From Gari tellinella (Eukaryota; Mollusca; Bivalvia; Cardiida; Psammobiidae), in NCBI GenBank assembly GCA_922989275.2, contig OV277866.1:52877246-52941245 (forward strand): a stretch of 64,000 bases of DNA. Reading direction: 5' to 3'. This document shows, in pieces, positions 1 to 64,000 of this stretch. Position numbers and translations under genes: made by a program. The number at the start of each line of letters is the position of its first letter. Positions within the stretch are counted from its first letter, which is position 1. The notes below the pieces were generated by a model. It searched no databases. It was not told the origin of the DNA and worked only from the letters and a program-made list of their open reading frames with translations.

Positions 1-189
1 ACTGATAAACGTCCGTCTCCCTCTACAAAAAAGGATGGTACTTTAGGGGCTTTATAAAGTTCTTTAAGTCGATACTTGAAAATTGCTAAAGATACAATAC
101 TTCAAATCAGAATACGAATATTACTAATAAGAATATAAATGTTACTACTAATAATACGAATGATACTAATACTTTTATTACTACTAATA

Positions 190-405
190 ATAATTATATG
201 AATACTACTCATAATAAAACGAATACGAATAGAAAAAATATATAATAATAATACGAATATGATTAATAATAATTATACGAATGGTGATAATAATAATATT
301 AATAATAATAGTAACAATAATACGAAAACTGATTATAATAATACGAATAAGATAATAATAATACAAATTAAAAAGATACGAAGACGATGATTTCAAAGCA
401 GAAGA
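190..405. repeat. AT-rich imperfect AAT/ACG microsatellite
   Basis: Irregular AATAAT units mixed with AATACGAAT. The long open stretch across it on the minus strand is isoleucine/tyrosine-rich low complexity, not a gene. Confidence 0.8.
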
Positions 406-463
406 CATCATGGCAGGTGAAGAGTTAATGGCTATAGTTTACATGAGTACAAAGCCAAACATA

Positions 464-635
464 CTACAGTCGAAACTCGATAATTAAACTCGCCTTATTT
501 CGAAAATATCCATATTTCATAGTAAAACTTGGCCAACTTTTCACTTGGAAATACGGGTATGTTTGACTAAAATCAAATTTAAGAAATACAGGTATGGTCG
601 ATTTGAGCGAGTTGGAAGTATCGAGTGTCGACTGT
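464..635. mobile_element. Fam-6 element
   Basis: Its ends are TACAGTCGAAACTCGATAAT and ATCGAGTGTCGACTGTA. Inside it carries GAAATACGGGTATGTTTGAC, also seen in the copies at 26 kb and 62 kb. Confidence 0.65.
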
Positions 636-1007
636 ATTTAGGAACACTGGATAAGAATTCATTTCCAAACAAACGCGTTGTTCATTACAAATAATGATGA
701 TCAAACGTTTAGCGTAATGTTTTCGACCACCAGACTAAGGCAGTTCAATGACCTTTGGTTGATTTTACCAAATGGTATATTTTTAGACATAAAATTTATG
801 CAGTAGTAATAAATCGTTCTATTGACCTCAAAACAATTAAACATGGCTGTATTGCACTTTTTCCATATGCCTAAAGGTATTGGTAAAAGTAGATAATATG
901 ATTTTTTTTCTTTCCAAATAAACACGTTTACGTTAAAACATTTATATCCATTGCAAACAGTTCCATGCCAGATCTGACACCGGCTCTCTTTTAATCAATC
1001 CGTCTAT
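636..1007. other. No recognised feature
   Basis: Unique-looking AT-rich DNA. Short open frames lack any family signature. Confidence 0.5.
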
Positions 1008-1008
1008 A

Positions 1009-1049
<41 letters not shown>

Positions 1050-1800
1050 CTTTTTTTCTCTCTATAAATATATCTTACTATCACTCTATGTCTCTCTCTC
1101 GCTGGTTTTCTCTAGTTCTCTATATATCTCTCTCATTCACTATCTCTCTCACTCTCTCTCTCTCTCACTCACTCTCTCTCTCTCATTCACTCTCAATCTT
1201 CCCTCTCTCTCTCTGTCCACTTTACTTACATTCCGTCGCTCGGTTCTTTTAACCCCTTGTCCCTACGATCATTCGCTGTAAATGTCACTATCTTCTGCAT
1301 TATTTCTTTCTTCTTCTTAGCTGTCTGAGTCTCTCTCTTTCTCACACTTACTCATTCAATTTCTTCTCTTTCTGCCTATCCTTCTCATCCTTCACACAGT
1401 CGTTCACTATCTCCAAACACCTGTCTCTCCATATGTATATCTCTTTTTCTCTCTCACTCATTCACTTACTCTCTCTCTCTCTTACGCTAACTAACTCTCT
1501 CTCTCTCTCTTCTATTCTTCCCTCCTTCACTCACTACCTCTAAACCCCCTCTCTCCATATGTATCTCTCTGTCTCTCTCTCACTCACTCTCTCTGTCTCT
1601 CTCTTTCTCGCTCACTAACTCAATCACTCACTCACTTTCTCTCTCTCTCGTATATCCTTCCCTCCTTCACTCAGTAACTCATTATCTCTAAATCCCTCTC
1701 TCCCCATATGTCTCTCTCTCTCTCTCACTCGTTCACTCGTTCACTCTTTCTTTTCTCTCTCTCTCTCTCTCTCTCATTCACTCACTCCTCTCCACCACCT
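1008..1800. repeat. Long CT-rich polypyrimidine tract
   Basis: About 800 nt of CT dinucleotide runs mixed with CTCACT and ATATGTATCTCT units; one strand is almost pure pyrimidine. It could adopt triplex (H-DNA) structures. Confidence 0.85.
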
Positions 1801-2590
1801 CATTCTCCTCTTAATCTGGTCTAATATTCCCGGCAACTTTCCTCTATTTATGACAATAACTGAACAATCTTTACTCCCATAACAGCGCCATCTCACCCGG
1901 CAACTTGCTATTTTTTGAAGCAGAAAAAAATAGCTTCACACAAAAGAGCTATTCAGGCGGTTTTATTATTCAACTCTATTTGGATAGACAATATTGATGG
2001 GTGACGGACAGTAATCTTTATGCTTAAAAAGATGGGCATATATGGCGATAAGAGAAAATTTATGTATGAGCAATTTGTAGGGGATTGCGTCTAATTGAGT
2101 TTCGACTTTGCAAACAGCCATTTTCATCACAGTTCCTGATCCCACTCGTGCCGCCATGAGCCCCTTTAATGCCAAAGCGTTCCAAACTCATATTCTTTGA
2201 TTCACTCGATATTAACTTGTTATTGTTCATGATGGGATGGCGTCCTTATCTATAGTTTTAAACTTGGTCCAATTTTATCGAAAATAGTCAGAAATGGCAC
2301 GTTATTTTATTTTGATCCCCCTCACAACGATTCGTGACGAATTGGCCACGGCTGATATGCAAATGTGTTTTTATCGGCGAGGATGGATTTTAAAAACTAA
2401 TACGGCTCTTATGTTTGCGTCGATTGGTCTTCGATCGTTTTGTTAATGGTGGTCGTTTTGTATTTAGAAGCATTTAAATGGGAAATATTCGCCGGGACAA
2501 ATAGCTTGGAATGCCTTCTTTAGTATCGGAGGGAGTTCGGTGGCTAGACAATTTAATGTTGTGTTTTACGGGGTTTTACCTCTGCAGGGG
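1801..2590. other. No recognised gene
   Basis: Single-copy-looking sequence with an isolated Fam-2 end-like string near 2590 (GGGGTTAACCATTTCGCTGC). Confidence 0.4.
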
Positions 2591-2641
2591 TTAACCATTT
2601 CGCTGCTGTAATATCGTCATCTGAAAAAAATGACGTCTGCT

Positions 2642-2852
2642 TTAACCCCTTCGCTGCCATGACGTCATCAACAAGTGTCGTCTGCGTTTTTTTCTAAAAT
2701 AAATTTTTTTAAGTATTTTGACTTACGAAATATGAAATTAAGTGTCAAACAGTTTTGATCCTGATCAGACGCCGCTTTACGCGGCGTCTGATCAGGATCC
2801 AAGCTGTTTGTTAAAAACCAGTATAGTCGGGGTAAGGCAGTGAAGGGGTTAA
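2642..2852. mobile_element. Fam-2 element, 211 bp, TTAA-bounded
   Basis: Begins TTAACCCCTTCGCTGCC and ends GGCAGTGAAGGGGTTAA, with a class I hairpin centred near 2784. TTAA duplication with CCC/GGG ends is the piggyBac signature. Confidence 0.8.
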
Positions 2853-3651
2853 TCTATCAAATATGGATTTACATTTTGATTGAAGAAACATAGATACGTG
2901 TGTAAAAACATTCTGGATCTAGATCATACGCAGAGTTACTCGGCGTCTTATCTGGACCCAAACTGTTTGAAAATGTTTGCCAAGCGGTGCTCATTTTAAG
3001 GACTAATCAAATTAATGTTGGAATTTTCAAGCACCGAGGAGAGAATAGGCTGGGGGTAAAACGTAAGACCGAAACTGATCTGTAGAAGATTTTTGTATCA
3101 TAAATGTATTATAGCAATAAAGTGTTCAGAAGTAATACGAGTGACATTTACAGCTGTATGGGTGCCTTTGTAAAACAATGGAACATTCATTATTCTTAAT
3201 TTTTAAACGCACACAAAGCGCAAATGCAGTGCAATAAAATGTAAAAAAATAACGCGTTTGTATTCGAATGATATTTCAACCTTTCTGGTAGAAGGTTTGA
3301 GCCTGATCCGTTACCCGGCGTCTGATCTGACTCCAGACTGTTTGCAATGCACATAAATTTTAAGAATATTGGGAAAGATTAACGTCTTCCCCATTGTTGC
3401 ATTTACAAAAACTTAAGACCCAGATGAGACGCCAAGTTACCTACAGTTCCATCGGAATCAAATCCGGTTGACACTCTGTTGATTTTTCCTGGAAAGATTA
3501 AGATGATGCCATGACCGAAAAATGATTGCATGTATGTTTCTAAAACAGAAAATTGTCGCAGACAAAATAATGTTGCAGAGAGATAATAGTTTTAGCAGAC
3601 TACCGATGGTTAAGTGCAAACTATTACATTGAGTCAGTTGCAAGGTGGGCA

Positions 3652-3866
3652 TACAGTGGAGAAAACGTTATTCTTCCCCAATAAACGCGTTTACGAAAAA
3701 AAACTATTATTTCTATTGTAAACAGTTTTGAGCCAGATCAGACTTGTTTGCCACCAAGAAAACACATATTATCATAATTTACCAAAAGTTGTACTTTCTA
3801 CGTTTTAGTGATTTGCGTTTGCGTTTCGTTTGCGTTTAGACGGGAAATAATAACGTATTCTATACT
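3652..3866 (+). mobile_element. Fam-1 element with deleted hairpin
   Basis: The copy has both ends, but the central palindrome collapses from GATCAGAC directly to TTGTTTGCC, as if the hairpin was lost by slippage. Confidence 0.7.
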
Positions 3867-4139
3867 GATACAGAAAGGTCACAGAAAGATGAGCATCACG
3901 GGAGGTAGTATAAGGTTTGATGATGTAATAACACGTGCAATGAAGATTGCAATTTAATACTAATATAAATCAGAATTACATGAAATAAAATGATATCTTT
4001 GTTTGATTGGTTTGGCTCGTGTCTATAGGAGAAAATTGTAAATAATATAACTGTATACTAAATTCGATAATCCCTTCACTATCAAGAGGTTTGTCATCTG
4101 CTTAAAACAATTGTCGTCTGCCTTTATTTCGGAAATTCG

Positions 4140-4389
4140 TACAGTGGAGAATCTGTTATTCTTTCCCAATAAACGCGTTTACGCTAAAACTATTATTTGC
4201 AGTGCAAACAGTTTGGAGCCAGATCAGACGCCGGGTAACCCGGCGTCTGATCAGGCTCCAAACTGTTTGCCACCAAGATAAACAAGAATTATCAGAATTG
4301 TCCAAAAGTTGTTCTTTTCTACGTTTTAGTGCTTTGCGTTTGCGTACGTTTGCGTTTAAACGGGAAAGAATAACAGATTCTCCACTGTA
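4140..4389 (+). mobile_element. Fam-1 element, 250 bp, complete
   Basis: TA-flanked with perfect TACAGTGGAGAATCTGTTAT ends and a class I hairpin with GGGTAACCC at its tip (4203-4269). It serves as a reference copy, nearly identical to those at 48114 and 50579. Confidence 0.88.
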
Positions 4390-4404
4390 GGTGTTTGGCT
4401 GAGG

Positions 4405-6690
4405 AATCATTGAATTGAGTGTCAAACAGTGGTAATACTTTTGTTATTTGCTGATGATATGGTAATTCTTGGGGATTCACCTGGAAATTTACAAAACAGT
4501 CTCAATCTATTGAATACCTATTGTAACAAATGGAGCTTAGAGGTGAACCTCACGAAAACTAAAGTGATGGTGTTTAGAAAAAGGGGCAGACTTTTAGAAC
4601 ACGAAGTATTTACATATAATGATTGTGATTTACATAGATACTTTATTCAGTACAAAAGACATCGGCTTATTATTATTATTATTTATTATTATACCCGATT
4701 TATATAGCGCTCTTTTCACACAGGAGTTGTGCGTTCAAAAGCGCTTATCAGTACACAGTTGCTATATACATATAATTATGGTCATGACAATGGTGGAACA
4801 GTAATATGTAATGATCTCTATTAAAGATAGTGCGATGCATCGAAAAGTAGTTGCAAAGTGTAAACTTTTAAGTGTAGAATTTTGACTTGTAAACGTTTAT
4901 ACCAGAGAGAAATGAAAAGCTTTTCGAACTAAAGATTTAGATGACTAGCAAATCAAAAGGAAACTATGGCTATACTATACAACCTGTTTGCTATACATCA
5001 ACTAGGCACATATACTGTACAAGTAAAGCAGAGGTGAAACAAAAATAGAGCAGTCTTGTATTAAGCGGCCACGAAATAGGAAACACATTGGTCGACCTAG
5101 ATTCAACTTATTGAACCCAGGCGACGGCCATATTCGTCCTGAACGAACACTATAAAATATTAGCATTTCACTTTTTCCATACAGATATAGGAGACCTAGA
5201 CCAGAGGGCCTGTTTAAGATGCAGTGTCTGTCATTTTGCTTTGCCGTTTGACTATGAAAAGTACCCCTTTATGCAAAACACTGCAGATCCAGAGCAGGGG
5301 GGCTCAAACATGAGTCCCCTGGGCAGGATCAGCACTGTCCGCATATTTACAATCCAATTTAGCTATGAGGAATACGCTTTCCTGCCCGCATCGTGTGAAC
5401 CTCGAACAGTTGGATCGAAAATGCATTATAGTGCAACTATGAGGAGCTTACGATTCCTATGCGGATAACGTAAACATACAAACTTATAATATAATGATAA
5501 TGATTGTGATTTGGAAGTTGTAAATAATTTCAACTACTTCGGAACGATTTTTAATTATACTGGTTCCTTTGTTCACAACCAAGAACAGCTGATAGGCAAA
5601 TCCCTGTCGGATTTGAATATGTTAATAATAAATTTTAAAAAAAAACTTAAATCAAAACCAAACATTCTTTGTCAATTATTTGACTCATTTGTAGGGTCAA
5701 TTCTAAGATATTCTTCTGAAATTTGGGGGTACAGTAAGTCAAAAGAAATTGAAAGAGTTCATCTGAAGTTTTGTAAATCTGTTTTGAATGTTAGAACAAG
5801 TGCAGCTACAGTTGGGTACATGGGGAATTGGGTAGGTATCCTTTATGTATAAAAAAATATATGTGAATATTCTCAAATACTAATTGAAACTATTAAAAAT
5901 TGACTGTATGTAAGCTTTGTTATTAAGAATGTATTGCAGGACGTAAATGCTGTTTGTCAAATGTTAAAAAAAAAGCTTGGTCAAAACGGATTTGAATACG
6001 TATGGCAACAACAAGCTTCTATAGATGATAAATCGTTTATTGTTAAAATCGAAAAGCGTCTAAGATAAAGCTAACAGCGCCTTTTTAAATTTGTTTAACA
6101 ATACTTAAACTACGTTTGGCTATGAAGGTTACTTAGATAATTTGTCATATGATTTGAGACATTTTATTACAAAAATTAGATTGTCAGCACATGCTCTGCA
6201 ACTTCAAACTGGACGATGATAGGAATAGAATTCAACGAGCTGAAATATATTGTATATACATGTATTGTGTTAATAATGATATTGAAGATGAACATCACTT
6301 TATTTTAAAATGCCCATGTTATTTAGAGCTATTATCAAATACCAAATATGGCTAATTTCCTAGAACTTCTTCAAACTAATGATAGAGATGTGTTGTGTTA
6401 GCTGGCAAAAAACTTGACGTTTGCCTTTATACAACGGATCTCTATGCCATATGACGTTTAAATCTTCCTCTTAAAATGATCTTAATATTATTATAATACT
6501 GAAATAGAAAAAATAGTGTACGCATTGCGTATTTAGTGACTTTTGACTAATATTAACTAAAACAGTTATTACCAACAGTAATTACTTGAATTTAATTGAA
6601 TATGACATAATTATTATTTAATGTTTTAAGATGATGTACTTATGTACACGTCTGAATAAAATATATTCTGTTCTGTTCTTTTGCCCTTTC
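4405..6690 (+). pseudogene. Broken LINE reverse-transcriptase remnant with 3' tail
   Basis: The first part (4429-4631) encodes FADDMVILGDSPGN and a following thumb-like stretch; the second (5499-5852) continues with FNYFGTIFNYTGSF and RYSSEIWGYSKSKEIERVH. An insertion at 4632-5498 separates them. Beyond 5850 the frame decays, but short matches such as HFILKCPCYLEL around 6295-6330 resemble the terminal zinc cluster. The 3' end is AATAAA followed by TTCTG repeats near 6655-6680. It belongs to a different lineage from the intact LINE. Confidence 0.75.
4632..5498 (-). mobile_element. Retroposon inserted into LINE remnant, with 14-bp target duplication
   Basis: The segment is bracketed by direct repeats AATGATTGTGATTT at 4618-4631 and 5499-5512. 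Removing it and one repeat restores the surrounding reading frame. On the minus strand it ends GCGCTATATAAATC, a TAA-rich run and AATAAA, which suggests a 3' end of a SINE or truncated LINE in that orientation. It holds no recognisable protein. Confidence 0.6.
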
Positions 6691-6744
6691 TGAAAATCGG
6701 TTACAGCTAAGTAGTTTATCGGAATATTGGGGGGAGGGGGGGTT

Positions 6745-6868
6745 CTATTTCAAAAGAGTTTACCCCCATAACCGAACCACAAATATATTCTTTACTTTGT
6801 ATACATAACCCCATGCTGTATATCATATACCTGGGTGAAATAAAGTTATGTTCTGTTCTGTTCTGGAA
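6745..6868 (+). mobile_element. Second LINE 3' end with TTCTG tail
   Basis: The stretch ends in GAAATAAAG then TTCTG repeats (6848-6867). This is the same tail type as the remnant that ends near 6680, so it is probably an independent, severely 5'-truncated copy of the same family. Confidence 0.5.
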
Positions 6869-7167
6869 AATAAACTCAGACATAAAGTATTGCATGTATT
6901 TTACAGTCGATTGTTTACCGCATGTTCATTAAAACAAAACAAAAACACATGTTTCATGAAAGCAAACGTATAAATTGAATATTGTCATTATCAATTTACA
7001 GCTGCCTATCATTTGTAAACGAGATATTGGCAAATAGAGTAGATCCAGACGAGATGTCGTAATAAGCAGCATTTTACCAGGGTCTACACTGTGTGCTATT
7101 TCAAATGAAATGTTCTGTCATTTGAACAAGCACTGCACTGTTTTAAATAATCTTGCAAATGTATAAA

Positions 7168-7506
7168 GTGTTCCCTCTCTACAACCACTCCCAATGGGAA
7201 ACATATATTGTGTGTTGTTCGGGGGAGTTGTTGTAGGGAGGGAAAATGAATACCCTAAGAATGCTGAGCATGGTTTCTTTTAATTTGCAAACAGTTAGAC
7301 CTTGGTTCAAACTGTATGTCACTCGTCTGTATTTTCTTCTGATCAATTGTCTAATAGACAACTGAGAAAAAAGCAGCAAACGGCAATTTCAAGCAGACGA
7401 TAGCTGTGAAAGCGTGAGATATAATCGTCTTGTTTTGAAGAACATCGGCATGCATTTTTGTAAGGAAGGAATTGTTGTTCAGAGGGCCGTTGTAGAGAGG
7501 GAGCAT
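7168..7506. mobile_element. Fam-7 element
   Basis: Begins GTGTTCCCTCTCTACAACC and ends GTTGTAGAGAGGGAGCA. It has sub-terminal CCCAATGGGA and a partly deleted class I hairpin near 7287-7315. Confidence 0.65.
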
Positions 7507-7864
7507 TGTTTCTGTAATGAAATCGTCCGGCACACACATGGAGAGAGCTCGTTGCAATATCCAGGCATAAATGTTAAAGCACTTATACCCAGTGGAGTCT
7601 TCCATGTTTATATACTCAAACGCAATTAAAACGCACCAATCTTAAAATAGGAATATTTTTCCAACTAGGTTTAGTATTTAACCAAGCTTACAGGGGTGTA
7701 GCTAGCCCTGTGTGCATGTGGATTCACAGTTGACCTAGGGGCTTCGGGGGCATGCTCCACCGGAAAATGTTGAAAAAATGGCGCATTCTGGTGCATTCTA
7801 GGCTTTACGAGGGGCCTTATTTAGAACTGGAAAAAGAGATTTAGAAGTTCGAAATTCAACACTT

Positions 7865-8400
7865 TAATAACATACTCAACCATAGTGACGAATACAGTTG
7901 TCATTTACAAATAATGACCAGTACGAACACTAGTCCTTTACAAACAGTGCATACCCTGGTCAAACTGAGAGGGTTTATTCAGGAGCTCTCTGATCAAGGT
8001 CTGCACTGTTTGAAATTGTGCAGTATATTTATTGAAAAAACCCTTAAGTACTGCAGACATTACTCTGACGTAGAACTTAACATACACCATACTCAACCAT
8101 AGCGACCAGTATAATTTTCATGTACAACCAGTGACGAGTACGTACACTAGTCCTAGGCAACAGTATAGACCCTGGTCAGAGGGCTTCATTTTTTTGCCGT
8201 TTACCTATAGAAACAATCCTAAATTTCAGGATAAAAATTCAACACTTATTCATGCAGTAGACATTACTCTGACGTAGTACTTAACATGATAGTCAACCCT
8301 GGCGACGAGTTTACTTTCCCTTTATTTTACAACCAGTGATGAGTACGTACACTAGTTCTTTGCAAACAATGTGGATCTTGGTCAGTTTAATGAATTTTAA
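7865..8400. repeat. About 210-bp unit repeated three times
   Basis: CATACTCAACCATAG.GACGA recurs at about 7872 and 8090, with a diverged third copy at 8288. Each unit carries ACACTAGTCC and a class I-like ACAGTG..CCTGGTCA arm. Confidence 0.65.
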
Positions 8401-8934
8401 TAAGGCCAATATGTGCTTCCGTTGTTGTTATTTTTAATCTGACCATCGCCTAGCACCTTGAATTTTTTTTATCGTTTTCTGAACTATGTTGCATCTATTT
8501 TAAAAAACAGAAACATTTTTTAATGCTTACTACATCTATTTGATTTGGGGTGTATGTTTACAATAACATATAGAAATCTTCGCTTCAAAATATGAAACCC
8601 TAGATCTACCTCACTTTTAGTCATTATTAAAACCTAGCGTCACACAAAAACGCATTATTTTTCAATGTTAACATTTCTCCGAAATGTAAAGTTTTTGAGT
8701 TTAAAACTCGGAGAACAGCACTTTAAAATGAATGATGTCCTTGGTAAAACAAAGCTGCAAAAACGCTATTTTTCTCGACTGTTGAGGATCACTGCCTTAC
8801 AGAATTTGCCTCTAACCAAGTTGAAACTTTCTGAGTTTTATAACATTTCAATGATAATCTTCGTTCCGTTGTTGGTTTCTGCCTCATATATATATAGAAA
8901 AAATACATATTAGATCTTGATCTCTTTCTAGAAG

Positions 8935-8972
8935 TGGATCTTTTTTTTCTTTTTTTTTCTTTTTTTTTACCA
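8935..8972. repeat. Poly-T tract
   Basis: T-runs broken by single C residues; possibly the tail of a lost retroposon on the minus strand. Confidence 0.6.
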
Positions 8973-9330
8973 GTATCATGTGGATTCAGCTGCGTACTCG
9001 CGTATGGGTAGCTACGCGCCTGGCTTATGTCTTGCATAGGTACACACTGCTAATGTTTTTTTGTTTGTTATGTAACAACACAATGACGTCAACGTGCCGT
9101 CCGTGCAAATGCCCGTATTTGTATTATCAGTGTAGTATTCATGTGTATTGATTCGTTTTAGGCCTAAAATAAACTTCTGTCTATACACGAATAAAAAGCC
9201 GCGAAAATTAGATACCAACGTCAAAGTTCTGGGACATTTAAATGACGCCCAACGTCAACGTCATCCTTACATCATGATTTAACAGCAATATAACGCAACA
9301 TCACATTCAGCTAGAGTGACTTCAACGACA

Positions 9331-9365
9331 GTTATTGGCTACAAACGACATTTGTAGCCAATAAC
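9331..9365. repeat. Perfect 15-bp stem hairpin
   Basis: GTTATTGGCTACAAA and its exact complement are separated by five bases (CGACA). It sits just upstream of the transposase fossil. Confidence 0.75.
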
Positions 9366-9371
9366 GACATC

Positions 9372-9600
9372 AATATTCTTCAATGGCTGGCATTTTTACC
9401 TGATCTGAACCAATTGAGTACATTTGGGACCAGTTTGGACGTCGTGTGTACAACGGCGTTTTGCAATTTTAGAGCCGTCATGATGTGATTGACTCACTAG
9501 TTCAGGAATGGAATGGTATTCCACAATACCGAATACAGCGTGTGTTCCGCCGTAAACGATCCGGTCTTGCCAGGCCGTTGTTAATGAAGTGGATAGTCTT
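9372..9600 (+). pseudogene. Tc1/mariner transposase C-terminus remnant
   Basis: In translation the segment reads LQWLAFLPDLN then, after a one-base deletion at 9410, PIEYIWDQFGRRVYNG. After an in-frame TAG it continues VIDSLVQEWNGIPQYRIQRV. PDLNPIE.IWD is the classical motif near the third catalytic acid of Tc1 transposases, and EWN.IPQ lies downstream in the same family. It is broken by a frameshift and a stop, so it is a fossil. Confidence 0.8.
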
Positions 9601-9668
9601 ACCAGAATCTTAAATTTGTGACTTTTGAAATTCGACCTGTCTTGTTTAAGACATTACTTTGTAGAACT

Positions 9669-9978
9669 TACAGTACTGAATCTTATTAAATTAAATTGAT
9701 AATCGCAAGCGAATTGCCATAAAATTGCCATCGAATCGCCATCGAATCGGGCGCTTCAAAAAGCAAACCGTGTGCTTGAGTCGTTTTACGCAATTTTTCC
9801 GAAGCGGTTGTGACAAAAATGGAATCGAAAAACATTAACGAAGATAGATTTGCAAATATTAGTGAGATACACAATTCAGGCAAACCTAACGCGTTAATTG
9901 CCTTGGAAACTATGCGAATTGCCATCGAATTGCAAGCGAATCGCAAAAATTGTTAATTTAATAAGGTTCAGTACTGTA
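9669..9978 (+). mobile_element. MITE with TA target and CAGTACTGAA ends, 310 bp
   Basis: The left end CAGTACTGAATCTTATTAAA is matched in reverse by the right end. Internal sub-repeats of GCGAATTGCCATCGAAT lie near both ends. TA flanks suggest a Tc1/mariner-like origin. Confidence 0.7.
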
Positions 9979-10104
9979 CCATGAATTTTATAGGTACTGT
10001 TGTGACACTATGTGTTAAAATGCTTCACCATTGTCTTATTAAAAAGAAATTTCAAAAGTCCTTTCACAGAAACAAATTAACTAAGCTTTTACGGCTGGTG
10101 CGTT

Positions 10105-10310
10105 TTCATTGCGTTTGAGTATATATTGGATTACCCGGTAGTCCATATTTTATCAAAGGGATGCCTGGTTAAACTTTTCATTTTCATTTTGTTTTATATT
10201 GAAATTCCTATCAGCAAACAGAGCATAATGCGGCGTCTGGTCAGAGTCTACACTGTTTGCCTATGTCCCATATATGGGATCGTGGGCACAATTGGGTAAA
10301 AGCACAAACC
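10105..10310. mobile_element. Fam-4 element, degraded
   Basis: Contains GGATGCCTGGTTAAA, TATCAGCAAACAG, half of the class I hairpin and CCCATATATGGGATCGTGGG, in the order seen in the complete copy at 44314. Confidence 0.6.
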
Positions 10311-10629
10311 AATACTACATTGTATGAAACCTCGACGTTTTTCTCTCTCTAAACACGCGTTTGTGCTCAAAATACTCATGTTGTATTATCAAGTAGTATT
10401 GACTTCATTTCACTGTATCGCTTTTGTGTATAACTTGATATTATTGAAAGGGACAGAATGGCGTTCCCCACTGCATCGGAGCTCAAGACCTGGGAATATT
10501 TAAAGGGAAATAACTGCACATGAGTAGGACTCTACGACATTGTTGCTGGTAGCTGATATTCTCCCTTAGAATCATAGAACAACTTAGAGTCATTATACAG
10601 AGAGTGTCAATCTCTACATTGTATCATAA

Positions 10630-10850
10630 CATCGTTAACCCATACACTGTCTTACCCAGGGTAAAATGGTATAACGCATTATCTATGTAAATGTGTTCCA
10701 ACTCACTGAGCCCTAGTGACGCATTTATGCGTCCTTTACCAAATGTGTGCCTGTGAATAGTACACTTGTCAAATGCAAACAGTCCCTGATCAGAGGGCTC
10801 CTGCAGGAGCCATCTGATCAGGAACTTCAATGTTTGTCGTTTTGAAATTT
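10630..10850. mobile_element. TTAA-type MITE with GGGCTCC hairpin variant
   Basis: Starts GTTAACCCATACACTG. The central hairpin is GCAAACAGTCCCTGATCAGA with GGGCTCCTGCAGGAGCC at its tip, a class I relative also seen at 47578. Confidence 0.55.
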
Positions 10851-11364
10851 ATAACAAAAACCAACCCGATATAGTCTGAAATAGACCAGCCTTTATTGCA
10901 AGCTGGAATTGTCCATTGGAAGTCTCAGGGGATAATGAGGAAATGAGTACCTCAACAGATATGTGGGTAGTTTAAACATATTTATTTGCATAATAACATG
11001 TGCAAAGGGATTGGGCTACAAGTTATTACAACATTATCAATGGCCCTTTCCCTAGATATATACAAAACAGTGGCATAGCATAATAAAGTAGAAATTACAA
11101 TAGTTACTTTGTTAGAATAGCAATCGATGGCACAACCGGGTGATGTTTATACTCATTTACATTAATACAAATTGTTTAACGATTTTCAAAAAAAAGTTGT
11201 AATCGACTATATAGTCCTTGTATCCAGTAAAGTGTTTAATAGGATAAGTAGGATAAGTTTCAAATACTCTTTGAGGTACAACTTAATGGCAAAATATTGG
11301 TTTTAGAGTGCCACCGGTTAAACTAAAGCAAAGCAACATAACTATATATAACAATAGCATAAAC

Positions 11365-14300
11365 TTATTGTTGCGTGTTTGTTGAGAATCGCATGGTATC
11401 GTGGATGTACTTGTGGACTGTCTGAAAGATATGCATATTAAAATCAAGAGGTTTCGATTCATCTCCAGATAATAGGAGATCTAAGGTTACTTGATTTATA
11501 TGAGATAGGTTGTTTAGCATAATGTTTCGTGTTTGTGTGTATAAGGGACATTCAAGAAAAAAATGAAATGAATTTTCGCATGGACTTCCGCATCTACATG
11601 ATGGATCTGCAACTAGATTACAACGAAATAAATCGTAGTTTAAACAACTACATTGATGTCTTAGCCTGGTATGTAGGATATTATTCTTACGTGTTCCACA
11701 TTGATAGAAAGTTGGTAATTTATCTATATTACTCCCTAGTGCGGTCTTAAAAGACTGTATGGTAGTTTTGTTTCTAACATCCTGATTTAAGGCATTCCAG
11801 CTATGTGTGGTTGACACTATAAATGCACGTTCAGTTAGACGTAAGCGTGTATTTGGGATATTATAGTCATTATTATTTCTTAGTGGATAATTAGATACTT
11901 CGCTTACAAGAGGAGGTAGTATATTGCTAAGATATGGTGGAACAGACTGGTTGTGCATTTTATAAAACAAAACAAGTTTCTTTTTCTCTCTTCTAAATTC
12001 TAAAGTCTCAAGTTCTGCTTCTCTATAAATAAACTCTTTTTTACAAAATATCGGTAACCCACATGCTATTCTTGCTGCTTCTAATTGTATGCTTTCTAGT
12101 CGTTGCTTATCGACCTGAGAACAGCCATCCCATAATTCTGATGCGTATTCTAATACTGGAAGGATAAAACATTTGAAAATTTTTAATAAAGTTCGTCGGT
12201 TTAGAATGTATTTAAGTTTTCTTAACACAGAGACCTTTTTCATACAAGATTGATATATACTATCTATATGGGAAGACCATTTACAATCAGAAGATAAATT
12301 TACTCCTAAATGTCTATGAGAAGAAACGGGTTCGAGTAAGTTGTCATCAAATGTTAAGTTTAAATTGAAAGAGTTAGTTGAATTTGTTATGAATAACACA
12401 TTAGTTTTATTTGGGTTAAACTTTATCAACCATGTTTTGGACCAAGAAGATACCCTTTCCAAATCTCTGTTTATTACAGCTTCTATTTCATTAACGTTTT
12501 GAGAAGAAAATGACAATGAGGTATCGTCCGCGAATAGACGTGCTAGTGTCTCCAAGGAATCTGCAATATCATTTATGTATATAAGAAAAAGGAGAGGACC
12601 AAGTACAGATCCCTGGGGGACACCAGCATTTAGCTTATTGAAACATGATTTTTGGTTATTAACCAAAACCTGCTGTTCTCGATTATTGAGGTAATTTTCT
12701 ACCCATTTTAAAAATATTCCCCTGAAACCGTATCCCTTAAGTTTTTGTATAAGACCTCTATGCCAAACCCTGTCAAAAGCTTTGGAAATATCACAAAAAA
12801 TCACACAAGTATGTTGCTTTCGTTCTAAAGAATTACAAATAGAATCATACATTTCAATAAGTTGATAAACAGTTGAATGATTGGGAAGGAATCCTGATTG
12901 GTATTTATAGATAAGATTATGTTCTACAGTAAAATTATACATATATTTGAAAACAACACGTTCAAAAACCTTCCCCACACATGACAGAAGGGAGACTGGT
13001 CTATAATTCGACACTTCGTGTTTATCTCCCTTTTTAAAAAGAGGTAATACTATAGCTTTTTTCCATATATTAGGAAATGTTGAAGAATTAAGAGATAAGT
13101 TAAACAAAATAGAAAGAGGTTTACTAACAGAATCACGAGTGGCTTTCAACATATTATGACTAATCGTACCACAGCCTGTTGCTTTTCCTAATTTAAGATT
13201 TCCTAAGATGTCATGAACGTCTGTTTCTAAAATAGTTAAAGAGTCAAAGGAAGCGTTAGTACGATTTATGAAGTCTGGTAAATTTGTGTTTGATTCATCA
13301 ATAGTTGAAATTGAACAGAAGTATGTATTTAAGATATCCGCCTTTTTTGAGTCATCCATTATCACTGAACCAGAATTTAGATCCAAAAGAGGGGGAATTG
13401 TTGATGAGTGTCCTGACTGACGGGTGATTCTGTTAATTAATTTCCAATAAGACCTTGGATCACTAGTGTGTAAAGTGTCAATTAATCCACTAACGTTTTC
13501 AAAAAAGTTAAGTCTGGAGTGTTTTTTCATATTATTTATCTTATTTCTTTGTGCTTTAAATTTATTTAAATTTGTTAAGTTTTTAGTAGATTTATATTTA
13601 TCATGCAGTCTATTTCTTATTCTTATTTCTCTTCTGATGTCACTATTCATCCAGGGTTTATCGTTTGTTCTAATGGTTACTTCTTTTAAAGGAATACACT
13701 GTTTAGCCATTGAAATATATTTATCAGTAAATTTAACACACGCTTCATTTATATCAGAATTTTCAAAGTAGGTTACCCAGTCAAAGTTTGATATCAGATT
13801 ATTGAATTTAACATAGTCGCCATTTTTGTATATCCATACACTTCTCTTGTAAGATTTGCGTATTTTAACAGGTACATTAAGATGACAAACAGAGGCATTA
13901 TGATCACTCACTGCTCTATTAACTTCAACAACATAGGCACTAGTATATGAGCAACACTCGCTTATTAAAATTGGATCTAACAGTGTACTACTAGTAGCAC
14001 CAATACGAGTTGGTTCATCTATAATATTAGAGAGACCAAATTGAACAATTAAATTATTTAATGGATGTCTACTTAAATCGGAAAGCATATCAACATTAAT
14101 GTCTCCAGTTATAAGAATATGACTGGATGTTTCACAAGCTTTATCAACAGAATAGATAAAATTTTCCCAAAATATAGCCCTTGCATTAGGGGGTCTGTAC
14201 ACAGTACATAACATTAGAGTTATATTATTAAGTCTAACTTCAAGCCAGATTGTTTCCTCTAATGGCGATTCTAAGTCAGTGCGTCTTTTACAAAACAAAG

Positions 14301-14793
14301 TGTCCGAGCAGTAAATTAAAATCCCCCCACCCGCAAAGTTCCTGTCTTTCCTGAAAGGAGCACAAAAATTATCTAATAAAATGTCATCTGTGTGTATATT
14401 ATTGTCTAAGTGAGTTTCAGTGATGCATAGTATATTATATTCGTCTGCGATGTCTGCAAGATAATCAAGTTTATTTCTAATACTTCGTGCATTCCAGTTA
14501 AAAATAGATATTTCGGAAATGGGGCCTGGGTTTATTTCAACGTCCATTGACAAAACAATAAGAATCATGATGAGAAGATAGAAATGGCTATTCTGAAAAT
14601 AGCTTTTTACAGCAAGAAATTTTAGTCGGCTTAATGTTTCTGTTATGTATTTTTGTAAAATAACTAGAAACAAATTCAAAAAACTATTTTCACAACATCT
14701 TGACTGAAACAAACACCTCTTGATGATTCGACAATAACATTTACTATGAAATGTTCCTATGGCAGCTCGGTATAACATGATGTATACAGACAT
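11365..14793 (-). CDS. LINE polyprotein: 2A-like motif, APE endonuclease, reverse transcriptase
   Basis: The 1142-residue frame has no internal stop, which suggests recent insertion. Residues 1-83 form an N-terminal piece ending in a hydrophobic run. Residues 84-91 read DVEINPGP, the 2A ribosome-skipping consensus. Residues ~97-300 are an APE-type endonuclease with NWNAR, TETH (E126), TGDIN (D231, N233) and SDH (296-298). Residues ~575-830 are a reverse transcriptase with DISKAFDRVWH, GVPQGSVLGPLLF and the catalytic FADD at 754-757. A C-terminal CRCGSPCENSFHFFLECPLY is a cysteine/histidine cluster common in this group. The product would nick target DNA and copy the element's RNA there. Clade assignment needs a tree. 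Confidence 0.9.
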   Translation of the reverse strand: MSVYIMLYRAAIGTFHSKCYCRIIKRCLFQSRCCENSFLNLFLVILQKYITETLSRLKFLAVKSYFQNSHFYLLIMILIVLSMDVEINPGPISEISIFNWNARSIRNKLDYLADIADEYNILCITETHLDNNIHTDDILLDNFCAPFRKDRNFAGGGILIYCSDTLFCKRRTDLESPLEETIWLEVRLNNITLMLCTVYRPPNARAIFWENFIYSVDKACETSSHILITGDINVDMLSDLSRHPLNNLIVQFGLSNIIDEPTRIGATSSTLLDPILISECCSYTSAYVVEVNRAVSDHNASVCHLNVPVKIRKSYKRSVWIYKNGDYVKFNNLISNFDWVTYFENSDINEACVKFTDKYISMAKQCIPLKEVTIRTNDKPWMNSDIRREIRIRNRLHDKYKSTKNLTNLNKFKAQRNKINNMKKHSRLNFFENVSGLIDTLHTSDPRSYWKLINRITRQSGHSSTIPPLLDLNSGSVIMDDSKKADILNTYFCSISTIDESNTNLPDFINRTNASFDSLTILETDVHDILGNLKLGKATGCGTISHNMLKATRDSVSKPLSILFNLSLNSSTFPNIWKKAIVLPLFKKGDKHEVSNYRPVSLLSCVGKVFERVVFKYMYNFTVEHNLIYKYQSGFLPNHSTVYQLIEMYDSICNSLERKQHTCVIFCDISKAFDRVWHRGLIQKLKGYGFRGIFLKWVENYLNNREQQVLVNNQKSCFNKLNAGVPQGSVLGPLLFLIYINDIADSLETLARLFADDTSLSFSSQNVNEIEAVINRDLERVSSWSKTWLIKFNPNKTNVLFITNSTNSFNLNLTFDDNLLEPVSSHRHLGVNLSSDCKWSSHIDSIYQSCMKKVSVLRKLKYILNRRTLLKIFKCFILPVLEYASELWDGCSQVDKQRLESIQLEAARIACGLPIFCKKEFIYREAELETLEFRREKKKLVLFYKMHNQSVPPYLSNILPPLVSEVSNYPLRNNNDYNIPNTRLRLTERAFIVSTTHSWNALNQDVRNKTTIQSFKTALGSNIDKLPTFYQCGTRKNNILHTRLRHQCSCLNYDLFRCNLVADPSCRCGSPCENSFHFFLECPLYTQTRNIMLNNLSHINQVTLDLLLSGDESKPLDFNMHIFQTVHKYIHDTMRFSTNTQQ
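14521..14544 (-). other. 2A-like (StopGo) ribosome-skipping motif
   Basis: The eight codons read D-V-E-I-N-P-G-P, matching the D(V/I)ExNPGP consensus at every fixed position. It is preceded by the hydrophobic LLIMILIVLSM. In known 2A peptides the ribosome skips the G-P bond, so the endonuclease/RT would be released from a 90-residue leader. Confidence 0.8.
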
Positions 14794-14836
14794 TAACCAT
14801 TGTCATAAGTGAAGTTTTCCGAGCTGCCATAACAAG
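14754..14836. repeat. Inverted repeat around the LINE start codon
   Basis: TATGGCAGCTCGGTA and TCCGAGCTGCCATA form a 13-14 bp stem whose loop includes the LINE ATG at 14791-14793. In the transcript it could affect initiation (inference). Confidence 0.45.
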
Positions 14837-14899
14837 AAGCGACATGTCCATATGTACATCCACGAGCAAGCGACACAACAAGCAACAATTGAACTGATG

Positions 14900-15470
14900 A
14901 AAAAAACAACATGAAATGGAATAAAAGGGAAAAGGAGATACAGTACATCTCCGATTTTACCATTTTGAAACTGGAAATTCGAAGGAAAACTACTTTTATA
15001 AGGAATGATAAAGTTTTGTTTTTTTAATTGATTGTTTACTATTTATACCTAAAACTGTTCTGAAAATAGAGTCATACTGTACAATACATAAATTTAAAAG
15101 GATTGTCCCCCTTCAAATAATCACCTTTGACTAAGAGTCCATCATAAAGGGAACTACAACATTCATATACAAAAAAACAACAACCGTAGCACAAAATGCA
15201 CGTGCATTACCTATCGGTGTATAACGTTTTACAATCTTTGTAAAGCGACGCCAGTGTGTAGTGAGCCCAGTGGACAGTAAATCAATAATGGATTAAGTGG
15301 GTACTGGCTGCCGGTCTCTCTCAATGCAGAAAAGACGAGGAAGGGAAGTTTAACAGAAGGTAGTAAACTAAACTAATTAAATATGAATTATCATCAATCT
15401 AGAACATTTCATGTATGGATCCAGCTCCAGTAACTAAATAAAAAATCGAAAGCTCAGAATATTCTGTCTG
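14900..15470. other. No recognised feature
   Basis: AT-rich sequence between the LINE and the 15.5-kb array; no open frame or repeat end recognised. Confidence 0.45.
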
Positions 15471-15540
15471 GATTATCAAAGTAATTTCACCCATAAACTC
15501 TCTCTAACTAACGGAATTTGGAGACAAGTAAAATCAGAAC

Positions 15541-16020
15541 TTTGTAATATTCCATCACACGGTGTCTGATATGGGTCTAGATAAAATGTGGAGTAAATGA
15601 GAGTAGGACATATTAATATTTTGCATCCAAACCAGAAATCGTCTATAGCGGTGTCTGGTCTGGATCCAAACATCAGCTTTTTGTAATATCCACCACATGG
15701 TGTCTGATCTGGGTTTAGATAGTATGTAGAGTAAATGAGAGTAGGACATATTAATATTTTGCATCCAAACCAGACATCGTCTAAAGCGGTGTCTGGTCTG
15801 GATCCTATCAGATTTTTGTAATAACCATCACATGGTGTCTGATCTGGGTTTAGATAGTATGTGGATTAAATGAGAGTATAGGACATATTAATAGACTGCA
15901 TCCAAACAAGAAAGCGTCTATAGCGGTGTCTGATCTGGATCCAAACATCAGAATGTTATAATAAACCATCACATGGTGTCTGATCTGAGTCTAGATAGTA
16001 TGTTGAGTAGTATGTTTGTA
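15541..16020. repeat. 135-138 bp tandem array, about 3.5 units
   Basis: TAAATGAGAGTAGGACATAT recurs at 15594, 15732 and (diverged) 15867. Each unit alternates GTCTGATCTGGGT and GTCTGGTCTGGATCCAAAC, fragments of the class I hairpin arm. Confidence 0.75.
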
Positions 16021-16036
16021 GAAGATATGTGGGTAT

Positions 16037-16248
16037 CTTTAAGGTTGAGGATCTCTAATGTGATCTGGCCAATGTTGGTCCATATCGTTACCCTAGGTGA
16101 AGCGATCGACCATTCTGGTTAGCTGTCGACCCGTTCGGAATCATGCTTAGCATAGTTCGGAACGGACCGGCAGTTGACGAGAATGGCCAATCGCTGTACG
16201 TAGAGTAATGAATTTGGTCCGATCTCATTAGGGGTCCTCAACCTTAAA
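16037..16248. mobile_element. Foldback-type MITE, about 210 bp
   Basis: The two ends TTAAGGTTGAGGATC and its complement extend into a near-continuous inverted repeat over most of the length. TTAA at each border suggests a piggyBac-like target. Confidence 0.7.
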
Positions 16249-17005
16249 TTACAAAAACTAATGCTTTATCACATTATTTGGATATCTAACCCATGAAGTC
16301 AGTGGTAGTAAAGAGATCCAAAGACATAATTACAAGTATAAAATATCTTTTATTTTGGAAAATATGTATTACAATAGAGCTGTAAGTACATGTTATCTGT
16401 AAGTAAATGGGGTTTTCTTGTCATCTGTATCTTCCTACAATAGGAGTTGATACACTTCAAGATTCAGACCAAATAGCCATAATGTTTGTAGAAGTCCTAT
16501 TTAACCGAGTCACCACCATAAGCGCCCTGTGTGGACTTTAGAAACAATTTGGATACAGATCAGAAGCCGCGTATCTCGTTGTCTGATCAGGATCCAAACA
16601 ATTTGACAATCGCATTTATATTTCTTCAATTAGAATTTAAAAATTTGAAATTGGCATAAAGTTTCAAACGACAAATTTTTAACTCGCACTACTTTGACTG
16701 CAAAAGTGTTAATAGAGGCGATAACGTTTTACGATAAAAGGGTAACAAAGATTGTCATAAACGGAAAATGTTCTTCGGATGGTGTTAAAGTCACCACGAC
16801 AGATGTCGTGAATTTTAAATGTCCGTTTGTCAACCACTACTTCATTTGCATTTGCAAACAGGTTGGACCCAGATCAAACATATACGTACATGTATTTTGG
16901 CGTCTGGTCATATTCCACACTGTCTGTCACTCAGATACAAATAAATTGTCAGAATTTTCATATAAATATCTGTTAGTGCATAGTACTTTGTTTATTCTCG
17001 TCCAT

Positions 17006-17204
17006 GCAGTGGAGAAAACGTTATTCTTTCTCAACAAACGCGTTTACGCTGAAACTATCATTTCCAATGCAAACAGTTTGGAGCCAGATCAGACCCCAAA
17101 CTGTTTGCCACTCTGATAATAATGAAAAGTCAAAATTGTCAAAAACTTGTCATTTTCTAAATTTTAGTGTTTTTGCGTGAAAGAATAACGAGTTCTCCAT
17201 TGTA
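17006..17204 (+). mobile_element. Fam-1 element, hairpin arm deleted
   Basis: Has the left end CAGTGGAGAAAACG and right end GTTCTCCATTGTA. The palindrome jumps from GATCAGAC to CCCAAACTG. Confidence 0.65.
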
Positions 17205-17378
17205 CCATCCTCTCCTCTGTATATACAGTGTACACGCACACATAATGAGGCACAGTAAATCTATTACGATCACACATACTAAGGATGGTTTCATTTCTCA
17301 GGCGATGTTGCTTTATACAGCAACAAAGTAAAGCGGCGACCTTGTACAGAGGTGTTATGCTTTACTTTTTATCCTAGT

Positions 17379-17630
17379 TTAACCTTTAACTCCATAGATA
17401 GGCATGTGAACGCCCTATATATTATTCCTCCACTGATTCAATTTATACAATCATGAATGTGCAAAACAAATATAACAATATTTTTGTCCTAGCATATGGA
17501 TCATACGGATTCTTAAAGCGGGCTGGAAGAAAAGCAGAATGCGCCTTCAGGCGCATTCTGCTTTACTTTCAACCTGTTTTAAATGGCCACTTATCGCCAT
17601 CTAGAAGCTTGCTATGGAGTAAAGGGTTAA
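17379..17630. mobile_element. Fam-3 element, 252 bp
   Basis: TTAACCTTTAACTCCATAG and CTATGGAGTAAAGGGTTAA ends surround a class II hairpin with GCGCCTTCAGGCGC at its tip. Confidence 0.75.
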
Positions 17631-18008
17631 ACTGTCACCTGTAGTTTAGGCTCAATATTTCTGTGTTGATTTCGTCGTAAATGTGGCTTTTACGATGTAC
17701 ATGTAGTATGTAAGTATGTATAAAATATATGGCACTGTGGAACACCCTGTTCAACCATGACTTCTAAAAGAATGCAATTCTAGTAAACCATCAAATTGGA
17801 ATTTTCATACCCTGAATGTTAGCAGTAGATTGTGAAAACAACCAAGCATTCAAAGTCATGTTAGGGAGGCATTCTCTAAAAATGATAAACACATATATCC
17901 ATCAAGTTTCCATTAACCTATTTAAACTAAATTGTTGTACACCTTAAGATGAAAACTAATGAGGCTGTGCAAATTGATTCAACTGACTGTATCATACTAT
18001 GATAAATG

Positions 18009-18126
18009 TACGGAATTCCGTTGGTGCCACCTTAATTGTCGTATGTGGTGTTTTGAGGTCGACGCACGACACAGGAAGCGACACAATATACGACGCATGA
18101 CAACGCGACACCAACGGAATTCCGTA
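18009..18126. mobile_element. Short MITE with palindromic ends, 118 bp
   Basis: TACGGAATTCCGTTGGTG at the left is exactly repeated in inverse at the right, and each end contains the self-palindrome CGGAATTCCG. Confidence 0.65.
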
Positions 18127-18466
18127 TGGAAGATTTCATAATTATGTTACACCTCATCACAGTTTGTGTGTGTACAATGTCGCTGTCTGATTGAAGAAAC
18201 CACCAACATCATCAGCTAGGTTTCTTTCACATACTTATGTACACTATTATCTATCTGTTTTAATAATACAACATTTAGGAAACATGTATATGTAAATGTA
18301 AGTATCGCATGATTCCAAATGTGATATACAGTAATGATAAAATGCATGGGAATGACTAATATATATACATGTATATTTACAAGTCAATGTCAAGACGTGC
18401 TCTTTTCAGTCTGTGAAATTGTCTACACATGAATTGAAGCTTACATCTGTATGAACAAGTGAACTA

Positions 18467-18472
18467 TTTATT
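18467..18472 (-). promoter_or_regulatory. Candidate poly(A) signal for contactin
   Basis: This is the first canonical AATAAA I find on the minus strand after the contactin stop, about 715 nt downstream. The intervening stretch contains Fam-6 and Fam-5/Fam-2-like repeats. Its use is unproven. Confidence 0.3.
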
Positions 18473-18485
18473 TAAGATATTAGTA

Positions 18486-18680
18486 AACCCCTTCACTGCC
18501 TTACTCTTAGTACAATTGTTATTTGCAAACAGTTTGAACAATGATCAGACGACGCGTACCGCGGCGTCTGGTCAGGATCCAAACAGTTTTAAAATCATAT
18601 TATTGCTTGAGTCAAAATACCTTGAATAAATTCTTTTGAAGAAGTCATACAAAGTGACATAACTGTTTTGGAAAACCAGG
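18486..18680. mobile_element. Fam-2 element, one end degraded
   Basis: Starts AACCCCTTCACTGCCTTAC and has a class I hairpin at 18526-18590 with a mutated arm. It lies downstream of contactin. Confidence 0.6.
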
Positions 18681-18825
18681 TACTTATATGACTAATAATG
18701 ATTTTTTACAGGTAACTATTTACATTTTCCTTGAGTCGTAAACAATGCATGAGCAACATGTAAGTTATGTATGAATGTTCACCTTAATCATCCATGTTAC
18801 GTTCACGATATATTTTTATCTATTA

Positions 18826-19010
18826 CGACCACTGAAGTTAATACATTCTTGTTTAAAGCAGGTGATGGCATAAAGAAAAGGTAAAGGTACAGTAGAAATT
18901 TCCCGTATAAACTTTCTACTTTACCTCCATCGTGCTTTAAACTGTCACCTGACTTTATAACCATCAATACTTCTTATCTTCAGTGGTAGAAATAATTTGA
19001 TGTCAGTAGT
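18826..19010. mobile_element. Fam-5-like element
   Basis: ACGACCACTGAAG starts it and TAGTGG-like sequence ends it. Its hairpin pairs AGGTAAAGGTACAGTAGAAA with TTTCTACTTTACCT. Confidence 0.5.
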
Positions 19011-19036
19011 CACTGGAGTCTACTAAGGGATGTAAA

Positions 19037-19145
19037 AATATAACTCCAGTCGAGGCTCGATACCTCAAATACTCGCTTAAGTCGAATATGAACAAGATGC
19101 GTTTTAACTTTTTAACAGTCGACTGAAACAAGTTCGGGTTATCGA
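19037..19145. mobile_element. Fam-6 element in the contactin 3' UTR
   Basis: ACTCCAGTCGAGGCTCGATA and the inverse GTTCGGGTTATCGAGAC bracket it. It begins about 40 nt after the contactin stop codon, so it is probably transcribed as 3' UTR. Confidence 0.55.
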
Positions 19146-19186
19146 GACACCCTCGTGGTATTCATGTACATTTATCTGATTGATGT

Positions 19187-19329
19187 TTAACGCCGACATA
19201 TTAAAACCAATATTAATGATGTCACTAGCAAGAAAATGTCCGTGTAGACGTGTCCACTTCCGCATGTGCGCGATTCCTGATCAGCGTAGCACACTTCTGA
19301 TGTGGTAGGGTCAAACGGGATGCTGCCAC
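19187..19329 (-). CDS. Cont: Contactin exon 26: C-terminal tail and stop
   Basis: This final coding exon is 143 nt, entered in phase 1, and ends in TAA. The tail reads through a cysteine-containing spacer to TCGSGHVYTD, then the hydrophobic IFLLVTSLILVLI and CRR at the end. A small-residue site followed by a spacer and a terminal hydrophobic segment fits a GPI-anchor signal, the family norm. A single-pass membrane anchor with a three-residue cytoplasmic tail is the alternative. Confidence 0.82.
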
Positions 19330-22300
19330 CTTAAAAGAATAAAATAATGTATGAAACATTGTAAGATATTAAAAGTGTAACTAGCTTGTGGTGCCATACA
19401 CGTTGAGTCTACTTATATGCTGTATGTAAGTTATTTTTCTAGATTAAGTATAACCTCTCTTTCACGACCATTAAATTGTTTTAAATAGCAGATGTTTAAT
19501 ATAGATGACTGCTTAAAGCAATGTGAACGTAAAGCAGAAAGCTCCTAACTATTTTCGTTCACTTTGCTTCAAATTTTCACCTGTCTTTTATGCAGTAGAT
19601 TGGCTTTCTTTTTAGTGTTCATAATTAGTCTCTTGGAAATGACAGTTGACAATAAAACAAATTTTAAAAGAAATATATCCTTAGATCAATATATGTACGA
19701 CATATGTATACCTATATTGGAGAAGAAGTTAATGTTATTCTATCAAAATTTGCATTTTTGTTAAAATGATATCCCTTTAATCTAGTTTTGAGCAAGTTCA
19801 GAGGCCGGTTAAATCCTTTGAAAGCATTCATTCTCTCTAAGCTACACATGTACCAGCTGCTAAGATAAAAGAACAATTTTCACCGTGCTATTCATGACTG
19901 AGAGAAGCAATTTATTTCAGTAAAGGAATAAAGTTTAAGGAGTATGTATGATGTACATGTAAAGGATCATGCTACCAGTATTACATTATCAGTTTATCAG
20001 TTAGTAATTGTAGTACAATAAAACCTCTCTATCACGACCACTAAAAGGATAGTTAATTTATGCTGTAAAAGACAGGTGGTAGCTTAAAGCAAAGTGAAAG
20101 TAAAACTGAAAGCTCCTAAAGGAGCTTTCTGTTTTACTTTTACATTGCTGTAAGCAGTCTATTGTCCGAGAAACATGGTAATTGACATATCTTTAAGGTA
20201 GTAATAGAGAGGTTTTACTGTAAGAGCAGAAATTCACTTGTAACGGCGAGATTCTTACCAAGCACAGAGAAATACACGGCTTCACTGATAGCTCCATCTC
20301 CTGCCCGACTGTATCCAAGAACGCGTAGCACATACACAGTGTGTTTCTGCAGACCACCTATTACGTGTTCCTGTACTTTGTCAGTTAAATAGTCAGTTGC
20401 GGTTCTCACATCTTCCTGTATCTTCCATACGCGGATCTATGAAAAGAAGTCAAAGTGTGTTATTATTGGGCGTCGCGATATAACTGAGATACTGTTAAAA
20501 GCAATGTAAAATCATAAAAAAAAAACCAATTAAAAAACGTGCTATTTTGTAATGTACATGTCGTTTTCCGTGCTTTTTTGCAATGAACTATCTGTGTCAT
20601 ATTTTGTAATGTATATTTCGTGTGTTATTTTGTATTGTAGATTTCCGTGTGTTGTTGTGTACTGTAATTGTCCGTGTCATTTTACAATTTAATTTATCGT
20701 GTGCCAAAGTCTCTCACCACAAGGCTTGATTGTATAAAAATACTTACAATATATCCTATAATGGATTCCTCCAACGGCTTAATGCTCACGCCTCGCCATT
20801 TTACTAAGACACTATGTTCGTCGTAAGGATAGACTGCAATGTGTTTGGGGTATGCGCTGATAGCTAGAAAATAGAAAATAACTAATTCAAAACAATTTTA
20901 ATAGACTTATATTTGACACTTTGACATAATATGCATTAGCCGGAAACGGGAAATTTATTACGATACCTAGTATAAACCACAAGCATTTTGTTAAAAAAAC
21001 AAGAGATATGCATTGACACTTACTGAAAAGACAATTGATCCGATGTTAAAGTAAGATTCACACAAAGCACAGAACTCTTTTAAGTACAGTTTGCTTTAAT
21101 TTTACTCCGTGTTCATTTCCCACCTTTCTTTAAACATCAACATTGCGCCGACAAAAAACAGATACTATCTAAACTAGTACAACTGTATATTGGCCGATAA
21201 AATATGGGGAAAGCCAAGGAAAGTGTGATCAAACCAGGATATACATACAACATGTACATTATTTACAATATTTACATACAGGGTTAATAAAACCCAATAA
21301 CATTAGAATAGTAAAATACATTAACTTACGGAAATTGTAGGTTTCGGTCCATCTCCATTCCCCCTTTGGTCCGGCGCCTGCCGAGTTGAAGACTTGAACC
21401 CTGACATAGATATCTGTATTGGGCTCGAGTCCTATGCCGGTAGCCATGTCCTGCTGTCCGTAAACATTCTTGACAATTATATGTACCTTAGATGGGTCAG
21501 GCTCATCTTCAAAAGCCGAGTTCTCACCCTCGGGATCTTGGTAGTAGTAAACCTGTTCCAACAAAAGATATTGGTTAATTCTCTACTCCATAGTAACTAC
21601 AGTGGAGAAAACGTTATTCTTTCCCAATAAGCGCGTTTACGCTAAAACTATTATTTCCCGTGCAAACAGTTTGGACCCTGATCAGAAGTCGGGTAACCCG
21701 GCGTCTGATCAGACTCCAAACGGTTTGCCGCTCAGATAAAAAAGAAAAGTCAGAATTGTCAAAAGGTTGTCCTTTTCCACGTGTTAGTGTTTTGCGTTTG
21801 CGTTTCGTTTGCGTTTAAACGGGAAAGAATATCGTTTTCTCCACTGTACATGTAATGCAAATATGTAGCCATATAGTTGTTTAACTTTAACTCAATGGCA
21901 AGTAGTGCAGACATCTAGTCCAAAGGCTGCTTAACATAGTGACTAGTGCACATATTAGTATAAAGGCTAAGCATTACGCCATTCCAACTGGTAAAAATAT
22001 TAGTAAAAAATGGCTGATAAAACATTACTCTATAGCAACGAGTGTAAATACATGTATTAGCGATCTGACTGGTTACCTATTACTCTATAACAACTAGTGT
22101 AAATATTAGCGATCTGACTGGTCAACTATTACTCTATAGCAACTAGTGTAAATATAAGCGATCTGACTGGTTAACTATTACTCTATGGCAACTAGTGTAA
22201 ATATTAGCGATCTGACTGGTTAACTACTACTCTATAGCAACTACTGTAAATATTAGAGATCTGACTGGTTAACTACTACTCGATAGCAACTACTGTAAAT

Positions 22301-25300
22301 ATTAGAGATCTGACCTTGTTAACTATTACTCTATAGCAACTAGTGTAAATATTAGAGATCTGACTGGTTAACTATTACTCTATAGCAACTAGTGTAAATA
22401 TTAGAGATCTGACTGGTTAACTATTACTCTATAGCAACTACTGTAAATATTAGAGATCTGACTGGTTAACTATTACTCTATAGCAACTACTGTAAATATT
22501 AGCGATCTGACTGGTTAACTATTACTCTATAGCAACTAGTGTAAATATTAGCGATCTGACTGGTTAACTACTACTCTATAGCAACTACTGTAAATATTAG
22601 AGATCTGACTGGTTAACTATTACTCTATAGCAACTAGTGTAAATATTAGTGATATGGCTGGTTAATTATTAGTCAATAGAAACTAGCGCAAATATTAGTA
22701 AAATATCTGATTAACCTTTACTCCACAGCAACTGGTGCAAGTATTAGTACAATGGCTGATTAATAACTACGCCATAGCAACTAGTGCAAATATTAGTTAA
22801 ATATCTGATAAACCTTTACTCCACAGCAACTAGTGCAAGTCGTATTAGTATAATGGCTAATTAATAATTACTCCATAGCAACTAGCGCAAATATTTTGTC
22901 AAATGGCTGATTAAACATTATTCTATATCAACTAGCGCAAATATTATTAAAATATCTGATTAACCATTTTTCCATAGCAACTAGCGCAATTATTACTAAA
23001 ATATCTGATTAACCTTTATCCATAGCAACTAGTGTAAACATCATGTCAACTGTTTGCTTAACCTTTACTCCATAGTTTTTTCTATTTTTGGAGACAAGTG
23101 GTCACTTGAAGCATCTTGAAAGTAGAGCAGACTGTGCCATATGCACTCTGCTTTACGTTTAGCCTGCTTTAAGCTATTATCTGTTAGGATATACAAACGG
23201 TACTCATGACTGTATAAAATGGAGCTTTTAATTAGACAATATGTGTTAAAATTTAAAAGGACATGTTTGTTGTTTTACACTTGATATATAAAGATCAGTT
23301 ATAACATCACAATGGCGTGATACTCTTTTAACAAATCAGTACCGTTGTATCATTTGTACCGTTTGAATCATCAATACTTTTTTTATGTACCAAATGAAGT
23401 CGTGTTTATTTAAGACCTGTTTATTTAAGAACTCGGTTTGAAACAGTATCTTCAGCTAACGGAGTGTGGCATACCAGTTTCAGGTGACTGTGACCATGAC
23501 CATAACATTTAAACCCATTTATAGACAAGTCTTAGAGCTTGTCTTGATGAATACGGCATTTCTTATACAGTTTAATCCCTCTAAACCGGATATTGTTGGG
23601 GACCAGTTTAAAGGGGTTTCCTGTTTAGAGGGGTTTTAACCCATAGCTTTATTCTAGTATGGAAGATATCCGAACACTTAAAGCAGGTTGAAAGTGAAGC
23701 AGAATGCGCCTGAGGGCGCATTCTGCTTTACTTTCAACCTGCTTTAAGCTATCATATGCTAGAATATAGAAAATATTTTAGACGACACATATTCATGCAT
23801 GTTTTTTCTTCAGTGAAGGAATAAATTAAAGGCACAAAAAGGCATATTTATGGTGTAATGGGTTAAAATAAAGAAGGGCTGTAAACGGGACCAACGTTTT
23901 GTCCGGTTTCTACAGAATTCTTGTATTTAGTGGTTTCGGTTCAGAGGGGTTTCACTCGACCAAATCGATTAGAGATGACACATTTACTTTTTGGTACATC
24001 TTCGGATGGAAATATCAAGTAATTGTGACCATAATCTTTACAGTAAATTTCCTTTACCAAATAAGTTCGAAAATTAAAAGATACATATTGCATGACGGAG
24101 TACCTTTTTCATGTCACTATGACATTTACCTAAACCCTTTGGCTACATAGGCAGGTATTTATCATCTACCAGTATAAAACATCAGCTAAAGATACAATTG
24201 GCCTGTAAGAACATTTGAGATATTAGAATGCTCATATTATTCCTTTCGATCTCAATGACGCTTAAAAGAGCGTTTGCAAACAGTTTGCGGCGTCTTATCA
24301 GGATCCAAACTGTTTGAAACTTATTTTGAAATTTCTTAAATCATACTACCTCATTTTTTTAACTTTGAAACGACATTGCAGGCAACAGATATGAAGTAGA
24401 CGACAATGAAACGGTGAAGGGGTAAATAGCTCACGAAAACGTTTGCAGTCAAAAGGTCTAGTATATACGTCAAATCAGCTAGTGTTACCAATTTGGTGCG
24501 TGAGTACAACTCGAATTGGAGTATTGCCTACCATTTTAAAATGTTGTGTCAACAATAAAATGCGTCTAAGTGTCAATACAACGTTTTGGAGGTATTTGTC
24601 ACTTACTGTAGCAACGTTTTGGAGGTATTTGTCACTTACTGTAACAACGTTTGGAGGTATTTGTCACTTACTGTAACAACGTTTGAAGGTATTTGTCACT
24701 TACTTTAACAACGTTTGGGAGGTATTTGTCACTTACTGTAACAACGTATGGAGGTTTTTCTCACTTACTATAACAACGTTTTGGAGGTATTTGTCACTTA
24801 CTATGACAACGTTTTGGAGGTTTTTGTCACTTACTGTAACAATAGTTTATTTTTTATTTTTAACACTCAAATTGAATGATCTTGTGTGCATACATACCCT
24901 GTAGCCTAGAACCCGGCCTTTCATATGTTCTCTGTCATCCGGTACTGGTTCCCAGTTGATAATGACGGCTGTTCCGTTAATAGTATCGGCGTCCAATATT
25001 CTAGGTACGCTAACAGGCACTGTAATGATAAAGTTACATGTCATTACCATCTACTTGAATAGTGGAAAACCATGTTCCTTTCCGTTAAAACGAAGCGCAA
25101 TTGCAATGCAAGAAGATGTAAAAAATTGTATTTACAGGTGTTGGGGGTTCATTTCAAACATTAGTGGCAAATATGAAGGAACCTGATCAGTCATCGAGTT
25201 TATCCGAGATTCATTCTTACAGTCTGATCTAACCCTAAACTGTTTGCAGAGAACAAAAGGTTTTTGAGTATTTAACCCTTCACTGCCTTACCGCAAGTAC

Positions 25301-28300
25301 AACGGTTTATTGCAAACCATTTGGTACCTGATCAGACGCCGCCTGACGCGGCGTCTGATCAGAAACCAAACTGTTTGTCACTAATTCCCAAGTTTCTGAA
25401 ATTAGAATGCTTAAATTTTGAATTTGAGAAATAAAAACAGACGACAATTTTAACAAGGGCACCGCATGCGAGTGCCAAAGTTCATCTGATTTTGACGATC
25501 AGTGAAAAAATACAGCAAAACTAGTCAAATGTCAAGTTCTGTTGATTACATATTTTGGTAGATCCTTGTCTGGATTATACTTGTCAAGATGACCATGCAC
25601 ACCAAGCACGAAGGGTATGGATGACAACTTGAAGAAGTTCTGTCCAATGTAAAGATTTTGGACATCAAAACAATAATTAAGTCACAGGACAGGGGCACCG
25701 CATGCGGGTGCCAAAGCTCGTTTGTTTTTGATGATCAGTGAACAATACAGTAAAACGAAGTCACAGGTCAAGGTCAGTTGGTTATACAGTTTGGTAGATC
25801 CTTATCCGGAGTGAACTTGTCATATCAAAACTGAAGGTTGTAGATGAACAACCAAAGACGTTATGGCCAACTGGAACATCATGTGAAAGTACAGGAAAAT
25901 TTAGTCAAAGGCAAATGTCGATTGGTAAAATGATTTGATTTACATGTATCTGGAAAGGACATGTCAAGATTAACAGTCATACTGAAACGAATATTGTAGA
26001 TACATTTGAAGGAAGTTTATGGCCTATGTTAGGAATTTGGACGACAACGTTGACACCGACAATGAATCGGACGTCGGGTGACGACAATAGCTCCTGTTTT
26101 TATTCCAAAACGACTAGCTTAAAATGATCACGTCATGACAGTGTACGTGTTAAATGTTTATTAGGAGTTGAGTTTTGTGACCAACTTGAGCAGACGCATG
26201 TGTACTGGAAAACCATGGCATGCTTTCTATATCAAAGATATGAAAAACAAAAAAGGAAACCTACAATACAGCCGAAACTCGACACCTAGAACTCGCGTTA
26301 ATTCGAAGTTATCCATATTTCAAAGTTATAAAGTGGCTTGCCCACGTTCTAACTTTGAAATACGAGTATGTTTGACTAAACGAGATAGAAGTTTTCGAAA
26401 TCAACCCTACGATATACAGGAAAGGTAGACTTATGATTTTCTATACTTACTTCCCTCGGCTGAGAAGATTTGAACTACAGAGGAGTTTTTCAGCCCATCC
26501 CCTAAGTCGTTGAAGGCACCGACCTTGACCAAGTAGCGCATGTAATAATTATCTGCACCTATCGTCTCGACAAACGTTCCCTCGTTCAAAGCCAAGGCAT
26601 CATTGGCCAAGCTCTGAAAATATAGAGAAAATATAACCAGGGCTCCAGATATGGGTGGTACTTCAAAAACAAAATCTTTATTTCTGATTTAAACCCTATG
26701 GTGTAACTACTCATTAGAATCGTCTCAAAGAGACGTTTCTAATGAGAAGTAACACCATAGGATTCGATGTTGTATGAGTGAGAAAATGTTCGATTTGTTC
26801 ATATTAACTCTCCCCCCCCCTTTGTTTGGAGCCATGTAGATTAGCAGTCAAACTTCCGTAAACACATTCACTGCCAAGACGTCATCTGCTTTATTGATTG
26901 AAATAATTTAGTAATGAGTATCAACCAGGTTGGATGCTGATCATACATGTACCACACGAAATATTTTCTATATTCTAGCAGATGGTTGCTTAAAGGAGGC
27001 TAAAAGTAAAGCAGAATGCGCCTTAATGTGCATTCTGCTTTACGTTGAACCTACATTAAGTTGAAAACCCTGTCTACAAAACTCGAAACAGGCTTCAGAT
27101 AGATAAAAGCAGAAGACAATTGCTTAAAACTCAACTACGTCATGACAGTGAAGGGGTTAACTCTTTGCATGCTAGCGGCGGATACAGTGGATAATCTGTT
27201 ATTCTTTCCCGTTTAAACGCAAACGTACGCAAACGCAAAACACTAAAACGTAGAAAAGAACAACTTTTTGACAATTCTGATAATTCATATTTATCTTGGT
27301 GGCAAACAGTTTGGAGCCTGATCAGACGCCGGGTTACCCGGCGTCTGATCTGGCTCCAAACTGTTAGCACTGTAAATAATAGTTTTAGCGTAAACGCGTT
27401 TATTGGGAAAGAATAACAGATTCTCCACTGTATATCCACCACAGTGATTGCCTTTGCAAACAGTTTGGATTAAGATGAGACGCCGCGAAACGCGGTGTCT
27501 CATCAGGATCCAAACCTTTTGCCATTCTGACCCTGAATTGAAAAAAAAATGTAAATGCTAATTTAAGAACAGTAGCAGACCACAAATGTTGAAGATGACC
27601 AAAATGTACACAGCATACAAAGAGTTAATTCGGTATCTTAACTGTACCTTCTTCCAGTCCTTGGCGTCGTCTTCTCTCTTCCAATATACCCAGTAGCCTA
27701 TACCTGGGCCGCACTGCTCCGATATGTCAAACGGCTGTGGAATAGAACAATCATGTACATGGAATAAGGGACCCAGATAAGATGCAGCGAACTAAGTATG
27801 TCAACGTGTTATCCTTTATTCTAAACTAAGAGACGATTCTAATGAGAAGTGACAATATAGGTTTAATGCAGAAATAAAACTTGTAATTGTTTAAATACAG
27901 CCGTTGTCTGGAGCCCTGGCTGATAATAATTATAATAATAATAACAACAATAATAATTATGATAAAGATAATAATAATAATAATTATTATTATAATATTA
28001 ATAATAATAATAATAATAAAGACTTTATTTAAAGAAGGTAACACAATTAGTACAGACACGCAACTAATCTCCCGTCACATAAAACAGGACCTTATGAAAC
28101 AAAAAAGAGCAAAATGTATGAATGTCTATTCAAATGAACTATTCAATTTTACCCATAATCCAAATAAAAAACTTGAGTTAGCGGTCTTGTATCAACGATA
28201 TCAAAAGCATATTTTGAGCAAATAGTTACAGTTGAGATTACATTAGGTTTTACACTCAAACGTACCATAGTGTAATAAAATGCAGAAAATTACAGATTTT

Positions 28301-31300
28301 CTAAAATCGCTAGCGATTTATTTAAATCTGAATAAGAAACAGGTTGCAGCCTGATCAGACGCCGAGTTATTTGGTGTCTGATCATACTCCAAACTGTTTG
28401 CAATGGACATCATAGGTTTAGCATAACACACTGCTTGGTATTTTGTAATATATGGTAAATACAACCATTGAATCCAAAAATGAACCGTGAGGAGTTATTT
28501 GAAAATTTTAATTGTCCATTTGAGGTGTCAGGGCTAAATGAATTAAGTAGTTGGGTCTCAAACATTAACGTCCTCCCTGTCATACCCCGAATACAATGGT
28601 TAATTGCAAACTGTTTGAATCCTGATCAGACGCCGCGTAATGCGCCGTCTAAGCAGAATCCAAACTTTTGGACATTCGTTACAATACAGTATAATCTGGC
28701 TTATCCGACATCCGGTTAACACAGACACATGCTGTATTTTTTATTCCAAATGTCGAACGCCATATACCTAAAATCCTTATTAAACCTATTTGTACCCACG
28801 GTCCCATGGGACATAGGCAAACAGTGTATACACTGATCAGACGCCGCATGATGCGGCGTCTGATCATAGTCTACACTGTTTGCTGATAGGAATTTCAATA
28901 TAAAACAAAATGAAAATGATAATTTTGACCAGGCATCCTTTTGATAAAAAAAATGGACTACTCCAATATAAAACATGGAAGAATCCACTTGGTATAAATG
29001 GGTTAACCAACGCTCTATCAAACATCCTCGATTGGTACCAAAGGATGTTGGATAAGTCAGGTTATACTGTATAACTTTAGTCTAATTTACTATATGACAG
29101 AGAATGGTTTGACCCCCTCACTGCCTTACCTCGAGAACAACAGTTTTTTTGCAAACAGTTTGGATCCTGATCAGACGCCGCGTTACGCGGCGTCTGATCA
29201 TGATTCAAACTGTTTGACACTCATTTCAATATTTCTTCAGTCAAAATAGCAAAAATTAAAAAAGCAGACGACCATTGTTTAAAATTGATGACGTCACTTG
29301 TCATTAGAATTGTTCATCACTCACCTCCCACGTCATCGTCAGCGTACCGACGCTACCTCCGCCCCCACCCACGTTTCTCGGCGCCAAAACCGGCGCTGTG
29401 GCGCTGATTTTTACCGATGCTGTAAATCAAAAGTATGGGTTATTTCTAAAGGCATTCTAGTGTTTGTCATATATATCGTCAATCGGCTCTTTACAATCAC
29501 TGAAACTCTACTGACCAGTTGAAGGTATTAAAGGAAGGTGATCTCTTAATAAAGTGGTGAAGTTAAAGCAGAACGATCGTATAGGACCTTTCTCAGTTAG
29601 CTGAACATGTCGTGAAAAGTCTCACTCTCTTTCACTTCTGGTTCACACATTCAGCTCTGTTGCAGGTTATGTACTACTTTTGGCGTAGTATTCTTGAGAA
29701 TAATAACGTTTCAGTCTTTGTCAGTGTCTATTACAAGACAAATGAGCCAAACATGCGTTTTAAAAGCCACTATAATATTCCTATAAGACTGGTAATAAAA
29801 ATATTTTCAAATAAATACGAAAGACTCAAGCAGGAAACGTAACACAAACAATACACCCACCTCTCAAGCAGAACACACACACACAGTCATACCACAACAA
29901 ACACACACACACACACACACGCAATACAATTCCTACATCTACACACTAAATAGAAAACAACACGCAAGACAAACATAAAGCAAAGTGAATATAGGAGCCC
30001 GACTTGGTACGGTCAGTAGCAATCAATAATTAACTATAAATTAATTAATTATTAACAACCACTGGGGGTTAAACCTGGGTTTAGGGGCGCCCAACCTCAC
30101 ACTTATCTCCTATATGCACCTATAAAGACGAACAGTGTACATAAAATATAAACCCTGTTCCACAACCTCACAATCAAAAAGACCGCCAGCACAGTAAGTA
30201 AATACATGTAAAACATTTAACAAAAATTCTATGACAAGATCATTAGTAACATGGGAAAGAATTAAACATTCAAGCCCGTGTTAAAAATAACCCACTATGG
30301 CAACGGTCAAATTGTACTCAAGCGACTAGTCTGTAGTTACGAGCAACTGTAAGACAGGGTACGACAGAGAGGGAGGGAAAAAACAAAGCACGAAAATCCG
30401 ACATAACTCTCCCGGTTAAGGGCGGCTTTAGAGATACACCATCATGTAGTGCTAAGCCCTGTCTGTCGTCGCACAACCAAAGAGGAAAGCATAGTTATCA
30501 ATTGTAGACTGATCGATAATCAAACGTGAAGTGCTCAGCAATATAGTTGGATCATAATCTTTTTTGAGGAAAAATCTAATACGTTTCACAAATAGGTTTT
30601 GAAAATGTATATGTCCAAGAATCTTACGAAGTCTGTAAATCACATCACCATAAAACTCCGGATGTGAAATACCTTGCCGCAGAAAAGACTTTAAGTTACA
30701 TTTATACTTGTTAATGAGAGGAAGATTTCTATAAAAGAATTTAGAAAATGTTTTACGAAGTTTATGAAATCTGTACCCCTGTTTAAGAAGCTTTTCAGTA
30801 ATAGTTTTATTACGAATGTGGAAGTCCTCAACAGAGGTACAGGCACTAGCAAAGCGAATAAGTTGTGAAATATAAACCCCGTAAGATGTGGAACGGGGAA
30901 CATCGCCATCTAGATGAGGATAATTTACAATACTAAAATCAAAATCATCTCGTTTATCGTAAATCTTAGAAGAAACAATTCCGTTATTTATAAAAAGATC
31001 CAAATCTAAAAATGGTGCCGACAAATTTGACTCGTTTGTTTTATTAAGACCGTTTAACCCGTTACTTTATAGATAGATCTACTCATTTTACACGTTTAGT
31101 TTATTATTCCACTGAAGAAAGTAGCTCAAATTTATATTTTATAAATATGTTTTATAAAAAATCTATAGCAACTTTGTATTAGTTTGGCTACTTTTTAATG
31201 AGCCAATATGACCAAAGCGGTGCCATGCTAGTGTGCAGAAGGCTGATTGGTACAGTAAGCCTGTTAGCCTTAGACTGTATATTTAGCACATAGGACATAT

Positions 31301-34300
31301 TCCGATTTTGTACCATAGTTATGTATAGAAAATAATGTGTACATATATTGTTTATTGACTTGTAATATTAATAATATATTATTTGATCATAGACAGTGGT
31401 GCGCAATGCGTTGCATGTGAAGCTATAACTATTCTGTATGGAAATAACATTTGTCTGTGTGGCTATAGACTATACAATGTATTTTTCATCAGTGGAATTA
31501 ATAGTTGCATGTGTGGTCAAAGATTTTATTATCCTGTGTGGAATGAACATTTGCCTGTGTGGCTATATACCATATGTGTCCTGTGTAATTGGCATTTCCT
31601 GTGTGGCTATAAAACAAACCATGAGTGGATATGATCATGTGTGGCGTAGTGATATTTAGGTTGACATTTAGTTAAACGAATCTGTTAATGCAATACATGT
31701 AGTTGTAAATATAGAGGTTCAAAACAGAACAAAAGTTGTCAATTGTCTATACTATTCCAGTCTGATATCTAAGAAATATTTAACTAATACGGAATCGCTT
31801 TTTCTTATATCTGTAGAAAACTTGTAACATGTATCATGATATATAATTTTATATTCAAGCATATGGTAGCTTAAAATGACCGAAAAGAAAGGCAGAATGT
31901 GCTTTATTCTTACTCTTAATCTGCTTTAAGTGATCACTTATCTTTAAATCGAAGAAATGGGCTTTGGAGCAAAGGGTTAACATAAGTTTGAATGTAAAGC
32001 AAAGATTGCTGTGTAAAGGTTTGAGAAATAATTATTCCAATGTTGGTTGTTATTTTACTTGAGTGAAGAAGATGGTATTCACTCTTGTTTAAACCAAACG
32101 AAAGACACACACTATTACACTGAATTTTAGAAAATTTCAATACCTCGTCTTTATCAAGCATGTATATGGCAAGACTATAAATTAAGTTCTATGTAAACTT
32201 TGCCGATCTGGATCAGAGCTCCTTAAGAAAGTATATTGTCAAAACCCACCATAATAAACAGCAAACCAACATAAAATACAGCAAAACCTCTGTATAACGA
32301 TAACTTAATTGTGTGAATTATTTAGTGTTTCAAACAGATGACTACTTAAAGCAAGGAGAAAGTAAAACAGAAAGCTTTTTTCTGTTGTGCTTTCACCTTG
32401 CTATACGCTGTCACCTGTATTTCATATCGTCCATTAGCCTTCTTTTTAGTGGTTGTAATAAAGAGCTTTTAGTGTAGTCATTTCGTGACAATATCTACGA
32501 TAGTAAGCAAAGACGTTAATAGGCGATTACAGGAGAACATGATTAAATCACACTCTCTTTGGTGGTGATGGGTTTAAGCCTTACTTGATGGTTTGCTGGC
32601 CTCCAGTCCTCGACCGAAAATATTGATAGAGCGGACTCTGAACCTGTAGCTGGTGTTAGGAATCAGATCAAACACAGTCACGGACCGTTGATCCTCTCGT
32701 TTTCCGTTGTTAAGGGCCTCGTTCTGAGCGAAATATTCCGTCACGTCTGCAAGGGTAAACACATGCATAAAGCATTTCACAGAGCAATTCTAAACTATGA
32801 TAGCCGAATTCAATATGATAGATCAAAATCTCAGATTTAAACACAAGGCACGTCGTAATCATATGTAGTCTCCTGATTCAAACAATTTTCGTCTGCTTTG
32901 ATTTTTCAAATTTAATTTCATGTTAATCTTTTAAAGTTACATCATAATTAGTGCAAAACAGTTTGGATCCCGATCAAAGGCCATGTTGCGTTTTATCAAG
33001 CTCCAAACTTGTTTTTCAAATATTCTCTGTTTCAAGCTCCAAACTATTTTCAAATATTCACTGTACTCAAGATACAATGGAGAAAACGTTATTCTTTCCC
33101 AAAACTATTATTTCCAGTGCAAACATTTTTTAGCCAAATCAGACGCCGGGTAACCCGGCGTCTGATCAGGCTCCAGACTATTTGTCACCAAGATAAACAC
33201 GAATTGTCAGAATTGTCCAAAGGTTGTACTTTTCTACGTTTTAGTGCTTTGCGTTTCGTTTGCGTTTAAACGGGAAAGAATCACGTTTTCTCACTGTAAG
33301 TCTGAGGAGTGATTATGTACAGGGAGGAAGGTCATTTTCCCAACAAGATAAAAATAAATCGCTAAAAAAATAAAACTGTGTAATGTCTACATTGTATTGA
33401 ATTGCGTTCCTGTTTCGTTTGCGATTAAACTGAAATGAATAACATTTTCCACCGTATTACATGTAGTGTAAGGTTTACCAGTTGCTACAGATTTCCAGAT
33501 GCCGGGTTTATAGTTGGACTCGGCTTCCACGTCGTACTTTGTGATAGCCCCTGACTGTGACATGGCCTGTGTCACTGTCCATACCAGACGAACAGATCTA
33601 TTGCCGACAAACGTGTCGTCGGCATACACGCCGGCGGGTGGTAGAGGTGGACCTGAAACACACACTTTTACATACAGATAATCCTCTCTATTACGACCAT
33701 ACACTTGTGTTCATTATTATGTGTTTACGACATGTGACTGCTTAAAGCAAGGTGACAGTGAAACAGGAAGCTCTTTTACGAAATTTCTGTTTATTGTATG
33801 CTTGCTTTAAGCTGTCGCCTGTCTTGTATACAATCAGTAAGCCTTCTTTTTAGTGGTCGTAATAGAGAGGTTTTGCATTGTGTATCCTTACTTATCGTCA
33901 CAGGGACATACAAATCGAAAGGACCTAAATCGAACAAATTGGAAGAGGTCTTCCGAATCTGTCTGCTCTTCCTTTTTGCCAATGGAATTGACCAAGTTGT
34001 GAATTCGCTGGTACATGTACCCACCTGTCACTATCAGCCTTGCTGATGCTCTCTCTGTGTGCAACGTGGTTCTCGCCTCACATTCGTATATGCCGTGGTT
34101 CTTGTACTGAGCATTTATAATATAAAGTCCGTCAATACCCTGACTTCTTCCCTATAAGATAAAAATGAAATGATCTTGTAAAATGTGTAGTTAACCCCTT
34201 CACTCTCAATGACGTCATAAAGCGCATTTGTAAACAGTTTTTATCCTGGTCAGAATCAAAACTGTTTGCCACTTGTTTTGACAAACGTAAGGTATACTGT

Positions 34301-37300
34301 CTTAAATCTAATTCTGAAACGATATTGCAGACGACAATATTGAAGCAGAAGAAAACATGGCGGCGAAGAGCGTCAAAACTTCACGATAAATTTGATCAGG
34401 AAAGGGTTAACCCTTCCCTCGCCATGTGCAGCTACGGGCAACTGTGCAAACTGTTTGGATCCTGATGAGGCGTCGCCTTACGCAGACTCTGGCCAGGGTC
34501 CGTAATGGTTGAGGATCATTTTGATATGTCTTCAGTTAATTTGTCTGTAATCTAACATTGATCCAAATCATCCAATAAACTTCTCAACTGAACGAATTTT
34601 CTTCAAAATATCTCGATTTCCCAAATCATGTAACGATTACACAATGTAACTTGATGTAAAATTCGTGCAGTGGAGAAATCGAGAAATGCGAAAATCAAGA
34701 TTATTTTGCGCAAAATAATGCAATTAAGAAAATCGAGAAAAAATAAATCAGGAATTTTGGAAATGAAATCGTGCAAAGAAATGAGAAATTGAGAAAATCA
34801 GCAAATTTAAGCGGGACATTTGGTCGTTAAATTTGCAATCCGAAAATCAAGAAATTGAGTATTCGGGAAATTTGGAGGAGAACTCGTGCAATCGAAAAAT
34901 AGAAGATTGGGATATTCGGACATTTTGAATGGGAAAATATTGCCATTTTTCAGTCATGCAGTCGAAATCGGTATTTCTGAAAATTGAAATTGTGAAATAA
35001 TGATTTCTACTCGCATTTAAAAGAAGGACAGAATTTATGATTGAAAACACTTTATAGATGATATATCATAATTGTAACATCAATAACTTTTGACTATATT
35101 ATGGACATAAATATGTTTGCTCACTGCACTCCTTTTACTATTCACTGCACACATGTATTTTGATACTGTATGAATGTATTTGTTTATGGGCCGGTGGTCT
35201 GATTATACAGTTATATCCAGGCATTAAACCACGTACAAAGCAGTATATTCTCTAAAGAAAATCTATTCCGGACGGCTAGCCCACCCTCACAGTGTAGGCT
35301 AGACGTCCGAAACCGGACGACTAGCCTACATTGTGAGGGTGAGCTAGCCGTCCGGTTCCGGACGTCTAGCCACTGCCAATAAACTATGAAACTATGAAAC
35401 TCTGTGAAATCTTGAAAAAGAAAGGTCATCGTTTGTGTTTCGTAGTCACGTGATAAGGTTTCTTACGCTGACGTATTCTGGAAACATGCTGAAGTCGATA
35501 GATCGTCCATTGAATCTCCACGTGTATGCTATATCATAGGAATGACTATAGGCGGCTTGGCAGTAGAAGAAGGCCGTCCTGTTGACCAGCACAGACTGGT
35601 GGGTTGGCAGCTGGCTCAGTCGGATACCCTCTGTAAAGATAAACCGTGATTGCTTAACCCATTACCTTATAAATACGCCTTTTTACGAATCTAACATATT
35701 CCTCCAAGGAAGAAAATAGTTCAAATTTATTAAGTTATGATTGTGTACTATTTTTAAAAAAAAATCCTAGCAGATGATAACTTAAAGCAGGCTGAAAATA
35801 AAGTAGAATGCGCCTTAATGCGCATTCTGCTTTACTTTCAACATGCTTTTAGTGGTCACCTGTTTTCAATGTATTGGGGTAGTGGGTTAAATTGGATAAA
35901 TACTTCCATTGTGATCTGATGTTACGCCGCATCTGATGCCGTTTAACATAGGCCTACACTGTATGTTTGCTTTCTTGAAAGTCAGACATCAACGCATCAT
36001 GTCCTTGTGACACAACGTGTCCACAGAGTACATGTACATGTATTCAATATATATAGATACGTAATACTGAGTCGGCCATTAGTTTGAAAGTTTCCATTCA
36101 CCGTTTACCCCATATATTGTTACTAGTTTTAAGTGCCAATTAAAGCAGACTGCTCCAAATGAAGCATTCTTATTTATTTTAAATCTGTTTAAGCTGTCAT
36201 CTGGAAGCATAGTATGTTTTATGTCAAGAACTTTATATCTGGGCTAAATTTTCCATAGTGTAGGAGTAGATGCGGGAACAGGCGTACGCTCGGAGTAATA
36301 GATTAAACGTTTTTAACCAATTTGTGCCCAAGTTCCCATATACTGGACACATGCAAACAGTGTAGACTCTGATCAGACGCTGCATAGAGCCACGAATGAA
36401 GTATTCATTCGTGATAGAGCGGTGTCTGATTAGAGTCTACCCTGTTTGCTGATAGGAATTGCAAACAAAACGAAAATGAAAATATAGACCAATCAGCCTT
36501 TAGGTAAAAAGATGGTCTAATCCACTACATGTATATGTTACAGGGATTAAGTGTGATCAAGGATTATGCATAATCCCTGAACTTTTAAGGGATTACGTAT
36601 AATCACTGCCTTCACTGTGCGTTTTAGGGAATTGATGAAATGTCCTTTTTTATCAAATTAATAGTTTTGTACTATCTTGACATATCTCCATGCTTTCTTA
36701 AAATATCATGGTCAAATGATAGTTCATACAAAGTTTCTCGAACAAGTGAATGAAATATAGTGAACGGTGTGCATTTAAGTCAGGACAATATAAAACCAAA
36801 GACATCTGTCTTGTTAATAGGGTTGACAACATATTATATATAGCGTGGTACATGTACATGCCTTTGAACTTAATGAACTAAACAAGGTAAGATTTATTAC
36901 TTTAACCAAAAGTAACTGCCAAATATTTATAAAGAATCAACGAAAAGCTTCAAAATTACGCCTTTTCTCTGGAATATTTAGGGTTTTGGTGAAATCTCTG
37001 GGAGAATCAACTAGGCGCAATGGGTTATTTGTCTCGGTTCAAAGTGTGAATTGTCTTACCGATAACCATTAGTCTTGTTGTATTTTTGGCGGTTCCCAGG
37101 TCGTTCTCGGCGGTACAGGTATACATGCCCTGGTCAGAGAACTCGGCCGGTCCGAGAACAAGGCCGTAGTTAGCGTTCATACCGATACGGCCGCTCGTGT
37201 CACCCGCCCGTAGGTTTAAATCTCCACCGTTCTTCAACCAAGCTACCTGGAACACATACCCTAATGCATATACTGGAGAAGACAGTATTCTTTTCCCAAA

Positions 37301-40300
37301 CCGCGAGTTTGTGCAACAACAATGATGGAAACTGCAAACAGTTTCAGGGCTGCCATTTCTCCGGATTTTTCCTAAATCTTCGGATTTTTCCCCTGTTTAT
37401 ACATGTAGTACCTAAAAGCAGGCTGACAATAAAGTAGAATGCACCTTTAGACGCATTCTGCTTCACTTAAAGTATGCTTTAAGTAGTCGCATGTCAACAA
37501 AACTAGAAACAGGCTATGGCGTACGATTCGTAAAATCGCACTTGAAATATGTAAATTTGGAAATCTTAGGCTTTTTCATGTCAACTTGTGGCAGCCTTGC
37601 TGTTTGATGCACGATCAGACTCCGAGTAACTAAGCTTCTGAGCAGGCACTAAACTGGTAGCCACTAAGATTCATGTGTATTTTTCAAATTTTCTTTATTT
37701 TAGTTTTAGTGATTTGCATTTGCGTTGAGTTTTGTGAAATCATAACTTTTTTTTCAACTACATTTATATAAGTATATGTTAATTAACGAAACCTATTTCA
37801 AACTGTGATTAAAACATATTACTGCTCATGTGATTTTAAAGAAAAGCAGAAAGCTCCTTAAACCCTTTCATCGCCACATTTAACCTTATGTTTTAATACC
37901 TTCAACTTTTGAAATTTGTTTGTCTGCAATTTTATGAAAACTTCAACATTTTAAAAGTTTTTAATATCTAAACGAGTGCCAAATATGTTGGATCTGATCA
38001 TGGTCGCCTAACACATCGTCTGAGCTGGATCCAACCTGTTGGTGCTGATTCATTAGCATATGGCGTCTCTGACGCAGCCGCTAACCTGGGTCTTTCACTA
38101 CTTTGAATTAGGGTTTTTAGCAGGGCTGCCATTTCTCCGGATTTTTCCTAAATCTTAGGATTTTTTCTAATGCATGGTAGCTTAAAGCAGGCTGAAAGTA
38201 AAGCAGAATGCGCCTTAAGGCGCATTCTTCTTTACTAACAGCCTGCTTTAAGTAGTCGCATGTCAACAAAACTAGAAACAGGCTATTGGGTAAAGGTACG
38301 ATTTCGTAAAATCGCATTTGAAAAATGCAAATTTGGAAATCTTAGGAATTTTCACGTCAACTTATGGCAGCCCTGTATTACTCGTATGCAGGTAGATTTC
38401 TCCGAATTGAACAGACTGACAGACAAATTTTTACCCTCGGTATTGGCGCAGCCTCTACGTCACATGGTATAGTGATGTTACCACCCTCGGGCACCAACGT
38501 CACTTCAGGCAACGGGAACCGTTTGAAATTTGGCGGGATAACTGAAACGGGTACATATTTCTCAACTTATTTGACACTAGACAAAATAAAACTAACAGAA
38601 AATACAACATGACCGTGTCAATTTAGACAGTTGTTTTGTTTTCTTCAGAACTTCCATTTTCAACATTGCATCTCGAAAACATTTCACCATTGTAAATTGG
38701 AGTTATTCTTACTATTGCAACAGCAGTGGCTTTATTTAAAAATTCAACATATTACCTTGACAATTCAAGATACAGTGGAGAAAACGTTATTCTTTCCCAA
38801 TAAACGCGTTTACGCTAAAACTATTATTTGAAGCGCAAACAGTTTGGAGCCAGATCAGACCTGTTTGCCACCAAGATAAACATTAAATATCAGAATTGTC
38901 CAAAAGTTGTTCTTTTCTACGTTTTAGTGCTTTGCGTTTGCGTACGTTTGCGTTTAAACGGGAGAGAATATCAGATTCTCCACTGTACTACCTTTGAACT
39001 TTAAGATTAAACATGTGGGATTATAAACCTGAAAATTAAAAACTATTTTATTGAAAATCTTTTCGAAAGGAACATTGACAAAAACCACTTACACAGTACT
39101 TTAAGCTGTCCTGTGCTGAAAGTAGTTCCGTGAGAATTTGTGGCCGCACATTGATACATTCCGTCGTCCCTCTCCTTATCGACCTCCAGGATCTGAAGAA
39201 CACCTCCGTTAATGATGAGATGACCTGGTTTGTTCATCAGAAGTTCACCATTTTTGTACCAGGTATATGTTGCTGCTGGTCTGGCTACTGCCTTACAGTT
39301 CCATTTCACATCCATCTTAGGGTCGACAAGCATGTGTTTGATGGAAAAGGGGAAATACGGCTTAGCTGAAATAGAGAAGTGGTACATGTACAGTGGGGAA
39401 AACGTTATTCTTTCCCGTTTAAACGCAAACGAAACGCAAACGCATCACAATTAAACGTAGAAAAAGATAGCTTTTAGACAATTCTGATTTTTTATTTTAA
39501 TCTGAGTGGCAAACAGCTTGGTTCCTGAACAGACGCCGCCGGGTTACCAAGCGTCTCAACTGGCTCCTAACTGTTTGCAATAGAAATAATAGTTTTAGCG
39601 TAAACGCGTTTATTGGTAAAAAATAACGTTTTCTCCACTGTAATTATATTACGTATAGTGGAGAAGACGTTAATCATTCCAAATAAAGGCGATTTCGCAA
39701 ATTCTGTTATTTCCACTGCAAACAGTTTGAAGTCAGATCAGACGCCGGGGAACCCTGCGTCTATATAGGCTTAAACGCTTTTGCCAAGCAGATTTGAATA
39801 GATAGTAAAAACCTGTTTCGGTGCAGTTTGTTTTAATCCAAATACAGACTCAATCAAAAGTACACGTATGTGACCAATACAAATATACATGTAGCACGAA
39901 TTTCTGCTGTACGGTTTCAAACCAATATAAATAATTCAAAAATGGGATTTCTCCTTTTTGAATGCATGTTATTGGTTCCTCATCCGTAATGCCTCTCTCC
40001 CATTTGAATAAGAAAACAACAACATTAATTGTTCAGTCATTATTTTATTAATTATGTCGGTCTTTGTCTCAACTCAGCACGGACAGTAGTGGTCACATCA
40101 GTTTGACTAGTATACGCTGTATGCTATTTTGGTCCTATATTCCAGGGCTGCTATAAGTTGACGTGAAAAATCCTAAGATTTCCAAATTAGCATTATTCAA
40201 ATGCGATTTTACGAAATCGTTTCTTTACCCCATAGCCTGTTTCTAGTTTTGCTGACATGTGACTACTTAAAGCAGGCTGTAAGTAAAGCAGAATGCGCCT

Positions 40301-43300
40301 TAAGGCGCATTCTGCTTTACTTTCAGCCTGCTTTAAGCATGTTTCTAGTTTAGTTTTGTTGACATGTGACTACTTAAAGCAGGTTGTACGTAAAGCAAAA
40401 TGCGCCTTAAGGCGCATTCTGCTTAACTTTCAGCCTGCTTTAAGCTACCATGTACTGGAAAAAATCCGAAGATTTAGAAAAAATCCGGAGAAATGGAAGC
40501 CCTGTTTTTTCCGTCAAAAGAATCGCCTAATTAATGATAAAACAAATCTCAATATCAAGCCATTCGGAAGATAATATACCGTGAAACAGTCTCCATTATC
40601 TGACAAGAACATACTTTTGTAAGAGTACTAAACAAACAAAATTGGCGGGGCCATTTTGACATACGGTATTGTTTCGGTGCAGCAGATGACGAAAAGTGCA
40701 CATCGATAGAATATTGTGACCTTCGGAATAAAAAGTGATTTCTTGGTACAAAAGTTTTCGGAGTGAAAACGGACATAAGGAAATTGGTTCAAATTGTCTT
40801 ATGCGCTATATCAAATAAAGTAATTAACCCATTACCCCATAGCCTGTTTATAGTTTTGAAAATAGGTGACTACTTAAAGCAGGTTGAAAGTAAAGCAGAA
40901 TGCGCCATATGGCGCATTCTGCTTTACTTTCAGCCTGCTTTAAGCTTTTACCAGTTAGAATAAGGAAAGTATTAAATATGACACATATTTATTACGGTTT
41001 ATATTGGAACTATTTTCTTCAGCGGATGAATAAAATGCAGGTGCTAAAAGTCGCTTCTATAAGGGAAAGGGTTAATATACCTGCTTGCATTGCATTTTGA
41101 CAAAGATAACAGGTAATGTTTACTTTGTTGATTGTAAAAAGTAATGATATACTTGAGCTCTTAAGAAATAATATGGTGTTGTCGAAGTAAAATGCACCTC
41201 ACCGAATCAGGTCTACCGACGATAAAGTGATACAGTGAAGAAGAGGGTTTAACCCATTACCCCCTTAGCCTGTTTCTAGTTTTAAAGAAAGACGATTACT
41301 TAGAGCATGTTGAAAGAACAGCAGAATGTGCCTAAAGGCACACTCTGCTTTTCTTTCAGCCTGCTTTAAGCTATTACATGTATCTGATAGGATATAGAAA
41401 CTATTTCTTATGATACATATTCATCACCGTATAAAAGCGAACATTTTTTTCTTTAGTGGAGGAATAAATCATAGTCGTAAATAGGCGTATTTATGGGGGA
41501 ATGAGTTAAAGGACTTTGAAATTACAGATAATTGCAATTGCGTTTTGCCTGAATAAGAGTTGTAGACAATTTCAAGCCTGAGCAAAGTTATTCGGCACCT
41601 GACCTACATGTACATGTAGTTCCAAACTGTTTGTAATGGACATTTTACCACAAAGGTTGAAATGCTTGTATTGGGGGAAGAATGACGTATTTTCCACCGA
41701 ACCAATGCAATATCATATTAACCCTTTCACTGCCAACTTTTCGTGATATTTTACCCCTCGCCGTTTCATTGTCGGCTGCTTCAATTTTCTCGGACACAGA
41801 ACGAGTGTCAAACAGTTAGGATTTTGATCAGACGCCGCGTTACGCGGCGTCTGATCAGGATCCAAACTGTTTGCAAACGCGCTTTAAACGTCTTTGAAAG
41901 TGAAAAGGGTAATTTATGTCGTAATAAAAGTTCATACCTTCCATGTACACGGATAATGTTTTGGTCGCTTGTGCCCCGGAACCACGGACACACCTACATA
42001 CGTAATTCCCTTCGGCTTCCAGCGGGGCGTTTTTGATGGTTAAGACCCTGTTTCGGGCAGAGAGAACAGTGCCTTTCACAAAAGGACGTCCATCTTCCCG
42101 ATACCAGAAGTAGGTGAGTGGTGGTCTGAAATATTTCGAACAAAACCATGGTCACGTGACAAATTCCACCAGGCATGCGCATCAATTCAATTCAAATTCA
42201 ATTCAATTCAAATTTTATTGGCATTAAACATATACAATGTTCATACATGTAGCCATATAACATTATGTACATGACTAACAATAGATAACTATATACAGTA
42301 GTACTAGACCAGGAAAACAGTTTCATAAGCAGGAGAAAAGTATGAAAAAAATGTCAGATGTCAAATATTTAGCATTCTTGATTATCCACCTTATGTAAAT
42401 GACTATTGTATGCAATGTACAGTGGCGAATACGTTTTCCCCAAGCAGTGTGAACCAATGGTCCAATATTATTAAGCGTTTGAGGTGATTCTGTGCATTTG
42501 CACTGCAACACAAAATTTGACAATACACAAAATATTTTTGATCTTTTCAGTGTGGAAGCATTTCAAATCCTATAGCCTAAGAAGACGTAGTTATGACGAC
42601 GAGTGATTTAACCCTTTACCCAATAACCTTTATAATATAATAATAACGACATGTGATCACTTAAAGAAGGTTGGAAGTAAAGCAGAATGTGCCTTAAGGC
42701 ACATTCTGCTTTCCTTTCAGCCTGTTAAACTACCATCTGCTAGGCTATATCAAAATATTTGGTATGGTAATTGTTCGTTAGGATATAAACTGTGACTTTT
42801 GAGTTTTTTGTTCTAAATTTATAACAATTATTCTCGCATATTTAGATTTTCAAATTATCTACGCTGAATGACATTTTAAACTCCCGTGTCTAATATTTTA
42901 CTAAATTATAATCTTTTGGGTGGTGATAATGATGTATATTTATTTACATAATTATACAGGCAGTCAATATCTTAAAATTGTTTTATTGTCATTGCCTTTG
43001 CTAGTTACCATGGCAATAGTTTAGATAGTCAGATACACAATTTAGACCACATTTTGTCCGTTGCTACATGTATGCAAGACGGAAACTTGTCATTAATTTG
43101 TTCATAAAATGTGCTGGCGAGGTCATTAATATGGCACCAGACTTGTACTCACGTTCCATAAGCGACGCATTCCAGTCTGATTGTATGACCTTTCAATGCC
43201 GGGGTAGGAAAGGCGTGTGTGTTGAGAATGGGTCCATAGTCGTTGTCCGAGGCTAAAAGAAACAAAATCAAGCAGGAATAAAAAGGGCAAGAACCAATAG

Positions 43301-46300
43301 ATAAGCAAAAGGATATTTGGGGATCGTAAACGAAGGTGGCTGCATACATGTATGGATGATAAAGTAATACCGAATGTCAATATGGGAGCTTTCTGAATAT
43401 GAACATTCTAATTTTAGCAGTCACTTGTCTGTTTAAGAGATACTGTATGCATGCTATTAGCGACTGCTTAATTAATAAAGAATTGACTATAAAGGGACAT
43501 AATACAACTGATAACGAGTTCCAGACGACTCTCACTCTTAACATCGATTGCTCCCCTTCCATTTACTTCTGAAATTTGTACTAACTGTAGCCTATAATAA
43601 CATTTCGTGAAACGCATGTAAACCCATTATGTGCCCATGATCCATTGTATGGGTCAAAGGCAATCAATATATACTCTGAGTAGTAATCTACAATGTTGGT
43701 ATGAATTCCAATTTAGAATAGCCACCCCTTAGATAACAAAAAGGACGCGGCGTCTGATCAGGACCCAAACTTCTTGACACTCATTTCCATATTTCTTAGG
43801 TAAAAAACGCAAAGGCATCTAAATGAGTGGAGGAAACGGCACATTTTTGACAATTCTGACAATGTATTGTAATCTAAGTGGCAAATAGTTTGGTTCCTGG
43901 TCAGACAAAGGGTAAACGGCGTCTGGTCAAGCTCCAAACTGTTTGAATCGGAATTAATGATTTTTCAGTAAACGCGTTTATTGGGAAAAATAAGGGTTTT
44001 TCCACTACATGTACTAACCGCTTTCTGAGGTCAGCAACAGGAGCAGCCCCTTATTTGAGCGAATAGGTGGATACGCCTTGGACATCTTGAAGCCGTCTGT
44101 CGGGACCAGGGTGACAAGACAGAAGTATTTCTTGTTGGCGTCCGTCGTCTGTACCTCAGATATATAGAGAGCACCGGAGTACGACACGAACATGTTGGGA
44201 TTTTCGGGCCAGATGAAAATGTTGGTGACTCGGTTTTTCGCCCACTGGTAGGTCACGCCTGAAACATAATTGATTATATACATACAATTGAGATGACGTA
44301 AATTTGTTCACGTTTAACCCATTTGTGCCCATTGGATTATTCCATGTTTATATATTGGATTTGTCCATTTTTTATTAAAGGGATACCTGGTCAAAATTTT
44401 GATTTTCATTTTGTTTTATATTGAAATTCCTATCAGCTAACAGTGACGACTCTGATCAGACGCCGCATTATGCGGCGTCTGATCAGAGTTTACACTGTTT
44501 GCATATGTCCAATATATGGGATCGTGGGCACAAACGGGTTAAACCTTTAAGAAACGCGCTACAATACAGTTTACAGTTTAGCTCTTTCACTGCCAATGGC
44601 GCCAAAAGGCGACTTTGCAAACAGTTTGGATCCTGATAAGATAACTCGTATTCACTTTCGACGCAACTACATCTCTTCCGACAACACCCCCTTCACAGTC
44701 ATAACGTCATCAATTTTAGACAGTTGTCGTCTGCTGTTATCTCCTTACTGAATTCAGTATCAAACAGTTTGAATCCTGATCAGATGCCGCGTTATACGGC
44801 ATCTGATCAGGATCCAAACTGTTTGGAAATACCTAATGCACTCGGGGCAGCGAAGACAGTGATGGGGTTAAAACGTGGTTGTATGAGTACGTTGGACTTC
44901 GAAAATTAGAGTTATGGAAATTCAATTGAAGAAATAACGTACATGTATTAATTAAAACATAATTGCGTTAGAGTAATACATTGGAGAATCTGTTATTCTT
45001 TCCCAATAAACGTGTTTACGCTAAAACTATTATTTGCAGTGCAAACAGTTTGGAGCCAGATCAGACGCCGGGTAATCCGGCGTCTGATCAGGCTTCAAAC
45101 TGTTTGCCACCAAGATAAACAAGAATTATCAGAATTGTCCAAAAGTTGTACTTTTCTACGTTTTAGTGTTTTGCGTTTGCGTACGTTTGCGTTTAAACGG
45201 GACAGAATAACAGATTCTCCACTGTACGTATTAATTAAAACATAATTGCGTTAGAGTAATACTAACTTGTACGGTCAATTCGAATTAACTTATTTAAAGA
45301 TGTTTTAGGACCTAATAATCTGTTCGGAGTGCACAGACAGTTTCAATGAGTTTAGCTTTGAGAGTTAACCTATTTGTGCCCACGATCCCACGTATGGGAC
45401 ATAATCAAACAGTGTAGACTCTGATTAGAGTCTTCACTGTTAGCTGATAGGAGCTTCAATGCAAAACAAAACGAAAGTTTTATACCAGACACCCTTTAGA
45501 GCAAAAATTGACTAATCCAATATATTTGCATGGAAGAATCCACTGAGCACAAATAGTTTAACGAAGAGCCGTTCCAGAGTATTTGGCAGTTCTTACCCGG
45601 TGAGTAGGAAGGCGTACCACAGTCCATCTTCCCTCCTTTAAATGCTGTAGCTCTGACAGGTTGAGGATCGATGTTCTGGAAATGGCCCAGATCTAAACGT
45701 GACAAAAGAGATAGGGCTTATTACATGTACATGTATAACTACTGTGGCAATATATGCTCCCGCTTAAGCCTTTCCTCCAAAGAAGCGCATTTTAACGCGT
45801 TCATTAAATTCTCCCACTTAAGAAAATAATTCCAATTTGTATAGTCATTAACATGTACAATAATAATATATTTTCAATCCTTGCTGATGATAGCTTAAAG
45901 CAGGCTGAAAGTAAAGCAGAATGCGCCTTTAGGCGCATTCTGCTTTACATTCAACAGGCTTTAAGTGGTCATGTCACCTGTTCAAAACAGACAAAGGTCA
46001 TGGGTTAAAAGGTTAACCCGCTTTATCGTCATTTGCAACGTAAGCTGACATTGAAAGCAGTTCAATAATAGAAATAACAATAAAGACTTTTTTTCAACGG
46101 GAGCGTTCATTTGATAAAACCAATCTTCCACGAGGTCCTCAATATAATAACATAATGTATATACAAGTAGATCTACATAAAACCATAAATACATCTAGTG
46201 TACGTGTACAATAAAAATCGAGCAAAATGCTTGAAGTGTTATTTACTGAATGAATGGAAGACTTTGGATGTTTAGATCCAGATAAGACACCGCGTAAAGC

Positions 46301-49300
46301 GGTGGTATCTGATCAGAATCCAAACTGTTGGCGCTCGTCTCAATAGGTCTTCAGTCAGGACTTCAATGACTAAAACTGCAGATAAGAAATTTTAGCAGAC
46401 GATATGTTGTCTGCGAGACGGGTTCGATTAGACAGTCTTATTTGATGGTGAAATGATAAGTTTGCATAACAGTTGAAGTAACTATTTTAGTACAAACGCG
46501 TATAATGAGAGACTATCGCCTTCTTCACTGTATATCGCATCAAACCGTTGACCTGCGTATCATCTGGATCTACACTCTTTGCGTAAAGCTTTAGTTAACC
46601 CTTTCACTCTCAATGACGCTTAAATGCGCATTTGCAAACAGTTTGTATCCTGATCAGACGCCGCGTTACACGGCGTCTGATCAGGATCCAAACTTTTTGA
46701 CGCTGGTTTTGAAATTAATTCAGTCATACTGCCTTATATCTATTTTGAAACGGCATGCAGACAACAAAATTGAAGCAGACGACAATGAAACGTTGAAGGG
46801 GTAAAACTCTCACGAAAAATTTGGCAGTGAAAGTGTTAACCACGAATTATATACAAGTTGGTCATATGAATATGATGTATAAATGATGGAATATGTACCG
46901 AGATACTTAATGTATAAGTTACGAATAAACTATGTCTATGTATAATTCCGTGCTTTTAAAATGTCTGTTCAAATTTGGTCAGCACAGCATTGAACGTAAA
47001 AAGGAGGTCTATGGAAAATGTTTTGGTGGCCTCTGACCTCTAGGCTATATTTCGGCCTATTTGCCAATGAGAGTGCTGCAGTTCAATCAAGCAGTCACTG
47101 ACCAAGATTTCAGATCATTACTGATTGGTTAGATCGTTTCAACCAGGAGGTTAAAAGAGAAAACATTACCGTCTCCGACGGGAAAAAAGGTCTGTACTTA
47201 CTTCCAACGATGACTTTAGCTGAGTCACTGAGGACCACACCGTGCTTGTTCTCGGCTCGACAGTGGTACGAACCCACGTCCAACTCCTCTGGGCCGTCAA
47301 TGGTGATGACGCCACTGGATAAAGTGTAGCGCTTGGATGAACTTATCATCATTGAGCTCACGTGCTGTAAGCCCATGTACCAGCTGTACATAGGGTACGG
47401 GTTGCCGGACGCAAAACAATCCAACTCAATATTCTTGGCTCCTTCAAGGATCTGAAGAATAAAAAGGACTTAACCCTTTCTTCCCTGAAACCTCAAAATG
47501 GACAATTCTAGTTTTCAATTTAGTCTAGTCCATTTTTTACTTTTTTAAGATTTATTTTTACAATTTATGTTCAAATGGCAAACAATGTAGACCTTGATCA
47601 GAGGGCTCCTTAAGGAGCCCTCTGATCAAGATCTACACTGTTTGCATAGGACAAGAGTACTACTTACGGGTATGTTGTTTGCAAATTACGCACATATGCC
47701 TGGCTATAGGATTCAAAGAGTTAACGTGTAAAACTCTTTGTTACGTATGAATCTACATTTGAAATACAAGCAACATTCCACCAATCTCGTTAAACAATCC
47801 GTAAGCATAACAGTACATGCATTCGTTGAAAAATTCGCCTATTCAATTCAAATTATCGCACGTATGTTTATATGTCGCATCATTCTACGTCCTCCACCAC
47901 TATGCCAAATCAATTTGACTTAATGGGAAAACTATAAGGTGGAACATAACAGCAAACTCTACATAATACAACTTTCACGGGGCATAACTCATAGATATTC
48001 ATCATTCTTGATGGAGAGAAGTAATAGTAAGAAGAAGAATACTGGACAAGTTTTTCAAAGTTAATGTACAGAGCTCCCTCTCTACAACAACACCCAATGG
48101 GAGACAAACAGCGTACAGTGGAGAATCTGTTATTCTTTCCCAATAAACGCGTTTACGCTAAAACTATTATTTGCAGCGCAAACAGTTTGGAGCCAGATCA
48201 GACGCCGGGTAACCCGGCGTCTGATCAGGCTCCAAACTGTTTGCCACCAAATATAAACAAGAATTATCAGAATTGTCCAAAAGTTGTTCTTTTCTACGTT
48301 TTAGTGCTTTGCGTTTGCGTACGTTTGCGTTTAAACGGGAAAGAATAACAGATTCTCCACTGTACAAATACACCCAGTGGGAGACAAACAGCGTATTCGT
48401 TGTTCGGAGGGAGTCGTGATAGGGACAGAAATTGGTTTACATTTGCAAACAGCTTGAATCAAGATCAGACGCCGCCTTCCGCCTTGGATCTGGATTCAAG
48501 CTGTTTGTCACTGGTAATAAAAGTTTGTTCAGTCAAATTGTCCAATATGTATGTTTGAGAAAGGCAGCAGACGACAACTTTAAGCAGACGATATTGCAGC
48601 AGTAAAAGCGTTAGACATAATTGTCGTGTTTATGGAACTGCGGCAAGGGTCGTTGTCAGGAGGGAGTCTTTGTTTAGAGGGCCGTTGTAGGGAGGGGGCG
48701 ATGCCAGTTGTTATTCTGGATGTACATGTACCTACCACAATGCTCTGTGGCTGTATTTCTACTATTGGACCTCTCTCAATCTTGTCAGGTTCCGTAGTTC
48801 CTAGACCATAGTCTGTAACAAACAAAATAATATGTTAAAACTTAAAACCATAAGAGACTGGTTAAAGATATTTCCTCAGTCCATTGATGGAGTCCCCACA
48901 TTCTTCTCGATAGGTGTAAATGTAACTGTCAAAGCATGCAGCACAAGCTGCCGGAGGGTATACCAATCTCAGTTTACCTTGTGAGGCCCAGATTATACTC
49001 ATGCTCTAGTGCTTTTCAATGGTTGTTTCTTACCAAACTATCAAATATAAAGGTCGGGTCTCACATGAGACGCTTCAATGGTTCTTTGCTACCGACGTGT
49101 CCACAAGACCCATATTTTTTGTACGGAAATTGTCTGGCAAGGCGTTATGATCGAAACGTCGTCAGGAGATGTCTTTAAACCCCTATTTTCCGACCATTGA
49201 CTACATGACCCAGTAGTAATGGTAAGCAATACGTTATTCTTTTCCGTTTAAACGCAAACGAAACACAAACGCAATTGCAATAAAATGGAGAAAACGACAA

Positions 49301-52300
49301 CATTTCGAAAATATTATTTTAATCTGAGTGGCAAATAGTAGTTTGGAGCCTGATCAGACACCGGATAACCCGGTGTCTGATCTGGCTCCAAACTGTTTGC
49401 ATCGGGAAAAATAGTTAAGCGTTAGCGCGTTTATTGGGAAAAGAATAACGTCTTCTCCACTGTAAGAACAGGGGCCCGTTTTACTAAACTACTTACGCAA
49501 ATGTTTTGCGTAAGTCAAAATTTTAAATTTATATTTATATTCTTTATTATCACTTGCTACAAACAGCAAATATCCAGATCAGAGGACGCGCTTTTAGCGT
49601 GTCCTCTGATCTGACTATTTGCTGTTTGCAAACGTTTATGATCGAAAATAAGAGTAAAACGATTTTGACTTACGCAAAAATTTTGCGTAAGTTGTTTAGT
49701 AAAACGGGCCCTAGGTGAGTAAAACAGTTATTTGCAAACAGTTTGGATTCTGATCAGACCCCGCGTAAGCGACGTCTGTCCAGGATCGAAACTGTTATAC
49801 ACTCATTTCATTATTACTTAATTCAAAATATCTTAAGTTTGAGAAATATAAAAACACGACAATAATTGTATAAAATTGATGACGTCATGTCAGTCAATGG
49901 CTGAATGGTTTACTCACTGAAGCTTCTTGATAAAACGTTGATCCTGCCTGTGTCTTTAACTGGAATCTCACAGATTGCGTAAGCAGGGATACTTGAAGTT
50001 ACGTTCGTCCATCCGTAACCAATAAAAGTCGTTGCTGTAAATGAAAAAATAAAAACTTTAGTATTAACATACAATTAAACGATAAGTTCAATAAACAGTA
50101 ATAATGCATTAAACATAAACATTTGATAGACTACGACTTGACAATTAATTGCTCGGCATTTCATCATGGTCCAAACTGGTTGCAGAATTATTCACAAACT
50201 CATATAAGGTTAAAAGACGAATTTCCTTCGACATATGGCTTAACCATATTCCCAAAATATACGCATCATCAAGCATCTACCTATTATTTTTAAATGTCTA
50301 TGCTAGAGGTCAATACGAAAGAAACATTGTATGTATGGAAAGACGTCACATATATTCTCTCTCGCGTTAACTCCATAAATACACTTTTTAGGCATTTAGG
50401 TTATTCCTCCACTGAAGAAAACAATTCAAATATATGCAGTTATAATTATCCTAATACTCTTTAATTTCTCAGTTTGCATAAATTTACAAAAAAAGAACAT
50501 AAGGATTTTCCCTCACACACATTCAACTTATTTGGAAAGTGATCAAACACCGGTGATCCGTCGTCTGATCTGGCTGTATACAGTGGAGAATGTGTTATTC
50601 TTTCCCAATAAACGCGTTTACGCTAAAACTATTATTTGCAGTGCAAACAGTTCGGAGCCAGATCAGACGCCGGGTAACCCGGCGTTTGATCAGGCTCCAA
50701 ACTGTTTGCCACCAAGATAAACAAGAATTATCAGAATTGTCCAACAGTTGTTCTTTTCTACGTTTTAGTGCTTTGCGTTTGCGTACGTTTGCGTTTAAAC
50801 GGGAAAGAATAACAGATTCTCCACTGTAGGTGTGCAATGGAAATAATAGTTTAAGCATTCATCTCATTCATGATCAAACCTATCGTGAGTATTGTACCCC
50901 TTCCCCACCATATTGGCGTCTGCTTTAGTATTATTGTCTGCAAGACATGTTTCAAAGTTAGATTTTAGGTTTTAAAACTTAATAAATATCGATAAGAGTG
51001 TTAAACAGTTTGTGTCCTGATCAGACACCGCGTTACGCGGCGTCTGATCAGGACACAAACTGTTTGCAAACGCGCTTTATGACGTCATTGAAAGTGAAAG
51101 GGTTAAGCAGTCACTTAACTTTAAAATTGAAAGTTATGAGGCAAAGATTTTGATAAAAAAAAAACTTTGCCAGTATGTATATACCTCCAAATACGTAAAC
51201 TATTTTCATTCTAACAGATGTGTCGACGGGTCCTGTTCGAGGTTCTTCGATCCAGAAATGTGGGGTATCTTGGAAGGTGTTCTGGGACTCCCAGTAGAGC
51301 TTGCCAATAGTGTAGTCGCCGGATGTATACCACATGGTTTCCCTGCAAGATATGTGACAACCCTCAGCTACAATCTCGTCTCTATAACTTTTACTACTCT
51401 ACGTCAAAATTTGAATTCCAAAAAGTTAATTTAAAATAATAACAGAGAGTCCAAATGTTGGGATCCCGATGAGACTTCGAGTTATAATGATCCATGATCC
51501 AAAATATGTAATGACACGTATTGCAGCTGGTTGTTATTGCTGCTATTGTTGTTGCTAAGAACGATTTACGTCCTCTTGAAGCTACAGCGCTCCCTCTCTA
51601 CAACGACATTCAATGGGAGACACACATTGTGTGCGTTGTTCAGAGGGAGTCGTTATAGGGAGGGAAATTAGCTTACATTTGCAAACAGCTTGAATCCAGA
51701 TCAGACGCCGTGTAACGCGGCGTCTGATCTGGATTCAAGCTGTTTGTCACTCATCATTATATTTATTCCATCAAAATGTGACTTTGGGAAAAAACAGCAG
51801 ACGACAATTTGAAGCAGACAATATTTCAACAGTAAAAGTGTTAGACATAATTGTCTTGTTTAGGGAACTGCAGCAAATGTCGTTGTAAGGAGGGAGTCGT
51901 TGTTGGGAGGGCCGTTGTAGAGATGGAGCACGTATATATTTAATGTATCCTCCCATGCTTTTTGGCCCTAGTCAAGATCGGCTCCTTTTCGTTGGGACGT
52001 TTGCAAATGGTAAACTAACGTTATGCGGCGTTTGGTCAGGAGCTAAACTGTTTGTTCTCGGAATAAGAACGTGAAGAGGTTAACATATGTTACTACTTCG
52101 CCAACTTAAAGCTGGAACTTGAAATGAACTCAACTTATGTGCTTACTGGAAGATTTCATTTAAGATATACATGTACAAAGGTGGTCTATGACACTCCAGT
52201 AAGTGTTAATACAGCAGATTATTTCATATAGAATAGCAAACAATGCACGCCCTAACGAGACGCAGCAATTTGTGGTGTCTGATCGGGGTCTACACTGTTT

Positions 52301-55300
52301 GCTAGTGTTTATTTTGCGAACGATAGACATTACTGGGTGACCACACCATGTCACTGTTGTCTGTGAAATTGGTCGTCTACAACAATTCTCAAATGTGTTT
52401 TCTTTTAGTAAATATAATTAGTTAAAATCCAAATGATATTTCACTGCCTTATGCCCTGGGTACAGGGACTATTTGCAAATTGGTTTGATCTTGATCAGAC
52501 GCCGCGTGACACAGCGTCTAATGAAGATGAAAACTGTTTGACAGTCGTCTCAATAAGTCTAAACTTTTTGACGGTCAAAGTACCAAAATATTGAAACTTG
52601 ATAAATAAAAGCAAACGACAATTGTTTAAAATTGATGACGTCATGACAGTGAAGAGGTTAGGACAAAATAAAATATACTATTTCGCCTTCCACAAAATTC
52701 TGTCAATGTCGATGGCTTAGATCTGAAACAAACTGACCCTCTTTATTTCTTATGACGGTCAATCAGATCGATATCAAGGATAAAATACTGATGTAGTTTA
52801 TTCACAGAACTGACCAAAAGGAAGCTGTTGTTTCAACTTGTTTGCAGAAAAAATAATTAATAATCTAATATTTATTTTATTACATCGAGATGTATACCCT
52901 GGCTGTGGAATAAAATATGTTGTGAATACCAATTTAGAGCCGCCGTGCTGGTAACGCGAGAAACGACGTCACATTGTTTATATCATTACAAAAAAGAAAG
53001 AAGAATAGAGAAAATAATATCATATAGAGTGACAAAAAGAATATCATATAGAGTGACAGTATTTTTTGATAGATGTAAAAGACATGCACTTTTTTTCATT
53101 TGGTCTATGGGAAATTAACAGTGTAGCTCAAAGCGAGGTGAAATAATACGGTTTATTAATCATTGACTATACATACCTCGGTGGGTCATTTGCCATCAAC
53201 CAATCAGAAATGAACTTGTGTTCTGCATAGTTTTGAACGGCCAATAGAGTAGCTCCAAAGGACTGTAAACATAGATCAGTACAAATTTATAAATTCCCAT
53301 ACAGACGTGTTTAGCACAATTCAGTACATATTTATATACACGTATCCATATAGGACAACAATCACAGTTCATCGCATATTCATATACATAGGTTTCATAA
53401 AGGCCTATACTCAAAGTGTTGTCTATATTCAAATGTCCTTAAAGAACTATAGTAACAGTTTAATACATAGTAATATATACATATACATATAGCACTACAT
53501 TCAGATTTGATGTTATATAACTACAATGTATCCATGAAATATATTAATTTAATATCCATAAAACTGTAGGACTATCAATATCGACAAGTACATAAACATC
53601 ATTCTCGTAATGCAAGACTATAAATATCATATCAAAATTGGGCTTCTTCACGACCTTACCACTAGTAAAATGGTTATTGGCAAGCAGTTTGGACACTCAT
53701 TTCAACATTTTTAAGTCAAATAACATAAAACTTATATTTGAGAAATAAAAGCAGACGACGATTCTTTTTAGAAATAGATAACGTCATGGCATTGGATGGA
53801 TAAAAACAATCTATATTACAGTATGGACATACCCAGCAATAAGCGTCTGCCTCCTCGTACACTCGTAGTTCATCGTCAGCAAACATGTAACAGTGGACGC
53901 CATTCTGGAACCAGCCATTTGGACAACCTAAACAGAAACAAGTAACTTTGAAACGTTTGATCGCAAGCAGTATAACTATTACATGCCCTTCTGGGACCAT
54001 AACTCATGGACAACTTAACCTGGAAAGCAGGCCATCAAAGGAATGTCATATGTTCAGCTCAATATATCAAAGCATGAGGGAAACAAGTGTAGAAAACGAT
54101 GTACAGGTATTTCTTATAGTTTTAGTTCCAAAAGAGACATATAACTCATAGATAAGTTGACGAATTTGAAAGGACACATAAACTGAATTTGAGTTCATCA
54201 AATGAATGTCATATACTCTCATATGTCAAAGCATGTAAGAGGAAAGTGCGGAAACCTGGACGGACGGAGGGATATCGTCATGCCATGATACGCCCTATAT
54301 GAAGACTGGTATATAACCATTTACCAGACTTATTGCATTTCAAAATTGTGTTGGCCAACCATAGACATGATCGCAGTATAGTTGTATGACCATGATCTAC
54401 AAATGAAAACTCGTCATTTGTAATACTCTTTTAATGGACAATCCGAAACTTCCAATTACGTCTAGTCCATTTTGTACTATTTAGAGTTGTTTCTGTAAAA
54501 CAATGAAAATTGCAAACTGTGCAGACTCTGATCAGGAGCCCTCTGGTTAAGGACTGCACTGTAAACAAAGGATCAGTGTATGCTCAACATGTATCACTGT
54601 TTGTTAGTAACGACTTAACCAGTCACCAGAATTGATTGTGTTAAAGTTCTGTATATACTGGTGAATGTCAAATAGTGTAGACCACGACAAGTCATTAACG
54701 AAGCGGCTGCTCTTGGTCTACACTGTTTTGAAATGCAGTAAGTACGGATCAAAATTTAATGTGCATGGTGATACAATTTTTAAGTTGACATATACAATGG
54801 ACCTTTCTATATTACATTTTTGTACTGCAGAGGCTTTGAAATAAATACCGATTTTATATAATGTTCATCTAATATGGGGTTGTCAGTAGTAATCTAACAA
54901 AGTCCTTTTTGTATGAGCAAAATAATTAAATAATAAAAACGGTTAGTAACGATATCTTATAAACATATTCTGATTGTTTTCTAATAATTTTGAAAATATT
55001 CATCAGTGTTACTGATAACAAATATAATTCAATAGTCTTTCCTCTATTTTAGTGTCCGTGGCGTTTTTACCTTTCAGGTTTTACAAAACAGAGCACTAGA
55101 AATAACAATTTGCTTTACATTAAGCCTCTCTATAACGACCACTAACATAAATCGTGTCGATTACTATACGTTTAAGATGACTGCTTAAAGGAAGATACCA
55201 GTAAAAGAATAAAATCCTTCAGGACGTTTCTATTTTACTATCACCTTGCCTAAAGCTGTCACCTGTCTTTTATACAATCAATTATCCTTGTTTTCATGGT

Positions 55301-58300
55301 CATAATATATAGGTTTTACTGTATCTTAAATGGGGTTTGGATGATAGATATATTTGACCGAGTTTTGTACAGAATATTATAATATTTGGCATGATAGAAA
55401 ATGCAACACGCTATTGTATCATGAGCTGCGTGACTTCTATCACTATCAACTACATGGATATGTTTTGTTAAGGGGCAGTTTGACCCATACACCATTATCA
55501 AATGTATCGGTCGGGAGCTCCTGTCGGAGGGATAGGGTTCCCCACATGTATGTGTGTCATTTACAAATTGTCTAGTGTAAGGTTTACTTGACGTATGCAA
55601 ACAGCGTATGCAGAGGACTCCCAAAGAAGAGAAGTTAAAAAACAAACCGCATTTGTTTCAAAGCATTTATATAAGCAGAATAGTAATAGTATGTGCTTTT
55701 TCAAGGGATATTTTACCGTTTGTGGCAATGGTAATTTTTTCCCTATAGATAAATTGACATTTGTGTTTAGCTGCTGAAATCATGTTATATATATAAGTAG
55801 CATTATGACACTAGAATGTTCGGTACAGTGGAGAAGACGTTTTCATTTCCCAATAAACGCGTTAACTCTTAAGCTATTTTCCCGATGCAAACAGTTATGA
55901 GCCAGATCAGACGCCGGGTTACCCGGCATCTGATCAGGCTCAAAACGGTTGCCACTCATTCTAAAATGAGGAGTCAAAGATTTCTAAAAGTTGTCATTTT
56001 TACCGTTTTATTCATTGCGTTTGCGTTCCGTTTGCGTTGAAATGAGAAATAATAACGTATTCTCCTCTGTTGTACATGTACTGCATGACGTGTGCTATAG
56101 TACGGAAAACGTTCTGCTTTCCCATTTAAATGAAAACTCAACGTAAACTCAATGCATTAAAATGAAGAAATGACGGGTTCTTGAAATCGTAGGTGATTCA
56201 TTATTTTGACAGAAGAAATACATGTATTAATATTATCAGTGTCAAAACGTTTGCGGTATGATGTGTCTGGACTGAATTCAGGCTGTTTCAAAGTCGACTT
56301 TAGTCGTTTGTGGTGGTTAATGGGTATATTCCTTTTGTACTCTTCATCGCTTCCCACTGAAATACGTTAAATCGATCCCGGATATGTGAATAGTTTGGGT
56401 CAAGCGGTGTCCTCATTTTGACTTACGTCCGCCCATGCCGGGTCACGGGTTCGATTCCCACCAGAGCTCAATATTTTTTTTTTATTGAAATGCATTATTT
56501 TAAACAGAATTTCTTATACTAAACTAATTCTTACCCGTTTATATAAGCGTTTGTCACATATTTACAAATTACTATTTTTAATGCTATATCTGGTTGCGAG
56601 TCTCTTTAAGCACAAGAGTATGTAAAAAAAACAAGACTACAGGTAATGTAAAAGCTATCGGTGAAGCTGCCAATGTGTATAACTAGAACCCGATCAGAAA
56701 TAACACTACCCCTGGGCTTTATAAATAGTACATGTAAAGCTGTAATAAACAATGTACGCCCACCATTGTCAATAGAGCCAGTGTGTACACAGTGGCAGTA
56801 ATTATACACTAAACTACACATCCGCCAGCAATATCATAGCCAACGACTTAACATAATCGTTAAACGAAACGTGAAACCATTTTACAGCAGTCATCTTTGC
56901 GATTCACGTATTTCGTCTCTTGTTTTTTCGACTTGCAGATTTGGTATTTTATGTCCGTTTGTTTTACATGTTCAGTCTCTTTACCCGTTCACTGTCTTAC
57001 CCGAATACAATAGTTACTTGCAAACAGTATGTACCCTGATCAGACGCCGCGTAACGCGGCGTCTGATCAGGGCACAAACTGTTTGACACTCATTTCAATA
57101 TTTCTTAAGTAAAACTATTTTTGACGGCCAAAATACTTAATATCTAAATCTGTGAGATAAAAGCATATTACACTTGTTTAAAACTGATGACGTCGTGTCG
57201 GTGAAGGGGTTAACTTCGCGACTAAACATTCAATATACAGACGTTTCTTTTCTTTCTGTTTCCTCTTTTTGAAATTGTGTCCCATATGTGTAATTTGTTA
57301 TATTTTAACCAAAATAGAACATTCCATATACACACAGGTGATATCTGTGTACTCGTATAATACGCTTGAGTGAATCCTGTAAACCATTCACAAGGCGGGT
57401 AGTTTCCCTTGGTATAGTATCCCCGTACATGTTTACATGTCACCATCACAAGTTGATCGAACCTTGACTGCTTTTCGTAAACAGTCTACATTCTGGTCAG
57501 ATGCCTTATAGCTCTTCATTTGATTCGGAATTGATTTGTTGGACTCCTGTTATCAAGTCTCTTCAATAAGAAAATAACTAAACCCCTTAAGTTGGCACAT
57601 GTTTACGAAAACATGGACCTGGTTGAATCAAATATAAAAAATTTCATGGAAACGGTAGAATTGAATACACCAGTAAAATTGCATGGAAATAGCTTAATTA
57701 AATGCATTAACTTTCATGGAAACGGTAGAATCAAATACACAAACTTTAGAGGAAATGGTTTAAATACCCCGGTACATAAACTTTTAATAAGACTCCATGA
57801 ATTAATTCTCCATATATAATAATGTTTCATCACTTGTGTATTAAGTCCGTATGTTTTAAATATCGAATACGCAACGCAAATCAGAGCAGAATCTGATTTG
57901 CTGATGTAACGCAAATTCAAAAACGAAAAACAATATTTAGAGTCGAAATATTAATCTGGGCGCTTAGCATAATATAATAACACCTATAATAATAATATTA
58001 CATTAATTATTAATGAATAATCGTTATAACCTCAAGATAAGGAGAACGTTCAAGTACATGTACAGTTTTTTGCAAATGCATGCGCTTACAACCCTGCTTT
58101 CTTAAACTAAAATGAATATGATAAATACAGTTTTCTATTTTCCGATACAAATATAATAAGAGGCTGTACCAAAACCTGCAGAGACGTCAATGTTTACTGT
58201 GTAAAAATAATATTAGTTATTATTTGCCGTTATCATTATTCAAACACTGCCACCTCATTTGATCTTGGAATTCTCGTAGTATTATTATGTATTTCAATTT

Positions 58301-61300
58301 TCAAATTATGTACACCAGAGTACTTTATGTAGACTTTGTTGATTACTCTTTTTAATATTAAAACTTTATATTTCCCCTCATTTGGAGCTTTAGGTCAATA
58401 TTATTATTTTAATTATATACAGTAGAGTACTTTATTTAAATTATGTTGATTGATTACTCTTATTAATATTTGTTACTTTTAATGTTTGCATGACCATTTT
58501 ATGCGTCGCAGTGCCGTAAACCCCACCTCAATCAAACTATTTTGATATGTGAAAACAGCATTGAAAAGTTTCAATTGTCTGACTTTTGGTGTCATAATGT
58601 AGAGTTTTATATATGTGTGTGTGTGATATGGCATGCAATGTAATTTATACCATCTCTTACAATTCATTTCAGGGATTGCGTTGCACTATTTCATAGTTAT
58701 TATTGTATATGTATCTATGTATGCTGAATGTGCAATTATGAGATGTAAGTATCTACAAACAGTGCAAAGGTGTATACAATAGAGTGAACAAAATATTGAC
58801 GACAAAAATAGCTAAATATGAAGTAATTATGTGGCGAAGTATATCTGCGTGCATTTGTCTCCCCTGGTGATGCAAACTGCACCCATATATACATGTACCA
58901 TATCCTATCAAATAGCATGCATAATGCATGCAGAAAAAGTGCATAAACACTGCAGCGGAAGTAGGAAACAAATAGGAAGCGCCGTGGTAAGACAATGTAA
59001 TTGTGCATGCAGTCACGCACTCATTACATGTACAACACTGGCACAGATATTTTGTAGGTAGGTAGGTAGGTAGGATTAACGCCCCTCCAGATCAACAGCG
59101 ACCTATAATGGAGGGGATGTCCAGAGCAGAGGTTAGTCATTTTAATTCTAGGGGGATACAGATGGAACCCCACTGCTGATGAATAGAATGGTTCTCTTAC
59201 ATTCCCGGGGTAGATCACCGAACTTGGATAAAATTCTCATCATAAGGATCATAAGGATCATGAGTAATTTTATTTGGACACTTCGGGATCGGACCAGTGA
59301 CCCCTGCGTTACTAGTCAAGCGCGTTATAGCTAGAGAACGAATCCGCAACTCTCGAACATACAGTTATGGGACATAATTATTCGCCACCCTACGAATTTT
59401 TGGCATTTTTCCACACATGATTTTACATTACTAGTGATGCCACACAATTGTCGAACAAAATATTACACAACAGTGTAGTGTAGTGTAGGGCAGTTTAAAA
59501 GTTAGTGTGTTGACTTTTCAAATTTAGATCTATTCTCTGATGTTCGGACCAGTATATATCTGTTGTTAGGTAACTTTAGAATAAAAATGAAAAAAAGTCG
59601 ACTCGTTCCACTAAACTGATTGTCATGGTAACGAATTGGACAAATAACTAGAACTGAAGAACGTTTTTATTTAAAAACATATTCTCCCGCACAATAGTGC
59701 TCTTTCAAATGGAAAATAAAGAAAGTTAAAGAAATTGTTAGTGTTCAAGTTTACTGACATGCGATAAATGCTAAGATTAACATGGTAGTCTATGGGAAAT
59801 CAAGTTTACCGATTAAACTTTAGAACTATGTGGCTGACCATGAAGTTACAGAACTTTAGAATTGCATTTCCTTATTTTACTATTAACAACATATGTAAGG
59901 TGTTCGTTAATCCGGTGTAGTTTTACATAATTTTCATCTATTGTTACCATGGCAACCATATAATGTGAACATGGTTCAAATTGTGCACGTACATTCTAAA
60001 ATTACCTAGCAACAAGAACCAAAGAATCACATGCTCAATTCGAGACTAGAATACATTTAACGGCTCTTTGCTCAAGCTCTGAACACCAATCAGAACTACA
60101 TTGCGTGTTGTCTAGAGTTTATTTCTAGAAAACCGTTGAGAAATACTGGCAAAAATAAGCAAAGTTTTTGTAGGGTGGCGAATAATTATGTCCACTGACT
60201 GTACCTTTCATATGCCGAAAGTCAAACAGACTGGTACAAACAGTACATTGTCAACTAAACTTTTATATGGAACGTTTCGTCAATGTACCATCTAGTTTTT
60301 TATTCTCTATAACGGTTTGAGCTGGCGAAACCTGATCCCAGTTAGATTGCGTGCTGCATAGATCAATAGTTGGTGAATGTATTTCTTGTAAAGTCACATT
60401 TGTATAAAACGACAACTTCATGGATGGACATGTCGATATTAACAGAACGGTGACTAGTGAATGAATGACAAAATAAATGTACATGCAAAATGCATTTATT
60501 TTGTACTGCACTTAGCTGACACCTGTCTTAAATTTATAGCAAACTCTTTGTCAGTGGTCGCTTAATTAAGGTTGGCTGTAATTGTTTCAAAAACCATTCA
60601 CATCCTGAAGTAGGCTGATCCATTCTTAGTGTAAGGAACTATGTGACAAAATAGTTAAATGGAAGGGAACAGTAAAGCCATGAGAAAATGGGTATTTAAC
60701 TATTAACTTCATAGCCTGTCTCTAGTTGTGACGACATGTGACCACTTAAAGCAGGTTGCAAGTAAAGCATGGTGTGCCTAAAGGCACATTCTGCTTTACT
60801 TTTAGCCTGCTTTAAGCTCTGATTTGCTATAATATGGAAAACATTTCTTTTTATACATATTCATGAATGTATAAATTGGGACTATTTTCTTTAGTGGAGG
60901 AATACATTGAAGGGGTAAAATAAGTTTTTATTGAGTAATGGTATAATCACAGGTATAAATGGGTTAAACTTCTGCACACTGCGAGCTAAATTGTTTTAAC
61001 GGTTAAAAGCAATTTGTTACTGAGTCTAAGTTGTTTGCCACTATGATATTTCTTTAAAGAAATTTCAGATACATGTATATCAAGTCTTAGAATTGTGCCA
61101 ACCACTGAATTGGGAAAATTGTCTGCCAGTTGACAGTAGAATATCTGATTCCTTTGTCACTTTATGTTTGTATTTTTGTATAGTCATTCTGGTGTTTTAA
61201 TTCTGTTCTGCAAATGTTTGACATTATGAATCTTTTTTAAGTATAGCTACTTGAATTGTCGAAATACATTTTCTTTCATAGTGCTTTATTACACTTCTTT

Positions 61301-63576: not shown

Positions 63577-64000
63577 TGTAACAGTTTCAGACAACAGGTT
63601 CTATTTTATCCTATACAGAGTTATTAAACGAAATGTATAAGGCACTATCTCTTTCCAATCACCGAGGTTATATGTACCCCGATTCCGCCATATTGGTTTA
63701 GTCAACTTGGCTTTCTGAGTCAGTCACAAGCCTGTAGAAATATACTCTACATTGGTTAACAGAGCGGAAAAAACACGCTATGCAGGAAGGTGTTTTAGTC
63801 CTTTTCTAAAAGGTGTAGCAGAATACAAAACCCTTTTTTGTTATTTCTGATAAATTGTGTATAACACCCTTATTATACATGTTAACAATTAAAATTGGTC
63901 TTTAAAAGGGAGTTTTGACACGCGAAAATATCAATAACGCTTTGTGCTGTCCTCAAATCACCTTAAGGACAGTCGCACCTTACCTGAGCGATGACTAAAA
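63577..64000 (-). promoter_or_regulatory. Contactin 5' flank and 5' UTR (boundaries unknown)
   Basis: This stretch lies upstream of the contactin ATG. I see no coding potential, no convincing TATA box and no strong initiator. TATAGG followed by an A-rich run about 40 nt upstream could be a weak TATA or the end of a 5' UTR intron. The transcription start cannot be placed from sequence alone. Confidence 0.35.

Follow-up and report, generated by a model that had tools for sequence, protein, structure and literature searches.

A long central palindrome shared by MITEs with different ends in the bivalve Gari tellinella

Results

Two abundant palindromes and the elements that carry them

The analysed stretch of Gari tellinella DNA (64 kb, 36% GC; hereafter the window) contains many copies of two palindromes, which lie inside short elements with ends of several kinds (Table 1). 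Class I is a 67-nt palindrome. A profile built from 19 window copies matched 81 merged places in the 64-kb window at E<=1, 58 of them at E<1e-4 and 29 at full length (67 nt) with E<=1e-9. Its motif GCAAACAGTTTGGATCC occurs 68 times with at most three mismatches, against 0.18 expected from shuffles. Class II is a 72-nt palindrome with the core CTTAAAGCAGGYTGAAAGTAAAGCAGAATGCGCC and its inverse, found at 30 merged places in the window at E<=1. Folded as single-stranded DNA, three class I copies reached -32 to -40 kcal/mol (z -12 to -14). An interpretation as a known structured RNA was rejected, as there were no Rfam matches at the gathering score; a tRNA scan also gave none. Exact searches with the class I core patterns in viral_contigs and genome_contigs, and with the class II pattern in viral_contigs, returned no matches.

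Beyond the window, two samples were drawn from the genome assembly (1,597,604,326 bases, 80 contigs). The first, unbiased one consists of 20 stretches of 10 kb on contigs C1-C7, evenly placed irrespective of content; the second comprises 29 loci (L002-L030) retrieved with a B element as query, L001 being excluded for its overlap with the window. In the unbiased 200 kb, hairpins scoring at least 25 bits numbered 90 for class I, spread over 17 of the 20 stretches, and 112 for class II, spread over 18. Since their density is uneven (0-18 per 10-kb stretch), scaling to 1.6 Gb gives only a rough figure, of the order of 7e5 class I and 9e5 class II copies. Window, loci and unbiased stretches together provided, at the same 25-bit threshold, a pooled set of 218 class I and 155 class II hairpins. 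Loci L002-L030 were included in flank clustering, consensus edges, class II families, the 96-pair arm test, the hairpin tree, covariation, hairpin-found counts of shared and private variants and the A-interval counts; they were omitted from arm-found divergence and arm-found shared/private counts.

Several local arrangements accompany the dispersed copies. Three class I-like hairpins stand in tandem at 15612-15953 with a spacing of 137-138 bp, and their flanks fit none of the arm consensuses tested. In one unbiased stretch (L042, C4:70000001-70010000), 18 hairpins of class II, each of at least 25 bits, lie within 10 kb, and two nine-copy pairs of class II flank clusters (1/3 and 3/4) resemble a satellite-like local array of the hairpin unit. 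A C-type hairpin at 36353-36449 carries a second palindrome inserted at its apex (CACGAATGAA..TTCATTCGTG). Near-perfect palindromes outside both classes lie at 35268-35355, 61988-62080 and 26695-26761, with arms of 42, 46 and 32 nt. The window also contains a tandem repeat (22024-23075), whose 49-bp unit is present about 21 times and shows a higher-order period of 147 bp, and a separate 33-bp array (24578-24842).

Table 1. Elements placed in the window; a slash marks an element edge or a junction
Element	Position	Strand	Hairpin	Remarks
A	4140..4389	+	class I, 4204-4270	TA/CAGTGGAGAA ends
A, older copy	21598..21848	+	21662-21728	right arm starts CGCTCAG
A	44977..45226	+	45041-45107	perfect 34-bp direct repeat flanks, ending at TA
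A	3652..3867	+	most lost	junction GATCAGAC/TTGTTTGC
A	38771..38987	+	most lost	junction GATCAGAC/CTGTTTGC
A	17005..17204	+	shortened to 40 nt	fits slippage between two GATCAG repeats plus later substitutions
B	2642..2852	-	class I, 2745-2811	TTAA/CCCCTTCACTGCC ends
B	56979..57213	+	57020-57086	
D	41718..41909	-	41808-41874	B-like tips; short other arm AAACGCGCTTTA
D	50866..51106 (50866 approximate)	-	51001-51067	long side matches B right arm
D	46595..46839	+	46634-46700	
C	28781..29008	+	28817-28883	TTAA/CCCATTTGTGCCCA-type ends
C	44312..44544	-	44436-44502	
J	47470..47724 (right limit approximate)	+	variant class I, 47578-47645	apex GAGGGCTCCTTAAGGAGCCCTC
L	27157..27630 (limits approximate, by eye)	+	27456-27522	nested A at 27183-27432
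F composite	48067..48705 (right limit approximate)	+	48445-48508	nested A at 48114-48364 with 33-bp flanking duplication
F composite	51583..51931	+	class I, 51681-51747	TA/CAGCGCTCCCTC ends; B-type right arm, decayed B tip
F composite	61336..61714	-	61530-61601	
F composite	7165..7510	+	damaged, near 7287-7321 (by eye)	
G	40822..41075	+	class II, 40873-40944	TTAA/CCCATTACCCCATAGCC ends
H	33668..33872 (limits approximate)	+	class II, 33741-33811	TA/CAGTAAAACCTCTCTATTACGACC-type ends
K composite	38121..38371 (limits approximate)	+	class II, 38181-38252	CAGGGCTGCC ends; G left arm, most of G tip
Chimera	26857..27160 (left limit approximate)	+	half class I, 26922-26946; class II, 26989-27060	

In order to define families, the left and right flanks of the 218 class I hairpins were clustered independently. 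The cluster pairs were A-left with A-right (51 hairpins) and those of F (10), J (9) and L (4), next to a C-right cluster (5); one right-arm cluster was combined with two left arms, as B-right/B-left in 19 and B-right/D-short in 7 of the 218 hairpins. For 57 of the 218, neither flank fell in a cluster of at least four, and the remainder had one flank that did. By their consensus edges, the class I hairpin occurs in seven families, two flanked by TA with the tips TA/CAGTGGAGAA (A) and TA/CAGYGCTCCCTCTCTACAACGAC (F), and five flanked by TTAA, namely B (TTAA/CCCCTTCACTGCC), C (TTAA/CCCATTTGTGCCCA), D (TTAA/CCCTTTCACT), J (TTAA/CTCTTTCCTCCC) and L (TTAA/CTCTTTGCATGCT). The class II families are G (TTAA, 61 copies with both arms), H (TA, 11) and K (CAGGGCTGCC ends, 7), besides the local array. 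A preliminary description of this DNA had counted about 35 class I palindromes by eye and placed them amid MITEs with both TA and TTAA ends; the palindromes are real, if understated in number, and both kinds of end are confirmed. Our guess is that its families Fam-1, Fam-2/4 and Fam-9 correspond to A, to B/D and to C or J.

Consensus edges, read from the inserted copies rather than by comparison with empty sites, show TTAA on both sides of B, C, D, J, L and G, which by the target-site rule we take to be piggyBac-type. Likewise, TA stands at both consensus edges of A, F and H, presumably of Tc1/mariner/pogo type by target site and CAGT-like tips. We take the K tip CAGGGCTGCC as suggestive of hAT-type elements; an 8-bp target duplication was not seen in the flanks of the window K copies, read by eye. 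Three of the 33 A copies with both ends recognised (44977-45226 and 48114-48364 in the window, and one in L031 near 3124) stand between direct duplications of 34, 33 and about 44 bp, lengths that far exceed a TA-type target duplication.

The elements are short with inverted-repeat ends (A about 250, B about 210-235, C about 230 and F about 350 bp, within the limit of roughly 600 bp for MITEs), dispersed in high number over the seven sampled contigs, and non-coding as judged on the three window reading frames of at least 120 aa. One of these frames encodes a LINE-type reverse transcriptase and lies outside the elements; the other two have no Pfam match, although one (16694-17116) partly overlaps an A element. 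No transposase was found among the three. The LINE-type frame at 11365-14793 (-) is unbroken over 1142 aa, with endonuclease and reverse transcriptase domains. In contrast to foldback elements, the palindrome is not terminal but central, between short unrelated ends. We file the elements as MITEs rather than as a new kind; their new feature is that, in one genome, unlike ends enclose a conserved palindrome at the centre.

Relationship between hairpin and end type

Next, we compared the hairpins with the ends that surround them. Within the window, the nearest-neighbour hairpin belonged to the same end family in 17 of 23 cases (shuffled mean 6.2, maximum 16), and the A hairpins formed one group. 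A tree of 67 columns was then based on 100 of the 105 labelled hairpins (five were too incomplete) from seven end families. All end labels together required 8 changes on this tree, the minimum being 6 and the shuffled mean 47.3. A single change was required for each of A, F, J, L and C (49, 10, 9, 4 and 3 hairpins). Only B (19) and D (6) interleave, with five and four changes, and single-clade trees for B or D were not rejected (p 0.35 and 0.27). The branches of A (79/29) and C (99/76) did not receive strong support.

The preliminary description had suggested that the hairpin is itself a unit of movement or conversion, and had proposed mixing of end types within hairpin clades as the sign of such exchange. 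With A, F, J, L and C each forming one group (A and C weakly supported), the tree goes against this suggestion, and speaks for a few old transfers rather than free exchange between TA- and TTAA-ended elements, as far as a tree of so few columns can tell. It likewise makes improbable the more general explanation that the hairpin is a mobile or converting unit which inserts into, or overwrites, the middles of unrelated MITEs; in addition, no target duplication was seen by eye at the hairpin edges. This explanation would accommodate the class II families G and H, which have only a slightly longer palindrome in common.

Halves of elements shared across families

In the window, the right arms next to the hairpin are alike in A (older copies), B and F, and the left arms are not. 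Each flank of the 58 strong window hairpins was scored against the arm consensuses, with the 99% background level as cut-off. By our own count, 36 of the 58 have a match to a right arm of B, F or A on one side, and no hairpin has such matches on both sides; opposite the match lies an A-left, B-left or D-short arm or other sequence. The matches in at least one C and one J copy look accidental.

As the idea arose from the window, the comparison was repeated on copies outside it only (15 for A(old)). Right arms matched between A(old) and B (p 0.0005/0.0010), B and F (0.0020/0.0015) and B and D (0.0010/0.0005); A-F (0.096/0.056) and A-D (0.096/0.076) both missed 0.05, and A-J and B-J scored 0. For left arms, the values were 0.64/0.58 (A-B), 0.47/0.41 (A-F) and 0.10/0.09 (B-F). 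The B and D left arms did match (p 0.0010/0.0035), because the tips of the two families are alike. Over all 96 arm pairs, the top three were the right arms of B-D (p 0.0005), B-A(old) (0.0010) and B-F (0.0025), followed, uncorrected, by J left-L right (0.0030), L right-C right (0.0105), B left-D left (0.0115), D left-C left (0.0165) and D right-J left (0.0355). Since pairs involving C and J also reach p 0.003-0.04, the weaker matches may reflect composition, and with such close runners-up a p near 0.01 is not evidence on its own.

For A, the outcome depends on the type of test. Profiles and free local alignment, applied first to compare A flanks with B and F, gave no excess overall and one marginal copy (A39509, p 0.011), and were discarded; a right-arm excess did emerge when consensus sequences were compared from a fixed anchor at the hairpin edge. 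Free local alignment of the A and B right-arm consensuses was not significant (p 0.20). The A-B match is short, 33 of the 51 A copies being without the CACT start. Between B and L, the right arms have 40 nt in common, including AGCAGACGACAATTGTT (local p 0.004, three L copies).

Thus, B, D and F share a right arm besides the hairpin, and sharing in A and L is probable. The preliminary description was correct that MITEs with different ends share the hairpin; it needs correction in that B, D, F and probably A and L have more in common than the hairpin. A hairpin that travelled by itself would not bring an arm along in B, D and F, although C and J, which share the hairpin without a clear common arm, would fit its transfer alone.

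The clearest sharing is found in composite elements. The F-B right-arm match extends over about 100 nt and reaches through the B tip (CAGTGAAGGGGTTA vs CAGTAAAAGCGTTA), with a local score of 62 against a background mean of 22 (p 0.002); outside the window, the F consensus reads CAGTGAAAGCGTTA. On the other side of the hairpin, F shows no significant match to B (p 0.09-0.10). F consists of the right half of a B-type MITE, from hairpin to tip, inside TA-ended F termini. In K, the class II hairpin is accompanied by the G left arm, which extends to about GGGGTAAAGG and lacks the final bases of the G tip. A G arm was not detected on the other side of K, where about 16 nt past the hairpin (CTACCATGTATTAG vs CTANCATCTGCTAG) resemble the G right arm by eye; the junction is therefore placed within about 20 nt of the hairpin, near rather than at its base. 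K is thus half of a G MITE (TTAA), from hairpin to most of the tip, inside other ends.

The chimera at 26857-27160 has a B-type tip on each side. Its B right arm gives a local score of 73 (shuffled maximum 28) and its half class I hairpin one of 30 vs 22; the class II hairpin that follows has both G arms cut short. Such a fusion, in which a class II core follows one half of a class I hairpin, could also be produced by a hairpin moving as its own unit. Ordinary nesting is present as well, with A inside F and A inside L (Table 1). In a class I flank cluster of ten flanks (cluster 8, e.g. 27433-27456), an A tip stands in the consensus at a distance of about 30 nt from the hairpin, which points either to insertion of A close to hairpins or to amplification of a composite.

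These comparisons also bear on descent. All class I families could go back to a single ancestral MITE whose ends drifted or were replaced stepwise, leaving the hairpin merely as its best-preserved part, and the tip, right arm and hairpin common to B and D, the partial match of L to the distal B right arm and the TTAA flanks in five of seven families would agree with this. Nevertheless, the A and F tips are unlike those of the TTAA families in sequence and target site, and F and K hold most of a TTAA-element tip inside their own tips, which indicates end addition instead of drift, so that we consider a single ancestor quite improbable. The statement in the preliminary description that common descent of whole elements is unlikely needs qualification insofar as families share a half, F and K each containing half of a TTAA MITE with most of its tip.

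Variation among copies

In order to compare the hairpin with its surroundings, copies were also collected by one arm alone (window and unbiased stretches) and the hairpin was compared with the other arm, because copies found by their hairpin are biased. In the two comparisons per family, divergence of hairpin vs arm was 0.069 vs 0.107 (36/36 alignable) and 0.057 vs 0.138 (38/38) in A, and 0.103 vs 0.171 (66/67) and 0.085 vs 0.212 (56/57) in G. For B, the values were 0.159 vs 0.190 (8/9, with an interval that includes 0) and 0.082 vs 0.136 (2/2), a set too small to tell. In the arm-found F copies, the hairpin was not less divergent (0.148 vs 0.143, 8/8; 0.141 vs 0.127, 7/7).

We then separated variants private to one copy from those shared by at least three. 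In hairpin-found sets, private variants per 1000 letters were about as frequent in hairpin as in arms (A 19.8 vs 17.1; G 12.6 vs 9.6), and shared ones were much rarer in the hairpin (A 22.5 vs 96.3; G 56.5 vs 231.9); omitting CpG sites altered this little. Arm-found sets, from which columns with at least 30% gaps were dropped, gave hairpin/inner-arm ratios for shared variants of 0.35 (0.14-0.88) and 0.22 (0.12-0.35) in A and 0.44 and 0.26 in G, and for private variants of 1.39 and 0.95 in A and 2.37 and 1.42 in G. Consequently, inserted A and G copies decay evenly, and the lineages that founded subfamilies kept the hairpin: that of A was more constrained in source lineages than arms and ends, and that of G more than arms. 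The tip values of G were not used in this test because the alignment there is unreliable, and one private ratio of the test had a zero denominator; misaligned columns certainly inflated shared variants at the G tips and could have done so in other arm columns. In B (19 hairpin-found copies), the shared ratio was 0.17 (0.03-0.41) and the private ratio 0.62 (0.42-0.86), the latter fitting ascertainment or conversion and not selection among sources.

On these counts, selection among sources would be the simplest reading for A and G; shared variants would also become fewer if source copies converted one another. For the conversion put forward in the preliminary description, inserted copies of A and G show no sign, their private mutations being as dense or denser in the hairpin, which equally disfavours a hairpin that overwrites others as a unit; the hairpin-found B ratio of 0.62 would agree with such a unit.

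It is also conceivable that the conservation is only apparent and results from a mutational cold spot, from correction of one stem arm by the other through template switching, or from finding copies by their hairpin. The B private ratio and the absence of a difference in F are in line with this, and template switching is reported to homogenise the arms of inverted repeats (PMC8794818, PMC8604942). The stems do change in a correlated way. Of the 33 stem pairs compared over 28 distinct hairpins of class I, 14 were changed on both sides (shuffled mean 8.5), with 44 two-sided-change cells vs 16.6; in class II, the numbers were 9 of 34 (5.1) and 18 vs 6.8, in shuffles that ignore the relatedness of copies. 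Compensated cells exceeded independence in A (6 vs 1.5), B (5 vs 0.6), D (5 vs 1.1), J (3 vs 0.7), G (19 vs 4.1) and H (11 vs 3.9), and were few in K (2 vs 0.7) and F (2 vs 1.4). Yet copying from arm to arm preserves symmetry and not sequence, and private mutations in A and G are not rarer in the hairpin, either in the sets found by one arm or in hairpin-found sets outside CpG. An artefact of this kind therefore seems improbable to us.

The hairpin has been shortened or largely lost in some A copies. Among 52 copies with both arms, the interval between them is at least 59 nt in 46 and at most 40 nt in six, of which three have the 40-nt form expected from slippage between GATCAG repeats, two a common join GATCAGAC/YTGTTTGC, and one lacks the left side. 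The three shortened window copies are scattered over an arm-based A tree in which most forks are open; going by these scattered positions, loss probably recurred, each time after GATCAG.

Discussion

The variation among copies suggests that the hairpin is not freely swapped, that it is passed on rarely and often with neighbouring DNA, and that it is kept as its carriers multiply better. The explanation we prefer, at a probability of roughly one half, is that these hairpin-centred MITEs arose by a few old transfers of the hairpin, together with all or part of an arm, from a B-like lineage, that the new combinations were amplified, and that the hairpin was kept in their sources. The B private ratio and the position of the K junction lower our confidence in it.

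According to this few-transfers explanation, the class I palindrome with all or part of the right arm would have left a TTAA-type, B-like lineage on few occasions, the other junction of each transferred piece lying close to the hairpin; the direction is the one we infer. D would have retained the hairpin and the right arm next to a different left arm, L a distal piece of the right arm and A the stretch adjacent to the hairpin. The transfers may have proceeded by insertion of one element into another and later loss of an arm, or by template switching or breakage at the palindrome. Each combination would then have been amplified as its own family, and hairpin clades would for this reason follow the ends. 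In A and G, the hairpin would have stayed constant in the lineages yielding new copies and not in the copies once inserted, and its constancy in source lineages would imply a contribution in cis to becoming a successful source, with selection among sources as the presumed cause of the contrast between shared and private variants. The hairpin would then presumably be read by one factor that is not tied to a transposase superfamily. The suggestion in the preliminary description that the hairpin is kept as an aid to mobilisation gains indirect support from the A and G contrast. A further-reaching version, in which the hairpins of both classes, unrelated to each other and each joined to more than one end type, are portable cis-acting amplification modules read by a host or trans factor other than the transposase, behind TA or TTAA ends alike, is conceivable, though we regard it as unlikely.

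Chimeric elements occur in Galileo and other Drosophila foldback transposons. These elements have a foldback structure, as here, and structural dynamism is described for them (PMC3573991); their foldback lies in long terminal repeats, whereas the present hairpin is central between unrelated short ends. MER6, a Tc1/Mariner-derived MITE with a SINE V domain, also has a conserved internal module found across element classes (PMC6887750), although there it is a SINE domain in one MITE, and here a long palindrome behind several kinds of DNA-MITE ends in one genome. Closer in taxonomy, the bivalve pearl-family and related MITEs and satellite junctions are modular as well (PMC5139131): DTC84 has a conserved palindrome near a repeat junction, and 13 of 16 breakpoints of phBglII400 fall at one palindrome. 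The phBglII400 palindromes measure 12 and 10 bp in that account, against 67 and 72 nt here. Both ends of piggyBac contain a 19-bp palindromic internal sequence bound by the cysteine-rich domains of the transposase (PMC11707139). These palindromes are short and lie in the ends, unlike the central hairpin described here; by analogy, they might offer a lead to its role in the TTAA families, and would leave the same hairpin in TA-ended elements unexplained. Abundant, apparently selfish palindromic repeats are also described from Volvox (PMC2670323), in organelle DNA rather than inside MITEs with their own ends. Among the open-licence papers listed in searches on chimeric, bivalve or palindromic MITEs, the present arrangement was described in no title or opening of an abstract, which is weak evidence of absence, and searches for the hairpin sequence strings in the literature returned no transposon paper, judged by title.

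Which internal features allow a MITE lineage to amplify is an old question, still open because the interior is usually treated as filler. Here, the same hairpin recurs behind ends suggestive of different transposases, and in A and G, the two largest families, this part of the interior is more constrained in source lineages than the arms. How a module can reach new ends is seen in the F and K composites, and comparing shared with private variants allows the question of amplification to be tested directly on the copies of a single genome. If the hairpin is a portable module, it would raise the copy number of whatever ends it joins.
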